From the NCBI RefSeq assembly GCF_001425235.1, contig NZ_LMEA01000011.1, positions 927,523-991,522 on the forward strand: 64,000 nucleotides of DNA, read 5' to 3'. This DNA comes from Devosia sp. Root413D1. Lineage in GTDB: Bacteria > Pseudomonadota > Alphaproteobacteria > Rhizobiales > Devosiaceae. Shown in pieces: positions 1 to 64,000 of the stretch. Position numbers and translations under genes: made by a program. The notes below the pieces were generated by a model. It did not search any database. It was not told the origin of the DNA and saw nothing but the letters and a program-made list of their open reading frames with translations. How positions within the stretch are numbered: position 1 is the first letter of the stretch; each line of letters opens with the position of its first letter.

Positions 1-231
1 TCTCGCCGGCATGCGGGTTCTCGTCCGGTCCGGGCTGCTGATAGATATCGGCATAGATCATGGTGCGCGCCCGCCCGACCATCTTGAGGGCGTCATCGAG
101 CGGCCGGATGCGTGATTGGAGCGCCTGGTTGCGATAGCCCAGTTCGTCGAGCACGTCGGAAAGCAGGGCGGAGAAAAAACTCTCGCGCATCAATTGCACC
201 ACCGGGTCGGAGCTTTGGCGGTCAGCGTTCA
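1..231 (-). CDS. RraA-family protein (HMG aldolase-like), partial
   Basis: This is the N-terminal 77 codons of a protein that runs off the left edge of the window. It reads MNADRQSSDP and continues with SDVLDELGYRNQAL and MVGRARTM, which match the opening of the RraA / 4-hydroxy-4-methyl-2-oxoglutarate aldolase superfamily. The frame is open to position 1. It is the last gene seen in the sugar ABC operon, 45 bp after the SDR gene. RraA-like enzymes next to a dehydrogenase and a sugar importer usually act on sugar acids or keto acids; the exact substrate here is unknown. The family is fairly certain from these motifs, but the catalytic half is outside the window. Confidence 0.75.
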
Positions 232-276
232 TTTTGGTCAGTTCCGTTGGTAGGAGGTTGGTCGGTAGCGGCCCGG

Positions 277-1041
277 TCAGACCCAGCCGGCATCGACGAT
301 GAAGTTCTGCCCGGCACAGGAGCGGCTCTCGTCGGCGGCGAGGAACAGCACCATGTTGGCGATGTCGGCGGGCTGGATGCGCCGGTTGCTGAGCGACTGG
401 CGGGTCGAAATCTGCTGCTCGGCGGCATCGTCGATATAGGTGGCGAGCTGCCTCGGGGTCATCACCCAGCCGGGGATGACACAGTTGACCCGGATGTTCT
501 CGGGCCCCAGTTCACGCGCCATCGAGCGGGTCATGCCTGTGATCGCCGCCTTGGCGGTGGCATAGGCGATGGTCTTGGGGGCGCCGAACAGCCACACGGT
601 CGAGCCGATATTGATGATCGAGCCGCCCCCCGCCCCGGCCATGGCCGGGCGCACCGCCTGCGCGGCAAAGAAGTGATGCCGGAGGTTACGCGCCATGCGC
701 TCGTCCCAATAGTCGGGCTCGACCTCGGCGATGGTGTGCGGATCATCGCTCGCGGCATTGTTGACCAGTGTGTTGATCGGGCCGAAGCGTGCGATCACCG
801 CTGATATCGCGACCCGCAGCGCGGCGATGTCGCGGATATCGCAGTGCTGGTAGAACGGCGCGTGCCCCTCGGCCGCAAGCGCCGCGACCAGCGCCTCGGC
901 GCTCGTATCGTCGATATCGACGAACGCCGCCTGCGCCCCCTGGCGGGTGAACTGCGCCACCATCTCGGCGCCGATGCCGCTGGCCCCGCCGCTGACGAAA
1001 ACGACTTGGCCCCTGAGGCTCGGATAGCTTGCCCCGGTCAT
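277..1041 (-). CDS. SDR-family NAD(P)-dependent oxidoreductase
   Basis: A 254-residue classical short-chain dehydrogenase. The cofactor-binding glycine motif appears as SGGASGIG near residues 17-24, the NNAA motif is near residue 91, and the active-site Tyr and Lys are in YATAK. The length is typical for the family. It starts 43 bp downstream of the second permease gene and is co-directional with it, so it is probably the catabolic dehydrogenase for the imported sugar or sugar acid, passing its product toward the RraA-like enzyme. Substrate and cofactor preference cannot be read from the sequence. Confidence 0.9.
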   Translation of the reverse strand: MTGASYPSLRGQVVFVSGGASGIGAEMVAQFTRQGAQAAFVDIDDTSAEALVAALAAEGHAPFYQHCDIRDIAALRVAISAVIARFGPINTLVNNAASDDPHTIAEVEPDYWDERMARNLRHHFFAAQAVRPAMAGAGGGSIINIGSTVWLFGAPKTIAYATAKAAITGMTRSMARELGPENIRVNCVIPGWVMTPRQLATYIDDAAEQQISTRQSLSNRRIQPADIANMVLFLAADESRSCAGQNFIVDAGWV

Positions 1042-1084
1042 TGCCGGTCCTCCCCGCTGCTGTTCTGCGTATTGCTGTCGTCGA

Positions 1085-1936
1085 TCAAGATTTCACCGAC
1101 CCGGCCGTCAGGCCCATCAGGAAGTAGCGCTGGAAGATGGCGAAGACGACGAGCGTCGGCACCATGCTGATCACCGTCTGCGCCGTCATCGCCCCGAGGT
1201 TCTGCGTGTGCTGCAGGCTCTGCGTCGCGATGCCGACAATCAGGGTGCGCTTGTCCTCGCTCTGGGCGATCAGCAGCGGCCAGAGGAAACTGTTCCAGGT
1301 GTTGACGAAGGTGAACACCGCCAGAACGATCGCCGGCTGCCGCGCCAGCGGCACGATGATCTTCAGAAGGATCTGCAGCGGGTTGGCGCCATCGATCTTG
1401 GCCGCCTCGAGCAGCGCGTCGGGGATTTCGGAGATGAACTGCCGCATCAGGTAGACCCCGACCGGCGCCGACAGCAGCGGGATGATGAGGCCGGCATAGC
1501 TGTTGACCAGCCCCAGCCGCGCCACCAGCACGTAATTGGGCAACAGCGTCACCGCGAACGGCACCATGACGGTCGCCAGCATCGCCGAAAGCAACCAGGC
1601 GCTGCCCTTGAACTTCAGCTTGGCGAAGGCATAGCCGGCGAGCATATCGACGATGACGGTGAGGATGGTCACTGCCGTGGTGACGATGATCGAGTTGAGC
1701 AGCCACTGGATCGACACCTTGTCGGCAAACACCCCCAGATAGTTGGCGAGGGTGAACGGCGCCGTGCTGCTCGCCAGCGAGTCGAAGCTGGTGATCGGCT
1801 TGAACGAGGCGACGACGACGAACAGCACCGGGCAGATTGACGCGAGGACCACGAGGATCAGCAGCGTGTGGGTGCGCAGCGCCGCCCAGACCTGGCGGCT
1901 GCTGAGGCGGACCCGTGGGCGCGAGTGCGGTGCCAT
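1085..1936 (-). CDS. carbohydrate ABC transporter permease (MalG type)
   Basis: A 283-residue inner-membrane permease with about six hydrophobic segments. The cytoplasmic EAA loop reads EAAKIDGANPLQ, the signature of the CUT1/MalG group that docks the ATPase. Its ATG overlaps the stop of the upstream permease by one base (TGATG), which implies translational coupling. The open frame continues upstream of this ATG, but that part is antisense-like sequence inside the neighbouring gene. No ATPase gene is present in the window; a shared or distant MsmK/UgpC-like ATPase is likely. Confidence 0.93.
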   Translation of the reverse strand: MAPHSRPRVRLSSRQVWAALRTHTLLILVVLASICPVLFVVVASFKPITSFDSLASSTAPFTLANYLGVFADKVSIQWLLNSIIVTTAVTILTVIVDMLAGYAFAKLKFKGSAWLLSAMLATVMVPFAVTLLPNYVLVARLGLVNSYAGLIIPLLSAPVGVYLMRQFISEIPDALLEAAKIDGANPLQILLKIIVPLARQPAIVLAVFTFVNTWNSFLWPLLIAQSEDKRTLIVGIATQSLQHTQNLGAMTAQTVISMVPTLVVFAIFQRYFLMGLTAGSVKS

Positions 1937-2820
1937 CAGCGCGCCTCCCGGCTGCGGGTGAACAGCACGATCGCGCCGGCGAGAAGGATCGAGAATACCA
2001 TCACCGCGACGCTGATGGTCGCCGCGTAGCCGACCGAGCCGCCCCCGAACACCGATTTGTAGATGTACCACATCACCGTATAGGTCGAGGTACCGGGCCC
2101 GCCCTGGGTGAGGACGAAGATAATGTCGAACACCTGGATGGCGCTGATCGAGGTGAGGATCAGCACCAGCTGCAGTACTGGCTTCAACAGCGGCAGGGTG
2201 ATGTGCCAGAAGGCGCCGCTCGGGCTGATGCCATCGACGGTGCCCGCCTCGTAAAGCTCGCGCGGGATGCCGTTGAGGCCGGCGAGGAAAATCAGGCTGT
2301 AAAAGCCTACCGAAGCCCAGGCGCTGATCAGCGCCACGGCGATGAGCGCCACCGTGCCTGACTGCAAATAGCTGAGCTCGAACCCGAACGTGTGCTTGAA
2401 AAAGCCGTAGATCGGGCCGGCATCGCGATCGAGCATGATCTTCCACACCAGCCCCGTGGCCGAAACCGAGAGCAGCGAAGGCACGTAGATCAGCGAGCGA
2501 TAGACGCCGCGAAACTTGACCTGGCGGGCGAGCAGGATGCCGACGCCGAGCGCCAGCCCCACGGTGACCGGAATGTTGACGGCCATGAACAAGAGCGTAT
2601 TGCCGATGGTCGAGCGCAGCAGCCCGTCACCCAGCAGCGCGCCGAAATTCCCAAGGCCGACAAACCTGAACTTGCCGATCAGGCCACCCTGAAACAGCAT
2701 CAGGTAGAAGGTGTAGACGAACGGCACCACGACGAACGCGGCGAACAATCCGACTTTCGGGGTGAGGAAGACGAGAGCGGAGATGAACTCCGCCCTCGCC
2801 TGTGCCTTGATCGCCTGCAT
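1936..2820 (-). CDS. carbohydrate ABC transporter permease (MalF type)
   Basis: A 294-residue permease with six predicted membrane segments and an EAA-type loop, ELYEAGTVDGISPSG, near residues 190-204. It is the MalF/UgpA-like partner of the next permease and follows the binding-protein gene by 6 bp, so all three form one transcript. The order binding protein, MalF-type, MalG-type is standard for CUT1 sugar importers. Confidence 0.93.
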   Translation of the reverse strand: MQAIKAQARAEFISALVFLTPKVGLFAAFVVVPFVYTFYLMLFQGGLIGKFRFVGLGNFGALLGDGLLRSTIGNTLLFMAVNIPVTVGLALGVGILLARQVKFRGVYRSLIYVPSLLSVSATGLVWKIMLDRDAGPIYGFFKHTFGFELSYLQSGTVALIAVALISAWASVGFYSLIFLAGLNGIPRELYEAGTVDGISPSGAFWHITLPLLKPVLQLVLILTSISAIQVFDIIFVLTQGGPGTSTYTVMWYIYKSVFGGGSVGYAATISVAVMVFSILLAGAIVLFTRSREAR

Positions 2821-2826
2821 GAGGTG

Positions 2827-4173
2827 CTAGAGCCCGGCGTTGGCGGCGAGCGTCGCGGTCTGCTGCCGGGCGTCGGAGATCACCTGATCCAGCGATTTCT
2901 GCCCGCTCAGGTAGTTGTTGATCTCGCCCACCAGATACTCATAGCCGTTATACGGCAGGGCCGCCGGGAACAGCATCGACTTGGTCTGCGGCAGCGCGGC
3001 GGCGAGGAAATCATAGGCCCGCTTCTCGCTCACCTTGCCATACATGGCGGCGGCATCGGCATTGGTGCTGACCGGGAACAGCAGCGATTGCGCGATGTAA
3101 TCGTCGTATGGCGCACCAGATGTCACGTACTTGATGAAATCGAGCGCCGCCGCCTTGTTGGCGCTGGCCTCGGCGATCACCAGATAGCCCGCCGCCCCGG
3201 AAACGAACGCCCCGGCCGGGCCCGCCGGCGGCTCCACCACCTGCAGCCGGGCATCGGGGAAGTTGACGAACTGCTGGACGTTGGCTTCCACCCATTGCAG
3301 GCCCGCCTTGCCGGCCGGCAGCAATTCGCTCCACTGCGTCGCATCGGCATAGAGGGTGAGTGGGGTCGCCGCGCCGCTATCCTGCAGCGCCTTCAGATGC
3401 TCGAGCGCGGCGCGGCCCTCGGGCGTATCGAAGCCGATATCCTTCATGTCGGCGCTGAACGGCGTCACCCCATAGGAGAACAGCACGTTCCAGATGTAGT
3501 TGATCACCACCTCGTAGGAGCCCGGCCAGGCCATGCCGTAGATCGCCACCTTGGATTTGTCGAAGGCCGGATCACCGAGCGGCTTGCCGGCTTCGTCGAA
3601 GGTGAGTTTCTTCGCAAACTCCAGCAGCTCGTCATAGGTGGTGGGCAGCGCGGGCTTGCCGGCCTTTTCCCACACGGCTTCGTTGAGGGCGAGAACGAAG
3701 CGGCTCGAGATGTAGGGGTAGCCGTAGAGCTTGCCGTCCCGCGTCGCCGACGCGATCATCGCCTCGTTGATGGCGCTGGTGTCGAGCGCCGGATCGATCG
3801 CCCTGAGGTCGGCGAGCAGCCCATTGGTGCCGAACTGGTTGAGCGTGTTGGTCACCTGGTAGGAGACGTCGGGCGCCGTGCCGGAAACGAAGGCGGCGGT
3901 GTATTTGGCGAGGAACTCGGCCCACGGCACCAGCAGGTGCTCGACGCTGTTGCCGCTCGCCTCCTTGAACCCGGCGACGGCGGTCGCCCAATAGGCGTTC
4001 TCGCTCTCGGCCGCCATGTTCGGCATCTTCCAGAACTGCAACGCCGCCCCGCCTTGCGCGAAGGCGCCCCCAGTGGCCGCAGCGAGTGCGGTGCCGGCCA
4101 TCAGCGCGGCGGACATTGTCAACAGACGGCGCCGGGTGACCGGCGCGACGGCACTATGGATTGGCAACGACAT
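2827..4173 (-). CDS. extracellular sugar-binding protein of ABC importer
   Basis: A 448-residue periplasmic substrate-binding protein (SBP_bac_1 / family 1). The ATG at 4173 was chosen because it is preceded by a strong GGAGG and opens a signal peptide. The N-terminus carries TRRRLLTMSAALMAG followed by an AFAQ cleavage site near residue 36, consistent with Tat export. The frame is open further upstream to 4329, but that extension crosses an operator-like palindrome and has no ribosome site. It is the first gene of the sugar import operon. The ligand is unknown. Confidence 0.92.
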   Translation of the reverse strand: MSLPIHSAVAPVTRRRLLTMSAALMAGTALAAATGGAFAQGGAALQFWKMPNMAAESENAYWATAVAGFKEASGNSVEHLLVPWAEFLAKYTAAFVSGTAPDVSYQVTNTLNQFGTNGLLADLRAIDPALDTSAINEAMIASATRDGKLYGYPYISSRFVLALNEAVWEKAGKPALPTTYDELLEFAKKLTFDEAGKPLGDPAFDKSKVAIYGMAWPGSYEVVINYIWNVLFSYGVTPFSADMKDIGFDTPEGRAALEHLKALQDSGAATPLTLYADATQWSELLPAGKAGLQWVEANVQQFVNFPDARLQVVEPPAGPAGAFVSGAAGYLVIAEASANKAAALDFIKYVTSGAPYDDYIAQSLLFPVSTNADAAAMYGKVSEKRAYDFLAAALPQTKSMLFPAALPYNGYEYLVGEINNYLSGQKSLDQVISDARQQTATLAANAGL

Positions 4174-4188
4174 CTGTTTCCCTCCAGA

Positions 4189-4200
4189 TTTATCGATAAA
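4189..4200. promoter_or_regulatory. LacI-type operator palindrome, proximal
   Basis: A perfect 12-bp palindrome TTTATCGATAAA, 15 bp upstream of the binding-protein start codon. The central CG in an A/T-rich dyad is typical of LacI-family operators. It lies between the ribosome site and the likely promoter. No regulator gene is in the window. Confidence 0.6.
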
Positions 4201-4297
4201 GCCAAGCTGCATGACAATTCCACGCCTTGTCAATCGAGATTCGGCAGGACCACGCCGATTCCGGGGCCAAGCCGACAGGATCGAGCCTTCGAAAAGA

Positions 4298-4309
4298 TAT
4301 ATCGATAAA
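4298..4309. promoter_or_regulatory. LacI-type operator palindrome, distal
   Basis: TATATCGATAAA matches the proximal palindrome at 11 of 12 positions. The two centres are 109 bp apart, between ten and eleven helical turns, which would suit looping by a dimer-of-dimers repressor. The sugar operon promoter probably lies between the sites. Confidence 0.5.
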
Positions 4310-4504
4310 TCGCATCCGGAGGCCGGCACGGGTCGCCGATCGCCAACCCACGCAGGATGTGCGGTGGAGGGAAGACGGACGTGGCCCGCGCGCTACCGGC
4401 TGATGCTGAAGGCCGCAGACAGCGGCGCGGCGTCGGCGCTGCAGGATGTGGCGATCACTTCGTGGGCGATCGAATAGCGACCCGATAGGATAGCGGTAGC
4501 GACC

Positions 4505-5428
4505 TCAACCCGCCGCCGCCTCGCGGCGATCGTAGTCGTAGGCGATCGCGGCTTTGAACTGGGCGATCTTCTCCAGCAGCGCCGCCCGGTAGGCGGTGGG
4601 CGAAACATCCCGGTCCTCGGAGCGGGTCAGGCCACGCGAAACCGGCACCAGCAGATCTCCCGGGCGCGTGCCTCGCAGCGAGCGGATACTGGCCGCATCG
4701 CCGCCTTGCGCGCCAAGGCCTGGGGCGAGGATGATCGAGCGCGGCAGGAGCGTGCGCAGCCGGCGCCCTTCATTGGGAACCGTCGCCCCGATCACTGCGC
4801 CGATCGGGGAGAGAGAGCCGGCATCGCCAGCGGCGAGCCCGGCATCGCCGGGGGCGAGCCCGGCAATCAGGTCGGCGACGCGATCCGAGACCAGCCGGTT
4901 ACCTGCCATCTTGTCCTGCAGCCACCCGGCGCCCGGATTGGAGGTTCGGCAGAGTACGAACAGGCCCTTGCCGAAGCGGTTTGCGCACTCGACGAAGGGC
5001 TCGAGCGTATCGGGCCCCATCAACGGGTTGATAGTCAGGCAGTCGGCCTCGAAGTCCCCGCTCCCGCCCTCGGCTGCCGGCGTCAGGTAAGCCCGTGCAT
5101 AGGCGACCGCCGTGGCGCCGATATCGCCGCGCTTGGCGTCGAGAATGACGCCCATTCCCGCTGCCCGGGCCCGCTTCATGCCCGCCGACAGCGCCTCGAG
5201 CCCGGCCAGCCCGCCGGCCTCGAAATAGGCGGCCTGAAACTTCACAAACCCGACATGGCCCTCGGCGGCATCGAGGATGAAATTGACATATCCGTCGATC
5301 CAGCGCGTCGCGTCGCCCTGCTCGAAGAACCGCGGCAGCTCGGCAAGCGAGGGGTCGATGCCAACAACGAGTTCGCCAAACGCTTGAACATTGCGTTCGA
5401 CCAGCTCAACCCAGGACCGGCTTCCCAT
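4505..5428 (-). CDS. pyrF: orotidine 5'-phosphate decarboxylase
   Basis: A 307-residue enzyme of de novo UMP synthesis, decarboxylating OMP. The start MGSRSWVEL at 5428 has a GGGAG ribosome site; the frame is open upstream but without support. The catalytic Lys/Asp motif is DAKRGDIGATA, and the C-terminal LAPGLGAQGGD and SRGL motifs fit the longer type-2 PyrF group. There is an unusual short repeat, APGDAGLAAGDAG, near residue 205. It is monocistronic and oriented away from the acetyltransferase gene. Confidence 0.92.
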   Translation of the reverse strand: MGSRSWVELVERNVQAFGELVVGIDPSLAELPRFFEQGDATRWIDGYVNFILDAAEGHVGFVKFQAAYFEAGGLAGLEALSAGMKRARAAGMGVILDAKRGDIGATAVAYARAYLTPAAEGGSGDFEADCLTINPLMGPDTLEPFVECANRFGKGLFVLCRTSNPGAGWLQDKMAGNRLVSDRVADLIAGLAPGDAGLAAGDAGSLSPIGAVIGATVPNEGRRLRTLLPRSIILAPGLGAQGGDAASIRSLRGTRPGDLLVPVSRGLTRSEDRDVSPTAYRAALLEKIAQFKAAIAYDYDRREAAAG

Positions 5429-5643
5429 CGCATCTCCCTTCAGACCGTCGACCATGAACGGCGCGGCTCTTCGGCGTCGCCCCGCCTGCTGCAGCAGCCA
5501 TTGCGGTATCCCAGCGGAGGTCCGGCGTGAAGCACCAAGTCGATTGCCCGCGCTCAGCGCCCCACTCAGCGGCTGCAGCCGTTTGCCCAAGCCGCCCCGG
5601 CAGGCTAAGCGTGACCGCACGCTTTGCAATCGAGAACGGCACT

Positions 5644-6063
5644 ATGACTGAGGTCATCACCTACGACGAGCGGCACTTCCTAGAGGTCAAAGCTCTGTGG
5701 CAGGAGGCGTTTCCAGACGATGCGCCGTGGAACGCCGCCGAAACGGCAATCGCCGAGAAGCTGAAACTGCAACCCGACTTGCTGCTGGTTGCTGTCGACG
5801 GCGACCGGGTCTGCGGGTCGGTCATGGCCGGCTATGAAGGACATCGCGGCTGGATCTCCCGCATCGCGGTCAGCCGGTCGCACCGAAATCGCGGGGTGGG
5901 TCGCGACCTGCTCGCCGAGGCGGAGCGTCGTCTCTCAGGCCTCGGCTGCGTGAAGATCAACCTGCAGGTCGTCGAGACGAATGCGGCGGTGGTCGAATTC
6001 TATCAAAGGTCGGGCTACCGGATCGAGCCGCGCATCAGCATGAGCAAGCTCATCCGGCGCTAG
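5644..6063 (+). CDS. GNAT-family acetyltransferase, YpeA-like
   Basis: A 139-residue single GNAT domain. The pattern DLLLVAVDGDRVCGSVMAGYEGHRGWI followed by RNRGVGRDLL (the acetyl-CoA pyrophosphate loop, R/Q-x-x-G-x-G/A) and NAAVVEFYQRSGY matches the YpeA group. The ATG at 5644 opens the conserved region; the upstream extension has no conserved sequence. The substrate is unknown. It is transcribed divergently from pyrF. Confidence 0.85.
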   Translation: MTEVITYDERHFLEVKALWQEAFPDDAPWNAAETAIAEKLKLQPDLLLVAVDGDRVCGSVMAGYEGHRGWISRIAVSRSHRNRGVGRDLLAEAERRLSGLGCVKINLQVVETNAAVVEFYQRSGYRIEPRISMSKLIRR

Positions 6064-6138
6064 CGCCAAGCGGACACACGCGCCAGAGGCACTGCGGTAT
6101 CCGCCTTACTGCCGGCACATGCTGCGCCCTGCCCCGGC

Positions 6139-6492
6139 TCAGGCCGTTCGGCTGGCCATCACGCGCTGCCACAGCCGACGCGCCACCACGCCCGCCACCA
6201 CGCCGAAACCGCCGCCGGCGAGCTTGACCGCGAGGTCGAACAGCCGCCCGTGCCGGGAGGCCGAGACCAGTTGCAGCGCTTCGAGCGCGATGGCGGCGCC
6301 CAGCACCAGCGCCAGGACCAGCCACAGGTGGCGCGGATAGGCGAGCGCGAAGCAGAGGCCCACGGCCGCGAAAGCCGCGAAGCGTTCGATGCTGGGGGAA
6401 AAACTGCTGATCGGCCTGAGCCCGATCGGCGCCAGGGTGACGAAGGCGATGGCAGCGAGCAGCAGCCAGGCGAAGGCAGGTAACAGGCGCAT
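6139..6492 (-). CDS. VanZ-like membrane protein
   Basis: A 117-residue protein made almost entirely of hydrophobic segments, with four likely membrane helices. The arrangement APIGLRPI, then ERFAAFAAVGL, then LEALQLVSASRHGRLFDLAVKLAGGGFG is typical of VanZ-like proteins. It lies 20 bp downstream of the polyprenyl-phosphate sugar transferase and is co-directional, so it is probably part of the polysaccharide operon. Its role is unknown. Confidence 0.75.
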   Translation of the reverse strand: MRLLPAFAWLLLAAIAFVTLAPIGLRPISSFSPSIERFAAFAAVGLCFALAYPRHLWLVLALVLGAAIALEALQLVSASRHGRLFDLAVKLAGGGFGVVAGVVARRLWQRVMASRTA

Positions 6493-6511
6493 GGGCAGGC
6501 GGATCTCCGGA

Positions 6512-8020
6512 TCAGACGGCGTTGCGCCGGGTCTTGGACGAGAAAACCGTCAAGACGATGATCCAGCAATCAAGGAAAATCGACCAGTTGTCGATGTAGT
6601 AAAGATCGTGCCGGGTGCGGCCTTCGATCTGCTCGAACGTCGTGGTCTCGCCGCGATAGCCGTTGACCTGGGCCCAGCCGGAAATCCCCGGCTTGATGCG
6701 CTGGCGATGCGCGTAGCTGGCGACCTGCTCGCCCAGCTCGTCATCGTGGACGAGCGCATGCGGGCGCGGTCCGACAAGGCTCATCTCGCCGCTCAGCACG
6801 TTGATCAGCTGCGGCAGCTCATCGATCGAGGTGCGGCGGATGAAGGCGCCGACCTTGGTGATGCGTTTGTCGCCGACCTTGGCCTGCGTCATCTTGCGGC
6901 CGGATTCGGTGACGGTCATCGAGCGGAACTTCCAGATGTGGAAGGTGCGGCCGTTAAAGCCCCGCCGCTCCTGCCGGAAGAACACCGGGCCGGGGCTGTC
7001 GAGCTTGATCAATAGCGCGATCACCGCAAGCAGCGGGCTGAGGAACAACAGGCCGAGGCCAGCGCCGGCAATATCGAACAGGCGCTTCATCAGCACCGCG
7101 CCATCGCTCATGGGCTTGCGCAACGAGCGCAGCGCATTGTTGGGGCCGAGCGGCACCACGTCGAGGAACTTGAAGCTGACATTGTCGGTGGCCGGCACGC
7201 AGACCACGTTGATGGCGAAGCGCTTCAGCTCATTGGTCAGCTTTTCCAGCCCATCGATATCGCCGATCTCGCCGACAAAGACGATGAACTCAGCGCCATG
7301 CGACACCCAATGCTGGGCGAAATCGACGACGGAGCTCAGCTGGTAGGCGCCCTCGGCATTGACCGTATCTTCGAGATAGAGCGTGCCGGCGAGCCGGTAG
7401 CCGGTCTTCCACAGGTTCCCGTTGACGAGGAAGCGCACCGTATCGCCACGGCTGCCCACCACCGCCACCTTCTGGAACTGCAGCCGCCCGGCTTTGATGC
7501 GCGTCGTGACCGCGGCATAGGCAATGGTGCGGGCGAGCAGCAGCGCCGGTACGCCGAGGACGAACGCCGCGATCAGCGAGACACGCGACAGATCGTCGGC
7601 GACCCCAATGAAGAAAGCGCCGAACAGCGCGATGGCGAACGCGCCGGTCCAGCTGAGCACGCTCTGCACCAGCGTGGTGTGCGGCGGCTGGGCCCGATCG
7701 AGGAACTGGTTGGCGGAGATGGCCGAGAACGCGCCATAGAGGACGCCCACCACCGCCGAGTAGATGCCGTAGAGCCCGAACGGAATGTCGATCGCTGCAA
7801 CGCGGAGAACGAACCCGTGATAGAGCAGCGCCGGCAGCAGCATCACCATCGCGGCGAGGGCGCCTTCGCCCAGGGCAAAAGCTGTGCACAGCGCCGCCTG
7901 GTTCGCCACCACGCGGCGCGCTTTGCGCCGCTCCACGCCCTGGTATCCAAGCTCGCTCTGCGCCACAGCAAATTGCCTCAAATTGTTGGCATTGCAGGGC
8001 TTTGTTCGGCCCGCCGCCAT
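6512..8020 (-). CDS. exopolysaccharide polyprenyl glycosylphosphotransferase
   Basis: A 502-residue initiating sugar transferase. The N-terminal half has several membrane segments and a CoA-binding-like domain; the C-terminal half is the bacterial sugar transferase domain with KRLFDIAGAGLGLL, FFRQERRG, WKFRSM and GISGWAQVNGYRG. It transfers a sugar phosphate from UDP-sugar to undecaprenyl phosphate at the inner membrane and starts the lipid-linked repeat unit. The ATG at 8020 was chosen over an upstream TTG because it follows GAGAGG. Along with VanZ it forms a two-gene transcript. Confidence 0.9.
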   Translation of the reverse strand: MAAGRTKPCNANNLRQFAVAQSELGYQGVERRKARRVVANQAALCTAFALGEGALAAMVMLLPALLYHGFVLRVAAIDIPFGLYGIYSAVVGVLYGAFSAISANQFLDRAQPPHTTLVQSVLSWTGAFAIALFGAFFIGVADDLSRVSLIAAFVLGVPALLLARTIAYAAVTTRIKAGRLQFQKVAVVGSRGDTVRFLVNGNLWKTGYRLAGTLYLEDTVNAEGAYQLSSVVDFAQHWVSHGAEFIVFVGEIGDIDGLEKLTNELKRFAINVVCVPATDNVSFKFLDVVPLGPNNALRSLRKPMSDGAVLMKRLFDIAGAGLGLLFLSPLLAVIALLIKLDSPGPVFFRQERRGFNGRTFHIWKFRSMTVTESGRKMTQAKVGDKRITKVGAFIRRTSIDELPQLINVLSGEMSLVGPRPHALVHDDELGEQVASYAHRQRIKPGISGWAQVNGYRGETTTFEQIEGRTRHDLYYIDNWSIFLDCWIIVLTVFSSKTRRNAV

Positions 8021-8182
8021 GCCCTCTCGTCTAGCAGGTCGCCGGATTCGCCCCAAGCAGTTGGTTAAGCTGGGGTTAACGGAGTGGTTCGGCGAGCCCG
8101 GTTAAGGATACCGCCAGTTCGGGCCTCGACGCCACCCGCCCCTGTGTTAGGGAAACATTAACCCAAGCCCGGAGCCGGACAG

Positions 8183-8692
8183 GTGACGACGTCCCATAGC
8201 AAAGCGGTAGCGATTTTGGCAGCGAACCCGGCGTTCGCGGCCATCCTCAGCCGTGCGCTGGAACAGGATGGCGGCTATCGCGTGGCGAGTTTTTCCAGCG
8301 TCGAGATGCTGACGACGTTCCTGCGTATCTCGCCGGTCGACGTGGTGGTGCTCGATACCGACCTGCCCGGCGCCCCGGCCATCGATATCGCCCGCGGGTT
8401 GCGCAGCCACCTGAAGCTGGCTAGCAGCGCCTTCGAGATCGTGGCGCTGACCCGCGCCGCCGTGGCGTTCCACCGGCCGCTGCTCGCGGCAGGGATCGAC
8501 GCGGTACTGGAAAAGCCGGTGACCCCGCAGCAGCTGCTCAACTGCATCGACGGGCTGGTCGAAGTCGAGCGCGTCGCCGCCGTGCAGCACCAGGCCCTGC
8601 CCATGGTGCGCGCCTTCGAGCCGAGGCCCGTGCCGGCCGAGCGCGTCGGCAACGTCATCCCGCTGTTCGGCGAAGGCCGGGTTCGGCGCTAG
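8183..8692 (+). CDS. receiver-like protein lacking the N-terminal acid pair
   Basis: A 169-residue protein with a receiver fold in residues 1-125 and a short tail of unknown function. The phosphoacceptor region (VVVLDTDLPG), the switch Thr (ALTRAA) and the conserved Lys (VLEKPV) are present, but the first strand reads AILAANPAF instead of carrying the usual Asp/Glu pair that binds magnesium, so phosphorylation may be lost or altered. The start is GTG at 8183 with GGAG upstream. It is divergent from the sugar transferase gene and could regulate the polysaccharide locus. Confidence 0.7.
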   Translation: MTTSHSKAVAILAANPAFAAILSRALEQDGGYRVASFSSVEMLTTFLRISPVDVVVLDTDLPGAPAIDIARGLRSHLKLASSAFEIVALTRAAVAFHRPLLAAGIDAVLEKPVTPQQLLNCIDGLVEVERVAAVQHQALPMVRAFEPRPVPAERVGNVIPLFGEGRVRR

Positions 8693-8936
8693 CCCAAGTC
8701 AACTGAGAGAGACGGCCCCCTCCCTCGCTATTCGAGCGCCGCTCTCATGACCTTCTCCCCCTTGCAGCAACGACGGGCCGACCACGGCGATCTCGAGCGC
8801 TGAGGCAAAGTACGGCGGGGTCGATGCGGGCTGTGGACGCGCGGTCCGACCCCGCCGGCAACCGGACGCGGCAGTCGGGTTGCTCCAATAGCTACGCATT
8901 GGCGGCAAAGGAGTTTCAGCTGACGCCGCCGATGGG

Positions 8937-9046
8937 GCTGCCCCCACCCTTGACCCCTCCCCGCAGGGGGAAAGAGACGCAAGCTGGGATGCTGGTGTGA
9001 GGGTCTCCCTCCCCCTTGCGGGGAGGGGACAGGGGTGGGGGTCAGC
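8937..9046. repeat. REP-like GC-rich inverted repeat pair
   Basis: Two roughly 42-bp copies of one element face each other: 8937-8977 and 9004-9046. Each contains CCCCTCCCCGC or its complement plus a run like CAGGGGTGGGGGT. The copies are imperfect reverse complements. Related units occur at 12857-12970 and 18026-18060. All lie between genes. The rest of 8693-9285 has no gene, apart from the glycosyltransferase remnant. Confidence 0.7.
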
Positions 9047-9084
9047 CCGCACCGGCCCCTCTGCCAGCCCCTGGCGCAACGGCC

Positions 9085-9170
9085 CTCGTACAAATCCCCG
9101 ATCCGCTCCACGGTGTTATGGTCCGCCCTGCCCCGAGCAGCGCCGCATCGGTCAGCTGACCCAGCATCGC
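9085..9170 (-). pseudogene. 3' remnant of a glycosyltransferase gene
   Basis: This stretch matches the 3' end of the intact glycosyltransferase gene at 10040-11149. Shared blocks include GATCCGCTCCACGGT and GAGCAGCGCCGCATCGGTC. On the minus strand the remnant still encodes ADHNTVERIGDLYEG, against AADYTVERIGDQYEA in the intact protein, but the frame is broken and the rest of the gene is missing. It shows an old duplication or recombination about 1 kb from the intact gene. Confidence 0.7.
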
Positions 9171-9285
9171 TGGGTGGTGGCCCTTCCAGCTCAGGCCATG
9201 CCTCCCCCTCGTGCAACCCGTCGGGCCCGACCGGTGTTTCAGCGCAAACCGCCGCTTGAACGGCGGGCAACACGGGAGAAGGTCC

Positions 9286-9621
9286 ATGCAGAGCACTCAA
9301 TCAACTCCCCGGCGCAGCAATCCAGGCTTTGCCAGCCGGCAGCGCGCCAACCGGGCGATCAGGCCGTTTGTCGCGAGCCTGGGGTCGTGGAACGTCAAGG
9401 CGGCTCATTTGAAGGCGCGCGCCAGCTCGGTCTACGCCACCGAGGAGGAACGCACCCTGGCGCGGCTAGAGGGCGGCGCACTGCTGGCGGAGATCCGGCA
9501 CCGCCAGAGCGACTACCTCAACGCCATCAAGGGCGAGCCGCCACATGATCGGCTGACCGATATCGCCGCCACATTCGAGCGGCTGGTCGACCAGCTCGAG
9601 CAGGTCTCACGCATTCCCTGA
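9286..9621 (+). CDS. small helical protein of a three-member family
   Basis: A 111-residue unknown with two paralogues in this window (52422-52823 and 56761-57126). All three share RPF(I/V)..L..WN.KAA.L, then (E/Q)(E/D)R.LARLE.GALLAEIR and AIKGEP.H.RL, then a C-terminal IDQLE-like helix. The ATG at 9286 follows GGAGAAGG. It is predicted to be alpha-helical, soluble and charged. In the other two cases a receiver-domain gene lies directly upstream; here the nearest upstream gene is the degenerate receiver at 8183. The function is unknown. Confidence 0.8.
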   Translation: MQSTQSTPRRSNPGFASRQRANRAIRPFVASLGSWNVKAAHLKARASSVYATEEERTLARLEGGALLAEIRHRQSDYLNAIKGEPPHDRLTDIAATFERLVDQLEQVSRIP

Positions 9622-9665
9622 GCGCGCGTCCGAGAAGGAAAGGTCTGCAACTTTCCTCCTCGCGC

Positions 9666-9950
9666 TCAGACCGGCAGCGCGAGGTTCTCCGATGCGTTCC
9701 AGCCGGGCAGCGCTGTGCAGCGATAGAGGCGTAGCCGGCTGCCTTCGGTGATCTCGGGCGGCGCCCAGCCATTGGCCACCAGCTCCGCTTCGACGCGGCG
9801 CGGATCGGCGGTGATGATCACTTCCGAGGCGGCAGTGAGAAAGGCGCTGAACTCCCGGCGGAGTCCCTGTTCGTCTTCTGCCACCATCACTTCGGCCCGG
9901 CCGGTGGGCTCATCGCTGCGGCCGAGGATGTTCACGGCAAAAACTGCCAT
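9666..9950 (-). CDS. hypothetical protein, 94 aa
   Basis: MAVFAVNILGRSDEPTG opens a 94-residue protein with a GGAGACG ribosome site. It contains DEQGLRREFSAFLTAASEVIITADPRRVEAELVANGW and a tail RLYRCTALPGWNASENLALPV in which short strands alternate with helices. There is no signal peptide or membrane segment. It lies 90 bp downstream of the glycosyltransferase gene, possibly in the same transcript. I do not recognise the family. Confidence 0.6.
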   Translation of the reverse strand: MAVFAVNILGRSDEPTGRAEVMVAEDEQGLRREFSAFLTAASEVIITADPRRVEAELVANGWAPPEITEGSRLRLYRCTALPGWNASENLALPV

Positions 9951-10039
9951 TCGCGTCTCCAACTGCTGCTGTATTTGCGTCGAATCTAGGTATCGGCCGA
10001 GGCCGATCAAGAGGTGCCGGTGCGGCCGTCGCGTGGGTG

Positions 10040-11149
10040 CTAGCGCAGCAGCGCCTCGTACTGGTCGCCGATCCGCTCCACGGTATAGTCGGCCGCCCTG
10101 CCCCTGAGCAGCGCCGCATCGGTCGGCCGCTCCAGCGTCGCGCCCATCGCATCGGCCAGCGCGTCTACATCGCCCACCGGGGTCAGCGCGCCATACTTGC
10201 CATCGGCGAGAATCTCGCGCGGGCCGTGCGGGGCGTCGGTGGAAACCACGGGCACCCCAGCGGCCATGGCTTCGATCAGCACATTGCCGAACCCCTCGCT
10301 GGTCGAGCTGAGCACGAACAGGTCGGCGGCGGCGTAGCAGGCTGCCGGGTCGTTCACGTAGCCCGGGAACAAAACCCGCGAAGCGATTCCGAGGACTCGG
10401 CTTTCCGCTTCGAGTTCGCCGAGCAGCGGGCCTTCGCCGAACAGCACCAGCCGGGCCGGACGGGTTTTGAGCAGCGCCGCGAAGGCGCGCAGCAACGTCT
10501 TGTGGTCCTTCACCCCGACCAGGCGGCCGGCAGTGGCGATCACCGGCCCCTCGCCCAGCGCCGTGAGCTCCGCCTGCCAGGGGTAAACCTGCCCGGTCCG
10601 GGCCGCCGCGGGCGGCAGTGGATTGTTGATCACCGCAATCCTGCCGGCAGCCACGCCGCGCGCCGCGATGTCGCGCCCGACCCCGGCGGAAACCGCGATC
10701 GCCTTGGTGGCGCGGGCGGCGACAAGGCCCGACAGCAGCACGGCGAGCTTGGAGCCGAAATCGTTCGACGGGATCGCGGCGGCGGCATGAAAACTCGGGA
10801 AGAACTTTGCCTTGCTGAAGCCGAGGTTCAGCGCCAGCGCGGTGATCAGGTTGGCAAACTCCGGGCCGCTGAACACCGCGTCGGGTTTGAGCCGCCGGTA
10901 GAAGCCGGCGCTGCGCCACAGCCCGGCGATGGTGGCGGGCTTGCCAAAACCTTCGCCGTGGATCGGCATCCCCAGGTCGACGAAATGCACCGCATCGGAG
11001 CGGAGCGCCGCGTTGGGGCCTTCGCCGTTCCAGGTGAACAGCGTCACCTCGTAGCCGCGGCGCGCCATTTCGTTGGCCATCAGCACGAAGACGCGCTCGG
11101 CGCCGCCGCCCCGAAGGCTCGGGACGTGGAAGACGATGCGTCGCTGCAT
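10040..11149 (-). CDS. glycosyltransferase family 4-like
   Basis: A 369-residue GT-B glycosyltransferase. The N-terminal domain begins RRIVFHVPSLRGGGAERVF (acceptor-binding loop); the C-terminal GT1 domain has TAGRLVGVKDHKTLLRAF, FGEGPLLGELE, and the donor-binding EGFGNVLIEAMAAG with the E-x7-E motif. The start MQRRIVF was chosen over an upstream in-frame codon. It follows the Wzz-like gene by 7 bp, so it probably adds a sugar to the lipid-linked repeat on the cytoplasmic face. Confidence 0.9.
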   Translation of the reverse strand: MQRRIVFHVPSLRGGGAERVFVLMANEMARRGYEVTLFTWNGEGPNAALRSDAVHFVDLGMPIHGEGFGKPATIAGLWRSAGFYRRLKPDAVFSGPEFANLITALALNLGFSKAKFFPSFHAAAAIPSNDFGSKLAVLLSGLVAARATKAIAVSAGVGRDIAARGVAAGRIAVINNPLPPAAARTGQVYPWQAELTALGEGPVIATAGRLVGVKDHKTLLRAFAALLKTRPARLVLFGEGPLLGELEAESRVLGIASRVLFPGYVNDPAACYAAADLFVLSSTSEGFGNVLIEAMAAGVPVVSTDAPHGPREILADGKYGALTPVGDVDALADAMGATLERPTDAALLRGRAADYTVERIGDQYEALLR

Positions 11150-11156
11150 GGCCGGA

Positions 11157-12689
11157 TCAGGCGGTGACGGAGGCGACACGCCGGCGCGGCGGCTGCTTCA
11201 GGTCGCGCATCATGCCGAACAGCGCCGCCAGCAGCATGCCGATGGCGAAGCCGCCCGCGGCCCCTGCCCCGAGCATCACCACGGTGCGCGGCGGCCACGA
11301 CCGGCCGGGCGGCGGCACGGCAGTGGAGATGACGCGCACATTGGTGGTGTCGAGCTGCTCGCGCTCGGTCACCTGGCGAGCCCGGCTGAGGAAGGCTTCG
11401 TAGATCGTCGATTTCGAAGTGGCGTCGCGCTCGAGTTCGCGCAGCGTCACCAGCGCCTCGTTGTCGCTGAACACGCTGGTCTTCAGCTCATCGGCCTTGG
11501 CGCTGAGTGCCGCGGCGGCAGTCTTGGCCTCGTCGAGCGACACCTTGGCGGCGGCGACGATGCGGCCGATTTCCGCTTCGAGCTGCGCGTTGACGGCGCT
11601 GAGCTCGGTGTTGAGCCGCACGATCGTGGGATGGCGCGGGCCGTAGACCATCGACTGCGCGTCGAGCTGCTGGCGCAGCGCCCCGGCGCTGGCGCGCAGC
11701 GTCGTCAGCGCGCCCGAGGCCTGGGTATCGGCGGTGGTGGCGTTGCGGCCGGCGGCGACCAGTTCGTCATAACTCGACTGCGCGGTGATGACGCGCGACT
11801 GCGCCTCCACCACCTGCTGGTTGAGCTGCGCCATGGTCTGGGTGTTGACCAGTTCGCCCGAGCTGGTGGCGAGGTTGTTGTCGCGCTTATAGGCCTCGAC
11901 CTTTTCCTCGGCGAGCTTGACCGAGGCTTTCAGTTCATCGAGCCGGTCGTTGAGCGCGGCGGCGGTGCGGCCGGCGCCATCGGCTTCCGCCGTCGCCAGC
12001 TCCGCTTTGAAGGCCTCGAAGATGGCCGACGAGATCACGATCGATTTGTCCGGCGTCTCCGAGGAGACGCGCAGCGTCGCGACGAACGACTTCTCATCGG
12101 CCGTGGTGCTGACCCGGCCGCTGAGCGCCGCCAGCGCCGCGAGCTTGGGGTCGGCCGGCTTCTCGTCCTTGCTGGAGCCGAACAGGCCCGACAGCAGGCC
12201 CGGGGTCGGATCGAAAAATTCCTTGTCGGCAACGAGGTTCAGCTTGTCGACGACGCGCGACAGCACATTGCCCGAAGTGAGCACGCGCAGCTTGCTGCCG
12301 GCTGTCAGCAGCGCGTTATCCACCTGCCCCGGCTGCTGGAACAGATCGTCGGTCACCACCTGCAGGTTCGCCGGATCGATCAGGATATCGGTCGAGACGG
12401 TGTATTTGGCTGGGCTCAGCACCGCGTAGGCGCCGCCGGCCACCGCACCGAGCCCGGCCAGCGCCACCGAGGCGAGGAGGCCCCTTTTCAACCAGACGAA
12501 CAGCCGGCCGAAATCGAGCTCGAGGAAATCGCCGATCTTGCCCAGCGTCACGGTCGCCACCGGCTCTGGCTGCGGCGCCGGCGGGGCGATGATCTCGTCA
12601 TTGGCGGGCCGCGCCCCAAGGCGCGCGAAGGCGCGAGCCCCCGAAGTGGTCGGGCTGTGGGGATGCGGCGCGTCGGTCAGCAAAGCCAT
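11157..12689 (-). CDS. Wzz/GumC-type polysaccharide chain-length protein
   Basis: A 510-residue protein with a Wzz domain after a first membrane segment near residues 70-90 (LLASVALAGLGAVAGGAYAV), a long coiled-coil periplasmic region, a proline-rich P-P-x-x-S motif (AVPPPGRSWPPR) and a second membrane segment near the C-terminus (VVMLGAGAAGGFAIGMLLAAL). It lacks the fused cytoplasmic tyrosine kinase domain. These proteins set polymer length or form the export co-polymerase with Wzx/Wzy, neither of which is in the window. Confidence 0.88.
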   Translation of the reverse strand: MALLTDAPHPHSPTTSGARAFARLGARPANDEIIAPPAPQPEPVATVTLGKIGDFLELDFGRLFVWLKRGLLASVALAGLGAVAGGAYAVLSPAKYTVSTDILIDPANLQVVTDDLFQQPGQVDNALLTAGSKLRVLTSGNVLSRVVDKLNLVADKEFFDPTPGLLSGLFGSSKDEKPADPKLAALAALSGRVSTTADEKSFVATLRVSSETPDKSIVISSAIFEAFKAELATAEADGAGRTAAALNDRLDELKASVKLAEEKVEAYKRDNNLATSSGELVNTQTMAQLNQQVVEAQSRVITAQSSYDELVAAGRNATTADTQASGALTTLRASAGALRQQLDAQSMVYGPRHPTIVRLNTELSAVNAQLEAEIGRIVAAAKVSLDEAKTAAAALSAKADELKTSVFSDNEALVTLRELERDATSKSTIYEAFLSRARQVTEREQLDTTNVRVISTAVPPPGRSWPPRTVVMLGAGAAGGFAIGMLLAALFGMMRDLKQPPRRRVASVTA

Positions 12690-12856
12690 GGCGTTAACAT
12701 CTCGTTCTGCAAGCGGCCTGTCGTTAGGGCTTTATATACCAGTGGCCGTCGGACGCTTCCGGAATGGGCTTTCTTGGTAAATCCCTACCGGAAAGCACGT
12801 GAAAGGCTGGGCCTTCGGCGATCCTCCGCTTAGGCGGCGATGCCTGAGGCGATCGC

Positions 12857-12970
12857 CTCCCTCCCCCTTGCGGGAGGGATTGAGGGTGGGGTGGTGCGGC
12901 GATCACCGATGGCCCCCCACCCCCAACCCCTCCCCTCCCGGCGGACGCGTAGCGCCGCGGGGGAGCGGAG
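12857..12970. repeat. REP-like GC-rich palindrome pair
   Basis: Between the Wzz-like gene and the gene starting at 14433 lie two facing units: TCCCTCCCCCTTGCGGGAGG near 12857, and a complementary block with CCCCACCCCCAACCCCTCCC near 12914-12940. These resemble the elements at 8937-9046. The rest of 12690-12981 has no gene. Confidence 0.6.
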
Positions 12971-12981
12971 CAAGAAAACCC

Positions 12982-14433
12982 TCACCCGCAGCTGTCCACC
13001 ACCTCCAGCCGGCCCGAGCGCGACAGCGTGTGGATCCCCTTGCGGGCCCATGCTTCGCCGGGGACCACCGGGCGCACCGGGCCGAACTGCACCTCGCTGT
13101 CGCTGAGCACCGTGAGCTCGGCGATGCCGAGGCCGCCGCCATAGACCTCGGTGCCATCCTGCAGCGGCAACAGGGTACGGCCATCGGCAGTCTGGATGAA
13201 CGGCCCGCCCGGGCGGGCGGCCTGGCGATCGATCAGCACCGGGTTCATCGGGTGCGGCGCCCAGGGGCCGGCCAGCGCCTTGGCGGCATAGACCACCATG
13301 GTGTCCGACGCGCTCCCCTCTCCCCGCTGCTCGGTGCCGAACAGCCAGAAGCGATCGTCGCGGATCAGCAGCGTCATGTCGTTGAGCTTCTTGCCTTCGA
13401 CCAGCACCGCCTCGCGCACCCAGGCATGCGGAAAATGCTCGGCGCGATACAGCACCAGCTCGTTGCCGCTGCTCGACTCGGGGATCATGTAGACCTCGCC
13501 GTCATGGGCGAAGACCTGCGGATAGCTCAGGTGGTGCGGCTCCTCGAGCACGGCGCGCGGCGCCTCCATGCGGCCATCGGGGCGGCATTCGGCCACCGAG
13601 ATGATGCCGCGGCCGAGCGCATAGGGATATTCCTCGACAAACAGGTAGAGCCGATCCCGCCATTCGAAGACGAACGGATCGGCATAGAAGCGCTTGCCGT
13701 CATCGGCGAGTTCGCTGAACGGCACGTTCGAGCTGTCCGGCCCCTCGGCAATGCCGGGACCTTCGATCAACCGATGCGCTGTCCGCCAGTAGAACGGCCG
13801 GTTGCCGCCGAGGCGGCCCAGCGCCCGCTTGCCGAGGCCGGCGACCAGATGCGGCAGGTAGCGCGAGATCAGGTCGCGACCGTGGCGCTGCGGCGCCGGC
13901 GGAATCGGCGTTGCCAGCGGCAGCAGCTTGCCGGCAGCAAAGCGGGTGACGCACATTTCGATGAGCGTGATGGCGCTGGCGCAGAGCTCCGAGGCAGCAC
14001 GGCTGAGCCAGACGCGATCGCCGATCATCGGCCGCGCCTCGGCGACGGCGACGCCGTTGAGCCGCGCCGTGAGCGTGGGCCGGATGCCGCCCGCCAGCAT
14101 GGCGGCCAGGCCGGCGGCAAGCTCGCGCTGGCCCTCGAAATCCACCGTCAGCACCGGGGCATGGCCATGCGCGCTGCGACCGGTGAGGTCGATGGTGAGA
14201 TCGTGGTTGCCCTGCCCCGGTGTCACGGCCAGCGGCGCGGCCGGTCGCAGCAGCGAGCGTGGCGCGCGGCGCTCTTCGAGCTGCAGGATCAGCTCGAGCG
14301 ACCTCGACCGCCTGCCCGCCCCAGCCACCTGCTGCACCGCGATTTGGTGCCCGGCCGCGGTCAGGCGCTCAAGTAACTCCACCTGCCAGGCACGCGGACT
14401 GGAAGTCTCGACGATGATTAAAATTGTAATCAA
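12982..14433 (-). CDS. GINT1-like propeller protein of polysaccharide synthesis
   Basis: A 483-residue protein. The first part (residues 1-190) resembles formyltransferase-associated domains; the second has beta-propeller blades with FYADPFVFEWRDRLYLFVEEY, HHLSYPQVFAHDGEVYMIPES and NDMTLLIRDDRFWLFGT, as in the glucosamine inositolphosphorylceramide transferase-like N-terminal domain family. Similar proteins occur in bacterial surface-polysaccharide loci. The only upstream start is a TTG at 14433 without a clear ribosome site; an internal GTG near residue 18 is an alternative. The catalytic role is inferred. Confidence 0.65.
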   Translation of the reverse strand: MITILIIVETSSPRAWQVELLERLTAAGHQIAVQQVAGAGRRSRSLELILQLEERRAPRSLLRPAAPLAVTPGQGNHDLTIDLTGRSAHGHAPVLTVDFEGQRELAAGLAAMLAGGIRPTLTARLNGVAVAEARPMIGDRVWLSRAASELCASAITLIEMCVTRFAAGKLLPLATPIPPAPQRHGRDLISRYLPHLVAGLGKRALGRLGGNRPFYWRTAHRLIEGPGIAEGPDSSNVPFSELADDGKRFYADPFVFEWRDRLYLFVEEYPYALGRGIISVAECRPDGRMEAPRAVLEEPHHLSYPQVFAHDGEVYMIPESSSGNELVLYRAEHFPHAWVREAVLVEGKKLNDMTLLIRDDRFWLFGTEQRGEGSASDTMVVYAAKALAGPWAPHPMNPVLIDRQAARPGGPFIQTADGRTLLPLQDGTEVYGGGLGIAELTVLSDSEVQFGPVRPVVPGEAWARKGIHTLSRSGRLEVVDSCG

Positions 14434-14634
14434 ATTGTTATGACCACGTTTCCGCCCCAGCTGCGGCCTGTAGCGCGCCGCAACGGCGTGTACAAACTCC
14501 GAAACGCATCTGGGTAAACGTCCTTTTGGTATTAATCATAGCTTAAGAGTTAAGGCGACCACCAGATAGGTTGGGAGTATGTGCTGAGCATCAACGCGTA
14601 GATGCGACGCGATCATTTCGTAGTGCGGTGCGAC
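14434..14634. promoter_or_regulatory. divergent intergenic region upstream of wecB
   Basis: A 201-bp gap between divergent genes. It contains the only clearly A/T-rich patch in the polysaccharide locus (around 14520-14555, TTGGTATTAATCATAGCTTAA), which probably holds the wec promoter. I cannot assign -35/-10 elements with confidence. Confidence 0.35.
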
Positions 14635-15789
14635 ATGAATTTCCACTCCCCTCCTGAACGTCCCCGGCGGCAGCGCCTGCTGATCGTGTTCGGCACCCGG
14701 CCGGAAGCGCTGAAATGCTTCCCGGTGGCGCAGGCGGCGCTCCAAAGCCCGCATTTCGACACCCAGATCTGCGTCACCGCCCAGCACCGCGAAATGGTCG
14801 ACCAGGTGATCGCCCTCACTGGCATGCCGGTGGATTACGATCTCGACGTCATGTCGCCGGGCCAGACGCTGTTCCACGTGACCTCGAAAGTGCTGCTCGG
14901 CATGGCCGAGGTGCTGGATAAAGCCAAGCCCGATATCGTAATGGTGCAGGGCGACACCACCACCGCCATGACCGCGGCGCTGGCCGCCTTCTACAAGCGC
15001 ATTCCGGTGGCCCATATCGAGGCGGGGCTACGCAGCCACAATATCGATAGCCCCTTCCCCGAGGAGCTCAACCGGCTGATCGCCGGCAATATCGCCACCT
15101 GGCACTTCGCCCCCACGGCCGAAGCGCGCCAGAACCTGATCGCCGAAGGCAAGGACCCGGCGAAGATCTTCGTCACCGGCAACACGGTGATCGATACGCT
15201 GCTGCATTTTTCCGGCGCCCTGGACGCCGACCAGGAGCTCAGCGCCGAGCTCGCGGCTCGTTTCCCGTTCCTTGATTCAACACGGAAGCTGATCCTCGTA
15301 ACCGGCCACCGGCGCGAGAATTTCGATGGCGGCATCGAGCGCATCTGCACTGCGCTGAAGGTGCTGGCGACGCGCGGCGACGTGCAGATCGTCTACCCGG
15401 TGCATCCCAACCCGAACGTGCGTGGCGTGGTCAACGCGGCGCTCGGCGGGGTGCCCAATATCCACCTGATCGACCCGCAGGATTACCTGCCGTTCCTCTA
15501 CCTGCAGAAGCAGAGCTACCTGGTGCTGACCGATAGCGGCGGCGTGCAGGAAGAAGCCCCCTCGCTCGGCAAGCCGGTGCTTGTCATGCGCGAGAACACC
15601 GAACGTCCCGAAGGGGTAGCCGCTGGGACGGCGCGCCTCGTCGGCACCGATATCGAGCAGATCGTTTTGAACGCCACTCGTCTGCTGGACGACCCCGCCG
15701 CTTATCGCGGCATGGCCGAAACGCACAACCCCTATGGCGACGGCCGGGCCAGCGCCCGGATCGTCGAGGAGCTATCGCGGCATGTCTGA
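14635..15789 (+). CDS. wecB: UDP-N-acetylglucosamine 2-epimerase (non-hydrolysing)
   Basis: A 384-residue enzyme converting UDP-GlcNAc to UDP-ManNAc. Key motifs: VFGTRPEALK at the N-terminus, QGDTTTAMTAALAAFY, VAHIEAGLRS, TGHRREN and LTDSGGVQEEAPSLGKPVLVMRENTERPE. The start at 14635 (MNFHSPPERP) was preferred over an in-frame upstream ATG in a weak context. It is the first gene of a three-gene operon with overlapping ends: it overlaps wecC by 8 bp. Confidence 0.95.
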   Translation: MNFHSPPERPRRQRLLIVFGTRPEALKCFPVAQAALQSPHFDTQICVTAQHREMVDQVIALTGMPVDYDLDVMSPGQTLFHVTSKVLLGMAEVLDKAKPDIVMVQGDTTTAMTAALAAFYKRIPVAHIEAGLRSHNIDSPFPEELNRLIAGNIATWHFAPTAEARQNLIAEGKDPAKIFVTGNTVIDTLLHFSGALDADQELSAELAARFPFLDSTRKLILVTGHRRENFDGGIERICTALKVLATRGDVQIVYPVHPNPNVRGVVNAALGGVPNIHLIDPQDYLPFLYLQKQSYLVLTDSGGVQEEAPSLGKPVLVMRENTERPEGVAAGTARLVGTDIEQIVLNATRLLDDPAAYRGMAETHNPYGDGRASARIVEELSRHV

Positions 15790-17143
15790 GCTGAAAACTA
15801 CTGAGATCAAAACCGTTTCCGTCGTCGGCATGGGCTATATCGGCCTCCCCACCTGCGCGGTATTCGCCAGCCGCGGGCTGGAAGTGATCGGCATCGACGT
15901 CAACCCGTCGGTAGTCGAAAAGGTCAATCGCGGCGAGATCCACATCGTCGAGCCCGATCTCGACGGGCTGATCCAGAAAGTGGTGGCCAACGGCAAGCTG
16001 CGCGCTTCGACCACGCCGCAGCCAGCCGATGCGTTCGTCATCGCCGTGCCCACCCCGATCACCGAGGACCATAAGCCCGACATCAGCTATGTGCTGTCGG
16101 CAGCGCAGTCGATCGCCCCGGTGCTGAAAGCCGGCGACCTGGTGGTGCTGGAATCCACCTCGCCGGTCGGCACCACCCGCAAGATGACGGCTCTGCTCGC
16201 CGAGCTCCGCCCCGACCTGAGCTTCCCGCCGGAACATGGCGAAGCTGCCGACGTGCTGGTGGCCTATAGCCCCGAGCGCGTGCTGCCCGGCAAGGTCTTG
16301 ACCGAACTCACCAATAATGACCGCTCCATCGGCGGGCTGTCGAAGCGCTCTTCGGCGCGTGCGGTCGAGCTCTATTCGAGCTTCGTTGCCGGCGACCTGT
16401 TCATCACCTCGGCCGAAAGCGCCGAGCTGGTGAAGCTGACCGAGAACGCCTTCCGCGACGTCAACATCGCCTTCGCCAACGAGCTGGCGGCGGTGTGCCA
16501 GGATCTGAGCCTCAACGTCTGGGAAGTGATTGAGCTCGCCAACCGCCACCCGCGGGTCAACATCCTGCAGCCCGGCCCCGGCGTCGGCGGCCACTGCATC
16601 GCGGTCGACCCCTATTTCATCATCGACGCCGCGCCCAACAGCACACGGCTGATGAGCTCGGCCCGCCGCATCAATTCCGACCGGCCCTTCGCTGTGGTGC
16701 GCGATATCGAAGCGGTGCTCGACCCCACCCGGCAGCAGACCGTTGCCTGCCTCGGCCTGAGCTTCAAACCCAATATCGACGACGTGCGCGAGAGCCCGGC
16801 GGTCGAGGTGGTCAAGCTTCTCGCCGATGTGCCCAATATCAAGCTGATCGCCGCCGAGCCGCATATCGGGGCGCTGCCGCGTGAGCTGGAGGGCAAGGGC
16901 ATCGTCTTCACCGATGCGCTGAGCGCAATCGACAAGGCCGATATCGTGGTGCTGCTGGTCGACCACCGCCAGTTCGGGCTGATCGACCCCGAGGCGCTGA
17001 AGGACAAGAAGCTGATCGATACCCGGGGCCTGTGGACCTGGCGCAAGGCCAAGAAGCCCGATGCCCGCATCGAGGGCAAGAAAAGCCGCGAAGCCGCCGC
17101 CCAGCCGCAGTTCCGCCGCCGCGTCACGGACCGCGCCGCATGA
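15782..17143 (+). CDS. wecC: UDP-N-acetyl-D-mannosamine dehydrogenase
   Basis: A 453-residue UDP-sugar dehydrogenase oxidising UDP-ManNAc to UDP-ManNAcA with two NAD. It has the Rossmann motif VVGMGYIGLPTCAVF, LTENAFRDVNIAFANEL with the conserved Lys region, and the catalytic Cys in VGGHCIAVDPYF, then LGLSFKPNIDDVRESPA. The C-terminus has a short basic tail (KKPDARIEGKKSREAAAQ). It overlaps wecB at its start and the next gene at its stop (ATGA), so the three proteins are co-translated. Confidence 0.95.
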   Translation: MSELKTTEIKTVSVVGMGYIGLPTCAVFASRGLEVIGIDVNPSVVEKVNRGEIHIVEPDLDGLIQKVVANGKLRASTTPQPADAFVIAVPTPITEDHKPDISYVLSAAQSIAPVLKAGDLVVLESTSPVGTTRKMTALLAELRPDLSFPPEHGEAADVLVAYSPERVLPGKVLTELTNNDRSIGGLSKRSSARAVELYSSFVAGDLFITSAESAELVKLTENAFRDVNIAFANELAAVCQDLSLNVWEVIELANRHPRVNILQPGPGVGGHCIAVDPYFIIDAAPNSTRLMSSARRINSDRPFAVVRDIEAVLDPTRQQTVACLGLSFKPNIDDVRESPAVEVVKLLADVPNIKLIAAEPHIGALPRELEGKGIVFTDALSAIDKADIVVLLVDHRQFGLIDPEALKDKKLIDTRGLWTWRKAKKPDARIEGKKSREAAAQPQFRRRVTDRAA

Positions 17144-17931
17144 GCAGCGAACCTCTCAGCTGGCGCCAGCACCCGCTGCTCGCCGAGCGGCGCAGGGAGT
17201 TCCTCGGCTCGCCCATCCACGCGCTGACCATGCCCGAGACGCTGGCCCTCGCCAACGAGGCGATGGCCGGCCGCCGGCCGCTGCACCACACCGTGGTCAA
17301 TGTGTCCAAGCTCGTGAACATGAAGCAGAACGCGGAGCTCCGCGAAGATGTCGCCAGCGCCGACCTGATCAATGTCGATGGCGCCGGCGTCGTCTGGGGC
17401 GCCCGGCTCTGCGGCGTCGAGGTGCCCGAGCGGGTGGCCGGCGTCGACATCATGACGAACCTCTTCGCGCTCTGCGCCAGGAACGGCTATCGCCCCTACC
17501 TGCTCGGCGCCGAAAGGCACGTGCTGCAGGCGGTGGATATCCAGCTCGCCAAGGACCATCCCGACCTGGTGGTCGCCGGCATGCAGGATGGCTATTTCAA
17601 GCCCGAGGACGAGGCAGCGGTGATCGAAGCGATCAATGCCAGCAAGGCCGATTGCTTGTTCGTCGCCATGCCGACGCCGCGCAAGGAACGGTTCCTGAAG
17701 CAATATCGCGACGTGCTGACCCCGAACTTCGTCATGGGCGTCGGCGGCAGCTTCGACGTCTATGGCGGCAAGGTCGCCCGCGCCCCGGTGCTGGTGCAGA
17801 AACTCGGCCTCGAGTGGCTGTTCCGCGTCGCGCAGGAACCGCGCCGGCTGTGGCGGCGCTACTATGAGACGAACACCGCCTATGTCGGCCTCTTGTGGCA
17901 GGAACTGCGCCAAAGGCGACGCTCGGCGTAG
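17140..17931 (+). CDS. WecG/TagA/CpsF-family glycosyltransferase
   Basis: A 263-residue GT26 enzyme. Conserved blocks are NVSKLVNMKQNAELRE, NVDGAGVVWGARLCG, YLLGAE, GYFKPEDEAAVIEAINASKADCLFVAMPTPRKE and GVGGSFDVYGGKVARAP with the WLFRVAQEPRRLWRRY tail. Its partner genes make UDP-ManNAcA, so it most likely transfers ManNAcA (or ManNAc) onto the lipid-linked acceptor, as WecG does in enterobacterial common antigen. ATGA overlap with wecC. Confidence 0.9.
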   Translation: MSSEPLSWRQHPLLAERRREFLGSPIHALTMPETLALANEAMAGRRPLHHTVVNVSKLVNMKQNAELREDVASADLINVDGAGVVWGARLCGVEVPERVAGVDIMTNLFALCARNGYRPYLLGAERHVLQAVDIQLAKDHPDLVVAGMQDGYFKPEDEAAVIEAINASKADCLFVAMPTPRKERFLKQYRDVLTPNFVMGVGGSFDVYGGKVARAPVLVQKLGLEWLFRVAQEPRRLWRRYYETNTAYVGLLWQELRQRRRSA

Positions 17932-17952
17932 GGCACGGTGTTTTGGGGAGCG

Positions 17953-17980
17953 AGGGCCTTCCGCGAAAGCGGAGGGCCCT
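17953..17980 (+). terminator. terminator hairpin after the wec operon
   Basis: AGGGCCTTCCGC, loop GAAA, GCGGAGGGCCCT: a 12-bp stem with one mismatch, followed by CTGCTTTT. An outer GGGCACG/CGTGCCC pair could extend it. Confidence 0.7.
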
Positions 17981-18025
17981 CTGCTTTTGGGAGTCTCGAT
18001 CGTGCCCCACGCACCGGTGCAAAGA

Positions 18026-18060
18026 CGGCCCCCTCCCGGCCTCCCCCTCTGAGGGGGAGG
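18026..18060. repeat. REP-like GC-rich palindrome
   Basis: CCTCCCCCTC faces GAGGGGGAGG around 18040-18060, preceded by GGCCCCCTCCCGG. Composition and position between genes match the elements at 8937 and 12857. Confidence 0.5.
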
Positions 18061-18166
18061 TGCAGAGTCGAGCCTGCGGCTGGATCGCGCCCGTCCCCCC
18101 CAGTGCAACCATCCCCGCCAAGGCAAGTTGAGTGCGACCGGGTCTCCCCGGAAGGAAACAAGAACA

Positions 18167-18862
18167 ATGACACGCATTTCAATCCTCGCCCTCGCCACTG
18201 CTCTCGCGCTGACCATGACCCCCGCTGCCTTCGCCCAGGTCGGCGCAGCAGTCGACGCCGCCGCCGCCGTTACGGTCGATGCCAATGGCGACGGCAATGT
18301 CTCGGCGGAAGAGCAGACCGCGGCCGACGCCGCAGCTTCCGCAACGGCCGCGGCCACTGCTTCGGCCAGCGCCTCGGTTGGCCTTACCATCGATGCGAAC
18401 GGTGACGGTTCGATCAGTGCTGACGAGGTCGCCGCTGCCAACGCCGCCATCACCGCGAGCGGCAATGCCAGCATCGTGCTCGATGCCAATGGCGACGGCA
18501 CAGTTTCCCTCGAGGAGGCTACCGCCGCGCAGACCGCCCTGGCAGCCCTGTCCGGCGACACCATCACCTGCGACGCCGGTGGACTTGCCGCCTTGACGGG
18601 CAGCATGACCATGGCCGATGCGAGCGCGCTGAGCGCGGCCACCAACGTCAAGATCGTGCTGGTCTCGAACTGCGCCGAGGACGAAGTCTCGTCGGCGTTG
18701 GCTACCGAAGGCGCGACCAACATTCGCAAGTCGCTTGAAGCCAATGCGGCAGCGGTCGCAGCGATCCAGACGCGCGGCGCCACCATGGCCGATGTGCTCG
18801 GCGCGACGGCAGAGGGCGACACAGTGACGGTCTACGTGGCCTCCAGCGCCACTGCCGGCTGA
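18167..18862 (+). CDS. secreted protein with three EF-hand calcium loops
   Basis: A 231-residue exported protein. A GGAAGGA ribosome site precedes MTRISILALATALALTM and an AFAQ cleavage site near residue 23. Three EF-hand loops follow: DANGDGNVSAEE, DANGDGSISADE and DANGDGTVSLEE, each with Asp at 1, 3, 5 and Glu at 12, separated by Ala-rich linkers. The C-terminal half (residues 130-231) has two cysteines (ITCDAGG, SNCAEDE) and is of unknown fold. It is likely a periplasmic or surface calcium-binding protein. Confidence 0.8.
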   Translation: MTRISILALATALALTMTPAAFAQVGAAVDAAAAVTVDANGDGNVSAEEQTAADAAASATAAATASASASVGLTIDANGDGSISADEVAAANAAITASGNASIVLDANGDGTVSLEEATAAQTALAALSGDTITCDAGGLAALTGSMTMADASALSAATNVKIVLVSNCAEDEVSSALATEGATNIRKSLEANAAAVAAIQTRGATMADVLGATAEGDTVTVYVASSATAG

Positions 18863-18990
18863 CCGTCTGCCAATAGCTAGCAAATCTGGGCCCCGGTTCG
18901 GCAACGGACCGGGGACCATTGTTTCTGCCCCCTTGATGCCGATCGCGCAGAAGGCAATTGGGGGTTGCGTCGAAAGCCTGCACCCGATCC

Positions 18991-19015
18991 GGAACCCTCC
19001 CTGCCCCTGCTAGTT
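18991..19015 (+). promoter_or_regulatory. EcfG-type promoter
   Basis: GGAAC-N17-GTT with the -10 GTT 27 bp upstream of the aldo/keto reductase ATG. The spacing is the same as in most of the sites in this window. Confidence 0.6.
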
Positions 19016-19042
19016 CCCGAAAGGCACCAATGGAGATGCCTG

Positions 19043-19897
19043 ATGGACAAGTACGCACCCACCTCACCGCCGGCGATCGAGCTCAGCGAGTTCATCTCCA
19101 TTCCTCAGCTCGGGCTGGGCGTATGGCAGATCGAGAACGACAAGGTCGTCCCCACCGTGACCGCGGCGCTCGAGGCCGGCTATCGGCTGATCGACACCGC
19201 CCAGGGCTACGACAATGAGCAAGGGGTCGGCGAAGCCATCAAATCAAGCACAGTGGAGCGGTCCGAGATCTTCGTCACCAGCAAGCTGCGCACCAAGGCG
19301 ATGGGCCACGAAGGGGCATTGGCCGGGGTGCGGGAATCGCTTGCGGCGCTGCAGCTCGACTATCTCGACCTGATGCTCATCCACTGGCCCACTCCGGCGC
19401 ACGACAAATATGTCGAGACCTGGAAAGGTCTGATCGAGGCCAAGGAACAGGGGCTGGTCAAGGCCATCGGCGTTTCGAACTTCACCATCGAGCAGCTTGA
19501 GCGGATCATCGGCGAGACCGGTATCGTGCCGGCCGTCGACCAGGTCGAAACCCACCCGCACTTCCAGCAGAAGGGTCTGTTGCCTCATCTTGCCGCGCGC
19601 GGCATCCGGCATGAGGCGTACTCGCCGCTGGGCAGTGGGGAAGTGCTCGATGATCCGATCATTGGCGAAATTGCCGCGAGCCTGGGCAAATCGCCGGCGC
19701 AGGTCATTATTCGCTGGCACTTGCAGCGCGGCTCGATCGTCATCCCGAAATCGGAGACGCCCGAACGGATCCGCGAGAATTTCGACGTCTTCGGCTTCAC
19801 CCTGTCGGACGGAGAGATGGGGCGGATCGCCGGATTGGACGATCCGACAAACGGCCGCACCGGTAGCGACCCAGAGACCTTCAACGACCTCTACTGA
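19043..19897 (+). CDS. aldo/keto reductase
   Basis: A 284-residue NADPH-dependent oxidoreductase of the AKR superfamily. The catalytic tetrad is visible: Asp and Tyr in LIDTAQGYDNE, Lys in TSKLRTK and His in MLIHWPTP. The C-terminal PKSETPERIRENFDVF cofactor motif is intact. The ATG at 19043 follows GGAGATG. It has an EcfG-type promoter and is followed 101 bp later by treZ on the same strand, so it is probably a stress-induced detoxifying reductase; the substrate is unknown. Confidence 0.9.
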   Translation: MDKYAPTSPPAIELSEFISIPQLGLGVWQIENDKVVPTVTAALEAGYRLIDTAQGYDNEQGVGEAIKSSTVERSEIFVTSKLRTKAMGHEGALAGVRESLAALQLDYLDLMLIHWPTPAHDKYVETWKGLIEAKEQGLVKAIGVSNFTIEQLERIIGETGIVPAVDQVETHPHFQQKGLLPHLAARGIRHEAYSPLGSGEVLDDPIIGEIAASLGKSPAQVIIRWHLQRGSIVIPKSETPERIRENFDVFGFTLSDGEMGRIAGLDDPTNGRTGSDPETFNDLY

Positions 19898-19998
19898 ACG
19901 CTGCCTTGGGTCTCGCGCCGCGGAACGGTTGCACCTCACGCAAGTTCACCGAAGGCGCGGCCCTGCAACCATGCCGGGTCAGGCCCAGGGGACAACTG

Positions 19999-21813
19999 AT
20001 GACCATCGAACTCGAGCGCACCCGCAGTAACGACGACACTTCGGGCGCGCCGGCGTCCGGCCGCTTCGGACCAGCGGTCGAGGGGGACTGCACCTGGTTT
20101 CGGCTGTGGGCGCCGAACGTTTCGGCTGCCGAGGTGCTGGTCGAAGGTCGGGATCCAGTGACCATGACGCGCGGCCTCGATGGGTTCCTGCTGGCCTCGC
20201 TGGACCATTGCGGGCCGGGTGCCCGCTACAGGTTTCGCGTCGGCGATGTCACTTTTCCCGACCCAGCGTCCCGGCAACAGCAGGACGACGCCTCCGGTTG
20301 GAGCATCGTTCGCACTGCCCTGCCTCAGGCCGGACGTCGCAACCCGGTTCGGCCGTGGCACGAGGCGGTGATCTGCGAAGTGCATGTGGGCGCCGCGACG
20401 CCGGAAGGTACGTTCAGAGCGCTGACGGATCGGCTCGAGCACTTCCGCGATGCCGGCTATACCTGCCTCGAAATCATGCCTGTCAACGAGTTTCCCGGCG
20501 CTCGCAACTGGGGCTATGACGGCACGCTGATCTTTGCGCCTGAGCACAGCTACGGCACGCCCGAGGAGCTGAGGCAGCTGGTCGATCGCGCCCACCAGCT
20601 CGGGCTGCTGATGATCCTCGACGTGGTCTACAACCATTTCGGCGAGACCGACAATTTCATCCCCCACTACGCGCCGCAGTGGTTCCGGGACGACATCGAG
20701 ACGCCCTGGGGCCCGGCGATCGACTTCGATCAACCGATGGTTCGCCAGTTCTATTACGAGAACGCGGTGATGTGGCTGACGGAGTATGATTTCGACGGGT
20801 TGCGCTTTGATAGCGTGCACGAGATCAAGACCGAGAACCGCGAGCGCTTTCTCGGTGAGCTGGCCGCGGCGGCGCGGGCCAGCAAGCCCGATGCCGCGCT
20901 GATCGTCGAGAACGTGCGCAACAACTTCGAGCTGCTCGAACGCGACGATCACAACCGGCCCCAGCAATATTCGGCGCAGTGGAACGACGACATGCACCAC
21001 GTGCTGGCATACCTCGTCACCGGCGAGGGACCGAGAACCGGCTATGACGATCCGAACAAGGACCCATATGCCGACCTCGAAAAGGCGCTGGCCGACGGGT
21101 TCGTACACGACCCCAGCGAAGGCGACGGCAGCGACGGACGCACCAGGGGCGGCAAAGCTGCCAAGCTCCCGCCCGACAGTTTCATCACCTATGTGCAAAA
21201 CCACGACCAGCTGGGCAATCGCTCCGACGCCAAGCGCCTATCGGAGCGGATCAGCCCCGAGCAGCTGGATTTCGTGCATTTCGTCAAATTCCTCGCGCCG
21301 CAGATTCCGCTCTGCTTCATGGGCGACGAGGCCAATCTCAGCAGCGGCTTCCCGTTCTTCGTCGACCTCGATGCAGCAGCCGCGAAGGCCAAGAGCGACG
21401 AGCGCTACAAGCAGATGCGCGAGATGTTCAAGGATGATGTCGGAGCCGGCGGACTGCCTGAGCCCAACGATCCCAGGACGTTCAAGATGGCCAAGCTCTC
21501 TTGGCAGGACTACGAAACCATGCCTGAGCGACGCGCTGCCCTCGAGCGCTTCCGGACACTGGCGCGCTGGCGCCGCGACAGGCTCTGGCCGCTCGCCGCG
21601 ACGCCGTGCCTTGATGCCCAAACGGCGCGGCAAGGCAATTGCCTGGTTGTCAGTTGGGTGTTCGAAGCCGGTACGCTGTCGATGGCGCTGAACCCGACCG
21701 CCTGGCCGGCGGATATCGGCTGCGTTGTCACGGCGCCGCCGTTGTCGAGCGGGCGGTACGAGCAGCACGGCGAGGTCCTGCGGCTTGGCCCCTGGTCGGC
21801 AGTGGCCTGGTAA
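19999..21813 (+). CDS. treZ: malto-oligosyltrehalose trehalohydrolase
   Basis: A 604-residue GH13 enzyme releasing trehalose from maltooligosyl-trehalose. N-terminal CBM48/isoamylase-like domain (FRLWAPNVSAAEVLV), catalytic barrel with DVVYNHFGE, FDGLRFDSVHEI (nucleophile Asp), IVENVRNN (acid Glu) and FITYVQNHDQLGNR (transition-state Asp). The insert EFPGARNWGYDG is typical of TreZ. The partner synthase TreY is not in the window. Trehalose is a common osmotic and desiccation protectant, in line with the upstream stress promoter. Confidence 0.93.
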   Translation: MTIELERTRSNDDTSGAPASGRFGPAVEGDCTWFRLWAPNVSAAEVLVEGRDPVTMTRGLDGFLLASLDHCGPGARYRFRVGDVTFPDPASRQQQDDASGWSIVRTALPQAGRRNPVRPWHEAVICEVHVGAATPEGTFRALTDRLEHFRDAGYTCLEIMPVNEFPGARNWGYDGTLIFAPEHSYGTPEELRQLVDRAHQLGLLMILDVVYNHFGETDNFIPHYAPQWFRDDIETPWGPAIDFDQPMVRQFYYENAVMWLTEYDFDGLRFDSVHEIKTENRERFLGELAAAARASKPDAALIVENVRNNFELLERDDHNRPQQYSAQWNDDMHHVLAYLVTGEGPRTGYDDPNKDPYADLEKALADGFVHDPSEGDGSDGRTRGGKAAKLPPDSFITYVQNHDQLGNRSDAKRLSERISPEQLDFVHFVKFLAPQIPLCFMGDEANLSSGFPFFVDLDAAAAKAKSDERYKQMREMFKDDVGAGGLPEPNDPRTFKMAKLSWQDYETMPERRAALERFRTLARWRRDRLWPLAATPCLDAQTARQGNCLVVSWVFEAGTLSMALNPTAWPADIGCVVTAPPLSSGRYEQHGEVLRLGPWSAVAW

Positions 21814-21818
21814 GCGAA

Positions 21819-21838
21819 GGGGCGGCCAAAGCCGCCCC
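21819..21838. terminator. bidirectional terminator between treZ and SDR
   Basis: GGGGCGGC, loop CAAA, GCCGCCCC: a perfect 8-bp stem between two convergent genes. Confidence 0.75.
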
Positions 21839-21845
21839 ACCCGTC

Positions 21846-22706
21846 TTACATCACCGGCTTGCCACCGGTCACCGCGATGGTGGCGCCGGAAATGTAGCTC
21901 GCTTCGTCGCTGGCGAGCATCACATAGGGCGGTGCCAATTCGCGCGGCTGGGCCGGGCGCCCGAATGGCACCTGCTTGCCGAATTCGACGACGTTGGAAA
22001 CCGGCAGGCTTGCTGGCCCAAGCGGGGTCCAGACCGGGCCGGGCGCCACCGTGTTGACGCGAATGCCCTTTTTGGCCAGCAGTTGCGCGAGACCGGCACT
22101 GAAGTTCTGGATGGCCCCCTTGGTGACGGCATAGGCAAGCAGTTCGGGGCTCGGCTCGTCTGCCTGTTTCGATGCCGTGTTGATGATCGACGCGCCCGGC
22201 TGCATGTGTGGAACAGCGGCTTTGGTGAGGTAGAACATCGCCGAGATATTCACCGCCATAGTGGTTTCCCATTCCTCGTCGGGAATCTCTTCGAGACTCT
22301 CGAAATAGCTCTGGTGGGCGGCGTTGTTGACCAGCACGTCGATCCGACCGAAGGCCTCGACGGTCCTCGCGATCAGCCCGCGGCAATGCTCCGGGCTGGC
22401 AATATCGCCGGGCAGCAGCACGCAGGTTCGACCTTCCGCCTCGATGACTTTTTTCACGTCGGCCGCATCCTCTTCCTCACTGAGATAGGAAATGGCGACG
22501 TCGGCGCCTTCGCGGGCGAAGGCGATGGCGACCGCACGCCCAATGCCTGAATCGCCGCCGGTGATCAGCGCCTTCTTGCCTTCGAGCCGATGCGAGCCGC
22601 GATAACTCTCCTCGCCGTGATCGGGAACCGGATCCATCCTGCTGGCGAGCCCGGGATAGGGCTGCTGCTGTTCAGGAAAGGGCGGACGGGGGAAATTCTC
22701 GAGCAT
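21846..22706 (-). CDS. SDR oxidoreductase, general stress protein 39-like
   Basis: A 286-residue SDR with the proline-rich N-terminal extension (FPRPPFPEQQQPYPG) typical of the GSP39/YghA/YhxC group. Cofactor motif TGGDSGIG, then NNAAHQ, and active-site Tyr/Lys in YAVTKGAI; PGPVWTPL follows. The start at 22706 has an AGGTGC ribosome site. A paralogue lies at 42807-43772. The promoter region is shared with the divergent GSP17M-like gene. Bacillus homologues belong to the general stress regulon; the substrate is unknown. Confidence 0.9.
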   Translation of the reverse strand: MLENFPRPPFPEQQQPYPGLASRMDPVPDHGEESYRGSHRLEGKKALITGGDSGIGRAVAIAFAREGADVAISYLSEEEDAADVKKVIEAEGRTCVLLPGDIASPEHCRGLIARTVEAFGRIDVLVNNAAHQSYFESLEEIPDEEWETTMAVNISAMFYLTKAAVPHMQPGASIINTASKQADEPSPELLAYAVTKGAIQNFSAGLAQLLAKKGIRVNTVAPGPVWTPLGPASLPVSNVVEFGKQVPFGRPAQPRELAPPYVMLASDEASYISGATIAVTGGKPVM

Positions 22707-22743
22707 GGTTGCACCTCGTGGTTTGTGGGGAAGCCATATTCGA

Positions 22744-22768
22744 TACGTGCTGAGGCCCACCCGGTTCC
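22744..22768 (-). promoter_or_regulatory. EcfG-type promoter, one mismatch
   Basis: On the minus strand GGAAC-N16-CGTA, the last T of CGTT replaced by A, 38 bp before the SDR start. It pairs with a divergent exact site at 22838. Confidence 0.4.
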
Positions 22769-22837
22769 CGCCGGTCCCGGCGTTTTCGCCATGGGCCAAT
22801 TGGCGCGGGTGGTCAGCAGAGCGGAATGGCAAGCGGC

Positions 22838-22862
22838 GGAACGGATGGCTCGCCGGCAAGTT
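22838..22862 (+). promoter_or_regulatory. EcfG-type promoter
   Basis: GGAAC-N17-GTT, ending 46 bp before the ATG of the GSP17M-like gene. Confidence 0.6.
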
Positions 22863-22908
22863 GCTGCTGTGGATCCCTGAGATCCGAACCCTAAGGAGAA
22901 ACGCCGCC

Positions 22909-23526
22909 ATGAAAACAATCACAGGGCTTTTTGATTCACACGACCAGGCCGATCGCGCCGTGCGCTCGCTCAAGGATGCAGGCGTCAACGGCGAAGACAT
23001 CTCGATCGTCGCCAACAACGCCGATGGCAAATATGACACCGAGACGGGCGACGACGTTGCCGAAGGCGTCGGCGCCGGCGCGGGTGTTGGCGCCGTGGTC
23101 GGCGGCACGGGTGGCCTGCTCGCCGGGCTTGGCATGCTGGCCATTCCAGGTGTCGGCCCCGTGGTAGCGGGCGGCTGGCTGCTGGCGACGGCAATCGGCG
23201 CGGTGACTGGCGCTGCCGTGGGCGGCGCTGCCGGCGGCATCATCGGCGCACTGACTGACGCAGGTGTCGATGAGCGCGACGCGCATGTCTACGCCGAAGG
23301 CGTCCGCCGCGGCGGCATCCTGGTGACGGCGCGTGTCGAGGATAGTCGCGCCGACGCGGCGGCGGCCATCCTGCGCGATTCCAGTGTCGTCGACATTGCG
23401 GCGCGCCGTCGCGATTACGAGGCCGAGGGTTGGGAAGGCTTTGACGAGGCCTCGGAGCCCTACCCCGCCGACCAGATCCGCGACTACCGCGCCGGTTCCG
23501 TTGCGCCGCCGATCCTGCGCAGCTGA
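22909..23526 (+). CDS. GSP17M-like stress protein with glycine-zipper segment
   Basis: A 205-residue protein. Residues 1-40 (ITGLFDSHDQADRAVRSL) match the general stress protein 17M / YflT-like domain. Residues 52-115 form a Gly/Ala-rich hydrophobic region with repeated GxxxG (GAGAGVGAVVGGTGG, AVGGAAGGIIGAL) that could insert into membranes. The C-terminal part (HVYAEGVRRGGILVTARVED) is a second compact domain. The AAGGAGAA ribosome site supports the start. The role is unknown beyond stress association. Confidence 0.8.
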   Translation: MKTITGLFDSHDQADRAVRSLKDAGVNGEDISIVANNADGKYDTETGDDVAEGVGAGAGVGAVVGGTGGLLAGLGMLAIPGVGPVVAGGWLLATAIGAVTGAAVGGAAGGIIGALTDAGVDERDAHVYAEGVRRGGILVTARVEDSRADAAAAILRDSSVVDIAARRRDYEAEGWEGFDEASEPYPADQIRDYRAGSVAPPILRS

Positions 23527-23535
23527 TTTTCCGGA

Positions 23536-23559
23536 TTGCGCGCCCTCCGGGGCGCGCAA
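23536..23559 (+). terminator. terminator hairpin
   Basis: TTGCGCGCC, 6-nt loop, GGCGCGCAA: a perfect 9-bp stem 10 bp after the GSP17M-like gene; no T-run. Confidence 0.6.
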
Positions 23560-23639
23560 ACCCCCGCCAGGCTCACCCCATCTCCGCAACTTTTCGGCCA
23601 CCGGCAGATTGTCCTCAAGCACCAACGAGGAGTTCGGAA

Positions 23640-24167
23640 ATGACTTTCCCTGCCGATCCCACCCAGCGCCAACCCAAAGGCGACCATAACCGCCGGCTGT
23701 CGCTTGGCCTCGATCCCGAAGAGTTCGCAGCCGCCGCCGGGATCACCGTCGAAGAGCTCAGGGATTACGAGAACACCTGGCCGGATCACCAGTTCAGTCC
23801 GATGATCGCCGAACGCGTCGGCGAGGCGCTGGAGCGGCTGGAAGCCGTGCTTCCCAACTCCGAGGCCGCCGGCATCCGGCAGCTCACCGAGGCGGACGTC
23901 CCGGCGATCGACACGCTCGAAGCTGTCCCGTCGGTGGAGCAGTCGATCCGCGATACCGCCTATTATCTGTGGGAGAACGACGGGCGGCCGGAGGGACGCG
24001 ACGAGGAATACTGGCACCGGGCGCGCGCTGCCTGGCTGGGCCAGCAGCAGCTTGACGCCGGCTTCGAAGAGGCCATCACTGAGCCCGACCCCGACACGCT
24101 CGATGGTGCCGTCGAGGCCAGTACAATAGGCGGGCTGCAGCGCCCGTTCCTGAAGCCGACCGCATAA
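23640..24167 (+). CDS. HTH-like plus DUF2934 protein
   Basis: A 175-residue protein. Residues 15-60 (RRLSLGLDPEEFAAAAGITVEELRDYEN) look like an XRE-type helix-turn-helix. Residues 95-135 (VEQSIRDTAYYLWENDGRPEGRDEEYW) are a DUF2934 domain, also found alone at 45188-45388. It follows a GAGGAG ribosome site. The pairing of a DNA-binding-like segment with DUF2934 suggests DUF2934 may be a partner-binding or regulatory unit; this is inference. Confidence 0.75.
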   Translation: MTFPADPTQRQPKGDHNRRLSLGLDPEEFAAAAGITVEELRDYENTWPDHQFSPMIAERVGEALERLEAVLPNSEAAGIRQLTEADVPAIDTLEAVPSVEQSIRDTAYYLWENDGRPEGRDEEYWHRARAAWLGQQQLDAGFEEAITEPDPDTLDGAVEASTIGGLQRPFLKPTA

Positions 24168-24206
24168 CTGGTGGGGGACGGGCGGTGCTCAGCGCACACC
24201 TGTTAT

Positions 24207-24620
24207 TCAAAAAGGCCCGCCAGCCGCAGTGTTTACTTCGATTATGTTGCGGTCGGGGTCCAGGACGTAGAGCTGCAGGAAACCGGCCATGCCGGACCGG
24301 TTCACTAAGATCCGCATCGGGTCGTCTTCCGGCGCATCTTCGCGAAAACCTCTCGCTACAAGCCGCGCCAGGATGCCCTCGAAGTCGTCGGTCCTGAAAG
24401 CAAAGTGGCCATCGTTGTTGTCCACCCCACCTGAGCGGAACGTCCCCTGAGGATGCCTGGTCAGGTGCAATTGTAGCCCCGGTCCGCAGTCGAGCCAGAC
24501 ACCTTCGATCTTGAAGGGTGGTCTATCGAGGCGCGTGAGGCCGAAGATCGATTCGTAGAACTCCGCCGACCGCTCGGGTTCGGCCACGACCAGCGCCACG
24601 TGGTGTAATTGGACAGACAT
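24207..24620 (-). CDS. VOC (glyoxalase-like) family protein
   Basis: A 137-residue protein with two paired beta-alpha-beta-beta-beta units: VQLHHVALVVAEPERSAEFYESIFGL at the N-terminus and DGHFAFRTDDFEGILARL then LYVLDPDRNIIEVN. Candidate metal ligands are His5, the HLTRH region and Glu in IIEVN. The ATG at 24620 was chosen to begin the first strand. It may be a dioxygenase, lyase or antibiotic-binding protein; the substrate is not predictable. Confidence 0.8.
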   Translation of the reverse strand: MSVQLHHVALVVAEPERSAEFYESIFGLTRLDRPPFKIEGVWLDCGPGLQLHLTRHPQGTFRSGGVDNNDGHFAFRTDDFEGILARLVARGFREDAPEDDPMRILVNRSGMAGFLQLYVLDPDRNIIEVNTAAGGPF

Positions 24621-24802
24621 GCAATCCTCCGCGTCCGAGCAGCGGAGCACGACCGGTCCCACCTGGCAATAGTGCGCCTCCGCCAATCACCAGCTGCAAA
24701 TCCTGCACTTAATATACCTCGCCGCTTCACTCTCAGTCGGCAACTCATTGCCCTCACTCAGGCAGATGTTGGCGCCCAGGACCGGCCCTGCTACTGCGGT
24801 TC

Positions 24803-25033
24803 ATGGGCAGATATTATTTCAACGTGCGGCGCGACGAGACAGTATTCGAGGATCGCACGGGTATCGTGCTACCCGGTATCGTCGAGGCCTGGGAATGGGC
24901 CGTGAAGGACGCTCTGACCTTGCTTAGGGAAGGCTCAATCGACGGCGCCCGTCATCACTACTGGATCGAAGTCTGTGATGACGAGCACCGGGCCGTGGTG
25001 GCGTTTCCGATAGACCGCGTGACCGTGCAGTAA
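24803..25033 (+). CDS. DUF6894-family small protein
   Basis: A 76-residue protein beginning MGRYYFNVRRDETVFEDRTGIVLPG. The opening x-R-Y-Y-F-x-V and the following D-x-x-G loop are the hallmark of DUF6894, which has two more members here (49664-49924 and 58187-58441). The 3' end is 16 bp from the convergent gene at 25050. Function unknown. Confidence 0.75.
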   Translation: MGRYYFNVRRDETVFEDRTGIVLPGIVEAWEWAVKDALTLLREGSIDGARHHYWIEVCDDEHRAVVAFPIDRVTVQ

Positions 25034-25049
25034 GACCGCGCACTCCCGA

Positions 25050-25340
25050 TCAAGGACCGTCGGTCGCCTCCAGCATGCGAAGAACCCGCTCGATCCGAGC
25101 CTTCCAGCTGCGCAGCTGCACCACGCTATCCCCTGCTTCCGCCTGCTCGCGGCCGCGAAGCGCAGTGAGCTCCGCCTCGATCAGGTCCAGCGAGCACTCC
25201 GCTTCGATCCTGGTCCATGGGTCGGGAGTGCCGGCCAGGCGGGCGCCCCTCGCCTCGCGCTCCAGCCTCTCGACGTCAAGCTGCCAGTCGAACAGTTGGC
25301 TCGCGTCATTTCGGACTGGAGGTCGTATGTCGATCTGCAT
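25050..25340 (-). CDS. hypothetical protein, 96 aa
   Basis: Begins MQIDIRPPVRNDASQLFDWQ with a GAGG ribosome site and continues as one long charged helix (RLEREARGARL, then IEAELTALRGREQAE, then LRSWKARIERVLRMLEATD). It is soluble and predicted coiled-coil. It follows the 63-residue gene at 25351 by 10 bp and is probably co-transcribed with it. I do not recognise the family. Confidence 0.6.
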   Translation of the reverse strand: MQIDIRPPVRNDASQLFDWQLDVERLEREARGARLAGTPDPWTRIEAECSLDLIEAELTALRGREQAEAGDSVVQLRSWKARIERVLRMLEATDGP

Positions 25341-25350
25341 CGCTACCTCC

Positions 25351-25542
25351 TCAAGCCACTGCGGCGGTATCGAGCCATGGCGCGTTGGGCCGTGGCCCCG
25401 CGGGTCGAAAATCGGCTTTGTCCTGCTGCCCACGCGCCTCTAACCAAGGTCGGCGACGCTGCGTCCGTTCGCGTTCAGTTTCGCGTTGGAGTTCGAGTTC
25501 GGAACTGTCGTATTCGTCTGATGGGTAAAATGCGTGGCTCAT
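25351..25542 (-). CDS. hypothetical protein, 63 aa
   Basis: A charged, low-complexity protein: MSHAFYPSDEYDSSELELQRETERERTQRRRPW followed by a proline-rich tail. It lies 20 bp past the Hsp20 terminator, so it may receive read-through from the heat-shock promoter. No family recognised; it could be a short intrinsically disordered protein. Confidence 0.5.
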   Translation of the reverse strand: MSHAFYPSDEYDSSELELQRETERERTQRRRPWLEARGQQDKADFRPAGPRPNAPWLDTAAVA

Positions 25543-25562
25543 CGTGGTGCTCCGCAATTAGC

Positions 25563-25586
25563 GCCTCCCGGCGTCAACCGGGAGGC
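25563..25586 (-). terminator. terminator hairpin after hsp20
   Basis: GCCTCCCGG, 6-nt loop, CCGGGAGGC: a perfect 9-bp stem 17 bp downstream of the hsp20 stop. Confidence 0.7.
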
Positions 25587-25603
25587 TCAACCGAACGCTG
25601 GCG

Positions 25604-26074
25604 TCAGGCCGCGGACTTGAGGTCCTGACCGATCTGCCTGGGCTCGCCGGCAGGCTTGGCCTCAGTAGTGCCAATGGCGATGCGACGGGGCTTCAGCTGT
25701 TCAGGGACCTCGCGGGTCAGGCTGATCGATAGCAGCCCATTTTCCAGCGATGCGTCGGTCACCTTCACGTGGTCAGCGAGGCTGAACGACTGCTTGAAGT
25801 TCCGGTTGGCGATGCCGCGGTGCAGGAAGGCGTCTGCCCGGTCCTCGGCCTGCGTCTTCGCGCCGGACACCAGCAGGCTGTTGCCTTGCTGCGTCAGCTC
25901 GATCTCATCGGCTGCAAAGCCGGCTACCGCCATGCTGATGCGGTATTGGTCGTCGCCGAGCTTCTCGATGTCGTAGGGCGGCCAGTCGGAACGGATGCCG
26001 CTGTCTAGCATGTCGAACAGGCGGTCGAAGCCGACGGTGGAACGATAGAGCGGTGTGAAGTCGAAGGTTCTCAT
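25604..26074 (-). CDS. small heat shock protein, Hsp20 family
   Basis: A 156-residue alpha-crystallin-type chaperone. N-terminal arm MRTFDFTPLYRSTVGFDRLFDML, core domain with WPPYDIEKLGDDQYRISMAVAGF and the conserved closing ENGLLSISLTREVPE (I/V-x-I motif region), then a polar tail with PRRIAIG. ATG at 26074 with GAGGAG nine bases upstream is preferred over an in-frame GTG at 26080. It acts as an ATP-independent holdase in the cytoplasm. An RpoH-like promoter and possible RNA thermometer lie upstream. Confidence 0.93.
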   Translation of the reverse strand: MRTFDFTPLYRSTVGFDRLFDMLDSGIRSDWPPYDIEKLGDDQYRISMAVAGFAADEIELTQQGNSLLVSGAKTQAEDRADAFLHRGIANRNFKQSFSLADHVKVTDASLENGLLSISLTREVPEQLKPRRIAIGTTEAKPAGEPRQIGQDLKSAA

Positions 26075-26168
26075 AACCACATTCTCCTCAGAGCAACATA
26101 GGTACGAGGGACACGCCCGTCATAGCGGGCTACCCCATTCTCACCGGCCCCGTTTCAGCGGCCGGCAG
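26075..26168 (-). promoter_or_regulatory. hsp20 5' leader, possible ROSE-like thermometer
   Basis: The roughly 94-nt leader contains hairpins CCGGCC/GGCCGG and GCCCG/CGGGC, then TTGCTCTGAGGAG just before the start codon. UUGCU next to the Shine-Dalgarno is the defining feature of ROSE thermometers on alphaproteobacterial hsp20 genes. The final hairpin here is short, so the call is tentative. Confidence 0.4.
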
Positions 26169-26173
26169 CATCG

Positions 26174-26201
26174 ATTTAGGGAGCCGCCTCGAGGTGTCAA
26201 G
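26174..26201 (-). promoter_or_regulatory. RpoH-like heat-shock promoter
   Basis: On the minus strand CTTGAC, 16-bp spacer, CTAAAT, about 100 bp before the hsp20 start. CTTGA plus a C-starting -10 element is typical of alphaproteobacterial RpoH promoters. Confidence 0.5.
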
Positions 26202-26308
26202 AGGCGCGAAAACAGAAAATCGGATGACTCTTGACTAGGCTTGAACCGCTTCCTACCTCGCGCCTGCGGTCAAACCGCATTGCTTGTTTCAGACGATCGG
26301 AGGAAGTG

Positions 26309-26893
26309 ATGGGACACCGGCCCTTTTCCAAACCTGTATTCTTGAAGCTGCATCGCACCGGCAATTTCCAGGCGCGAAGCGCGTGGGAGGCGCTTGAGTA
26401 CCTGGACCTGCACTGGCCCGAGGCTCGCACGGCGCATTACCGCCAGGCGCGCACACTCTGCCAGTCGGCGGTTGACGGATTTATCGATGCGGAAGCCGCT
26501 CGTAACGCCGTGATCGATGCCGCGCAGCGCGCTGGACTCCTGGCCAATGGCTGGGACGTGGAGGGCGTGGCGACCAACACCGTATTCGTTGCCACCCGGC
26601 CTGCACCCAGGATTGGCGATGACGAGGAAGAGGTCACCGATGTGGAGCTCATCGGCTACAACCACCCTCGGGATATCGTGAGAGATCCGACATTGGCGCC
26701 GAGCCGCAAGAAGCAGCTGCTGGCCTACTGGGGCTCGGATATCCACGCCGTCGCGGGCGCGCCGGCGCTGCGGTGTGTGCGAGGTACCACTGTGACGATC
26801 GACGACATCCAGACGGCGATGAACACGCTCGACGAGGAACTCGACGCCGCCGCGATGCCGACCCTGGCAGCTACGCGAAACCGCCAGTTCTGA
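26309..26893 (+). CDS. DUF982-domain protein
   Basis: A 194-residue protein. Residues 15-85 fit DUF982: FQARSAWEALEYLDLHWPEARTAHYRQARTLCQSAVDGFIDAEAARNAVIDAA. The C-terminal 90 residues (ELIGYNHPRDIVRDP, RKKQLLAYWGSDIHAVAGAPALRC) are a second unknown segment. The ATG at 26309 follows GGAGGAAG. It is divergent from hsp20. DUF982 is common in rhizobia and has no known function. Confidence 0.7.
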   Translation: MGHRPFSKPVFLKLHRTGNFQARSAWEALEYLDLHWPEARTAHYRQARTLCQSAVDGFIDAEAARNAVIDAAQRAGLLANGWDVEGVATNTVFVATRPAPRIGDDEEEVTDVELIGYNHPRDIVRDPTLAPSRKKQLLAYWGSDIHAVAGAPALRCVRGTTVTIDDIQTAMNTLDEELDAAAMPTLAATRNRQF

Positions 26894-26905
26894 TGCGACA
26901 GTAAC

Positions 26906-26929
26906 GGCCCCGCCCTGAACGGTGGGGCC
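26906..26929. terminator. bidirectional terminator
   Basis: GGCCCCGCC, loop CTGAAC, GGTGGGGCC: a 9-bp stem with one G-T pair between convergent genes. Confidence 0.75.
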
Positions 26930-26938
26930 CATCCGCAT

Positions 26939-27349
26939 TCAGCGCCTGGCGAGCCCGGCCTCTTCGATTGCATCATCGACCGCTTCGGCCGCCTCCGCTT
27001 CGACCCGCTTGCGCTCCTGTTCGATCTCGCGCGCGTCGAGATGCTCGAGCCCAACCACCTTGTTGGTCGCCTCCGAGTGTTCGATCAGGTAGTCGAGCTT
27101 GACGTGCAGTGCTGCCTCGCTGCGCGCACCGGCGACGAGGATCACGCCGCTGATCACGATGGCCGCCACCGACAGGAAGATGTTGAAGGCAAACATGAAG
27201 CCTTCGTTGAACTGCGTCGCCGCGCCGATGCCGATCCCAGCCGCCAACGCCAGGAATGTCGCAATGAAACCGCGCGAGTCCGACAGGAAGTCGGCGAAAC
27301 GGTAGATGATGCCGCTAATGCGGCTGGCCTTGGCAGATTTCGACTTCAT
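26939..27349 (-). CDS. low-affinity iron permease family membrane protein
   Basis: A 136-residue protein with two membrane helices (FIATFLALAAGIGIGA and FAFNIFLSVAAIVISGVILVAG) flanking QFNEGF, then a soluble tail with HLDAREIEQERKRVEAEAAEA. This matches the bacterial proteins filed under low-affinity iron permease. Transport has not been shown for such small members. A paralogue at 42232-42636 is nearly identical through the membrane part. The upstream 40 bp is also conserved between the two. Confidence 0.8.
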   Translation of the reverse strand: MKSKSAKASRISGIIYRFADFLSDSRGFIATFLALAAGIGIGAATQFNEGFMFAFNIFLSVAAIVISGVILVAGARSEAALHVKLDYLIEHSEATNKVVGLEHLDAREIEQERKRVEAEAAEAVDDAIEEAGLARR

Positions 27350-27408
27350 GGTGGCAGCCAGAACGTGGCTGGAGCGATTTGGATGCGCAGCAGCCGTCTC
27401 GCGCCAGG

Positions 27409-27432
27409 GAACGACGCGGCGGGCGGGAAGTT
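27409..27432 (+). promoter_or_regulatory. EcfG-type promoter, short spacer
   Basis: GGAAC-N16-GTT. The -10 GTT overlaps the left arm of the inverted repeat at 27431-27457 and is only 25 bp from the ATG. Confidence 0.45.
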
Positions 27433-27457
27433 TGAACCTCCAGCAAGGAGGTTCAAA
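27431..27457. repeat. perfect inverted repeat covering -10, ribosome site and start edge
   Basis: TTTGAACCTCC, AGCAA, GGAGGTTCAAA: 11-bp perfect arms. The right arm holds the GGAGG ribosome site and abuts the ATG at 27458; the left arm overlaps the promoter -10. A matching layout occurs at 49030-49055. Confidence 0.75.
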
Positions 27458-27667
27458 ATGCCGCATGACTCAACCCGCGATGGTTTGCCCACCGGCGAGG
27501 ACACATCTGCCACCCACGACGTGAGCGACCCTCACCCTGCGAACGAAGAACGCTACGATCGGCAGAAGCGCCCGGGTGGGGCGCCTCGCCCGGCCAAGGA
27601 TTTTGGCCCCAACGATGCCATCCATGATGGCAAACCAAGGCCGCGCCCGCGCAATGCCGCAGGCTGA
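27458..27667 (+). CDS. hypothetical small hydrophilic protein, 69 aa
   Basis: Begins MPHDSTRDGLPTGEDTSATHD and is rich in Pro, Asp, Arg and Lys throughout (RQKRPGGAPRPAKDF, KPRPRPRNAAG). No hydrophobic segment; it is likely disordered. Start fixed by the adjacent GGAGG. It is expressed from a candidate stress promoter. It resembles the many short hydrophilic proteins of desiccation or general stress responses, but no family is recognised. Confidence 0.6.
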   Translation: MPHDSTRDGLPTGEDTSATHDVSDPHPANEERYDRQKRPGGAPRPAKDFGPNDAIHDGKPRPRPRNAAG

Positions 27668-27709
27668 GCAACCGGTGCCTCTCCCAGTCAACTCTCCACA
27701 CGGTCGCCC

Positions 27710-27907
27710 ATGATGAGCAAGAAATCGAGAAAGCACAGCAGCGACCCACTGCCTCAAGCAGAAGATTTCGCGGCGCGGCACGGTATCAGGCTGGAAACCG
27801 CCAGCGCCATCCTTGCAACATTCGGGACGCCTCACAAAAGCCTGGACTCGGCTTCGACCGATGAGGCCATGCAGCGAGCCAAACCACGCCGCATCGTGGA
27901 CGCCTGA
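27710..27907 (+). CDS. small protein, DUF3606-like core
   Basis: A 65-residue protein. Residues 20-42 (EDFAARHGIRLETASAILATFG) resemble the helix pair of DUF3606 seen in the protein at 38810-38992 (NDFAHKHGISVQRALEIIAEAG). The ends are basic and polar. Two adjacent ATG codons open the frame. Function unknown. Confidence 0.5.
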   Translation: MMSKKSRKHSSDPLPQAEDFAARHGIRLETASAILATFGTPHKSLDSASTDEAMQRAKPRRIVDA

Positions 27908-27927
27908 CTTAGCAAGGCGGACCTTTC

Positions 27928-28179
27928 ATGCAGCAAGAACGGTCGCCACGACGCCGTGCCACCGATCCCGCCATCGCTCGACGCAAGTTGGCGCGTGTGG
28001 CCCTGAGAATAGAGAGCGAGATGGCGCGCCAGGCATTCCTCCTCGAGACGGATGGCGTCCGCGACATGCCCGCCGTCGTCGACGACGGCGGGCACGCGAC
28101 CATCTGCTTCGGGCTACCAGCCGACGCTGGCGGTTCGCTTCCTGCAAAACTGCTGACACAGCGTGTCAGCGTCCTGTAA
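27928..28179 (+). CDS. small protein paralogous to the 49056 gene
   Basis: An 83-residue protein sharing ARRKLAR near the start and MARQAF(L)LETDGVRDMPAVVD with the 104-residue protein at 49056-49370 (TRRKLAR, MTRQAFILEMDDIREMPAVVD). It lacks about 35 residues between the two blocks and its C-terminus diverges, so it may be a shortened or decaying copy. The last codons include an 8-bp hairpin GCTGACAC/GTGTCAGC. Confidence 0.5.
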   Translation: MQQERSPRRRATDPAIARRKLARVALRIESEMARQAFLLETDGVRDMPAVVDDGGHATICFGLPADAGGSLPAKLLTQRVSVL

Positions 28180-28203
28180 GCTATTTAAATTATTCATCTT
28201 TTT

Positions 28204-28229
28204 GGAACTGAAGGCGAAGGGGCGACGTT
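28204..28229 (+). promoter_or_regulatory. EcfG-type promoter
   Basis: GGAAC-N17-CGTT, a full match to both core elements, ending 33 bp before the ATG at 28263. It is preceded by an A/T-rich stretch. Confidence 0.7.
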
Positions 28230-28262
28230 CATTGAGCAGTCCATTTGTGAGGAGTTTCCAAG

Positions 28263-28448
28263 ATGGCTGATCGCGAAACAATCGTCACCGGCGGCGGTGG
28301 CAGCGGCGGCATCATTGCCGGCATCCTGCTCGTCGCCCTCGTGGTGATCGTCGCCTATTTCGTCTTTTTCAACGGCAATGGCGGCTCCCGCACGGTCGAT
28401 GTCGACGTGCCGGCCGTGAAGGTCGATGTCGTGCCGGACGGACAGTAA
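28263..28448 (+). CDS. small single-pass membrane protein, 61 aa
   Basis: MADRETIVTGGGGSGG leads into one helix (IIAGILLVALVVIVAYFVFF) and a short outside tail TVDVDVPAVKVDVVPDG. The ribosome site is GAGGAG. It is 11 bp upstream of the GlsB/YeaQ gene and shares its stress promoter. Small proteins of this form are common in rhizobia; the role is unknown. Confidence 0.7.
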   Translation: MADRETIVTGGGGSGGIIAGILLVALVVIVAYFVFFNGNGGSRTVDVDVPAVKVDVVPDGQ

Positions 28449-28459
28449 GGAGAGCAATC

Positions 28460-28720
28460 ATGGAAGGCATTGGATGGGTAATGGCGATCATCATCGGCGC
28501 ACTCGCCGGTTGGATCGCTGAAAAAATGATGGGCTCCAACCAGGGCCTGCTCATGAACATCGTCATGGGTATTGTCGGCGCAGTTGTCGGCAACTTCATC
28601 CTGATGCTGGTGTTCGGCGCCACCATGGGTGGCATCGTCGGCCAGTTGATTGTCGCGGTTATCGGCGCCTGCCTGCTGATCGCGATCTGGCGGGCCATTC
28701 GCGGCCGCCGCGCCGCCTGA
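28460..28720 (+). CDS. GlsB/YeaQ/YmgE-family stress membrane protein
   Basis: An 86-residue protein with three hydrophobic helices: GWVMAIIIGALAGWIAEKMM, LMNIVMGIVGAVVGNFIL and IVGQLIVAVIGACLLIAIWRAI. The G-A-L-A-G-W-I-A-x-K-x-M and N-I-x-x-G-I-x-G-A-x-x-G pattern defines the transglycosylase-associated GlsB/YeaQ family. It is co-transcribed with the preceding small membrane gene. Family members are induced by envelope and stationary-phase stress. Confidence 0.9.
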   Translation: MEGIGWVMAIIIGALAGWIAEKMMGSNQGLLMNIVMGIVGAVVGNFILMLVFGATMGGIVGQLIVAVIGACLLIAIWRAIRGRRAA

Positions 28721-28733
28721 CCCGACCATCGCT

Positions 28734-28764
28734 CTGTGTGTCGGCGAGCCTCGCCGACGCACAG
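28734..28764 (+). terminator. hairpin after the GlsB operon
   Basis: CTGTGTGTCGGCGA pairs with TCGCCGACGCACAG around a 3-nt loop; 14-bp stem with one G-T pair, 13 bp past the stop. Confidence 0.65.
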
Positions 28765-28793
28765 CAATCCCCGCAAAGCCATGGAGCCCGCGA

Positions 28794-28871
28794 ATGCGCG
28801 CGATCAGCTTACTGACCCTCTACGCCTGCTCGCTCTCAATCTTCTTCGCGGCCTACAGCTTCTTCGGTTAG
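28794..28871 (+). CDS. 25-residue membrane microprotein candidate
   Basis: ATG at 28794 follows GGAG with a 7-nt gap. The peptide is MRAISLLTLYACSLSIFFAAYSFFG, almost a single hydrophobic helix. It sits alone between two terminator-like hairpins. Support is limited to the ribosome site and composition. Confidence 0.45.
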   Translation: MRAISLLTLYACSLSIFFAAYSFFG

Positions 28872-28952
28872 CCCGGTTCAGCGAACCAGACACAGCTATC
28901 CGACCTGTTCTGGCCCAGGTAAAAGCGCCCCCAAGAACGCGAAGCCCGGCCC

Positions 28953-28987
28953 AAAGCCCCGTCCTCATCTCTGAGGCGGGGCTTTTT
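28953..28987 (+). terminator. Rho-independent terminator
   Basis: AAAGCCCCG and CCTCA pair with TGAGG and CGGGGCTTT, followed by T5. It is the clearest intrinsic terminator in the window. The remainder of 28872-29155 has no gene. Confidence 0.85.
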
Positions 28988-29155
28988 CTTCCCGCTCATT
29001 CGTGCCGGATCCCACTGCTTGTGTTGGAACTGGTCGAGGCGGTGGCTTTCGGCAAAGACGCTGACTCGAGCGGTCAGGGGGCTATCAGGCCATGGGTGCT
29101 AGGGTCGAGAGGTAGAAAGGTGCGCAACGTCGCGCCCAAGAACATGGAGCTGTAA

Positions 29156-29632
29156 ATGGCCCACTTTGTCCTGCCTGCCCTCATGCTGGGCAGCGTTGCA
29201 CTGCTCTCCGGCGCGGTGACCTATGCCGGCGCCAGCTTCACCCTCAACAAGATCGCTGAGGCTGCGGTGTCGGCCCCCATCAAGTCCAACCTGAAGCCGA
29301 GCTATGTGGCCGCGCTGCCGGCCGTCAATGCTGGGACGCTGGACGTCGCTCGATCGGTCGCAGTGGTGGTGCGCGGCGATCCGGCTGTTGCCGCGCAAGC
29401 CAGCCGCCCGACCCCGACTTTCACCCATAAGGTGGCGGTGGAGTCGCTCCGGGTCCGCAGCGGTCCGCACAAGACCACGCCACAAGTGTTCGCCCTCAAG
29501 GGCGGCGCGCCGGTGACCGTCACCCGCGAGGAGCGCGGCTGGGTGCTGATCGATGCCGGTAACGGCCGCGTCGGCTGGGTCTATTCCAGGCTGCTTCACC
29601 CGGCTGCGGCACGCGTCGCGACGCAGGGATAG
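29156..29632 (+). CDS. bacterial SH3-domain protein with N-terminal membrane helix
   Basis: A 158-residue protein. Residues 1-30 (LPALMLGSVALLSGAVTYAGASF) form a signal-anchor. Residues 90-150 are an SH3_3 domain: KVAVESLRVRSGPHKTTPQVFALKGGAPVTVTREERGWVLID then GWVYSRLL. SH3_3 domains usually bind peptidoglycan peptides in the periplasm. A truncated paralogue lacking the SH3 core lies at 50361-50843. It precedes another SH3 gene by 110 bp. Confidence 0.85.
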   Translation: MAHFVLPALMLGSVALLSGAVTYAGASFTLNKIAEAAVSAPIKSNLKPSYVAALPAVNAGTLDVARSVAVVVRGDPAVAAQASRPTPTFTHKVAVESLRVRSGPHKTTPQVFALKGGAPVTVTREERGWVLIDAGNGRVGWVYSRLLHPAAARVATQG

Positions 29633-29742
29633 CGGGCAAGGCCTGCCAATGCTCGCGCGAGCACCTCAATGGCGGCGGTTGGAACTCACTGGGTGGTGGT
29701 CCGGCCGCTGTCGACTGCAGCAGAACAACGAAAGGAAAAAAC

Positions 29743-30309
29743 ATGAAACCGCTTCTGCTCTCTGGACTCCTACTGATGACCGCCTTCGCGGCGGTCCCCG
29801 CCGTCAGCGCCGCCGAGGCCGTCGGCTCCGTCAACGTCCGCTCCGGCCCCGGCACCTCCTATCGCGTCGTCGATCGGCTGGCGCGCGGCGAGAACGTCAA
29901 CGTGCAGCGCTGCCGCTCAAGCGGCTGGTGCTACATCACGCATCCCGGCCCCGACGGCTGGGTGTCAGCCCGCTATCTCGTCTCGAACGAATTCGCTGAC
30001 GATTACCCCTCGAGCCGCCGGATGCGTCCCAACATCAGCTTCAGCATCATCATCGGCGGTGGCGGCTTCGGCGGTGGTGGTGGAGGCGGCGGTGGCGGCG
30101 GACCGCGTGAGGAACTGGTGTGTCTCGTCACCTTCTTTGACGAAGGCGATGTGGCCGCCGGCGCCGATGCCGATGTCGAACGGGCTCGCGTGCTGCCGCG
30201 CAGCGAGGCCGAGCGGCGAGACCGCCCGAACGATCGCCAGGCGATCTTCGACTACGGCACCGACCGGCAGACGCGCGAGACCTGCGCCTATCTCGACAAC
30301 CTGAACTAG
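29743..30309 (+). CDS. secreted SH3 protein with conserved C-terminal domain
   Basis: A 188-residue exported protein. Signal peptide MKPLLLSGLLLMTAFAAVPAVSA, SH3_3 domain (VGSVNVRSGPGTSYRVVDRLARGENVNV, then GPDGWVSARYL), a glycine run of about 18 residues, then a C-terminal block: VCLVTFFDEGDVAAGADADVERARVLPR and PNDRQAIFDYGTDRQTRETCAYLDNLN. The last block recurs in the paralogue at 53083-53718 and is not a domain I know. Two Cys in this block could form a disulfide. Confidence 0.8.
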   Translation: MKPLLLSGLLLMTAFAAVPAVSAAEAVGSVNVRSGPGTSYRVVDRLARGENVNVQRCRSSGWCYITHPGPDGWVSARYLVSNEFADDYPSSRRMRPNISFSIIIGGGGFGGGGGGGGGGGPREELVCLVTFFDEGDVAAGADADVERARVLPRSEAERRDRPNDRQAIFDYGTDRQTRETCAYLDNLN

Positions 30310-30329
30310 CGCCGGACTCAACCTCATAG

Positions 30330-30352
30330 GGCCGGGGCTCACTGCCCCGGCC
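30330..30352 (+). terminator. terminator hairpin
   Basis: GGCCGGGG, 7-nt loop, CCCCGGCC: a perfect 8-bp stem between the SH3 gene and the gene at 30371. Confidence 0.65.
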
Positions 30353-30370
30353 AGCCTCGGAGACTAATCC

Positions 30371-30616
30371 ATGCTCAAGGCGATCACCTTCCCACCCGAG
30401 CGCGCCGAAGCCGCCCTCGCCACCGTTCAGGCCCTGGTGGACCTGTCCACCCAGCAGCTGGAAATGTGTACCCAGGTGTTCGAGGAACTCGAGTTTTCCG
30501 GCGAACTGCAGAAGGATTTTATGAAGCGGCTGGTGCGCCTGCAGGGCGACGTGCGCAAGGCACGTGCCGAGCTCAAGGCACTGGCGACAGCAGCAACGGC
30601 CGGGGAGGAGCCCTGA
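30371..30616 (+). CDS. hypothetical helical protein, 81 aa
   Basis: MLKAITFPPERAEAALATVQ opens an all-helical, coiled-coil-like protein with LSTQQLEMCTQVFEELEFSGELQKDFM and VRKARAELKALA. The heptad-like spacing and lack of export signal recall phasins or small scaffold proteins, but no family can be named. It is followed 7 bp later by a microprotein gene. Confidence 0.55.
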   Translation: MLKAITFPPERAEAALATVQALVDLSTQQLEMCTQVFEELEFSGELQKDFMKRLVRLQGDVRKARAELKALATAATAGEEP

Positions 30617-30623
30617 GACCGTG

Positions 30624-30698
30624 ATGAAGCTGCTGTTCTGGATTCTGGTGGTTGCAGCGATCCTGACGCCCATCGCACTGCTGCTCGGCTGGAGGTAA
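30624..30698 (+). CDS. 24-residue membrane microprotein, copy 1
   Basis: Encodes MKLLFWILVVAAILTPIALL plus LGWR. A second copy at 52847-52924 encodes the same core with substitutions (LLFWILV-AA--TP-ALLLGWR in both). Conservation of a 24-codon frame between two diverged loci, with an invariant LGWR tail, argues that it is translated. One membrane helix with a central Thr-Pro kink. GGAG lies upstream inside the end of the 30371 gene. Confidence 0.65.
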   Translation: MKLLFWILVVAAILTPIALLLGWR

Positions 30699-30722
30699 CG
30701 AATTTAGCACGCCTGGTCGAAG

Positions 30723-30932
30723 CTAGCCTTGCACCAGCTTGTGGGGCAGCAGGGCCGAGAGCGGTTTGGTCCCGTCGAGATAGCTTCGCAGCACTTTGCC
30801 GGCGGCGAGTGCTTCTGCATCGGCCGGCCCGAGTTCCCTCAATGCGCGCCGCGCCTCAGCCATCGACAGGCGATGGCGTCTGGCAAAATGCGGCACCAGC
30901 AGCCGTTGATCGAAGGTGAGGCCGCCCGACAT
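30723..30932 (-). CDS. hypothetical protein, 69 aa
   Basis: MSGGLTFDQRLLVPHFARRHRLSMAEARRALRELG, then AEALAAGKVLRSYLDGTKP. A basic helical protein with a possible DNA- or RNA-binding helix pair. Its ATG overlaps the stop of the receiver gene upstream by one base (TGATG), so the two are coupled and probably work together. Family not recognised. Confidence 0.6.
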   Translation of the reverse strand: MSGGLTFDQRLLVPHFARRHRLSMAEARRALRELGPADAEALAAGKVLRSYLDGTKPLSALLPHKLVQG

Positions 30933-31414
30933 CAATCAGCCTTCCCCGATGCCCGAGGCAGCGGCCCCGCTCGCATCGCGGTCTGCTGCAGCTTGGACTT
31001 GATCAGGTCTATTTCGTCCTGGCGGTTCGCCTCCCCCTCCTGCTCCGGCCAACGCTCCGGGGGAGCAGTCTCGGGGGTATCGAGCAGCGCTCCGACAGCA
31101 GCGGCGGTCAACGGCTTGCGCAGGAACGCCGCGCCCGGAAACAGCGCCGGGTCGGCTCGATCGCCCGATCGGATGATGAAGGCGAAACCTACACCTGCCG
31201 CCGATAGCAGCTCGGCGATCGGCGTTGCATCGGTACCGTCTCCCAGGTCCCGCTCGAGCAGTGCGAAATCCAATGCTTCGGGCCTGAGCTTTACCGCGTC
31301 CTCCAGGCCATGCGCGACTCCCGCGACCTGATGGCCGCATTGTTCGATGAGCGATGCTACCGCACCGGCCTCGACGCCATCGCGTTCCAGGAGGAACACC
31401 CTTTTGCTTGCCAT
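30932..31414 (-). CDS. single-domain receiver protein with C-terminal tail
   Basis: A 160-residue protein. Residues 5-120 form a receiver-like fold: KRVFLLERDGVEAGAVASLIEQCGHQV, phosphoacceptor region FALLERDLGDG, switch Ser/Thr region AFIIRSGDRAD and Lys in AFLRKPLTAA. The first acidic residues are partly kept (LERD). A 40-residue polar tail follows with EIDLIKSKLQQTAM. Under an exact EcfG-type promoter. Confidence 0.7.
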   Translation of the reverse strand: MASKRVFLLERDGVEAGAVASLIEQCGHQVAGVAHGLEDAVKLRPEALDFALLERDLGDGTDATPIAELLSAAGVGFAFIIRSGDRADPALFPGAAFLRKPLTAAAVGALLDTPETAPPERWPEQEGEANRQDEIDLIKSKLQQTAMRAGPLPRASGKAD

Positions 31415-31444
31415 CTGACAACCCGCTCCGTGCCTACCGGAGCT

Positions 31445-31469
31445 AACTTGCTCGTTGCGCACCGGTTCC
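31445..31469 (-). promoter_or_regulatory. EcfG-type promoter
   Basis: Minus strand GGAAC-N17-GTT, -10 30 bp before the receiver ATG at 31414. A GCTCCG/CGGAGC repeat follows the -10. Confidence 0.6.
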
Positions 31470-31491
31470 GAGGCGTGATTGCACGCAAGGC

Positions 31492-31809
31492 TCAGTCGAT
31501 CTTCAGCCCCTCGTAGCCGACCGGAAACAGGAACTCCCCCCTGAGCACGCGCACGGGCCCGGCATCGTCGAAGGCACCGCTGTCATCCTGCTTGACGGTG
31601 TAGAGCTTCTCGTTGCGGAACGCGCTGGCCACCACCTGCGTCGTGGTAGGCGGAACGCCATGCGCCCTGATGCTGGCTTCCTCGAGCGCCGCAACGGCGC
31701 GAGCCTCACCGGTGGAATGCGCCCTGACCACGACCTCTCCGTGGTTGAGGGCAAGTTGCCAGCCGGCATCCTCCGGCGGCGCTGAGGGGATGAGCCGATA
31801 GATGGTCAT
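31492..31809 (-). CDS. hypothetical protein, 105 aa
   Basis: Begins MTIYRLIPSAPPEDAGWQLALNHGEVVVRAHSTGEARAVAALEEA. It has alternating strands and helices, with a possible DUF-type alpha-beta fold; the second half reads TTTQVVASAFRNEKLYTVKQDDSG. The domain resembles small rhizobial hypotheticals transcribed near stress genes. No catalytic motif seen. Confidence 0.55.
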   Translation of the reverse strand: MTIYRLIPSAPPEDAGWQLALNHGEVVVRAHSTGEARAVAALEEASIRAHGVPPTTTQVVASAFRNEKLYTVKQDDSGAFDDAGPVRVLRGEFLFPVGYEGLKID

Positions 31810-31860
31810 TTGCAGTCACCTGGCGTTGTTGAGATGGTGCCGCTCGCACGGCAGTGGTGA

Positions 31861-32103
31861 TCAGTGCCACCGATCGACGTCGCGCGGGTTGCGCCGCTGC
31901 ATTTCCTGCTCATAGATCTCGAGCGCCAGCGGGCTTTCGATGATCTCGAGCAGCCGGTCGATCGCCTCCTCCCGGCTGATGCCGCTCTCGGACGGCAGGT
32001 AGTCGTAGAGCACGTCCGATACCATCACGACGATATCGTCGGCGTTGACCGGCGGGTGGCCAAGCCGCCGTTCGGCTTCAATGTAGCGCTGCATCTGGGG
32101 CAT
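31861..32103 (-). CDS. hypothetical protein, 80 aa, paralogous to 51074
   Basis: MPQMQRYIEAERRLGHPPVNADDIVVMVSDVLYDYLP followed by SGISREEAIDRLLEIIESPLALEIYEQEM. The block S-G-I-S-R-(E/D)-E-x-x-D-x-L-L-E-I is shared with the 63-residue protein at 51074-51265. All-helical and acidic; likely a small adaptor. Function unknown. Confidence 0.6.
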   Translation of the reverse strand: MPQMQRYIEAERRLGHPPVNADDIVVMVSDVLYDYLPSESGISREEAIDRLLEIIESPLALEIYEQEMQRRNPRDVDRWH

Positions 32104-32145
32104 CTGAGCCTCCTCGCGGTGAACCCTTGTGACGGGTGAACCAGG

Positions 32146-32454
32146 TCACCTCTGGTCGTTGTACGGCTGTTTGGTCTCTCCAACCATTCGCGCCAGTTCA
32201 CTGAAGGGTGGCACCTCTCGCCCGCCGGCCATGTTATTGGCGAGCCGTAGCAGGCGAACCGGAAAGACGATCGCATCCCGGTTGGCCGGGGTCAGATCTT
32301 CCGCCACACGGTAATCGCCCAGGGCGGTTTCCTCCGCCATGGCCAGCACCCGGTCGACCTCGTCGGTACCGACCAGGCCTTTACTCACCAGCAACTGGTG
32401 CATCAGCGCCATGGCCATGACCAATCCTTCGAGCTGCAGGTTTGCAGTATTCAT
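32146..32454 (-). CDS. hypothetical protein, 102 aa
   Basis: MNTANLQLEGLVMAMALMHQLLVSKGLVGTDEVDRVLAMAEETALGD, then AIVFPVRLLRLANNM. A helical protein with a short hydrophobic N-terminal helix not long enough to be a signal. A one-mismatch EcfG-type site lies 28 bp upstream. Similar short proteins are widespread in alphaproteobacteria without assigned function. Confidence 0.6.
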   Translation of the reverse strand: MNTANLQLEGLVMAMALMHQLLVSKGLVGTDEVDRVLAMAEETALGDYRVAEDLTPANRDAIVFPVRLLRLANNMAGGREVPPFSELARMVGETKQPYNDQR

Positions 32455-32482
32455 CGATCCACCTCGTGGCGTTGTGATGAGC

Positions 32483-32507
32483 AACGTGCAGGCGCAGCGT
32501 CAGTTGC
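32483..32507 (-). promoter_or_regulatory. EcfG-type promoter, one mismatch
   Basis: Minus strand GCAAC-N16-CGTT (GGAAC with one change), 28 bp before the ATG at 32454. The same GCAAC variant occurs at 39966-39990. Confidence 0.4.
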
Positions 32508-32533
32508 TCGTGGGCGCGGCTTCCCGTGAGGGC

Positions 32534-33193
32534 TCAGCTTCCAGTCCTGTCGTGCGGGGCGGCGACCGGCTTGGATTCCGGCGAATAGCGAAAGCGGAGG
32601 AAGATCGAGAGAACGACGATCACCGCAGTCGAGAGGAACTCGGATTGCCAGTTCTGGAAGGATTCAAACCAGAGCTGTGCGCTGAACAGGTGTTCGATCA
32701 GCGTGGCGGGCGCTTGCCCGTGCACCGCTGCCTCCTCGTTTGCCGCGACCGCACTGCCCAACCAGTGCGCGACGAACGAGGCGAGGAACAGCGCCACAAG
32801 CACGATGCCCAGCGAGTAGGAATAGAGCCACATCCACAGCCCGCCCGCCCGGACCGGCCAAGGCGTTCGCTTGTCGCGCTGCTTGCTGGCCGGATCTTCA
32901 TCGACCTCCTCGTCACCGTGAGGGTCCTTCGATTCCGACGAGCCGCGCTGGAACAGAAATGCGGTGAGTACGACGTAGAACGACATCTGGAGAAACTCGC
33001 TCTCCCAGTTTTCGAACACCGCCGAGGCAAAGCTGCCGCTGAACAGGTACGACCAGAGGTCGGCTGTGGGAGCGCCGTGTTCAGCTAGATTGCTGTTCTC
33101 CACTTGCAGTCCCGCCAGCGCCATTCCCCCCAGCGACAGGGCGGTGAGCACCAGCAGAACAATGGTCAGTCCGTTATTTCGTAACCAGCTCAT
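32534..33193 (-). CDS. DUF6766-family membrane protein
   Basis: A 219-residue protein with four membrane helices in two pairs. Each pair is followed by a matching motif: FENWESEFLQMSFYVVLTAFLFQRGSSESKDP and FQNWQSEFLSTAVIVVLSIFLRFRYSPESKPV. This internal duplication and N-W-x-S-E-F signature define DUF6766. The linker holds DEEVDEDP. It is under an exact EcfG-type promoter. Function unknown; often annotated in desiccation- and radiation-tolerant bacteria. Confidence 0.8.
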   Translation of the reverse strand: MSWLRNNGLTIVLLVLTALSLGGMALAGLQVENSNLAEHGAPTADLWSYLFSGSFASAVFENWESEFLQMSFYVVLTAFLFQRGSSESKDPHGDEEVDEDPASKQRDKRTPWPVRAGGLWMWLYSYSLGIVLVALFLASFVAHWLGSAVAANEEAAVHGQAPATLIEHLFSAQLWFESFQNWQSEFLSTAVIVVLSIFLRFRYSPESKPVAAPHDRTGS

Positions 33194-33221
33194 GGCGCGG
33201 CGGTATCCTCGGGAGGAACCC

Positions 33222-33246
33222 AACTTGGTCAGGTGCTCGAGGTTCC
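33222..33246 (-). promoter_or_regulatory. EcfG-type promoter
   Basis: Minus strand GGAAC-N17-GTT, 28 bp upstream of the DUF6766 gene start. Confidence 0.6.
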
Positions 33247-33423
33247 CCCCGGCCGCGGCCGATTGGAGAGTCCGGAGCCGGCCACCCCATGCCCGCACAT
33301 TTCGCTGCAACTGAATGCGTTGCAGCAGGTTGGTTCTTCCCGCAGGAGGTACCGATGCTCACGCCGTTGCCGACCACCGCCGTTCGCTTGCGCCACCGGC
33401 GCGACGCCTGAACGGGGTCAAGC

Positions 33424-34296
33424 ATGTCCGTAGCGACAAGTGCCGACGAGCGTCGCGCCAGAAAAGCTCAAAAGCGCCTGAAGCAGCGGGAAATGACCCT
33501 GGTGCGGGCACAAGAGATGCACGAGGCGCGCCTGCGTGCCGAAGCCACGGGCCATAGATCGACGGTTGCGGATCCGCCGGCGTTGAATATCGGATGCTCG
33601 GGCTGGTTCTACTGGCATCTCAGGGGCAGCTTCTACCCCAGCCAGATGCCGACCAAGGACTGGTTCGCCCACTATGCCGAGCAGTTCGACACTGTGGAGC
33701 TGAATGCCCCGTTCTACTCCTGGCCAACCCTGGCAACGGTCGAGACCTGGCGCAGACAGGCCGAGGGAAGACGGATGCTCTATACCGTCAAGGCATCGGA
33801 ACTCATCACCCACATCATGAAGTTCGAAGGAACTGAGACCCTGGTGCAGGACTTCGGCCATATCGCCGTCCTGCTCGGCCCTTTGATGGGCTGCCTGCTG
33901 TTCCAGCTGCCACCCAGCTATCACTACTCGCGCGAGCGCCTCGACAGCATGCTGCAGCAATTGGATAAAGCGCGCCGCAACGTCGTCGAGTTTCGTCATT
34001 CGAGCTGGTGGAACGACGAGGTCTATGAGGCCTTCCAGGCAGCCGGCGCCATCTTCTGCTCCTCGAGCGCCCCTCGCCTGCCCGACCCCGTCATCAGGAC
34101 TGCCGATGATATCTACGTTCGCTTTCATGGCGTCGAGAGGTGGTATCGCCACGACTACAGCCAGGACGAGCTGCTCGATTGGGCGCGGCGCATCCGCGCC
34201 GTCGGGGCAAAGCGGGTGTGGGTCTACTTCAACAACGACTTCGACGGCTACGCGATCAAGAACGCCATCATGCTGTCCAGGCTGCTGCGCCACTAA
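33424..34296 (+). CDS. DUF72-domain protein (YecE-like)
   Basis: A 290-residue protein. After a basic helical N-terminus, the TIM-barrel DUF72 domain begins NIGCSGWFYWHLRGSFYP and includes FDTVELNAPFYSWP, MLYTVKASELITHI, LLFQLPPSYHYS and VEFRHSSWW, ending YVRFHGVERWYRHDYS and VYFNNDFDGYAIKNA. The family is universally hypothetical, with a suspected nuclease or metal-dependent enzyme barrel. Start at 33424 has a GGGG ribosome-like site only. Confidence 0.85.
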   Translation: MSVATSADERRARKAQKRLKQREMTLVRAQEMHEARLRAEATGHRSTVADPPALNIGCSGWFYWHLRGSFYPSQMPTKDWFAHYAEQFDTVELNAPFYSWPTLATVETWRRQAEGRRMLYTVKASELITHIMKFEGTETLVQDFGHIAVLLGPLMGCLLFQLPPSYHYSRERLDSMLQQLDKARRNVVEFRHSSWWNDEVYEAFQAAGAIFCSSSAPRLPDPVIRTADDIYVRFHGVERWYRHDYSQDELLDWARRIRAVGAKRVWVYFNNDFDGYAIKNAIMLSRLLRH

Positions 34297-34316
34297 CCGG
34301 CAACATCGCAAGACAG

Positions 34317-34348
34317 AAGGCGGCGGTCCCGATAGCGACAGCCGCCTT
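34317..34348. terminator. bidirectional terminator
   Basis: AAGGCGGC and GCCGCCTT, 8-bp perfect arms around a 16-nt loop, between convergent genes. Confidence 0.55.
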
Positions 34349-34425
34349 CCCATCCTGGGAGCGACCCTCAGGACACGACCTGAACCTCGCGCGCCCGCTT
34401 CGGTTGCACCGCCGCTCCCGGTTTG

Positions 34426-34644
34426 TCAGATGTGGCCATGGGCCTGCAGCAGCGTCCGCAGGGCCTGGCCCTGCGGGGTGTTCTGTTCGCGCGGCAGATA
34501 CTCCTCGAGCGGCATGTCTCGCGGGTTGCCGCCTGACGAAGCATTGGGCTGATGGCGCACGGTGGAGCCGTCATGCCCGCCGACCAGCAGCCACTGGTCG
34601 CCATTTTCACTGCTGTAGAAAACCAGATCACTCTCAATCGACAT
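34426..34644 (-). CDS. hypothetical protein, 72 aa
   Basis: MSIESDLVFYSSENGDQWLLVGGHDGSTVRHQPNASSGGNPRDMPLEEYLPREQNTPQGQALRTLL. The WLLV-R-H-x-PN-SSGG and NTPQGQALRxLL motifs recur in rhizobial hypothetical proteins that I cannot name. Soluble, mixed fold. GAGGAG ribosome site. Confidence 0.6.
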   Translation of the reverse strand: MSIESDLVFYSSENGDQWLLVGGHDGSTVRHQPNASSGGNPRDMPLEEYLPREQNTPQGQALRTLLQAHGHI

Positions 34645-34742
34645 CGGAAGTCTCCTCGCGAGCCCAATGCCGCGCCTGTCTCAACGTGCGAGAGCGCAGA
34701 TGGTGGCAAAGGCGCGCTCTTTCGCAGCGCCGCCCTGCCCGC

Positions 34743-35081
<339 letters not shown>

Positions 35082-35264
35082 TCAAGGGCGATCGACGCGC
35101 GTCAACCGGACGTGGCGGTACAGGGAACAGGTCGGGTTTTTCCGGTTTCCCCACCTGGCCAACGAAACGGCAGCCGAGCCCTTGCCCCGCCCGCTTTGCT
35201 CGCATCTCGCCGACGACGTGGTCTCGTCGTTGTGGCGCCAGTCGGGAAAGCCTACCTAAGGCAG

Positions 35265-35900
35265 ATGAAGCAGGACGCAGATGGCGCTGAGTTGGTCGAG
35301 CTATGGACGCTGCCCTTTGCTGCGAGGCTGGGCTCGTCGATACGATCCAAGGGCCTCTATCTCGAAATTCGCGCCCGTCTCCCGGTAGCGGCCAGGAAGT
35401 CGCTTTCGGTGAAGGCGGGCGAACTGGCGCTTCGCATGCCGCAAACCGCATCGAAGCAGTTTGCGGCGACATCGGCGCTTGTCTCCCGAGCCCTCGAGGG
35501 CATCGAGAGCCTGCCGGTGATCCCGCGTGAGATCGAGGATATCCTGGGCATTTCGACCACCGAGCGCCACCGCTGGCTGAAGGATGGCCGGTTGCCTAGC
35601 GCCGGCACCCGCAGCGTGAAACTGCGCGGCCGCGCGAGGAAAGTGACCTTCCACGTGTTCGACCCCCGGGTTGTCGAAGACATCCTCGACCGGGGATTGA
35701 TCGACACCTGGCGCGAGGACGACGCCGTGACCGCCGCCGAGAACCGGCGCAAGGCCGCCTGGAAGGCGAAGCTCACCAGGGCGCGAAAGACCGCCGGTGA
35801 GGCCGTGCCCCGCCACCCTGACGGCGAGCCCTCGGCTCACGACGACGAGGATCGCTTCAAGCTACGAGGCTGGGCTGAATTCGAACGCGACATGCTGTAG
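35265..35900 (+). CDS. putative HTH protein, 211 aa
   Basis: Residues 70-120 (LEGIESLPVIPREIEDILGISTTERHRWLKDGRLPSAG) look like a helix-turn-helix of the excisionase/MerR style, followed by a strand pair (KVTFHVFDPRVVEDILDRG) and a basic C-terminal helix (NRRKAAWKAKLTRARKTAG). The N-terminal 60 residues are unknown. The ATG at 35265 follows a weak AAGG. The open frame extends upstream to 35112 from a GTG, but that part is low-complexity. Confidence 0.6.
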   Translation: MKQDADGAELVELWTLPFAARLGSSIRSKGLYLEIRARLPVAARKSLSVKAGELALRMPQTASKQFAATSALVSRALEGIESLPVIPREIEDILGISTTERHRWLKDGRLPSAGTRSVKLRGRARKVTFHVFDPRVVEDILDRGLIDTWREDDAVTAAENRRKAAWKAKLTRARKTAGEAVPRHPDGEPSAHDDEDRFKLRGWAEFERDML

Positions 35901-35944
35901 TGTTGAGCGGGGCCGCAAAGCTGGCGACGGTCAAACCAGCGCTT

Positions 35945-36304
35945 TCAGCGCCCATTGATCGCCGTGAACAGTGCGGCGCTCATCTGCTCCAGCGTATAGG
36001 GCTTATCGATGATGGCGGAGCCGGGCGCGACATCGGCCTGCACGCCATAGCCGGTCGCATAGACGATCGGGATACCCAGATCCTGGAGACGCTTGGCGAC
36101 TGGCGTGCTCGGCAGGCCGCCGATATTCACGTCGAGCAAGGCCGCATCCATGCGACTGCCATCGAGCAGACCCAACGCCACATCGATGCGATGGGCGGGC
36201 CCCACGACCACGGCGCCAAGCTCCTCCAAAGCATCGACCACCTCCATGGCGAGGAGGTATTCGTCTTCAAGGACGAGGATGTGTTTGCCGGCGAGCGTCG
36301 TCAT
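35945..36304 (-). CDS. single-domain response regulator
   Basis: A 119-residue stand-alone receiver. Acid pair in HILVLEDEYLLA, phosphoacceptor Asp in AALLDVNIGG, and YATGYG where the FAT GUY subgroup has F-A-T-G-Y; Lys in IIDKPYT. FAT GUY regulators such as SdrG act in phosphorelays to PhyR. It overlaps the stop of the kinase gene by four bases (ATGA), so it is probably its direct partner. Confidence 0.88.
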   Translation of the reverse strand: MTTLAGKHILVLEDEYLLAMEVVDALEELGAVVVGPAHRIDVALGLLDGSRMDAALLDVNIGGLPSTPVAKRLQDLGIPIVYATGYGVQADVAPGSAIIDKPYTLEQMSAALFTAINGR

Positions 36305-37800
36305 GCGGCGGGGGTTTCGTGCTGACGCGCGATCACGGTGCACTGCAACCCCTCAGGGCGGTAATCCATCCGGACATCGGCGTTGAATTCGGCGCCAAGC
36401 GCCTTCTCGATCATGGTGGAGCCAAAACCCCGCCGCGTCGGCTTGGGGACCGGCTCGATGCCGTGCTCGGACCACCTGAGCGTCAGCCATCGATCCGGCT
36501 GGTCGGTGGTTTCCCAGGAGAAATCCACCGAACCACCGGTGGAGCGCAGCGAGCCGTATTTCACCGCGTTGGTGTAGAGTTCATGCAGTGCCATGGCGGT
36601 CGTTACCGCCTGCTTGGGAGCAAGTTGCACCGGGGGGCCGCTGATCCGCACCCGGATATCGGCGTCGCCATTGACGGATTTGCGGGCGACCTCCTCCAGC
36701 GACGCGCTTTGCCAGCTCTCGGCAGCCAGCAGATTATGCGCCTGGGCCAGGGCCGACAGCCGTCCTTCGAAGGCTTTGACCTTCGGCTCTCCCGTGGCGA
36801 GCCCTTTGAAAGTCTGCCGCGCCACCGACTGGACCACCGCGAGGGTGTTCTTCACCCGATGGTTCAACTCGTTGATCAGCAGCTGCTTGTGGAGGTCGGC
36901 TTCCTCGCGTTCGGTGACGTCGACATTGACGCCGATCATGCCGTCGAATCCGCCGCCCTCATTGAGATGCGGCCGCGCCACGGTTTCGAGCACCCGGTAG
37001 GTGCCGTCGCTGCGCCGATAGCGCCCCTTGACGTGCGCACTCGAATTCTCCGTCACCGCCGCCTGCATCGCCTTGATGATGCCGCTACGATCCTCCGGAT
37101 GGATGGTGTGGCTCCAGTCGAATGAACCGAGATCTTCAACGCCCCAGAAGCTGCGCAGCATCTGGTTGAGGTGGAGGCAACGCCCAGTGCTGTCGGCGAT
37201 CCAGATCATGATCGGCGCGTCTTCGGACATCCGCCTGAAGCGATCCTCGCTCTCGCGGATCTGCTGTTCAGCCGCACTGCGCGCCTGTTCGGCACGATAG
37301 CGCTCAAGGCTGAAGCCCACTTGCCGCGCGATGGCGACCGCCAGGTCGCGCTCGTGCTGAGTGAAGCCGTGCGGGTCCGGCAGGTAAGTCATGAACTTGC
37401 CGACGACCTCGCCCTTGGCCATCAGCGGGATGAACCCGAGGGCGGTGATGCCCTCCGATTTTATGGTGCGCTTCAGCCAATCCGCCTCGTTGGTCTCGGC
37501 GATATCGGGGACGAAGATCGGCACCGCGTTCCGATCGCCGGGCTTCCATGGCGTGTGCCCATCGACGGCCTTGCGGTAGCTCTCGGACAAGCCGCGCCAG
37601 GCCACAAACCGCATTTCGCCGTGGGTGTCGAACAGCAGGATGGAGGCGCGCCGGCAGCCGAGCATATCGCCGATGGCATCGAGGGCGGCTTCGTAGACAT
37701 CGTCGAGCGCCTCGGCGCGATACAGCCGGTCGGTCAGCCGAAGCAGGGCCGCCGTATCCTCGCCATCGGTGCGCACCAGAACACTTTCGCTCGCAGACAT
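36301..37800 (-). CDS. GAF-PAS-HWE histidine kinase
   Basis: A 499-residue cytosolic kinase without membrane segments. GAF domain about residues 10-170 (CRRASILLFDTHGEMRFVAWRG), PAS about 190-310 (MSEDAPIMIWIADSTGRCLHLNQ), then the HWE kinase domain with the phosphorylatable His in LINELNHRVKNTLAVVQSVA and the ATP lobe ALHELYTNAVKYGSL and GFGSTMIEKAL. HWE kinases commonly feed the alphaproteobacterial general stress pathway. It has a perfect EcfG-type promoter, which suggests a feedback loop. Confidence 0.9.
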   Translation of the reverse strand: MSASESVLVRTDGEDTAALLRLTDRLYRAEALDDVYEAALDAIGDMLGCRRASILLFDTHGEMRFVAWRGLSESYRKAVDGHTPWKPGDRNAVPIFVPDIAETNEADWLKRTIKSEGITALGFIPLMAKGEVVGKFMTYLPDPHGFTQHERDLAVAIARQVGFSLERYRAEQARSAAEQQIRESEDRFRRMSEDAPIMIWIADSTGRCLHLNQMLRSFWGVEDLGSFDWSHTIHPEDRSGIIKAMQAAVTENSSAHVKGRYRRSDGTYRVLETVARPHLNEGGGFDGMIGVNVDVTEREEADLHKQLLINELNHRVKNTLAVVQSVARQTFKGLATGEPKVKAFEGRLSALAQAHNLLAAESWQSASLEEVARKSVNGDADIRVRISGPPVQLAPKQAVTTAMALHELYTNAVKYGSLRSTGGSVDFSWETTDQPDRWLTLRWSEHGIEPVPKPTRRGFGSTMIEKALGAEFNADVRMDYRPEGLQCTVIARQHETPAA

Positions 37801-37830
37801 ATCACCCCTCGCCCCACGCCCAAGCGCAGC

Positions 37831-37855
37831 AACGCGCTGTTGCTGAATAAGTTCC
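37831..37855 (-). promoter_or_regulatory. EcfG-type promoter
   Basis: Minus strand GGAAC-N16-CGTT, 30 bp before the kinase ATG. Full consensus. Confidence 0.7.
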
Positions 37856-37987
37856 CGCCCCGCAGTTAGCGCATTGGCACCGGCGGTCCCGGACGTAGAG
37901 GTAGAGCGCGCCACGGTGGATCGATTAACAAACTGATGTGCATTGGAGGCCGCGTCGTGACAGGCTTGCTCCAAACGGGAGGTTGCC

Positions 37988-38542
37988 ATGGATCGCGAGT
38001 GGTGGGTCGGCCGAGTGCTGCCGGGCTTTGTCGGAGCCCTGATTTTCTTCATTCTATTGCTGATCTGGAACAGCATTACGGGCGGGACGATCGTCAACGC
38101 CTTTGGCGGAGCCAGATCCTCCGACATCGAGGCCGTCCAGCTGCTTGCCGGGCCTGCTGGTCCGAAGGGGGATGTCGGCCCCGCCGGTCCAAAGGGTGAC
38201 ACCGGTGCGGCAGGCCCCGCCGGGCCCGTTGGCGAGACCGGGCCGGTTGGGCCGGCCGGGAGCACCGGGCCGGTTGGCCCCGCTGGCCCCAAGGGTGATT
38301 CCGGACCGATCGGTCCGAAAGGCAATGCCGGCCCGACGGGTCCGGCCGGTCCGAAGGGAGACGCGGGCCCGATTGGACCCAAGGGCGATGTTGGTCCGGT
38401 CGGACCTGCCGGCCCGAAGGGCGACCCGGGCGTGGCTGGTCCGCGGGGTAATGCCGGCCCCGCCGGTCCGAAGGGGGACACGGGGCCAATCGGTCCTGCG
38501 GGCCCCATGGGGGAGATCGTGCCGGCCACTCCATCGCAATAG
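37988..38542 (+). CDS. membrane-anchored collagen-like protein
   Basis: A 184-residue protein. N-terminal membrane helix GFVGALIFFILLLIWNSI, a short stem (IVNAFGGARSSDIEAVQLLA), then about 41 uninterrupted Gly-X-Y triplets, rich in GPA, GPK, GDx and GPI, ending PMGEIVPATPSQ. The triplet block would form a collagen triple helix outside the membrane. KGD/KGN salt-bridge triplets, used by bacterial collagens instead of hydroxyproline, recur about every 18 residues. GGGAGG ribosome site. Confidence 0.85.
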   Translation: MDREWWVGRVLPGFVGALIFFILLLIWNSITGGTIVNAFGGARSSDIEAVQLLAGPAGPKGDVGPAGPKGDTGAAGPAGPVGETGPVGPAGSTGPVGPAGPKGDSGPIGPKGNAGPTGPAGPKGDAGPIGPKGDVGPVGPAGPKGDPGVAGPRGNAGPAGPKGDTGPIGPAGPMGEIVPATPSQ

Positions 38543-38596
38543 GGGAGCGTCGCTTACGGCCGGGCGGACCGGAAGTTGCAGGCCGACAAGTAGCAA

Positions 38597-38631
38597 CCGG
38601 ACCCCCACTCGGAGGTGCAGCAGGGGTCCGG
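38597..38631 (+). terminator. hairpin downstream of the collagen-like gene
   Basis: CCGGACCCC and GGGGTCCGG, 9-bp perfect arms around a 17-nt loop. The remainder of 38543-38809 has no gene apart from a weak promoter. Confidence 0.5.
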
Positions 38632-38758
38632 CGGCACAGTGAGGTCTGAAGCGAAGGGAGTCGTCACTCAGACGCTGACTAAATCTTCTCTGCCGGCAAT
38701 GGTTCCCCCAGCGGCTGGCGCCCCGCCCTCCCCACCGCCGTGCCCTCGGTTGCGAGGA

Positions 38759-38783
38759 GAAACTGATCGCTGATCCCGACGTT
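38759..38783 (+). promoter_or_regulatory. EcfG-type promoter, one mismatch
   Basis: GAAAC-N16-CGTT; one change in -35. 26 bp before the DUF3606 gene ATG. Confidence 0.35.
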
Positions 38784-38809
38784 GTGCGTCATCAACGAGG
38801 GAGGCCGCG

Positions 38810-38992
38810 ATGGCTGACGACAAAAAGAACGTAGGCCGCCCGGATCGGTCGCGTGTGGCCCGAAACGAAGACTATGAAGTGAACGACTTCGCCCATAAGC
38901 ACGGCATCAGCGTGCAGCGCGCCCTGGAAATCATCGCCGAAGCCGGCGGCAGCCGGGACCGCGCCGATGAGATCGCAAGACGTTCCGCTTGA
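38810..38992 (+). CDS. DUF3606-family small protein
   Basis: A 60-residue protein with a polar N-terminus (MADDKKNVGRPDRSRVARNEDYEV) and the helical core NDFAHKHGISVQRALEIIAEAGGSRDRADEIA. The R-I-x-x-N/E-x-Y-E-V-x-x-x-x-x-K-F/H-G and helix pair suit DUF3606. Related core seen at 27710-27907. GGGAGGCC ribosome site. Confidence 0.75.
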   Translation: MADDKKNVGRPDRSRVARNEDYEVNDFAHKHGISVQRALEIIAEAGGSRDRADEIARRSA

Positions 38993-39075
38993 ACGATGCC
39001 GGGGAGCGGCAACGGGATGCGCACTGTCTGCGGTGCCATCCCGCTGCCCATGGTGATCCGCCGGCCGTTTCCATT

Positions 39076-39300
39076 CTAACTCTGCGAGTAGGGATTTCTG
39101 GCCCGCTTGCGCTCCTTGGCTGTCCTGGCCTTGGCAATCGCGGCTTCTACTCGCTGCTGTTCCCGCCAGCCATGGGTCCCCTCGATGGCGCGGTCACGAG
39201 CTCGAAGCTCGAGAGCGTGCCGGGTCGCCTCTTCGACGGTGGTGGTAGCGACGCTGAGACTGTGGGCACCGCCGGGGGCGCCATAGGGCTTTTCGGACAT
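39076..39300 (-). CDS. hypothetical protein, 74 aa
   Basis: MSEKPYGAPGGAHSLSVATTTVEEATRHALELRARDRAIEGTHGWREQQRVEAAIAKAR. A polar helical protein with a basic C-terminus (KERKRARNPYSQS). No family recognised. The 413 bp between its start and the next gene (39301-39713) show no gene, repeat or promoter that I can support, apart from the general base composition. Confidence 0.5.
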   Translation of the reverse strand: MSEKPYGAPGGAHSLSVATTTVEEATRHALELRARDRAIEGTHGWREQQRVEAAIAKARTAKERKRARNPYSQS

Positions 39301-39713
39301 GGGGAGACTCCGGGATGATGGAGTTCAAGACGATATGCCCCGGTCTGAAACGGGCACAAGCCACGACCGATTGCGGTCTGCCCGGCTCGATCACACTAAC
39401 CGCTCAATAGTTGCAGATGCGCCCGACAGCGAAATCCAAGCTTGCAAGCGGGCCAGGCCGTTCGCTTCCTCCGGCAAAAAAATGAGCCGGCAGCACTCCT
39501 CCCGAAGCTCCCGGCTCAACAGTCACCGGCGGCGACCGGCGAAAGGGGGCACTGTGCCTTAGTCGTGCACGCCTGAAATTCACATTTGATTGGCAGTGAG
39601 GCTGACCAAATAGAGGTCGCGCCAATGTCGGGCGTCAATGCCGATCGAAACCGCCGCCGGGGGCGGAAAAAAGCGAAACACACCCAGGACGACCAGACTC
39701 GCCACGCGGCGGC

Positions 39714-39941
39714 TCAGGCGGAAGGCGCTTCGTCGCCATCCGGGCGCCACACCAGCTCCTGCTTCATGTCCGCATCCTGCACGATCACCTGCACATACGG
39801 CTCGTTGGTGGCGCGTGCAGCTTCGATGGCCGCGTCGATCGCCGCCTGGCGCGAAGTAAAGTGCGCGAAGATGCTTCCACGGAATGTGTACTGCCAGATG
39901 TCATCGCGGTGGTTGACGATGAAGTGGTGCTGATTGGCCAT
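39714..39941 (-). CDS. DUF2188-family protein
   Basis: A 75-residue protein: MANQHHFIVNHRDDIWQYTFRGSIFAHFTSRQAAIDAAIEAARATNEPYVQVIVQDADMK. The pattern of an opening strand, ripped hydrophobic strand and an A-I-x-x-A-x-E-x-A helix fits DUF2188-like proteins. A one-mismatch EcfG-type site is 24 bp upstream. Confidence 0.65.
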   Translation of the reverse strand: MANQHHFIVNHRDDIWQYTFRGSIFAHFTSRQAAIDAAIEAARATNEPYVQVIVQDADMKQELVWRPDGDEAPSA

Positions 39942-39965
39942 GTCGGGTCCTCCTCAGCCGACTTG

Positions 39966-39990
39966 AACGTCGGGGCGGCAACCTTGTTGC
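39966..39990 (-). promoter_or_regulatory. EcfG-type promoter, one mismatch
   Basis: Minus strand GCAAC-N16-CGTT, the same -35 variant as at 32483-32507. Confidence 0.4.
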
Positions 39991-40115
39991 TCGAAGGGTG
40001 AAACACGGCCGGCGGCTTTGCGCCCATGTGGAGCTGTGTCCAGGACTGTCGACCACCCTGCGCCCCGGAACCGCCCAGCGCCTGACTGAGGGTCAAGCGG
40101 CAGTTGGTGGCTTGT

Positions 40116-40376
40116 TCAGGCGACCTGGTGTGCGCCCCATGCCGTGAGGTTCGCGGGTGTGCCTGCCAGCTTGTCGATATCGACGGTCTGGGCCTGGTCG
40201 ACCAGCACCCTGCCCGCGAGCGTGAGAAGAGCGGAGCCGTCTGCTGTGATCATGATCCAGCCCTTGGAAATCAGCGGCAGGGTCAGGTGGGGCGGTACAC
40301 CCGACCCATGCTCGGCCAACCTGACCAAGGCAACTATTTCAGCTGGGGTTGGTCCTGCGAGCACGGCATCGCGCAT
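40116..40376 (-). CDS. hypothetical protein, 86 aa
   Basis: MRDAVLAGPTPAEIVALVRLAEHGSGVPPHLTLPLISKGWIMITADGSALLTLAGRVLVDQA. Compact helix-strand layout that could be a small winged-helix-like fold. The ATG is 2 bp past the stop of an upstream open frame (40379-40615), implying coupling. Family not recognised. Confidence 0.5.
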   Translation of the reverse strand: MRDAVLAGPTPAEIVALVRLAEHGSGVPPHLTLPLISKGWIMITADGSALLTLAGRVLVDQAQTVDIDKLAGTPANLTAWGAHQVA

Positions 40377-40378
40377 AG

Positions 40379-40615
40379 TCAATCTCCTGGTTTGCAGGAG
40401 ACCAGAATGATCTCAATGCCGGCGAGTTCCACGGGCAGGACGACCGCGCTTGCCACGCCAAATTTTTCTGCCGCACTGAGCACCCGAAGCCAAGTTTGGG
40501 GCTGCTCCGGGCACTCAGTTCCGCCGCATCGCTTAGGACGGCGAATTCGCTGGAAGTAGTCCGCTACGGCCTCGGGCCTCGCGCGCGAAATTTCACGACT
40601 GTCAGTGAAACCAGG
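40379..40615 (-). pseudogene. open frame lacking a normal start codon
   Basis: After an in-frame TGA the minus strand is open for 78 codons, reading GFTDSREISRARPEAVADYFQRIRRPKR, then TWLRVLSAAEKFGVASAVVLPVELAGIEIILVSCK. The composition looks protein-like and the stop is 2 bp from the next gene start. No ATG, GTG or TTG exists before codon 45. It may be a gene that lost its start, or it may use a rare start such as ATT. Confidence 0.35.
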
Positions 40616-40661
40616 TCAGTCGCGGCGCGCCAATTCGGCGCCCGGCAGGCAGACGAGTGGT

Positions 40662-40880
40662 TCACTTTGATCGCGCGTCGATTGTGGTCTGCCGCTCCTC
40701 CGGATCAAAGACGACGATGTCCGAAGCTCCGGCCAAACGCAGTTCTCGAACCAGTTCGGCAGCCTGCGCCTGGGATTTCACCTCTAGTCTGCCCGTACCA
40801 GTCTGCATTCGGTACGTTACTACATAGGCAGCCGAACGCTGCTTGGTGGCACGCCCGATCTTTCTGGAAACAAACCACAT
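40662..40880 (-). CDS. hypothetical protein, 72 aa
   Basis: MWFVSRKIGRATKQRSAAYVVTYRMQTGTGRLEVKSQAQAAELVRELRLAGASDIVVFDPEERQTT. Strand-helix-strand layout of about 70 residues, similar to small alpha-beta stress hypotheticals. No promoter motif recognised. The 368 bp between it and the next gene (40881-41248) have no feature that I can support. Confidence 0.5.
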   Translation of the reverse strand: MWFVSRKIGRATKQRSAAYVVTYRMQTGTGRLEVKSQAQAAELVRELRLAGASDIVVFDPEERQTTIDARSK

Positions 40881-41248
40881 ACGTTCCCACCCTTGTGGCT
40901 CGCATCTCGCTGATACCACCGAAATGCTCGCATAGGATTAATCTGGCCGCCGTTGCGGCACCCATCCGGATGACGGGATGCCGACCGCCTTGAACGCAGT
41001 GGCGAGCCTGCCGGCGACGAGCGCCCTCCTATGATCCAGTGATCACCGCGCATTGGCCGAACCTGCAATTTCGCTGAAAGCAACGTCAGTGGCCCGTCAC
41101 CGCATATAGGGTATGACGCTGCTGCTCGGTTGATCAAACCCTCATCCGGCACGGCGGCACCGCGACAAACTACTTCGCCCCACAGCGGTGCCGCCACCCC
41201 CTCGGTGACGGCCCTGGCTCGGCACGTGGTTTCTCACAGGGTGAGGCA

Positions 41249-41356
41249 ATGAACGAACCGAAGCTGCAATGGTGGGTTTTTCCGACATTCCTGTTCCTGA
41301 TGATCGCCGCTGCCGCCATCGGCGTTGCGCTCGGGGTGCTCATTCAAGGCACCTGA
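41249..41356 (+). CDS. 35-residue membrane microprotein candidate
   Basis: GTGAGG before the ATG. The peptide reads MNEPKLQWWVFPTFLFLMIAA then AAIGVALGVLIQGT: a short polar cap, two Trp at the interface and one helix with a GxxxG-like end. It matches the style of single-pass stress microproteins. No homologue in the window. Confidence 0.5.
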   Translation: MNEPKLQWWVFPTFLFLMIAAAAIGVALGVLIQGT

Positions 41357-41409
41357 TTGCGAGGTCGACGGCGCGCCGGCTGTGCCAGCTTCGGACCTGT
41401 CTCCATCGC

Positions 41410-42189
41410 TCAAGCGGTAAGTTCTACCCAAGCCGGCGCGTGGTCACTGGGCTTGTCCCAACCGCGTGTCTCGACGTCGACACCGGCGTCGCGGAGCGAG
41501 CCACGCAATGACGGGCTGATCAGCACGTGGTCCATCCGCAGGCCCGAGCTTCGGTCGTAGCCGCCTCGGTATGAAAAATTCCAGTAAGTGTAGATGCCCT
41601 TGTCAGGGTGGATGACCCTGAGAGCGTCGATCCAGCCCTGTTCGAGGAGCCTCGCATAAGCTGTTCGCGCTTCCGGGAACATCACCGCGTCCCAAACCCA
41701 TCGGCCAGGCACGACTGCATCGATGTCCGCTGGCACCACGTTGAAGTCGCCACAAAGCACGGTCGGTGCGCCAGCCGCCAGCAGCGCCCGCGCATGGTCG
41801 AGCAGGCGTTCGAACCAGCGCATCTTGTACTCGAATTTCGGTCCGGGGGCGGGGTTGCCATTGGGCAGGTAAAGGCATCCGACGATGAGATCACCGACCT
41901 GGGCCTCGAGATAGCGGCTGTGAGTATCGTCTGGATCTCCGGGCAAGCCGCGGCGGCGCTCGATGGGGGCGGTCCCACGAGCCAGGATGGCGACCCCGTT
42001 GTAGGATTTTTGTCCATGCCAGATCGAGTGGAACCCCGCCTCCGTGATGGCAGCTTCGGGGAACTTCTCGTCAGAGGTTTTCAGCTCCTGCAGGCACACT
42101 ACATCGCTCTCGGTTTCGGCCAGCCACCTCAGCAGCACCGGCAACCGCCCATTGACGCCATTAACGTTGAAGGTGGCGAGTGTAGTCAT
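41410..42189 (-). CDS. xth: exodeoxyribonuclease III
   Basis: A 259-residue AP endonuclease/exonuclease of the Xth family, acting in base excision repair. Catalytic motifs: TFNVNGVNGRLP, LQELKT (metal-binding Glu), GDFNVVPADID (Asp/Asn), LRMDHVLIS and the terminal SDHAPAWVEL. Length fits. It follows the iron-permease-like gene by 42 bp on the same strand and may be expressed with it. Confidence 0.93.
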   Translation of the reverse strand: MTTLATFNVNGVNGRLPVLLRWLAETESDVVCLQELKTSDEKFPEAAITEAGFHSIWHGQKSYNGVAILARGTAPIERRRGLPGDPDDTHSRYLEAQVGDLIVGCLYLPNGNPAPGPKFEYKMRWFERLLDHARALLAAGAPTVLCGDFNVVPADIDAVVPGRWVWDAVMFPEARTAYARLLEQGWIDALRVIHPDKGIYTYWNFSYRGGYDRSSGLRMDHVLISPSLRGSLRDAGVDVETRGWDKPSDHAPAWVELTA

Positions 42190-42231
42190 TGCCGAGGATC
42201 CTTCGATTGGGCCAGTGGCCCATAGGGATGG

Positions 42232-42636
42232 TCAGTGTCGCTTCAGGCCAGCGTCTTCCATCGCGTCGTCGATGGCTTCCGCAGCTTCTTGCTCGACGCG
42301 CTTTCGCTCTTCCTCGATCTCTCGCGCATCGAGGTGCTCGAGCCCGACGACCTTGTTGGTGGCGGGCGAGTGTTCGATCAGGTAGTCGAGCTTGACGTGC
42401 AGGGCCGCCTCGCTGCGCGCGCCGGCGACAAGAATAACGCCGCTGATCACGATAGCCGCGACCGACAGGAAGATATTGAAGGCGAACATGAAGCCTTCAT
42501 TGAACTGCATTGCGGCCCCAATCCCGATGCCCACCATCAAAGCCACAAACGTGGCGACGAACCCCCGCCAGTCCGACAGGAAGTCGGCGAGGCGGTAAAT
42601 CAGTCCGCTGATGCGGCTGGCAGGTGCTTGCTTCAT
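42232..42636 (-). CDS. low-affinity iron permease family protein, paralogue 2
   Basis: A 134-residue paralogue of the 26939-27349 product. The membrane part and HLDAREIE are nearly identical; the N-terminus (MKQAPASRISG) and tail (EAIDDAMEDAGLKRH) differ. The upstream sequence also shares GATTTGGATGCG and AACGTG with the first copy. It precedes xth. Confidence 0.8.
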   Translation of the reverse strand: MKQAPASRISGLIYRLADFLSDWRGFVATFVALMVGIGIGAAMQFNEGFMFAFNIFLSVAAIVISGVILVAGARSEAALHVKLDYLIEHSPATNKVVGLEHLDAREIEEERKRVEQEAAEAIDDAMEDAGLKRH

Positions 42637-42806
42637 GGTGGCATCGATAACGTGCCCGATGGGATTTGGATGCGGGCCCGCGGGAGGGCGATCAGCCCGG
42701 CGCGATTACCAGTGATCGCGATCTTGACGCGACGACGTCGGTTATGTCGCGTGGCAACCTTGCCCTGCTCGCCGAAGTTGACCTCCTCAGCATCAAGGAG
42801 AGCACC

Positions 42807-43772
42807 ATGGCATCCAAAGCTACAGCTCAGCGGCAGCGGGACATTCAGGCAGAGGTCGCGACAGCCGATGCCGCCACCCCAAAAAAACGGGAAGTGGCCA
42901 TGCAGGCGGGCGCCCGCCCCTACCCTGAACCGCCATTTCCGAAGCAGCATCAGCCCAAGCCGGGAGCCGAGTTCAAACTGGATCCCGCCCCGCTCTATGA
43001 CGCGCCGTTCTATCTTGGCTCGAAGAAGCTCGCCGGAAAGGTAGCTTTGATCACCGGCGGCGACTCCGGCATCGGTCGGGCGGTGGCCGTGCTATTTGCC
43101 CGTGAGGGCGCCGACGTGGTGATCGCACATCTCTCCGAGGACCGAGATGCGGCGGAAACCAAGGCCGCAGTCGAAAATGAGGGCCGCAGCGCCATCGTGA
43201 TCAAAGGTGATGTGCGCAATCGCGCCTTCTGCGAGGATGCAGTCGAGCAGACCATCGCGGCGTTCGGCCACCTCGACGTCCTGATCAACAACGCCGCCTT
43301 TCAGGTCCACAGCAAGCGTATCGAGGACCTGAGCGAAGAGCATTTCGACGAAACGCTGAAGACCAACCTCTACGGCTATTTCTTCATGGCGCAGGCGGCA
43401 GCCAAGGTGATGAAGGCGGGCTCGGCCATCATCAATACGGGCTCGGTCACCGGCATCGAGGGTAGCCCGGCGCTACTGGATTATTCCATGACCAAGGGCG
43501 GCATCCACGCCTTCACCCGGTCACTGGCGGGTCAATTGTTGGAGCGGCATATCCGGGTTAACTGCGTCGCGCCGGGGCCGGTATGGACCCCGCTCAATCC
43601 CTCCGACAAGGAGGCCGATGACGTCAGCAAGTTCGGTTCAAAGGTGCCGATGAAGCGTCCGGCGCAACCGGAAGAAATCGCGCCAGCCTATGTCTTTCTC
43701 GCCAGTCCGCAGATGTCGAGCTACATCACCGGAGAAATTCTGCCCATCATCGGCGGCTATGGCGGCGGCTAA
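42807..43772 (+). CDS. SDR oxidoreductase, general stress protein 39-like, paralogue 2
   Basis: A 321-residue SDR with a long charged and proline-rich N-terminal extension (QAGARPYPEPPFPKQHQPKPG). Cofactor motif TGGDSGIG, NNAAFQ, active-site YSMTKGGI and PGPVWTPL align with the copy at 21846-22706. The start was chosen at the ATG after AAGGAG. Likely an NADPH-dependent reductase of stress physiology. Confidence 0.9.
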   Translation: MASKATAQRQRDIQAEVATADAATPKKREVAMQAGARPYPEPPFPKQHQPKPGAEFKLDPAPLYDAPFYLGSKKLAGKVALITGGDSGIGRAVAVLFAREGADVVIAHLSEDRDAAETKAAVENEGRSAIVIKGDVRNRAFCEDAVEQTIAAFGHLDVLINNAAFQVHSKRIEDLSEEHFDETLKTNLYGYFFMAQAAAKVMKAGSAIINTGSVTGIEGSPALLDYSMTKGGIHAFTRSLAGQLLERHIRVNCVAPGPVWTPLNPSDKEADDVSKFGSKVPMKRPAQPEEIAPAYVFLASPQMSSYITGEILPIIGGYGGG

Positions 43773-43789
43773 GCCGAACCGAAGCCGGC

Positions 43790-44647
43790 TCAGTCCCGGA
43801 GGAACCTCTGGAGAGCCCTCGCCAGTTCGTCCGGCGCCTCTTCGGCCATGTGGTGCCCGCTGTCGATCGCGTGGCCGGTCACGGCAGGCGCCCAGCGTCG
43901 CCAGATCGTGAGAGGATCGCCGTATAGCAGTTCCATGTCGTCGCGTTTGGACCACAGGTGCAGCGTCGGACAAGCTATGGTTCTCCCCGCGGCGCGATCG
44001 GCCTCATCGTGGCTTCGATCGATCCCCAGGCCGGCACGATAATCTTCGACCATGCCGTGCACGGTGGCCGGATCCGACGTGGCGGACCGGAAGTCGCGGT
44101 AGGCTTCTTCACCCATGAACTCGGGCGTTGCCGCGTACCACGCAACGGGATCTGCGAGGATGGCGCGCTCCGGTTTTTCCGGCTGCGCGAAGAAGAACCA
44201 ATGCCACCACAGCTCGGCAAACCGGGCGTCGCACCGTTCCAGTGCCTCGACGATAGGGACGCCGTCCAGCACGGCCAGCTTTGTGATCTTGTCGGGGTGA
44301 TCCAGGGCCGCGCGAAAAGCGACATAGCTGCCTCGGTCATGGCCGACGATGGCAAACCTGTCATGGCCCAGCCGCGCCATCAGCTCGATACAGTCACGAG
44401 CCTTCGCCCGCTTCGACGACCCGGCGTGATCCGGCGCATCGGCGGGGTGGCTCGATTGGCCGAAACCCCTGAGGTCGGGACACACCACGCTGAAGGATGG
44501 GGCAAGACGATCCGCCACCTGCCCCCAGGTCATGTGGGTGCGCGGGTGGCCATGCAACAGCAGCACCGGCGGCCCCTTTCCACCATGACGCACCCTCAGG
44601 CGGGCCTCGGATAGATCGACGAAATCGAGCTCGAATCCTTCGAACAT
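43790..44647 (-). CDS. alpha/beta hydrolase, haloacetate dehalogenase-like
   Basis: A 285-residue hydrolase. The oxyanion loop HGHPRTHMTW, nucleophile elbow VGHDRGSYVAF (Asp as nucleophile), the WWHWFFFAQPEKPE cap segment and the closing GHHMAEEAP (catalytic His) match fluoroacetate/haloacetate dehalogenases and epoxide hydrolase relatives. Convergent with the SDR gene, 17 bp apart. Whether it dehalogenates is not provable here. Confidence 0.85.
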   Translation of the reverse strand: MFEGFELDFVDLSEARLRVRHGGKGPPVLLLHGHPRTHMTWGQVADRLAPSFSVVCPDLRGFGQSSHPADAPDHAGSSKRAKARDCIELMARLGHDRFAIVGHDRGSYVAFRAALDHPDKITKLAVLDGVPIVEALERCDARFAELWWHWFFFAQPEKPERAILADPVAWYAATPEFMGEEAYRDFRSATSDPATVHGMVEDYRAGLGIDRSHDEADRAAGRTIACPTLHLWSKRDDMELLYGDPLTIWRRWAPAVTGHAIDSGHHMAEEAPDELARALQRFLRD

Positions 44648-44678
44648 CCCTCGTACCTCTGCACCTGATCGAGGGTTT

Positions 44679-44867
44679 CTAGCTGGTCGCAGTAATCGCG
44701 ACGCGGATCGCAACGCTGCTGCCGAACAACAGCAGGCCGAGATAACCCATGAGCGGATCGGCGTCGTGGCGACCGACAAACGGTACTTCCCGGGGAAGAC
44801 CGTACTTCACCATGATCGCCGCACCGGAAACATTCAACGCCAACAACATCCATGCCGCAACTTGCAC
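44679..44867 (-). CDS. small membrane protein, 62 aa
   Basis: GTG start at 44867 after GAGGGG. Two membrane helices: VAAWMLLALNVSGAAIMVKYG and MGYLGLLLFGSSVAIRVAITA, with a short loop VPFVGRHDADP between. Family not recognised. Downstream on the other side, 44868-45187 contains no gene I can defend; a 25-codon ATG frame near 45042 is possible but unsupported. Confidence 0.5.
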   Translation of the reverse strand: MQVAAWMLLALNVSGAAIMVKYGLPREVPFVGRHDADPLMGYLGLLLFGSSVAIRVAITATS

Positions 44868-45187
44868 GCGACCCCTCGCGGACTGAAATCATCCCTCCCC
44901 ACCATAACGGCTTCAGCGACCCCGTCGGCAAGTGCTGAACCATCCCGCTCTTTCTGCGTTCGCAACGCAAAGCAACCAAAGGAGACGATGATGCCCGCCA
45001 CTGAAGCCGAGGTCGTTCGCTGGATCGCGCCATGGCCGCTGGCGGCCAGGACCTCGAAGTTCGCTACGACAGCAAGAAGACTGGCGCCACGCGGTCAAGC
45101 CGGCGGTGACGTCCGCTGGCATCAGCCGTCCGAAGGTGTAGCAAGCTTGGCACTGATGTCCCCACGCTATCAATGATGGAGATTTCC

Positions 45188-45388
45188 ATGTCTGCACTGA
45201 CCACCCACGAACAGATCAAGGACCGCGCCTACACCCTCTGGGAGGCCGACGGCCGACCGGAAGGGCGAGATAAACATTACTGGGAGAGCGCCGAACGGCA
45301 GCTTTCCGAAGAGCTTGGCCTGGATCTTTCAGCCGAGCAGACCGAGGTAGAACAGCCACCGCTGGTGGCGGGGTTTCCAAGCCACTGA
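45188..45388 (+). CDS. DUF2934-family protein
   Basis: A 66-residue single-domain protein: MSALTTHEQIKDRAYTLWEADGRPEGRDKHYWESAERQLSEE. The I-K-x-R-A-Y-x-L-W-E-x-x-G-R-P-x-G-R-x-x-x-Y-W core is diagnostic of DUF2934. The same domain is fused to an HTH-like segment at 23640-24167. Function unknown. Confidence 0.85.
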   Translation: MSALTTHEQIKDRAYTLWEADGRPEGRDKHYWESAERQLSEELGLDLSAEQTEVEQPPLVAGFPSH

Positions 45389-45416
45389 TGCCCCAGCGCC
45401 GACCTAAACTGTTGTG

Positions 45417-45441
45417 TGAACCAACGTCCGCTGCCGACGTT
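45417..45441 (+). promoter_or_regulatory. EcfG-type promoter, one mismatch
   Basis: TGAAC-N16-CGTT; one change in -35; 32 bp before the ATG at 45474. Confidence 0.35.
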
Positions 45442-45473
45442 TCTCAAGCTCCCGACCACGAGGAGATCCAACC

Positions 45474-45821
45474 ATGGCAATCACGAGCCGTGTACGAGCC
45501 CAGGACTGGGCCAAGGTGAGCATTGCTGCAGCAATATTCTTGATGGGTGTTTCGTCGGGCACGTCTGCGCAAGATCGCACCATCGAGGGCAAAGCGGTCC
45601 CCGACGATCAGGTGGCGGCAGTCGAGAAACTCTGTGCTGAGTTGCAACTTCAGCAAGGTGCGACCGGCACGCAAGAGCCTGAGACCAGCATGGATCAGAC
45701 CACGGAGGACAAGCTCAAATCCGATGCCGAGGTGGCGGGCGAGCTGGACCTGTCGTCCATCACGCTTGAGCAGTGCGTAACGGGTGGGTTTGTCCAACAG
45801 GGTACAAACACCAACCAGTAG
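45474..45821 (+). CDS. secreted hypothetical protein, 115 aa
   Basis: An exported protein: signal VSIAAAIFLMGVSSGTSAQ with cleavage near residue 33, then an acidic domain with two cysteines (EKLCAELQ and LEQCVTGG) and Gln/Thr/Glu-rich stretches. No domain recognised. GAGGAG ribosome site. Likely periplasmic. Confidence 0.6.
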   Translation: MAITSRVRAQDWAKVSIAAAIFLMGVSSGTSAQDRTIEGKAVPDDQVAAVEKLCAELQLQQGATGTQEPETSMDQTTEDKLKSDAEVAGELDLSSITLEQCVTGGFVQQGTNTNQ

Positions 45822-45902
45822 CGCGGCAATTGCCCGCAAACTTGATCAAATGCAACCAACTCGACTCTGGTGGGTGCGGTAGTGTCTGTCGCGGGGGCCG
45901 AC

Positions 45903-46211
45903 ATGCACGAGAACCATTTTCGGGAATCGTTATTCGCCTCGACGTCGATCAAACCCTTTGCCACCCGCCTAAACAGTCTTCGTCTCGATTTTCTAGAAGT
46001 TCTCCGCACCCTCGGCGACACAAACCTCCACATCCTCCATCGGTCCCGCGCCGTAAGCCGGCTAGACGACTTGGAATCCCAGGCGGCAACCCTGCTCGAG
46101 GACTTCCTGAAGACGGCACCGTCAGAGGACCCAACGGGCAAATTTGGCGATTTCAAGCTTCGGCTTGAATCCTTCCTTGCGGAGTTTGCCGCTCAACGCG
46201 GGCTCGACTGA
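45903..46211 (+). CDS. hypothetical protein, 102 aa
   Basis: MHENHFRESLFASTSIKPFATRLNSLRLDFLEVLRTLGDTNLHILHRSRAVSRLDDLESQAATLLEDFL. All-helical and amphipathic. A GTG 33 bp upstream is in frame, but the ATG has a G-rich ribosome-like site nearby. No family named. Confidence 0.5.
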   Translation: MHENHFRESLFASTSIKPFATRLNSLRLDFLEVLRTLGDTNLHILHRSRAVSRLDDLESQAATLLEDFLKTAPSEDPTGKFGDFKLRLESFLAEFAAQRGLD

Positions 46212-46301
46212 ACAGTCGCCGCATGGCCTGCGGCGACCCCCGGCAGGAAAGTTCATTTCGGCCGTCAATATCAAATGACAATCTTCCGAGTAATTTGATC
46301 C

Positions 46302-46326
46302 GGAACGAAGCTCAAACGGCAAGGTT
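46302..46326 (+). promoter_or_regulatory. EcfG-type promoter
   Basis: GGAAC-N17-GTT, 37 bp before the ATG at 46364. Confidence 0.6.
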
Positions 46327-46363
46327 GGTTTGCCCTAGGGATGATCCTTAGCGGAGAAACAAA

Positions 46364-46552
46364 ATGGCCAACCAGCAGAATTCAAGCGGCAACAAGTCAT
46401 CGGGCAACGGCAACTCGTCCGGTAACGGAAACAAGTCTGGCAGCTCCCAGTCTAAAGGCTCCGGCAGCGAGAAATCGTCGTCCGGCACGCAGGGCGGCAC
46501 CCGGGAGCAGCATGCCGAAGCCGGGCGCCAGAGCCACAAGAACGACAAGTAA
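46364..46552 (+). CDS. Ser/Gly/Asn-rich disordered protein, 62 aa
   Basis: MANQQNSSGNKSSGNGNSSG and repeats of SGNGN/KSGSSQSKGSG, ending GGTREQHAEAGRQSHKND. The ending resembles the con-10/KGG-type stress-induced motif (G-x-x-x-x-x-A-x-x-G-x-x-S/A-H). Low complexity, highly hydrophilic; hydrophilin-like. Under an exact EcfG-type promoter with a terminator after it. Confidence 0.65.
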   Translation: MANQQNSSGNKSSGNGNSSGNGNKSGSSQSKGSGSEKSSSGTQGGTREQHAEAGRQSHKNDK

Positions 46553-46561
46553 ACACCCCCC

Positions 46562-46590
46562 GGCCCGCTCCTTTTTAGGGGCGGGCCTTT
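46562..46590 (+). terminator. Rho-independent-like terminator
   Basis: GGCCCGCTCC, loop TTTTTA, GGGGCGGGCC then TTT; a 10-bp stem with one G-T pair. Confidence 0.75.
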
Positions 46591-46605
46591 CCTTGGGAGG
46601 ACACC

Positions 46606-46788
46606 ATGTCCAAGGCATACTCGGAGGACCGTTTCCCGTCCCCGCGGATTCCACCGAAGCTGAAGAATACTGCACGAACCCCGCCCGTGCATGAGAAGCT
46701 GCCACGCATGACGAAGGAAGCGATCTTCGATGAGGACCGCGAACGCTCGGCAACGTGGGGCGTGCATCAGCAGGACGAGCAGAACTAG
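46606..46788 (+). CDS. small protein with ATWGVHQQDEQN tail, 60 aa
   Basis: MSKAYSEDRFPSPRIPPKLKNTARTPPVHEKLPRMTKEAIFDEDRERS, then ATWGVHQQDEQN at the very end. The same twelve residues end the unrelated protein at 52422-52823. Proline- and charge-rich, likely disordered. GGGAGG ribosome site. The tail could be a targeting or degradation tag, or a trace of gene fusion. Confidence 0.6.
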   Translation: MSKAYSEDRFPSPRIPPKLKNTARTPPVHEKLPRMTKEAIFDEDRERSATWGVHQQDEQN

Positions 46789-46933
46789 CGGTGGGCATCG
46801 CTTCGTGCAGGGAGTGCCCTTGGTCCCCCAGCTTGCGACCCGCTACGACAAGAAGAGTCGTCGGGCTCTCCTGCTCAGCCGTCGCTGCCCTAACGCGTTT
46901 CGGAAGTCGTGAGGCTCTACGACCGCTCCCATC

Positions 46934-46958
46934 GGAACAACCGTGCGCATAAGGCGTT
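46934..46958 (+). promoter_or_regulatory. EcfG-type promoter
   Basis: GGAAC-N16-CGTT, full consensus, 26 bp before the ku GTG start. Confidence 0.7.
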
Positions 46959-46984
46959 GCCCTCGTTATTCGACGGAGGTGATC

Positions 46985-47809
46985 GTGGCAGTTCGACCAT
47001 ACTGGAAAGGCTACCTGAAGCTGTCGTTGGTGACGTGCGCAGTGACGCTCTCGCCGGCGACCACAGAGGGCAACCGCGTTCGCTTCCACACTCTCAACCG
47101 CACCACCGGTGACCGGATCTACACCCGGTACGTCGACGCCGAGACCGGGCGGACGGTGGATGACGATCACCAGGTGAAGGCGTACGAGAAGGCCGAAGAC
47201 GAGTTCGTCATCCTTGAAGATGAGGAACTGGACGCCGTGAAACTCGACAGCGTCCGCACCATCGACATCGACGAATTTGTCGAGGCCGATACCGTGGAGT
47301 GGACCTATTTCGACACGCCCTATTTCGTGGTGCCGGCCGACGAGGTCGGTGAAGAGGCTTTTTCCGTCATTCGCGAGGCGATGGCCGAACAGAACGTGGT
47401 GGGTATCTCTCGCCTCGTCCTCGGCAATCGCGAGCGCGCAGTGATGCTGCAGCCCTGGGATACCGGCATATTGCTCTGGACGCTCCGCTTCGGCGACGAA
47501 GTGCGGGATGAAGACGAGTATTTCGAGAAGGTCGACGAGGCAAAACCCGACAAGGAAATGCTCAGCATGGTAGAGAAGATCATCGAGGAGCGCACAGCCG
47601 CCTGGAACAAGGACATGGTCAAAGACCCCGTGCAGGCCAAGCTCAAAGAGATCATCAAGGCCAAGGAGTCGCCTAAGCGGAAATCGAAGCCTGCAAAGGC
47701 CGAGGCCGAGGCCGAGCCCGAAGCTCCCACCAATGTCATCAATCTCATGGCCGCTTTGAAGAAGAGCCTGGAGAACAGGCCCGGTCAGCAAGCCAAAGGC
47801 GGGCGCTAA
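46985..47809 (+). CDS. ku: Ku protein (NHEJ), copy 1
   Basis: A 274-residue bacterial Ku homodimer subunit that rings broken DNA ends for end joining. GTG start after GGAGGTGATC gives MAVRPYWKGYLKLSLVTCAVTLSPAT. Core features: RVRFHTLNRTTGDRI, EDEFVILEDEELDAVKLD, FVEADTVEWTYFDTPYFVVP and ALVDEAKPDKEMLSM-type end; the tail is Lys/Ala/Glu-rich (KPAKAEAEAEPEAP). No LigD gene is in the window. Confidence 0.95.
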   Translation: MAVRPYWKGYLKLSLVTCAVTLSPATTEGNRVRFHTLNRTTGDRIYTRYVDAETGRTVDDDHQVKAYEKAEDEFVILEDEELDAVKLDSVRTIDIDEFVEADTVEWTYFDTPYFVVPADEVGEEAFSVIREAMAEQNVVGISRLVLGNRERAVMLQPWDTGILLWTLRFGDEVRDEDEYFEKVDEAKPDKEMLSMVEKIIEERTAAWNKDMVKDPVQAKLKEIIKAKESPKRKSKPAKAEAEAEPEAPTNVINLMAALKKSLENRPGQQAKGGR

Positions 47810-48675
47810 CCCGCCTTTCGCTGTGCGGGAGCAGTTTTCTTAGCTGGCGCAGCCTTGTTCGTTTTCGACTTGCTGGCAGAACGACGCGACGCCGACTCGC
47901 CCTTGGCGCCGGCGCTGAGCCGTAGCGCCTCAAGCAGGTCGTTCTTCTTCGTTGGCTTGGGAGGACGAAGTGGCACAATCTTCTTGCCGTTGATCTTGGC
48001 CTGCACCAGATCGGCCAGAGCCTCCTCGTAGCGATCGTCGAACTTGCTCGGGTCGAACTCGCCGGCCTTCGTCTTCAGAATATGCTTGGCCAGATCGAGC
48101 ATTTCCGGCTCGATCTTGCTCTTCTTGATCCCTTTGAAGGCGTCGGACGCGGAACGGACCTCGTAGTCGAAGTTCAGCGTAGTTGCGATCAACCCGTCGT
48201 GGTGTGCACGGATCAGAACCGGCCTCAGCCGCCGGAACAACACGGCGTGCGCGATTGCAGCCGCCTTTCGCTCTCGCAACGCCTCGCGGATCAGGACGAA
48301 GGTTTCGTTCCCAATGTCGGTGGTCGGCAGCAGGTAATAGGGTTTGTCAAAGTAGGTGGGCTCGATTTTGTTGCAGGCAATGAATTGGTCGACCGTGAGA
48401 GCCTTGTCACTGTTCGGCACCGCGGCTGCGATCTCCTCGGGCTCGAGCACCACGTATTGGCCATCACCGGTCTCGTAGCCCTTCACCTGGTCCTCGTACT
48501 CGACCGGCTTGTCCGTTTTCTCATCGACATAGAGCCGCTTGAGGCGGTTTCCGGTGCTCCGATTGACCATGTGGGGCGAGATGCGCTCCGACTGCGACGC
48601 GGCTGCGTACATCGACACCGGGCACACGATCTCCGCGATCTTGATGGCACCCTTCCAGATTGCTCGAGCTGCCAA
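47806..48675 (-). CDS. ku: Ku protein (NHEJ), copy 2
   Basis: A 289-residue second Ku. TTG start at 48675 chosen because GGAGG lies 9 bases upstream, giving (M)AARAIWKGAIKIAEIVCPVSMYAA. Conserved blocks RISPHMVNRSTGNRLKR, QYVVLEPEEIAAAVP, IEPTYFDKPYYLLP and KIEPEMLDLAKHIL; Lys/Ser/Ala-rich tail (SKSKTNKAAPAKKTAPAQ). Its stop overlaps the convergent stop of copy 1. It has its own exact EcfG-type promoter. Confidence 0.95.
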   Translation of the reverse strand: MAARAIWKGAIKIAEIVCPVSMYAAASQSERISPHMVNRSTGNRLKRLYVDEKTDKPVEYEDQVKGYETGDGQYVVLEPEEIAAAVPNSDKALTVDQFIACNKIEPTYFDKPYYLLPTTDIGNETFVLIREALRERKAAAIAHAVLFRRLRPVLIRAHHDGLIATTLNFDYEVRSASDAFKGIKKSKIEPEMLDLAKHILKTKAGEFDPSKFDDRYEEALADLVQAKINGKKIVPLRPPKPTKKNDLLEALRLSAGAKGESASRRSASKSKTNKAAPAKKTAPAQRKAG

Positions 48676-48702
48676 TTTGCGCGACCTCCGTTGAGACCTC
48701 AC

Positions 48703-48727
48703 AACGGTTGGAGAGCGAGCCTGTTCC
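48703..48727 (-). promoter_or_regulatory. EcfG-type promoter
   Basis: Minus strand GGAAC-N16-CGTT, 27 bp before the ku copy 2 TTG. Full consensus. The gap 48728-49006 has no gene; it is GC-rich with GGAGCCGG-type repeats. Confidence 0.7.
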
Positions 48728-49006
48728 CTCTCCGGAGCTGGGAGGAGCCGGCGGTCTGGCGCACACCCTTACCCCGCCCTTCTCTATCCCTGCCGACCGA
48801 TGGACAGCTGGGGCTATAGGCGCGGGAGGGATCATTGAGGGTGCCGGCGGCGCCGGCGGCTTTGACTGTGTAAGCCGGACCCGGCTGGGAGGGACAGCGG
48901 GGCCCGGCGGCACACAGGCCCGAGGCCAGGGAGGGGCAACCTCAGGCCAGATTTCCAACCTCAGGAATGCGATTTGGTTCCGACGCTGTCGGCCCTCGAC
49001 AACGAC

Positions 49007-49031
49007 GGAACCTGCTGACCCTACGGAAGTT
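49007..49031 (+). promoter_or_regulatory. EcfG-type promoter
   Basis: GGAAC-N17-GTT; -10 overlaps the left arm of the inverted repeat at 49030-49055 and is 24 bp from the ATG. Confidence 0.55.
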
Positions 49032-49055
49032 TGAGGCTGCAACGGGAGCCTCAAA
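49030..49055. repeat. inverted repeat from -10 to the ATG
   Basis: TTTGAGGCT, GCAACGGG, AGCCTCAAA: perfect 9-bp arms; the ATG follows at once. Same architecture as 27431-27457 with different arm sequence. Confidence 0.7.
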
Positions 49056-49370
49056 ATGTACGAAGAAAACTCGTCACCCTCGCGCGTCATGAGTCCGCTG
49101 ATCACTCGGCGGAAACTGGCAAGGGAGAGGGTTGCACCTTACCTGCCTGACCTGAAGCGCTGGCGGAGCAAGTCGCTGCAGTTGCGCGCCATGCACAACT
49201 CTCGCCATCAAACGGCTGACGCACTGGCTGCCGGCGAAATGCAGTTGGCCGCTTTGCGAAGAGAGATGGAAATGACCCGTCAGGCGTTCATTCTTGAGAT
49301 GGATGACATCCGTGAAATGCCTGCTGTCGTCGACTATCTTGCGGCCCTCGACAACCTAATACAGGGCTGA
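49056..49370 (+). CDS. hypothetical protein, 104 aa (paralogue at 27928)
   Basis: MYEENSSPSRVMSPLITRRKLARERVAPYLP, then a long helix region and MTRQAFILEMDDIREMPAVVDYLAALDNLIQG. The ends align to the 83-residue protein at 27928-28179. Helical, charged. Expressed from an EcfG-type promoter. Function unknown. Confidence 0.65.
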   Translation: MYEENSSPSRVMSPLITRRKLARERVAPYLPDLKRWRSKSLQLRAMHNSRHQTADALAAGEMQLAALRREMEMTRQAFILEMDDIREMPAVVDYLAALDNLIQG

Positions 49371-49381
49371 GGGACTGGAGC

Positions 49382-49498
49382 TTAGCCGCCAAACAGGTGG
49401 GTAAGGTTGCCGACCAGATAGATACCGGCTGCGATGAGCGCGACGGTCACAAGCCACGCGACGATCATCCATCCAATGCCGTACCGCCCCCTAAGCAC
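49382..49498 (-). CDS. 38-residue membrane microprotein candidate
   Basis: GTG start at 49498 preceded by GAAGGAG. Peptide: a basic start (VLRGRYGIGW), one helix (MIVAWLVTVALIAAGIYLVG) and NLTHLFGG. A strong ribosome site and clean helix argue for translation. It is convergent with the gene at 49056. Confidence 0.55.
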   Translation of the reverse strand: MLRGRYGIGWMIVAWLVTVALIAAGIYLVGNLTHLFGG

Positions 49499-49663
49499 GA
49501 TGCTCCTTCCCAGGCCGGATCATCGGCCGTCTGCCATGGCCCATGCATCGAACTGCACCATACCGCCCTTTTCCTTATCTGCAACAGTTCGTGTTCAAAC
49601 GCGGAGGGCAAGATTGCAACCAAGCTTCTCGTGCCACGTATTCCGTGACTGGTGGAGGCTATC

Positions 49664-49924
49664 ATGCGGTATTACTTCGACATTTTCGATGGCGCGGGCT
49701 GGGCCCGAGACGACGTTGGCGTGGAATGCACTAGCGACCGAAGGGCCCGTCACCAGGCGGTGCTGGCACTGACCGAGCTTGCCCGTGAATTGCTGCCGTC
49801 CGATGGCCCGTCGAAAGAGCTCATCATCCGGGTGAGGCACGGCAACGACGCAGCCTTCTCAGTTCGGCTGGCCTTCGATACATCGGCGGGACCGGCACTG
49901 GCCGATCCCTCACTTGTCGCCTGA
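49664..49924 (+). CDS. DUF6894-family protein, paralogue 2
   Basis: An 86-residue protein: MRYYFDIFDGAGWARDDVGVECTSDRRARHQAVLALTELARELLPSDG. Matches the DUF6894 opening M-x-R-Y-Y-F-D and the D-x-x-G-x-E/D loop, followed by a helix with A-L-x-x-x-A-R-E. GGAGG 8 bp before the ATG. Function unknown. Confidence 0.8.
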   Translation: MRYYFDIFDGAGWARDDVGVECTSDRRARHQAVLALTELARELLPSDGPSKELIIRVRHGNDAAFSVRLAFDTSAGPALADPSLVA

Positions 49925-49930
49925 ACAAGA

Positions 49931-50149
49931 TCAGCTTCTCAAGGGCCAGTGCCCGGTCAACAGGGCATAGATCACCCCGCCCGCCAGGGTTGCGCCTATA
50001 GCCACAGCGCCAATTTCCGCCCACCGGGGCAGCCCCTTCTTGAACAGTAGCGGTGCATAAATGGCGAGAGCCAGCAGTAGTGTCGCGACAGCGACATGGA
50101 CCAGCAACTGATAGGCAGCGACCACTCCCACCTCCCCATTCCGCGTCAT
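49931..50149 (-). CDS. two-helix membrane protein, 72 aa
   Basis: MTRNGEVGVVAAYQLLVHVAVATLLLALAIYAP, then LPRWAEIGAVAIGATLAGGVIYALLTGHWP: two membrane helices. The EcfG-type -10 lies 2 bp before this ATG, so transcription would start inside the first codons; an in-frame GTG at 50125 after GGGGAGG may be the true start, giving 64 residues. Convergent with DUF6894. Confidence 0.55.
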   Translation of the reverse strand: MTRNGEVGVVAAYQLLVHVAVATLLLALAIYAPLLFKKGLPRWAEIGAVAIGATLAGGVIYALLTGHWPLRS

Positions 50150-50150
50150 A

Positions 50151-50175
50151 AACCGCGCGCTTGTGCGGCGGTTCC
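50151..50175 (-). promoter_or_regulatory. EcfG-type promoter
   Basis: Minus strand GGAAC-N17-GTT. Its place immediately before the ATG at 50149 suggests the start should be moved to the GTG at 50125. Confidence 0.5.
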
Positions 50176-50360
50176 CGTCCGAGGCTGCGGGAACTGCAAT
50201 TTCGCTGACGCTCGCACTCAGTCGGACGTCAGACAGTGTCTGGTAGTGTCGGCAAACTGCACCGATACGCCGCGTCACGGTGCAGGAAATAAGACCAGTC
50301 GGCGCCCCCTATGGTGTGCCGCCCATTGGGGTGGCGCCGACACCTCCCAAGAGGTGCAAA

Positions 50361-50843
50361 ATGGCAAGCGCATTGATTTCCGCGGGTACCTTCCCATCAG
50401 TCGTCGCCATCTGCGGAACGATGACGGTCATCGGGATCGGTTTCGCAGCAGATACGGCCGCGAAGGTTGCGGCGGCCACGTCAGTGAAGACCATCCGGAA
50501 GCCCAGTTGCATCTCCCGCTTGCCTGACATGCGCGCCGAAGATCTGAATATCGCCAGATCGGTGCCGGTGGCGTCGCGAGTCCCCAAAACGCCAGGTCCG
50601 CTGGCCGCGCTGCCGGCGCCGACCTTTACCCACATATTGTCAGTGGCATCCCTCAGAGCCCCTTCGGGCCATCGTAGCGCGGTAGGCGCGCGCTCAAGTA
50701 TCGGGCACAGTCCCGACCGCTTCCGGCCCCTTGGTCCGGGAGCCAGATCCGACGGGCATCGCTGCATACAGGATGCCTGTCGGGTCGCCACTAGCGGAAT
50801 GGGTGTCATCGGGCAAACCGCTGCGCCTAGCCTTGGCCGATGA
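50361..50843 (+). pseudogene. truncated SH3-protein paralogue
   Basis: The first 110 residues parallel the SH3 protein at 29156: signal-anchor, KP(S) block, ARSV, then PAPTFTHILSVASLRAPSG against PTFTHKVAVESLRVRSG. The SH3 core that should follow is missing; the frame goes on in unrelated sequence to 50843. The hairpin CACCTC-CCAA-GAGGTG lies just before the ATG. A shortened, probably inactive copy. Confidence 0.55.
50746..50786 (+). ncRNA. structured RNA-like element, copy 1
   Basis: Outer arm GATCCGACG pairs with TGTCGGGTC (9 pairs with two G-T); inner GCAT pairs with ATGC around ACAGG. The second copy at 53785-53826 keeps both stems with base changes on both sides. The role is unknown; it lies at the 3' end of the truncated SH3 frame. 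Confidence 0.45.
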
Positions 50844-51073
50844 CGCTCAGGTGCCGGTGGGTCCGCCGCAAACGCCACCGGCACTTCTACGTGCCTGAGG
50901 TTGGGCACACCGACTGCATTGATGCGCGCGGCTCGCTGTTCCAGCCGGCGCACCAAGTAGGGCATGAAGATAGAAGAAGATCCGCTTGCCGATCGCTCCG
51001 TGGTCAACTGGTCTAGATTCACCACACGAACTTCGTTCGCGACACTGGGGCCGGGGCCGGCCATTGCTGCTCG

Positions 51074-51265
51074 TCAATAGGTTTGCATCACCCGGTTGTA
51101 GACTTCCAGAGCCTCGGGTCCATCGAGGATTTCGAGCAGGAGGTCCAACAGTTCATCGCGGCTGATGCCGCTGCCGGCAGGCAGCGCTGCCTTCACGACG
51201 GCGACGGATTTCGCCACCACAGTCTCGGCTTTGGTATGGCGGGTGAACTGCAGCATGATCGCCAT
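51074..51265 (-). CDS. hypothetical protein, 63 aa, paralogous to 31861
   Basis: MAIMLQFTRHTKAETVVAKSVAVVKAALPAG then SGISRDELLDLLLEILDGPEALEVYNRVMQ. Shares the S-G-I-S-R-(E/D)-E... block with the 80-residue protein at 31861-32103. Its ATG is 1 bp past the stop of the gene at 51267; both share an EcfG-type promoter. The interval 50844-51073 shows only an antisense-type open frame. Confidence 0.6.
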   Translation of the reverse strand: MAIMLQFTRHTKAETVVAKSVAVVKAALPAGSGISRDELLDLLLEILDGPEALEVYNRVMQTY

Positions 51266-51266
51266 C

Positions 51267-51464
51267 TCAGTTATCCTCAATGCTGTGGAGTTCTCGCAGG
51301 CGCACCTTGAGCGGCTCGGGCAGATCGAGCTTGGCAATCAGTTCCATCGCTACTTGCTGCTGCGACGGTGGTTGAGTTTCCGATTGGGCCTTGGCCCACG
51401 CGAGGGCGCCGCCGAGCGTAAAGCGCACGCTGGGGGCTGGTGGCTTGTGAGGAAATTTCGGCAT
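51267..51464 (-). CDS. hypothetical protein, 65 aa
   Basis: MPKFPHKPPAPSVRFTLGGALAWAKAQSETQPPSQQQVAMELIAKLDLPEPLKVRLRELHSIED. N-terminal proline-rich part, then helices. First gene of a two-gene unit under an exact EcfG-type promoter. Family not recognised. Confidence 0.6.
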   Translation of the reverse strand: MPKFPHKPPAPSVRFTLGGALAWAKAQSETQPPSQQQVAMELIAKLDLPEPLKVRLRELHSIEDN

Positions 51465-51494
51465 GAACACGCCTCGCACTTAATGAGCGAAGTC

Positions 51495-51519
51495 AACCTG
51501 TCCAGGCCCCCTCGGTTCC
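51495..51519 (-). promoter_or_regulatory. EcfG-type promoter
   Basis: Minus strand GGAAC-N17-GTT, 30 bp before the ATG at 51464. Confidence 0.6.
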
Positions 51520-52012
51520 CAAACTAACGGTCGTGCCACCAGCACTTCTCCCACGGCGGCAGTAATATTCTGCTCAGCCGAAATAATCCCAACGCGTGGC
51601 TGCCCGGGACACGGCATTAGCTTCGCAGGTGATCGAACCTAACGACATCCAGCCATGAAGGGACGGATCCCGAATGGGAGGCGCAGTGGGGTCCGGCGCT
51701 CAGTCGGCCAGGGGTCAGGCGACGTCCCCCCGGCCTTTGTCTCAATCTCGGTCCGCACCGATGGCTCCACAATGCCGGCCCTTCGCTTGACCGCTCGGGG
51801 CAATCAAAGCCACCGCCCCGTTCTCTCCGGTATCGCCGATATGTCATTTGTAAATGTCCGGCCTCGATGACCCGGCTAGGATACTTGCAAGCCGGACGAG
51901 CAGGCGCCTCACCGGTACCTTTGATCTCGCTGCTTCCGGGCGTTCTGGCAAAGCGCGTCGAGCCTGCCGTTCCATCATCGGGTGGATGGTCCTCATGCGT
52001 TTACAAAGTGAC
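51520..52012. other. intergenic region with conserved leader
   Basis: No gene is convincing here. The last part (about 51927-52000) is about 80-85% alike to 56259-56334, which sits in the same place before the paralogous receiver gene. Shared blocks include CGAGCCTGCCG and CGGGTGGATGG. It could be a leader RNA or promoter. Confidence 0.55.
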
Positions 52013-52396
52013 ATGATCCCTCACTCGCCTCCTTCCACGGCGCTCGTCGTGGAGACGAACTACCTGATTGCCTCGGTGATTGAGGCCCCACTGCTCAGCG
52101 CCGGCTACCAGGTGGCGATTGCTGCCGACCCTGACGAAGCGTTCGCGCTGCTCGATACCCGCGACATCGGTCTGGCACTGATCGACTTCCGCCTGCAGCA
52201 CGGCGAGCCGGAAGGACTGGTTGCCTTGCTGCGACAACGGGGCATCCCCTTCATTTTCTGCACCGCGGCGAGTGTCGAGGAGGTATTCGAGCACTTCCCC
52301 AACACGCGGGTGATGCTGAAGCCCTTCAGCGATCAGGAACTGCTCACGGCGGTCGCCGCCCTGGTGTCCGACCGCGGCTCGTCTGTAGGCGCCTGA
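52013..52396 (+). CDS. single-domain receiver, module copy A
   Basis: A 127-residue receiver. Glu in LVVETNYLIASVIEAPLL replaces the usual acid pair; phosphoacceptor Asp in LALIDFRLQHGEPEG; switch region GIPFIFCTAAS (compare the F-A-T-G-Y of FAT GUY regulators); Lys in VMLKPFSD. About three quarters identical to the copy at 56348. The ATG at 52013 aligns with that copy's start. Followed 25 bp later by the small helical gene. Confidence 0.8.
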   Translation: MIPHSPPSTALVVETNYLIASVIEAPLLSAGYQVAIAADPDEAFALLDTRDIGLALIDFRLQHGEPEGLVALLRQRGIPFIFCTAASVEEVFEHFPNTRVMLKPFSDQELLTAVAALVSDRGSSVGA

Positions 52397-52421
52397 GCTT
52401 CAATTCGACGGAGAGATCCCC

Positions 52422-52823
52422 ATGCAAAGCTACGACACGACGCGCCAACGCAACGCCCAGATCAGCGTGCTGGAGCAGCGGCGGGCCAACGACACGCTGA
52501 GGCCGTTCATCGGCGCCCTGCAAGGCTGGAACGCCAAGGCAGCGCGCCTCCGCGCCCTGGTGGACTCGTTCTACAGCAGTGAAGAGGACCGGGCTCTGGC
52601 TCGCCTCGAAAGCGGCGCGCTGCTCGCCGAGATCCGGCGGCGCCATACCGAACTGCATGCCGCGATCAAGGGCGAGCCGCCGCACAGCCGGCTCGACGAT
52701 GCCGATGCGGCGTTTCGGCGGCTGATCGACCAGTTGCAGATCGTATCGGCTCGCGGCCCGTCCGAGCCTCCACCCACGCAAGCGGCGACATGGGGTGTCC
52801 ATCAGCAGGATGAGCAAAACTGA
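52422..52823 (+). CDS. small helical protein, module copy A
   Basis: A 133-residue member of the three-paralogue family (also at 9286 and 56761): RPFIGALQGWNAKAARLRALVDSFYSSEEDRALARLESGALLAEIRRRH and AAIKGEPPHSRLDDADAAFRRLIDQL. Unlike the others it ends ATWGVHQQDEQN. Directly downstream of receiver copy A. Start after GAGAG. Function unknown; likely a partner or effector of the receiver. Confidence 0.8.
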   Translation: MQSYDTTRQRNAQISVLEQRRANDTLRPFIGALQGWNAKAARLRALVDSFYSSEEDRALARLESGALLAEIRRRHTELHAAIKGEPPHSRLDDADAAFRRLIDQLQIVSARGPSEPPPTQAATWGVHQQDEQN

Positions 52824-52846
52824 AGCCAGTCCGCGTCGCCGACGCC

Positions 52847-52924
52847 ATGATGACGCTGCTGTTCTGGATTCTGGTGCTGGCGGCGGTCGTGACTCCGGTC
52901 GCTCTGCTGCTGGGCTGGCGCTAG
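52847..52924 (+). CDS. 25-residue membrane microprotein, copy 2
   Basis: MMTLLFWILVLAAVVTPVAL then LLGWR. Same core as the 30624-30698 frame, with conservative changes (V/L, I/V, I/V) and identical LLFWILV, TP and LLLGWR. Follows the small helical gene by 23 bp. Two adjacent ATG codons. Confidence 0.65.
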   Translation: MMTLLFWILVLAAVVTPVALLLGWR

Positions 52925-53011
52925 CGAACCGGTGATGGAACCCATCCGAAAGCTGCTGCGAACGAGTGCTGCCGCCACCCAGCGGGCACGCCGAATAAGC
53001 CTTCTCCGAGC

Positions 53012-53036
53012 GGAACTGCCAGCTTGCTTCGAAGTT
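53012..53036 (+). promoter_or_regulatory. EcfG-type promoter
   Basis: GGAAC-N17-GTT, 46 bp before the SH3-protein ATG at 53083. Confidence 0.6.
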
Positions 53037-53082
53037 AAGTCGTCGCGGCGGACAAGACCTCATTAAAGAAGGATGCGCTGTG

Positions 53083-53718
53083 ATGAAACTTCTTCCACTC
53101 TTCGGCTCGGCCCTCCTCATCGGGCTGCTATCGACCGGCGCCATAGCGGCCGAGGCCGTCAGTGGCGCCAATGTCCGTTCGGGGCCCGGAGCTTCGTTTG
53201 GCGTCGTCGACACGCTGGCGGCGGGCGAAAGCGTCACGGTGACCGAGTGCGCGGCGAATGGCTGGTGCCGGATCGACCATTCAGGCCCGGATGGCTGGGT
53301 CTCGGCCAAGCTGCTCGCCGACAACGGCAACGCCGACGACTACTACAATGCAGCCGATGGCGGTGTAGAGGTTGCCAGAAACTTCGACGATGACGACGGA
53401 TATCCGCGACTCATCGGCCGCGCGCCCGACGTCAACGTGCGGTTCGGGTTTGGCTTTGGCAACGGCCTGTTTGGCTTCCGCGACGGTTTTATGATGGGCC
53501 GCCCCGGCCGCGATCGTGGTGACGTAGTCTGCCTTGTCACTTTCTTCAGCCGCGACGACGTGGCTGCCGGCCGGGATGCCGATGTGCAGCGCGCCCAGAT
53601 CCTGTCACGCCGCGTTGCCGAGCGAAACGACGGCCCGAACGACCGCCGGGCCATCTTCGAGTACGGCTCGGAGCGCGAGACGATCCGAACCTGCCGCTAT
53701 CTCGACCGCCTGAACTAA
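53083..53718 (+). CDS. secreted SH3 protein with conserved C-terminal domain, paralogue 2
   Basis: A 211-residue paralogue of 29743-30309. Signal peptide MKLLPLFGSALLIGLLSTGAIA, SH3_3 domain (VSGANVRSGPGASFGVVDTLAAGESVTV, GPDGWVSAKLL), variable middle, then VCLVTFFSRDDVAAGRDADVQRAQIL, PNDRRAIFEYGSERETIRTCRYLDRLN. A GTG directly precedes the ATG. It sits under an exact EcfG-type promoter. Periplasmic by prediction. Confidence 0.82.
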   Translation: MKLLPLFGSALLIGLLSTGAIAAEAVSGANVRSGPGASFGVVDTLAAGESVTVTECAANGWCRIDHSGPDGWVSAKLLADNGNADDYYNAADGGVEVARNFDDDDGYPRLIGRAPDVNVRFGFGFGNGLFGFRDGFMMGRPGRDRGDVVCLVTFFSRDDVAAGRDADVQRAQILSRRVAERNDGPNDRRAIFEYGSERETIRTCRYLDRLN

Positions 53719-53784
53719 CTGCAATGGTTGGCGCCGCTAGCGGGCGCTATCCCTAAAACTCCCGGGACCCCTTCCGGGAGCCAA

Positions 53785-53826
53785 GATCCGGCGGGCATTG
53801 CTGCATGTCAGGATGCACGCCGGGTC
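53785..53826 (+). ncRNA. structured RNA-like element, copy 2
   Basis: GATCCGGCG pairs with CGCCGGGTC; inner TGCAT pairs with ATGCA around GTCAGG. Preceded by hairpin CTCCCGG/CCGGGAG. It ends 27 bp before the ATG at 53854, so it may be a cis-acting leader. Confidence 0.45.
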
Positions 53827-53853
53827 GCTCCATTCCATCAGTGAGGCACCTCC

Positions 53854-54123
53854 ATGGTCACGCAGCTTCCGCCGATCTGGGTTAAGCCGAATGGCAAGTC
53901 CGGCGTGCTGGTGGCTCTGCGGGAGGTCAACCTGTGGCGCCAGCGCGAGAGGGCCTTTCGGTCGAGACAGGCGACAGCAGCGGCTGCCTATGCCCGACGG
54001 CAGCAGAGTTGGTGGATGGCCGAAGCACGGCTATCGACGCTGCTGTCCCGCCGCCACCCACCTATGCACGCTGCCGCTTCGCCGCTACCTGTCATAAACC
54101 AGGCGGCTCATACTGGTGCGTGA
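53854..54123 (+). CDS. hypothetical protein, 89 aa
   Basis: MVTQLPPIWVKPNGKSGVLVALREVNLWRQRERAFRSRQATAAAAYARRQQSWWMAEARLSTLLSRR. A basic, helical protein rich in Arg and Trp, compatible with nucleic-acid or membrane-surface binding. Family not recognised. The RNA-like element lies in its leader. The following 246 bp have no gene. Confidence 0.5.
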   Translation: MVTQLPPIWVKPNGKSGVLVALREVNLWRQRERAFRSRQATAAAAYARRQQSWWMAEARLSTLLSRRHPPMHAAASPLPVINQAAHTGA

Positions 54124-54369
54124 GGCTCCAATCGAAGAGTTTTCGCCGCGCAGGGAACCGACGCTTGCCCACGGCATTATCTGCTTATCCGCACCACGCG
54201 GACGATGAGCCCATCCCCCTGGATTCATCATGCCACGGCGATACGCCCCTATCGTTGTGCACCAAAGGGATCTCGGCCCGCAAAGGTCGGGGTCCCTTTC
54301 ATTGGTGGGCAACCAAAGCCCTCGCCGTAAGTTCCTACCGACCGACATTGTTGTCGGCGGGCGGGCTGG

Positions 54370-55950
54370 ATGAACAATTCTCACAATTTCGATGCATCAC
54401 TCACCGACGATGGGCGCTATCGCCTGCTGGTCGAGGCGATCAGCGACTATGCGATTTACATGCTCGACCCCACCGGGATCGTGGCCAACTGGAACGCCGG
54501 GGCGCAACGCTTCAAGGGCTATCGGCCCAGCGAAATCATCGGCAGGAACTTCGAAATCTTCTACACCGACACGGATCGGGCCGTCGGCCGGCCGGAGATC
54601 AACCTGCGCCGCGCTGCGGAAGTGGGCCGCTTCGAAGATGAGGGATGGCGTGTCCGCAAGGATGGCAGCCAGTTCTGGGCGCATGTCGTCATCGACCGCA
54701 TCCTCGATCCCGACGGCAACCTTGTCGGCTTTGCCAAGATCACCCGCGACCTGACCGAACGCCACCAGGCCCAGCAGGAACTCGAACGCGCCCGCGAGGC
54801 GCTGTTCCAATCGCAGAAGATCGAGTCGATCGGCCAGCTGACCGGCGGCGTGGCGCACGATTTCAACAACCTGCTGATGGCGATCATCGGCAGCCTCGAA
54901 ATCGTCCAGCGCCGGATGAATGCCGACCCCAACATAAGCCCGTTCATCGACAACGCCCTGAAGGGGGCGCGCCGCGGCGCCGTGCTGACCCAGCGCATGC
55001 TGGCCTTCGCCCGCCGGCAGGAACTCAAGATGGGGGCGGTTAACCTCAAGACAACAGTCGAGGGCATGAGCGACCTGCTGGAGCGCTCGCTGGGGCCGGC
55101 CATCCTGATCCGCACCGAGGTTCCCGAGAACCTGCCGGCGGTACGCACCGATATCTCGCAGCTGGAGGCGGCGATCCTCAATCTGGTGGTGAACGCGCGC
55201 GATGCCATGCCCGATGGCGGCACAGTGCGCATCACCGCCCTCCACAAGGCAAGTGACCGCCCGGGAAATTACGTCGTCTTCAGCGTGGCCGACGAGGGCG
55301 AGGGGATGGATGCCGATACCCTCGCCAAGGCGACCGAACCGTTCTTTACCACCAAGGGGATCGGCAAAGGGACCGGCCTCGGGCTTTCGATGGTGCATGG
55401 CCTCGCCCAGCAATCGGGTGGTTATCTCGAACTGCAGAGCGAGCCTGGTAGCGGCACCACCGCCTCGATCTGGCTGCCGGTGACGGAGGCCGAGGCCGAC
55501 ACTGCGGTCGCCCCTCCGGCCTCTCGCCCCATGGATGGTCGGCAGGTCCTGCGCGTCCTCGCAGTAGATGACGATGCGCTGGTACTGATGAACACCATGG
55601 CAATGCTGCAGGAGCTTGGCCATGAGGTGGTGGAGGCTCATTCGGGCCGCGAGGCCCTCGAGGCGCTGGAGCGGCAAACGGTGGACCTGCTGATCACCGA
55701 CCAGGGCATGCCGAAAATGACCGGCGCGGAATTGGCCCAGAAGGTGCAGGCCGCCTGGCCGCATATCCCCATCCTTGTTGCCACCGGCTATGCCGAACTC
55801 AGCGACAGCGCGGCGCGCGACCTGCCTCGGCTTTCCAAGCCGTTCAGTCAGCAGGATCTCGCTGCGGCCATCGCCAGCACATTAGGCGCAGCCGCCCTCG
55901 CCAGGCCGGCGGTGGCAGTGACCGCCGAGCCAAGCGTTCTCGCTACCTGA
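54370..55950 (+). CDS. hybrid sensor histidine kinase (PAS-HisKA-HATPase-REC)
   Basis: A 526-residue cytosolic hybrid kinase. PAS residues 15-130 ([23 protein letters not shown]), HisKA with phosphoacceptor in [18 protein letters not shown], HATPase N box [16 protein letters not shown] and G boxes [12 protein letters not shown], then a REC domain with [10 protein letters not shown], Asp in [11 protein letters not shown] and Lys in RLSKPFS. No membrane segments. The intramolecular REC suggests a phosphorelay or self-inhibition. No EcfG site seen upstream. Confidence 0.93.
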
Positions 55951-55981
55951 ACCGCGCTGGTATGCGGCCGACAACATGCGC

Positions 55982-56119
55982 CTAACCCTTGGGCCGGGCC
56001 GCCGGCGGCCAGTCGGTCGGTCGAGCCTTGGCAGGCTTGCTGAGATCGCTGATGTCGGGCGAGGCTTGCCCTTCGGGTTTCGCAGCGGGTTTGGGCGAGC
56101 GCTTGGGAAGCTTTGCCAC
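55982..56119 (-). CDS. small Lys/Pro-rich protein, 45 aa
   Basis: GTG start at 56119 (GAGG 7 bp upstream): (M)AKLPKRSPKPAAKPEGQASPDISDLSKPAKARPTDWPPAARPKG. Highly basic and proline-rich; disordered. Placed 26 bp after an exact EcfG-type promoter, which supports both promoter and start. Function unknown. Confidence 0.6.
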   Translation of the reverse strand: MAKLPKRSPKPAAKPEGQASPDISDLSKPAKARPTDWPPAARPKG

Positions 56120-56144
56120 GGGTGATCCTCTGAGGTGCGAAGGT

Positions 56145-56169
56145 AACCCACCTGTGCGAGGCAAGTTCC
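56145..56169 (-). promoter_or_regulatory. EcfG-type promoter
   Basis: Minus strand GGAAC-N17-GTT, upstream of the 45-residue protein gene. Confidence 0.6.
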
Positions 56170-56258
56170 GACGACATGTCTTTTCTTAATGCGCCGGGAC
56201 GCCGATGGCCCTAGGGTCCATTGACCGGTCGAGCCGGTGCCCTCAGGGCACCACTAGT

Positions 56259-56334
56259 CTTGCTGCAACCGGGCGTCCTGGCGAAGCGCATCGAGCCTGC
56301 CGATCCACCACCGGGTGGATGGGTCCTCCTGCGT
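56259..56334 (+). promoter_or_regulatory. conserved leader before receiver copy B
   Basis: Matches about 51927-52000. Both end just before the receiver ATG. The sequence is not part of an obvious shared protein frame. Confidence 0.5.
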
Positions 56335-56347
56335 ATGGCGCGCATAC

Positions 56348-56731
56348 ATGACACACCAATTACCCGGCCTGACGGCCATGGTCGTCGAGACCAACTATCT
56401 CATCGCCTCGGTCATCGAGGCGCCGCTGCTTGGTGCGGGCTACCGGGTGACCATTGCCACCGATATCGACGAGGCGTTCGCGCTTCTGGCGGAGCAGCGG
56501 ATTCACCTGGCGGTGATCGATTTCCGCCTGCAGCACGCCGAGCCGGAGGGCCTGGTGGCAAGGCTCAGGCAAGAGGGCATCCCCTTCGTCTTCTGTACCG
56601 CCGCCAGCGTCGAGGAGGTGTGCGAGCACTTTCCCGATGCCAGGGTCATGCCCAAACCCTTCAGCGACCAGGACCTCCTCGCCGCCGTGGCGGGGCTGGT
56701 TCCCGCAACGAGCGCCTACCAGGCCGACTGA
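56348..56731 (+). CDS. single-domain receiver, module copy B
   Basis: A 127-residue receiver: MTHQLPGLTAMVVETNYLIASVIEAPLL, Asp in LAVIDFRLQHAEPEG, GIPFVFCTAASVEEV and Lys in VMPKPFSD. The aligned copy at 52013 differs mostly at surface positions. The first acid is Glu in VVETN and the second acid is absent, so metal binding may be altered. Followed 29 bp later by the small helical gene. Confidence 0.8.
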   Translation: MTHQLPGLTAMVVETNYLIASVIEAPLLGAGYRVTIATDIDEAFALLAEQRIHLAVIDFRLQHAEPEGLVARLRQEGIPFVFCTAASVEEVCEHFPDARVMPKPFSDQDLLAAVAGLVPATSAYQAD

Positions 56732-56760
56732 CTTCAAGGCCTCTCGACGGAGAACCATCC

Positions 56761-57126
56761 ATGCCGGCTACCGACACAATGCAGCACCGGAACGCCCAGA
56801 CCAGCGTGCTGGAGAGAAGGCGCGCCGATGGCACGCTCAAACCGTTTATCGGGGACCTGCAGCGCTGGAACGGCAAGGCGGCGCGGCTCCGCGGCCTCGC
56901 CGAGTCATTCTATAGCACGCAGGAAGATCGGGACCTCGCGCGGCTCGAGGCCGGCGCCCTGCTCGCCGAGATCCGTCGCCGGCACAGCGAATTCCGCGCG
57001 GCGATCAAGGGCGAGCCCGAGCATAGCCGTCTGCTCGACGTCGACGCCGCCTTTCGGAGGATGATCGACCAGCTCGAGGCAACCGCGAGAAAGGGTCCCG
57101 CAGTGGGGCAACGCTCAGCGACCTGA
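56761..57126 (+). CDS. small helical protein, module copy B
   Basis: A 121-residue family member: KPFIGDLQRWNGKAARLRGLAESFYSTQEDRDLARLEAGALLAEIRRRHSEFRAAIKGEPEHSRLLDVDAAFRRMIDQLEATAR. Ribosome site GGAG. Ends AVGQRSAT without the ATWGVHQQDEQN tail. Partner of receiver copy B by adjacency. Confidence 0.8.
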   Translation: MPATDTMQHRNAQTSVLERRRADGTLKPFIGDLQRWNGKAARLRGLAESFYSTQEDRDLARLEAGALLAEIRRRHSEFRAAIKGEPEHSRLLDVDAAFRRMIDQLEATARKGPAVGQRSAT

Positions 57127-57129
57127 GGC

Positions 57130-57154
57130 GGAACGAACCCCCGCAACCGACGTT
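57130..57154 (+). promoter_or_regulatory. EcfG-type promoter
   Basis: GGAAC-N16-CGTT, full consensus, directly after the stop of the previous gene. The -10 runs into an imperfect repeat TTGGACC/GGTTCAA. Confidence 0.65.
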
Positions 57155-57267
57155 TGGACCTGAGGTTCAACGCCAGCAAGAGCGGGAAGCCCTTACAATT
57201 GGTCGCCGCATCCGTTGGGTGCGGCGAGTGTTTTTTCGATTGCAGCATTTCCCCGAAAGGACCTGAA

Positions 57268-57414
57268 ATGAGCAAGGACAAGCCGAAGCCGAGGCCGGAA
57301 CCAATCGAGAGTGGCGCGGGCAAGCAAATGGACGACAATATCGACGATCTGGGCCGGCGCCCCGACGGCTCCAAACAGGAACAGCCCGGGCTCACCAAGC
57401 CCGCGAAGGACTGA
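57268..57414 (+). CDS. small disordered protein, 48 aa
   Basis: MSKDKPKPRPEPIESGAGKQMDDNIDDLGRRPDGSKQEQPGLTKPAKD. Strongly hydrophilic, Pro/Lys/Asp-rich, no hydrophobic core. Under an exact EcfG-type promoter with a 110-nt leader. Resembles stress hydrophilins in composition only. Confidence 0.6.
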   Translation: MSKDKPKPRPEPIESGAGKQMDDNIDDLGRRPDGSKQEQPGLTKPAKD

Positions 57415-57444
57415 ACGTCGAGGCACCGGCATCGCTGGCCTCGA

Positions 57445-58185
57445 CTAGCGCCGCAGTTTCTCGAGATGCAGGTAAGTCGGGTCGAACTGGCCCAGCTCGC
57501 GCAATTGCGGCCAGTCGAAGATCTCGACCACGCCGTCTTCCCATTCGAGCGCCCCGGTTCGCCGCAGCCGCTGCAGCGTGCGGTTGGTGTGGACGATCGA
57601 TAGCCCCAAGGCATCGCCGAACTGCGCCTGGGTCAGCGGAAACGGATAGCTCTGGGCGTTCGCAAGGCCCGCCATCTGGGCTCGTACGAACTGCTCGCAG
57701 AACAGGTGCGCCATCTGTTCGTCGGCGGTGAGCCGGCCCTTGGTCACCATCCACTGGCGGTGGATGGCGCCGTCGAGCAGCGTCAGCAGCCACAGTACCC
57801 GCGTCAGGTGCGGATAGTTCTCGGTGATGTGCATGAGCTGCTGGTGCGGAAACGTCACCACCTCGCATGGCGTGATGGCGGTGACCGAGTGGTCCATCAG
57901 CTGCAGCGGGAACGAGTGGAGGTCGACAAAATCCCCGGCGATATGAAGGCCGGTGATCTGCCGCCCGCCGTCCTCGACGGTCGAATAGCGCGCCGTCATG
58001 CCCTTGACCACCAGCGTGCTAAAGCCGGGGCGATCACCCTGCGTGACAATATCCTTGCCCGCCGCGAAGCGCCGCGACGCACCGGCGGCCGCGAGAATGG
58101 CGTTGTGCTCTTCGTCGGTCAGATCGTCCCTGACCGACACCATGGAAAAGAACGGGTTGAAGGCGTCTGGGTCTATCTGGGCCAT
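57445..58185 (-). CDS. Crp/Fnr-family transcriptional regulator
   Basis: A 246-residue regulator. N-terminal cyclic-nucleotide-like domain (AAGKDIVTQGDRPGFSTLVVKGMTARYS, DFVDLHSFPL), dimerisation helix, C-terminal winged helix LTQAQFGDALGLSIVHTNRTLQRLRRTGALEWEDG. No Fnr-type cysteine cluster. It is 1 bp downstream of a DUF6894 gene, so the two are coupled. The effector is unknown. Confidence 0.9.
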   Translation of the reverse strand: MAQIDPDAFNPFFSMVSVRDDLTDEEHNAILAAAGASRRFAAGKDIVTQGDRPGFSTLVVKGMTARYSTVEDGGRQITGLHIAGDFVDLHSFPLQLMDHSVTAITPCEVVTFPHQQLMHITENYPHLTRVLWLLTLLDGAIHRQWMVTKGRLTADEQMAHLFCEQFVRAQMAGLANAQSYPFPLTQAQFGDALGLSIVHTNRTLQRLRRTGALEWEDGVVEIFDWPQLRELGQFDPTYLHLEKLRR

Positions 58186-58186
58186 G

Positions 58187-58441
58187 CTAGTCCTGGTCTG
58201 GGGTTTGGCCGCTCGTCACTTGCAACTCGTAATCGAGCGACACGTCGAACTGCGGCCCCTCGGCGGTGCGCACGTGAATGGAGAGCTTCCGCTCGTCGCC
58301 ATTGGACGGCAGGTCATCTCGCGCCATCTCGGTCAGGGCAAGCGTCGCCTGCAGCCTGGCGGCGGCAGGATCGGGGAGGTCTATGCCGGTGTCGTCAGGC
58401 GAAAGGTCGTCCCCGTCGCGTACGTCGAAGAAGTAGATCAT
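58187..58441 (-). CDS. DUF6894-family protein, paralogue 3
   Basis: An 84-residue protein: MIYFFDVRDGDDLSPDDTGIDLPDPAAARLQATLALTEMARDDLP. The opening Y-F-F-D-V and D-x-x-G-I-x-L loop align with the copies at 24803 and 49664. It is directly upstream of the Crp/Fnr gene. Confidence 0.75.
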   Translation of the reverse strand: MIYFFDVRDGDDLSPDDTGIDLPDPAAARLQATLALTEMARDDLPSNGDERKLSIHVRTAEGPQFDVSLDYELQVTSGQTPDQD

Positions 58442-58591
58442 GCCAAACTCGCGTGAAGCCCACCTGGCTGGTGTGCGAGACAAACGGGGTCGGCTGGCAT
58501 GCGTTCCGTCGCCCACGCTGCAATAGATTCAATGGACGATGGATCAGGTGGGGCCCCGGGCACGTTGAGCTTGTCACAGCGAGGCGTGCCA

Positions 58592-59266
58592 ATGATCACC
58601 TTAACCCCCTACCCCGATCGCACCTGGTGGCATCGCGGCAAACCCTATTCCCGGCTGGAACTGATCGGCGATGCGGTGATCCACGGGATCGGGCTGCTTG
58701 TCGCCTTGGGGCTCGGCGGCCTTCTCGTCGCCAGCAGCGGCATCGAGACCGCCCCGGCGCTCGGCGTCTATGTCGCCTCGCTGCTGCTGGTGCTCAGCAT
58801 CTCCCTCGCTTTCAACCTGGCGCCGGTCGCGCCGCTGAAGCGGCTCCTCGCCCGTTTCGACCAGGCTGCCATCTTCCTCCTCATCGCCGGCACTTACACG
58901 CCGCTCCTCGCTTTGCTCGGCGACACCCCTGCGGGCACGGTGATGCTGATTGCGGTATGGAGCGCGGCGCTGATCGGCATTGCGCTGAAGCTGATCGTGC
59001 CGCAGCACTTCGGTCGGCTGGCGCTGCTGCTCTATCTGGGCATCGGCTGGAGCGGTGTGCTGATCTTCCAGTCGCTGGCCAGCGTTTTGCCCGCGAGCAC
59101 GCTGCTGCTGATCATCGCCGGGGGCGTTGCCTATTGCTCCGGCATCATCTTCCACCTGTGGGAGCGTCTGCATTTCCACAACGTGATCTGGCACTGCTTC
59201 GTGGTGCTGGGCGCCAGCATCCACCTGTGGGCGGTGCTCGATTGCATGGTGCTGCAGCGGCTTTAG
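58592..59266 (+). CDS. TrhA/hemolysin III-family membrane protein
   Basis: A 224-residue protein with seven membrane helices. Family motifs: SRLELIGDAVIHGIGLL, AFDQAAIFLLIAGTYTP-like (LLARFDQAAIFLLIAGTYTPLLAL), IFHLWERLHFHNVIWHCFVVLGASIHLWAV; the conserved His and Glu cluster in the last helices is intact. Eukaryotic relatives are PAQR receptors; bacterial ones affect membrane energetics. Its end overlaps the response regulator at 59263 by 4 bp on the other strand. Confidence 0.88.
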   Translation: MITLTPYPDRTWWHRGKPYSRLELIGDAVIHGIGLLVALGLGGLLVASSGIETAPALGVYVASLLLVLSISLAFNLAPVAPLKRLLARFDQAAIFLLIAGTYTPLLALLGDTPAGTVMLIAVWSAALIGIALKLIVPQHFGRLALLLYLGIGWSGVLIFQSLASVLPASTLLLIIAGGVAYCSGIIFHLWERLHFHNVIWHCFVVLGASIHLWAVLDCMVLQRL

Positions 59267-59637
59267 CGCGGCGGCGCGGCAAGCAACTGGCGCATCGACG
59301 CCATAACTGCGGCGTGCTGGTAGGGCTTGCCGAAGAACACGCTACCATCGGGCATTTCGTTGATCTCGACCATCCGATGTCCCGAGGTGACGATGATCTG
59401 TACCGGTGGAAAGCGCTTCCTGACCGCGGCGGCCAGCTTCAGGCCATCCATGCTGCCGGGCATGTCGATATCGGTGAACATGATGCGCACGCTCGGCTCG
59501 GCATTGAGCACGACGATAGCCTGGTCGGCATTGGCGGCCTCGAAGACGAAAAACCCTTCGCGCTCCAGCTGATCGGCAATATCCATGCGGATCAGCGCTT
59601 CGTCTTCGACTACCAGCACTGAAACAGCATGTGTCAC
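59263..59637 (-). CDS. single-domain response regulator
   Basis: A 124-residue receiver with complete motifs: acid pair VLVVEDEALIR, phosphoacceptor in MFTDIDMPGSMDG, Thr/Ser in IIVTSGHR and Lys in FFGKPYQHAAV. Stand-alone. No kinase gene is adjacent on the same strand; it may serve the RsbQ-linked kinase or the hybrid kinase. Confidence 0.85.
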   Translation of the reverse strand: MTHAVSVLVVEDEALIRMDIADQLEREGFFVFEAANADQAIVVLNAEPSVRIMFTDIDMPGSMDGLKLAAAVRKRFPPVQIIVTSGHRMVEINEMPDGSVFFGKPYQHAAVMASMRQLLAAPPR

Positions 59638-59801
59638 GACATCACCTCAAGGGTAAGTCAGCATCAACTCCCAGCGGCCCCGATCGATCCTTCACGGGAC
59701 GTAACTCGTGAACACAATGACTCGCGCCGGGCCGTGATCCTTTCGGCTCCCGCCGCGTTAAGGCTGCGGCGGCCAGTCCGCGCGCCCAGTCGGAGCCTCG
59801 A

Positions 59802-60590
59802 TTGACCGTTATCGTTCGCAATCACGTCGTTACCGCCGGTGCGGGCCTGAAGCCGATGATCTTTGCGCATGGGTTCGGTTGCGACCAGAACATGTGGCGC
59901 TTCGTGGCCCCCGCCTTCGAGGCCGACCATCTCACCGTGCTGTTCGATCATGTCGGCGCCGGCAAGTCCGACCTGTCGGCCTATGATGCCGGCAAGTATT
60001 CCACACTCGAGGGTTATGCCGACGACCTCGTGGAAATCGGCCGGGCCCTCGGCGTCGGGGGCGGCGTGTTCGTCGGCCACTCGGTCAGCGCCATGATCGG
60101 CGTCCTCGCCTCGCTCAAGGCGCCCGAGATGTTCGAGAGCCTGGTGCTGGTCGGCCCCTCGCCGCGCTACATCGATGCCGAAGGCTATCATGGCGGCTTC
60201 ACCGCCCAGCAGATCGAGGAGCTGCTGGCCTCGCTCGCCGACAACCATATGGGCTGGTCGGCGGCAATGGCCCCCGCGATCATGGGCAATGCCGATCGCC
60301 CGGAACTGGGGGAGGAGCTGACCAACAGCTTCTGCCGCACCGATCCGGCGATCGCCCGGCAGTTCGCCCGCACCACGTTCACCGCCGATAACCGCGCCGA
60401 CCTCGCAAAGGTGACCGCCCGCACGCTGATCCTGCAATGCAGCGATGATATCATCGCGTCAGAGGCAGTGGGCGCCTATGTGCGCGACAATATTCCCGGG
60501 AGCGAAATGAAGATCCTGCAAGCGACTGGCCACTGCCCCAATCTCAGCGCGCCCGCCGAAGTGATTGCGGCGATCCGGGATTTCATCTGA
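59802..60590 (+). CDS. RsbQ-like alpha/beta hydrolase
   Basis: A 262-residue RsbQ/KAI2/D14-type hydrolase. TTG start with GGAG 6 bp upstream. Motifs: IFAHGFGCDQNMWRFVAPAF, nucleophile Ser in VGHSVSAMIGVL, catalytic Asp in LQCSDDIIAS and His in QATGHCPNLS. In Bacillus RsbQ works with the PAS phosphatase RsbP in energy-stress signalling. Here the next gene, 3 bp on, is a PAS histidine kinase, suggesting a comparable sensor pair. Confidence 0.9.
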   Translation: MTVIVRNHVVTAGAGLKPMIFAHGFGCDQNMWRFVAPAFEADHLTVLFDHVGAGKSDLSAYDAGKYSTLEGYADDLVEIGRALGVGGGVFVGHSVSAMIGVLASLKAPEMFESLVLVGPSPRYIDAEGYHGGFTAQQIEELLASLADNHMGWSAAMAPAIMGNADRPELGEELTNSFCRTDPAIARQFARTTFTADNRADLAKVTARTLILQCSDDIIASEAVGAYVRDNIPGSEMKILQATGHCPNLSAPAEVIAAIRDFI

Positions 60591-60593
60591 ACG

Positions 60594-61715
60594 ATGCCAG
60601 GGCCGGCTGCCGAAGACCTCGAAGATCTCTACGAGAATGCCCCGTGCGGCTATCTCTCGCTCGGCCGCGACGGGCGGATCGTCAAATCCAACCAGACCCT
60701 GTCGCGCTGGCTCGGCATCGCGCCCGACGCGCTTGTCGGCAAGCGCCTGCGCGACCTGCTCAGCACTGCCGGCCAGATCTTTTATGAAACCCATTTCGCG
60801 CCGCTGCTGCGCATGCAGGGGTATTTTGACGAGGTGGCGCTCGACCTGATCCGCGCCGATGGCACGCCGCTGCATGTCCTCGCCAATGCCGCCGAGCGCC
60901 GCGATTCCGAAGGCGAACTGCTGTTCACCCGGGTGACGGTGTTTCGGGCCACCGAGCGGCGCCGCTATGAGCGCGAGCTGGTCGACGCCACCGAGACCGC
61001 ACAGGCCGAAACCCGGCTGTCGAAAGGCCTGCTGCTGGCCGAGCACGAGGCGGCCGAGCTGCGCGAGCAGTTCATCGCCGTGCTCGGGCACGACCTGCGC
61101 AACCCGCTGGCCGCCATCGACGGCGGCACGAACCTGTTGATGCGCGAACCGCAGAGCGAGAAATCGCAGCGGGTCATCGGACTGATCCGTGGCAGCGTGC
61201 TGCGGATGAGCGGGCTGATCGACAATGTGATGGATTTTGCCCGCGGCCGGCTGGGTGGCGGGCTGCAGCTCAACCGCAGCCTGAAGCCGCTGCTGCCGAC
61301 CCTGGCGCAAGTGGTGGGAGAACTGAGGACCAGCTATCCGGAGCGCGAGATCGAGCTGCATCTCGATGCTGCCGCGGAGGTTGAGGCCGACCACGCCCGG
61401 CTGGCGCAGATGTTCTCGAACCTGTTGGCCAATGCCATCACTCATGGGGCGGCCGATCAGCCGGTACGGGTCGATGCCGTGCTGCGCGCCGGCGAACTCG
61501 AGCTTTCGGTGGCCAATGCCGGCCCGCCAATCCCGCCCGAAGCGATGGCTCAGCTGTTCCAGCCATTCTATCGCTCCAACCCAAACTCGCGGGTACAGGG
61601 CCTGGGGCTGGGGCTCTACATCGCCTCGCAGATTGCCCAGGCGCATGGCGGGCGGATCGACGTGACGTCGGATGCAACCGAGACGCGCTTCACCTTCCGC
61701 ATGCCGCAGGCCTGA
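60594..61715 (+). CDS. PAS histidine kinase, partner of RsbQ-like hydrolase
   Basis: A 373-residue cytosolic kinase. PAS domain about residues 8-125 (YENAPCGYLSLGRDGRIVKSNQTLSRWLG), coiled linker, HisKA with phosphoacceptor in AVLGHDLRNPLAAIDGG, HATPase with N box FSNLLANAITHGAA and GLGLGLYIASQIAQAHGG. No membrane segment. The RsbQ product probably supplies a small-molecule signal to the PAS domain. Confidence 0.9.
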   Translation: MPGPAAEDLEDLYENAPCGYLSLGRDGRIVKSNQTLSRWLGIAPDALVGKRLRDLLSTAGQIFYETHFAPLLRMQGYFDEVALDLIRADGTPLHVLANAAERRDSEGELLFTRVTVFRATERRRYERELVDATETAQAETRLSKGLLLAEHEAAELREQFIAVLGHDLRNPLAAIDGGTNLLMREPQSEKSQRVIGLIRGSVLRMSGLIDNVMDFARGRLGGGLQLNRSLKPLLPTLAQVVGELRTSYPEREIELHLDAAAEVEADHARLAQMFSNLLANAITHGAADQPVRVDAVLRAGELELSVANAGPPIPPEAMAQLFQPFYRSNPNSRVQGLGLGLYIASQIAQAHGGRIDVTSDATETRFTFRMPQA

Positions 61716-61716
61716 A

Positions 61717-61747
61717 GGCGGGGCTGGTGCCGGGCACCAGCCCCGCC
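61717..61747. terminator. strong bidirectional terminator
   Basis: GGCGGGGCTGGTGC pairs with GCACCAGCCCCGCC around CGG; a perfect 14-bp stem between convergent genes. Confidence 0.8.
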
Positions 61748-61754
61748 GAATGCG

Positions 61755-62249
61755 TTACGCCGCCTTGAGGTTGGCGTTGCCGATCGCCACCTTGGACAGT
61801 TTCTTGTCCGTCGCGATCTCTTCCTGCAGCGTTGCATCGAGCAGGGCCACGGCATCCTTCATGCCGAGCGTCGACGCCCAGCTCTTGAGCGTGCCGTAGC
61901 GGGCGATCTCATAATGCTCGACTGCCTGCGCCGCCGAGACTAACCCGGCATCGAGCGCCATCGTGCCCTTGAAATCTTCCATGATCGACTTGCCTTCCTC
62001 GAGAATACCGAGAATGGCGTCGCAGGTCTTGCCGCGGGCCGGCTTGCCGATCAGCTCGAACACCTGCTCGAGCCGTTCGACATGGCCCTCGGTCTCCTGC
62101 AGATGCTGCTCGAAACCGGCCTTGAGCTCGGGCGAGACCGCCGCCTTGGCCATCTTGGGCAGCGCTTTCACGATCTGCTTTTCGGCGTAGTAGATGTCCT
62201 TGAGCGTATCGAGGAACAGGTCGTCCAGGGTCTTTTCTTCGGTGGCCAT
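61755..62249 (-). CDS. DUF892 (YciE/YciF-like) ferritin-like protein
   Basis: A 164-residue four-helix-bundle protein: TLDDLFLDTLKDIYYAEKQIVKALPKMAKAA, FEQHLQETEGHVERLEQVFELIG and QAVEHYEIARYGTLKSWA. Glu/His positions fit a di-iron centre. E. coli relatives are general stress (RpoS) induced and protect against oxidative and osmotic damage. No EcfG site is seen upstream. Confidence 0.9.
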   Translation of the reverse strand: MATEEKTLDDLFLDTLKDIYYAEKQIVKALPKMAKAAVSPELKAGFEQHLQETEGHVERLEQVFELIGKPARGKTCDAILGILEEGKSIMEDFKGTMALDAGLVSAAQAVEHYEIARYGTLKSWASTLGMKDAVALLDATLQEEIATDKKLSKVAIGNANLKAA

Positions 62250-62407
62250 TTTGGCTCTCCAAGCGGTGGTGGTGAAAACGTGATGGGTGCGAACGGACGA
62301 GATGTGCAGCCCGACTGCCGTTCGCTGGTCGAGCAGGCAGGCCGGACAGACAAGCTGGCTTACAGAGCCTCGCCCGCCCGACCTGCGGTTCGGCAAATCC
62401 CCGCCCG

Positions 62408-63376
62408 CTAATGCAGCTCGGGGGTGCCGTTGACGCTGTCGCTCACGGCCTTGACGGTTTCGTCGTAGACCTTGGCCGCGCCATCCTTGCCTTTCTCGTA
62501 GAGGTCGGCGACACGGGTCTTGCCCTCCTCGTAGACCTCCGAAGCGACATCGATGGCCTTGCCCCTGACCTCATCGGCCAGTTCGCCCACGGCCTTGTCT
62601 TCCTGCTCGGTATGCGGCAGCGCAGCGCCGAGGGCGGCGCCCGCGGCAAAGGCCAGCGCCCCCGCGACCAGCGGCTGGTTGTGGAATGAATCCATCACCA
62701 CCTTGGTGGCGCGATCGGTCTGGTGCTGAGCGCTGCTGCCCACATGCCGGGCCTGCTGCTGCACACTGTCGAACATATCGCCGACCTGGTGACGGAGGTC
62801 CTGCCAGGCATGGGAGGCCCAACCTGCCGCCTCGTCGATGCGGTTGCCGGCTTCGTCCTGGAAATCCTGCAGCCGGTGGCCGGCCTCATCGAGAAAGCCG
62901 CCGAACTTCTTGCCCGCTTCGTCGACGAACTCGCCGGCCCGGTGACCCAGCTCGTTGGATTCGGCCTTGAAGCGCCTGCCGCCGGCATCTTCGAACTCGC
63001 TGAACCACTTGCCGGACTCGTCGGCCGCGTGGTTCACCCGGCGCAGGCCACCCGAGACGGTGGCATAGGGGTAATCGGAGCGGTAGCGGCTGGGCTGCGG
63101 CGCCGGGTTTGGCGCCGAGAGTTTCGGGCCCTGTCCGCTCATCAGCCAGACGAGGCTGATGCCCAGAAGCGCCGCCGGCAGCGGGTTATTGGAAACCGTG
63201 TGGCCGAGATTGGCGGCAAAATGCTGGCCACCATCCTTGCTGTAACTCAGCAGCTCATCCACCAGTTGGCCGGGGGACAGCCGGTCCTTGATCTCGCCGA
63301 TCCGGTCTTCGACACGCTGGCGCTGCTGTTCGACTTCGCGCTCCAGCTGGGCAGAGTCTTTTCCGTAGCTGCTCAT
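62408..63376 (-). CDS. DUF3618-family envelope stress protein
   Basis: A 322-residue protein. N-terminal DUF3618 (LEREVEQQRQRVEDRIGEIKDRLSPGQLVDELL), a short membrane segment near 65-80 (LPAALLGISLVWLMSGQGP), a middle with repeated DEAG(H/K/N)R units (VDEAGKKF, LDEAGHRL, QDEAGNRI), and GALAFAAGAALGAALP as a second segment. The stop of the holin-like gene overlaps its ATG (TGATG). Confidence 0.8.
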   Translation of the reverse strand: MSSYGKDSAQLEREVEQQRQRVEDRIGEIKDRLSPGQLVDELLSYSKDGGQHFAANLGHTVSNNPLPAALLGISLVWLMSGQGPKLSAPNPAPQPSRYRSDYPYATVSGGLRRVNHAADESGKWFSEFEDAGGRRFKAESNELGHRAGEFVDEAGKKFGGFLDEAGHRLQDFQDEAGNRIDEAAGWASHAWQDLRHQVGDMFDSVQQQARHVGSSAQHQTDRATKVVMDSFHNQPLVAGALAFAAGAALGAALPHTEQEDKAVGELADEVRGKAIDVASEVYEEGKTRVADLYEKGKDGAAKVYDETVKAVSDSVNGTPELH

Positions 63377-63792
63377 CACAGGCTCTCCTTAACGACCTCG
63401 GCATCGCGCGCGAGGGAATGGGTGGTGCGGTCGAGCTCGAAAGTGGTGGCCTTCCAGGCTTCGAGGCTCTTCGAAATGAAGCTCCAGGCGATGATGCCGA
63501 CGACGCCGGCCACCACGATGGAGGCAATGAAGCCCGCGGCCTGCTCCGACATGCCGATGGCGACGAGGCCCCAGGAGAGCCCGATCACCAGTGCCGACAA
63601 AAAGACGCCGACGGCGCCGATGGCGAGGACTCCACCAATGGCGAGGCCCTTGGAGGCGGCGAGCACATCACCGAGCTTTTCGGACGCCTCGGTCTTGGCC
63701 AACTGGATTTCCTTGCGGAACAGCCCGGAAATGTCGCCGGCCAAGCCGCCGAGCAGGTCGGTCAGGGTGTGCGGGCGCTCAGTATCCGCCAT
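63376..63792 (-). CDS. holin-like / DUF1469 membrane protein
   Basis: A 138-residue protein with two membrane helices: LAIGGVLAIGAVGVFLSALVIGLSWGLV and AAGFIASIVVAGVVGIIAWSFI. The N-terminal GLAGDISGLFRKEIQLAKTEASEKL and central layout fit the phage holin superfamily / DUF1469 (YqjE) group found beside DUF3618 in alphaproteobacteria. Co-transcribed with DUF3618. Confidence 0.8.
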   Translation of the reverse strand: MADTERPHTLTDLLGGLAGDISGLFRKEIQLAKTEASEKLGDVLAASKGLAIGGVLAIGAVGVFLSALVIGLSWGLVAIGMSEQAAGFIASIVVAGVVGIIAWSFISKSLEAWKATTFELDRTTHSLARDAEVVKESL

Positions 63793-64000
63793 TTCGGCCT
63801 CCCTCGTTAAAGACCGAGGTCGAGGGGTTCGAACCCGATTGCATCGAGCCCTGCCCCGGGCCTGAGCGGCCGGAAGCGTAGTTCGAGCTGTTGCCCGAAC
63901 CGTAGGTCGAGCTGTAGGCCGACCCCGAAGGGCTAGCCGCTGCATCGGGCTTGCGCGAAGCGGAGGCGAGGACGAAGCGAGAGGCGACAAAGCCAAGCAG
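63779..64000 (-). CDS. Ser/Gly-rich membrane protein, partial
   Basis: The C-terminal 73 codons of a gene entering from the right edge, reading LLGFVASRFVLASASRKPDAA, then a tail of Ser, Gly, Asn and Tyr (SAYSSTYGSGNSSNY). Its stop overlaps the start of the holin-like gene by 14 bp, so it heads this operon. It is probably the third partner of the DUF3618/YqjE unit; full sequence needed to name it. Confidence 0.6.
   Translation of the reverse strand: MLGFVASRFVLASASRKPDAAASPSGSAYSSTYGSGNSSNYASGRSGPGQGSMQSGSNPSTSVFNEGGRNGGY

Follow-up and report, generated by a model that had tools for sequence, protein, structure and literature searches.

A stretch of 64,000 nucleotides from Devosia sp. Root413D1 (the window) raises the question of whether its many GGAAC-N16-18-GTT sequences are promoters of the general stress response and, if so, how they came to stand so close together. 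Seventeen such sequences had been placed directly upstream of genes by a first-pass annotation, five of them with a full CGTT. A pattern scan located all seventeen on the strands given, the one at 27409 actually starting at 27408, and CGTT was present in the five as claimed. Missing from that list were a sixth CGTT site (58483-58507, minus strand) and the site of a TreZ-like gene (19922-19946, plus strand). Across both strands of the window the pattern has 26 matches, and 22 sites, referred to below as exact sites, are of the GGAAC-N17-GTT or GGAAC-N17-CGTT type. The exact sites, one variant and the genes that figure most in the argument are as follows.

18991..19015, plus strand: predicted EcfG-type promoter, 27 bp before the aldo/keto reductase gene 19043-19897
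18993..19017, minus strand: exact site with no convincing downstream gene, overlapping 18991-19015 on the opposite strand
19922..19946, plus strand: predicted EcfG-type promoter, added here, 52 bp before the TreZ-like gene 19999-21813
22838..22862, plus strand: predicted EcfG-type promoter, 46 bp before the YflT-domain gene 22909-23526; equal distance in relative G003
27408..27432, plus strand: predicted EcfG-type promoter, 25 bp before the 69-aa ORF 27458-27667, which has a strong ribosome site; likewise in G003
28204..28229, plus strand: predicted EcfG-type promoter (N17-CGTT), before 28263-28448 and the Transgly_assoc gene 28460-28720; likewise in G003
31445..31469, minus strand: predicted EcfG-type promoter, 30 bp before ORF 30932-31414
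33222..33246, minus strand: predicted EcfG-type promoter, 28 bp before the DUF6766 gene 32534-33193
35055..35079, plus strand: predicted EcfG-type promoter, before ORF 35112-35900, whose start is uncertain (the gene caller prefers 35409)
35945-36304, minus strand: single receiver-domain protein, adjoining the GAF-PAS-HWE kinase in module 35945..37800
36301-37800, minus strand: GAF-PAS-HWE histidine kinase of module 35945..37800
37831..37855, minus strand: predicted EcfG-type promoter (CGTT), 30 bp before the HWE kinase; also before its G017 and G001 orthologs
39966..39990, minus strand: variant GCAAC-N16-CGTT, 24 bp before the DUF2188 gene 39714-39941
46302..46326, plus strand: predicted EcfG-type promoter, 37 bp before the 62-aa gene 46364-46552; also before the G017 homolog
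46934..46958, plus strand: predicted EcfG-type promoter (CGTT), 26 bp before a Ku gene (GTG at 46985)
46985..47809, plus strand: Ku protein 1, end-to-end with Ku 2
47806..48675, minus strand: Ku protein 2 (TTG start), with a 4-bp overlap with Ku 1
48703..48727, minus strand: predicted EcfG-type promoter (CGTT), 27 bp before Ku 2
48957..48981, minus strand: exact site with no convincing downstream gene
49007..49031, plus strand: predicted EcfG-type promoter, 24 bp before the 104-aa ORF 49056-49370; kept in G003, the C7 element and G011
50151..50175, minus strand: predicted EcfG-type promoter, 25 bp before ORF 49931-50125
51495..51519, minus strand: predicted EcfG-type promoter, 30 bp before the 65-aa ORF 51267-51464; kept in the C7 element
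53012..53036, plus strand: predicted EcfG-type promoter, 46 bp before the SH3-domain gene 53083-53718; likewise in G003
54311..54335, minus strand: exact site with no convincing downstream gene
56145..56169, minus strand: predicted EcfG-type promoter, 25 bp before the 45-aa ORF 55982-56119; kept in G003
57130..57154, plus strand: predicted EcfG-type promoter (CGTT), 113 bp before the small gene 57268-57414; kept in G003
58483..58507, minus strand: predicted EcfG-type promoter (CGTT), added here, 41 bp before the DUF6894 gene 58187-58441; kept in G003 and G014

The position of the sites is the first indication of their function. Of the 22, 19 have a plausible start downstream; those at 18993, 48957 and 54311 (all on the minus strand) do not. 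The distance from GTT to the start is 24-52 bp for 18 of the 19 and 113 bp for the site at 57130. None of the 22 lies inside a called gene (caller score >3), the caller being a model of lower order with 464 kb of training sequence. The first-pass annotation had left matches inside coding sequence uncounted and had named equal density there as evidence against its reading; between 18.9 and 64 kb, GGAAC-N17-GTT occurs 21 times in 19.2 kb of non-coding DNA and not once in 25.9 kb of coding DNA. The motif has no match in positions 1-18.9 kb of the window, and in 18 regions of 20 kb elsewhere in the genome (360 kb) none of its matches is non-coding and five are coding. Among 172,175 spaced dyads (a 5-mer and a 3-mer separated by N14-20), it ranks first by frequency in the non-coding DNA between 18.9 and 64 kb. 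The estimate of about six chance matches proved sound, as the reversed pattern (N16-18) is found six times in the window.

Could the sites nevertheless have arisen by chance from base composition or repeats? Genome-wide, GGAAC-N17-GTT has 198 matches and its reversed control 141, which means that many matches outside the clusters are due to chance. In the 45.1 kb considered here, however, about 1.1 matches are expected and 21 are observed, all of them outside called genes, and sites are kept at similar distances in relatives while the spacers diverge. Chance thus has next to no probability as an explanation and is rejected for the set as a whole, while single sites may still be chance. One-mismatch sites, of which the first-pass annotation had mentioned five without giving positions, number 17 in non-coding (22.4 kb) and 10 in coding DNA (41.6 kb) of the whole window, and the only one argued from here is the variant upstream of the DUF2188 gene, which also occurs 23 bp before the DUF2188 ortholog in G014. 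The palindromic form GGAAC-N17-GTTCC was found 27 times at exactly N17 against 0-6 times at other spacings; this enrichment was dropped, since GGAAC-N17-GTT is nearly self-complementary and about one site in ten would be palindromic by chance.

The second line of evidence is conservation before homologs. At 60% identity or more, the upstream site is kept in 23 of 29 cases for block genes with a site of their own (six lack an exact site) versus 2 of 82 for other genes. Omitting the hand-added ORFs and the C7 element described below leaves 16 of 21 versus 1 of 63, and at 80% identity or more the counts are 10 of 10 versus 1 of 38. The comparison covers block genes against fetched loci, which had been selected for similarity of DNA or protein irrespective of the motif, and excludes homologs that cover less than half of the query, begin beyond residue 40 or have less than 100 bp upstream. 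The Fisher tests assume independent bases and homologs, which these are not, and their p-values are only indicative. In four paralog pairs shared by the window and the C7 element, chosen because both members have a site, the spacers agree at 5-10 of 17 bases. The two Ku promoters (46934 and 48703) are kept in six relatives: the C7 element, G002 and G004, in each of which both Ku genes carry the site, and three Devosiaceae megaplasmids, where it is present in six of six cases. Against this, both Ku genes of pMLb (54-55% identity) are without an exact site, and the related cluster of G014 has only four exact sites in 40 kb.

Turning to the regulator, the PhyR-NepR-EcfG locus is complete and adjacent (NepR at C11:751399-751503, EcfG at C11:750813-751364 and PhyR at L010:16734-17528). 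Under stress, phosphorylated PhyR pulls NepR off EcfG. EcfG freed in this way would transcribe the protective genes of the block, with trehalose synthesis, the two Ku DNA-end-joining proteins and small membrane or unknown proteins as proposed targets with exact sites; the neighbouring Hsp20 and ferritin-like genes, which have no exact site of their own, are proposed to be part of the transcribed block. The motif equals the one published for EcfG of Sphingomonas melonis Fr1, GGAAC-N17-20-GTT, which is enriched within 100 bp of starts (passages of PMC6599016); passages of PMC3892343 give GGAAC-N16-CGTT for R. etli. The Fr1 table of top EcfG-dependent genes contains Ku and TreZ, as well as CRP-like, PRC-barrel, catalase and exopolysaccharide genes (PMC6599016). 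The closest known systems are thus the EcfG/RpoE2 regulons of species such as Fr1, R. etli and S. meliloti, of which, as far as the passages available go, that of Fr1 resembles the window in promoter motif, Ku and TreZ. Position, conservation before homologs, the published motif and the presence of PhyR-NepR-EcfG in the genome strongly support the sites as EcfG-type general stress promoters, and from the sequence we infer both that EcfG binds them and that the genes are induced by stress.

A different sigma factor, such as a second EcfG-like protein, might mainly read the sites and leave EcfG mostly with the CGTT subset. The genome has an EcfG paralog at C10:181726-182244 (42% identical to EcfG), and several EcfG copies are frequent in Alphaproteobacteria according to passages of PMC3892343. 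A C precedes GTT in 6 of the 22 exact sites; counting N17-GTT sites only, it does so in 5 of 21 in the window versus all five at the EcfG locus, and AAGTT occurs in 8 of the 21, so that the two site sets may differ. Yet the Sphingomonas motif, in the form quoted above, already permits the lack of a C, and the EcfG2-dependent genes of R. etli yielded no motif of their own (PMC3892343). A second sigma factor as the main reader is therefore quite improbable, and EcfG is retained as the proposed regulator.

The extent of its control can be judged from the genes. Among genes from the caller only, an exact site lies within 150 bp of 14 of 51 in the block versus 1 of 353 in control regions. With 20 manually added ORFs, a number of them included on account of a site in front, exact sites stand before 21 of 71 block genes, a count that includes the doubtful ORF 48521-48913, which overlaps Ku 2 and within which the site at 48703 falls. 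With these ORFs, 20 of 51 transcription units, holding 32 of the 71 genes, are preceded by an exact site. The earlier proposal that general stress genes make up most of the unknowns here is therefore only partly borne out, as 39 genes belong to units without an exact site; one-mismatch sites may bring further genes under control. Exact upstream sites can serve to single out direct stress genes where small proteins have no known function: in the window, ten genes or ORFs with such a site have no Pfam match, and four of the ten also have no NCBIfam match.

How the sites came together is suggested by the borders of the block, which had not been recognized in the first-pass annotation as a variable island.

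17990..64000, no strand: putative stress-gene island, left edge at about 17990, just after a wecG-like gene

The island runs beyond the window as far as a flippase gene that starts at about 68240 (L013:4240). DNA similarity to G014, G002 and G010 ends near 17990 and is found again from about 68240 onward, and these flanks are 50.25 kb apart here versus 0.1-0.4 kb in the three relatives. The flanks in G012 have 75 bp between protein matches, and in G011 they are 5.4 kb apart with three of the block's genes between them. The block thus interrupts an exopolysaccharide locus that is seen in occupied and unoccupied states among relatives, and it is most likely, judging from these comparisons, an accessory genomic island of roughly 50 kb inserted between the wecG-like and flippase genes. 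The block may instead be ancestral and have been lost from the exopolysaccharide locus in other species, as overlapping stress-gene clusters on contig C401 of G003 and at 556-580 kb of G014, the latter within the same exopolysaccharide locus, point to a long history of these genes in the genus. These two clusters, however, sit elsewhere with a different gene order, and the wecG-flippase interval is below 0.5 kb in G002, G010, G012 and G014 and 5.4 kb in G011. Ancestry would require several separate losses and moves and is unlikely. The inserted block would instead have been assembled one gene or small module at a time, many of these bringing an EcfG promoter of their own, so that incoming genes would at once be under host stress control. 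EcfG promoters and an accessory island built from such modules together form a highly probable joint explanation, with the block acquired, we infer, by horizontal transfer and probably already wired to the host stress regulator on arrival. As no phage-integrase (PF00589) match was found on contig C11, and none therefore in the block, mobility is deduced solely from patchy distribution.

A second stress island in the same genome carries clearer marks of integration. The C7 element (C7:19304-63324, 44 kb) is partly paralogous to the block, with relatives of at least 12 of its stress genes and 14 EcfG-type sites, coding and non-coding together because the gene caller performs poorly on this atypical DNA. 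Its ends are 49-bp direct repeats (48/49) of the 3' end of a tRNA-Glu gene (63277-63351), and a phage-integrase match (20218-20688) lies at its left edge. In both features it resembles tRNA-integrated genomic islands with a tyrosine recombinase, from which it differs in that its recognised cargo includes these stress genes and sites. The window island differs from such islands, with no tRNA gene in the window and no phage-integrase match found.

The first-pass annotation had also called the run of promoters one of the densest. While the densest 20 kb does hold 13 sites, a Mesorhizobium locus reaches 14 within 21 kb. Around relatives of one SDR gene in 80 Rhizobiales loci (L030-L109), 338 sites were counted versus 68 for the reversed control, and the neighbourhoods in Rhizobium, Mesorhizobium, Shinella and Sinorhizobium resemble the window in having clustered EcfG-type sites, at most 14 in 21 kb. 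With equally dense clusters in other Rhizobiales, density alone is not exceptional. A search of genome contigs with the SDR gene showed that the gene is common and returned nothing closely related to the window. The two islands, the stretch adjoining the window and the sigma locus together hold 44 sites, compared with a genome-wide excess over control of 57; in contrast to these 44 clustered sites, the passages available on known EcfG/RpoE2 regulons describe no concentration in islands. A literature search of titles and abstract openings turned up no publication describing islands that carry EcfG promoters.

Alphaproteobacterial species differ much in their general stress regulons. Part of the regulon of these Devosiaceae may be transferable, with islands, tRNA-integrated elements and megaplasmids carrying pre-wired EcfG promoters and the regulon growing by ready modules and not by promoter evolution after arrival. 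The five plasmid stretches are not site-rich overall (25 versus 17 for the reversed control), which lowers the odds, and the proposal is given somewhat less than an even chance. If true, stress genes travelling with a class-wide promoter would explain the differences between species, and the idea can be checked in genomes already sequenced.

One pair of genes in the block could act on the regulator itself. The HWE kinase and its receiver protein (35945..37800) may possibly form a feedback module into PhyR, and RpoE2-dependent kinase and response regulator pairs are described for S. meliloti in passages of PMC3616915. Orthologs of the window module are found at 75% in G017 and 67% in G001.

All 17 GGAAC-N16-18-GTT sites that the first-pass annotation had read as an unusually dense cluster of promoters for EcfG, the general stress sigma factor of alphaproteobacteria, are present in the window. 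When the exact site is defined as GGAAC-N17-GTT or GGAAC-N17-CGTT, the window holds 22 copies, none of which lies within a called gene (genes scoring above 3 in the gene caller). A plausible start is found downstream of 19 of the 22, and the remaining three are without a convincing gene. Two good sites were absent from the original list:

19922, EcfG-type site upstream of a TreZ-like gene
58483, EcfG-type site upstream of a DUF6894 gene

The best NCBIfam match of the TreZ-like protein is TIGR02402, scoring 503.7 bits, below the cut-off of 538.8. This gene belongs to the stress-gene block, examined here over window 18.9-64 kb, which also encodes an aldo/keto reductase, two SDRs, an exonuclease-phosphatase, Hsp20, two Ku proteins, a CRP-like protein, HlyIII, a DUF892 ferritin-like protein, YflT, two iron-permease-like and three SH3 proteins, together with DUF families (two DUF2934, DUF6766, DUF72, two DUF6894 and DUF3618), as well as numerous small proteins that gave no match. 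A collagen-like repeat protein at 37988-38542 is kept in the relative G003. Two more site-bearing genes are located at the window end (63779-64426) and just beyond it, at 3251-3745 of the adjoining locus L013, and a catalase-like gene, named by eye, lies near the window end without a site.

The reading of these sequences as promoters held up when matches inside and outside genes were compared. Between 18.9 and 64 kb, the 19.2 kb of non-coding DNA contain 21 copies of GGAAC-N17-GTT and the 25.9 kb of coding DNA none; the reversed pattern gives an expectation of 1.1 per 45.1 kb. No copy is found in the first 18.9 kb of the window. In 18 further 20-kb stretches from elsewhere in the genome, all five copies fall in coding DNA and the 59.5 kb of non-coding DNA have none. 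By frequency in the non-coding DNA of the block, the motif ranks first among 172,175 dyads. A site is found no more than 150 bp upstream of 14 of 51 block genes from the caller alone, compared with 1 of 353 control-region genes; with 20 hand-added ORFs, the count becomes 21 of 71. Some sites, such as GGAAC-N17-GTTCC at 18991-19017, are exact on both strands and could fire both ways, but the frequency of this form is not above chance once motif symmetry is allowed for.

Conservation was assessed with homologs from retrieved loci of relatives and from a paralogous element on contig C7 of the same genome. For the 17 query genes with their own site, 23 of 29 homologs at 60% identity or more carry an exact site upstream; for the 42 query genes lacking a site, the figure is 2 of 82. 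The corresponding values are 10/10 and 1/38 at 80% identity, 26/44 and 9/118 at 40%, and 16/21 and 1/63 at 60% when hand-added ORFs and the C7 element are excluded. The promoters can be regarded with high confidence as real and of a known type. A variant box, GCAAC-N16-CGTT, precedes a DUF2188 gene at 39966-39990; the same variant at nearly the same distance in the relative G014 suggests that it is possibly a working EcfG box.

NepR, EcfG and PhyR are encoded side by side about 0.18 Mb from the window, surrounded by seven GGAAC-N16/17-CGTT sites, and a second EcfG-like sigma (42% identity) is encoded at C10:181726-182244. All five N17-GTT sites at the EcfG locus have a C ahead of GTT. Among the 21 of the window, 5 have this C, 8 show AAGTT and no site has a T at this position. 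This CGTT difference is the main argument against an equal reading of both sets by the same sigma, and the AAGTT sites possibly represent a promoter subclass or a preference of the second sigma. For Sphingomonas melonis Fr1, the EcfG motif is given as GGAAC-N17-20-GTT, and the table of top EcfG-dependent genes includes Ku and TreZ genes (PMC6599016). In Sinorhizobium meliloti, two RpoE2-dependent operons of response regulator-kinase pairs are described (PMC3616915); the GAF-PAS-HWE kinase and receiver protein at 35945-37800, whose site is conserved, resemble these pairs and may feed back on PhyR.

By its position, the block is probably an island. Its flanks, in an exopolysaccharide locus, are a wecG-like gene ending at 17931 and a flippase gene starting at 68236 (L013), and DNA similarity to G014 breaks off at 17990 and picks up again at 68240. 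In relatives this gap is 0.3 kb (G014), 0.1 kb (G002) or about 0.4 kb (G010), with 75 bp between the two protein matches in G012; in G011 it spans 5.4 kb and contains three block genes. G003 and G007 fall outside this comparison as their two flanking genes are on different contigs, and G003, the closest relative by these flank proteins, carries a reduced, partly reordered block on another contig with other neighbours. In G014, a stress-gene cluster (G014:C1:556000-580000) occupies a different point of the same exopolysaccharide locus, the flanks being recognised by eye; the 40 kb retrieved there (L168, L169) contain 4 exact sites. The locus may therefore have served repeatedly as an insertion point. 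For the island reading, support is good as regards position and variability and weaker as regards transfer mechanism.

The C7 element (C7:19304-63324; L140-L143) spans 44 kb between 49-bp repeats (48/49 identical). The repeats represent the terminal part of a tRNA-Glu gene, and an integrase match lies within the left end of the element. The element has 14 GGAAC-N17-GTT sites and relatives of at least 12 window genes in a different order, and also encodes an ATP-dependent ligase and a DnaE-type polymerase. Its Ku pair is 93% identical to that of the window, where the two genes (46985-48675) converge with a 4-bp overlap, each with its own EcfG-type site on the outer side, 26-27 bp ahead of the start. 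Both sites are retained in the C7 element, G002 and G004, and 6 of 6 are retained on megaplasmids of Devosia neptuniae, Devosia sp. A8/3-2 and Pelagibacterium sp. H642; these two genera supply the nearest Ku matches among the plasmids searched. Neither Ku gene of Mesorhizobium pMLb (54-55% identity) has an exact site upstream. DUF72 and DUF892 relatives also occur on the two Devosia plasmids, the DUF892 relatives with a site, and the five plasmid stretches pooled show little excess (25 sites versus 17 for the control). A bold candidate reading that fits the evidence is that the stress regulon travels and brings its promoters with it.

Across the 5.85-Mb genome (14 contigs), of which the window is C11:927523-991522, GGAAC-N17-GTT occurs 198 times against 141 for the control, an excess of 57. 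Among the matches listed, 21 fall in the window, 4 in L013, 5 at the ecfG locus and 14 in the C7 element, 44 in total, so that these four places may account for the larger part of the excess. The description of the window as one of the densest runs holds only in part: its richest 20 kb hold 13 sites, and a Mesorhizobium locus has 14 in 21 kb. The latter is the richest of 80 Rhizobiales loci (1.57 Mb) chosen solely for encoding a relative of a window SDR gene, in which the motif occurs 338 times versus 68 for the control. Clustering of these sites is therefore a wider feature of the Rhizobiales, at least around the SDR gene.
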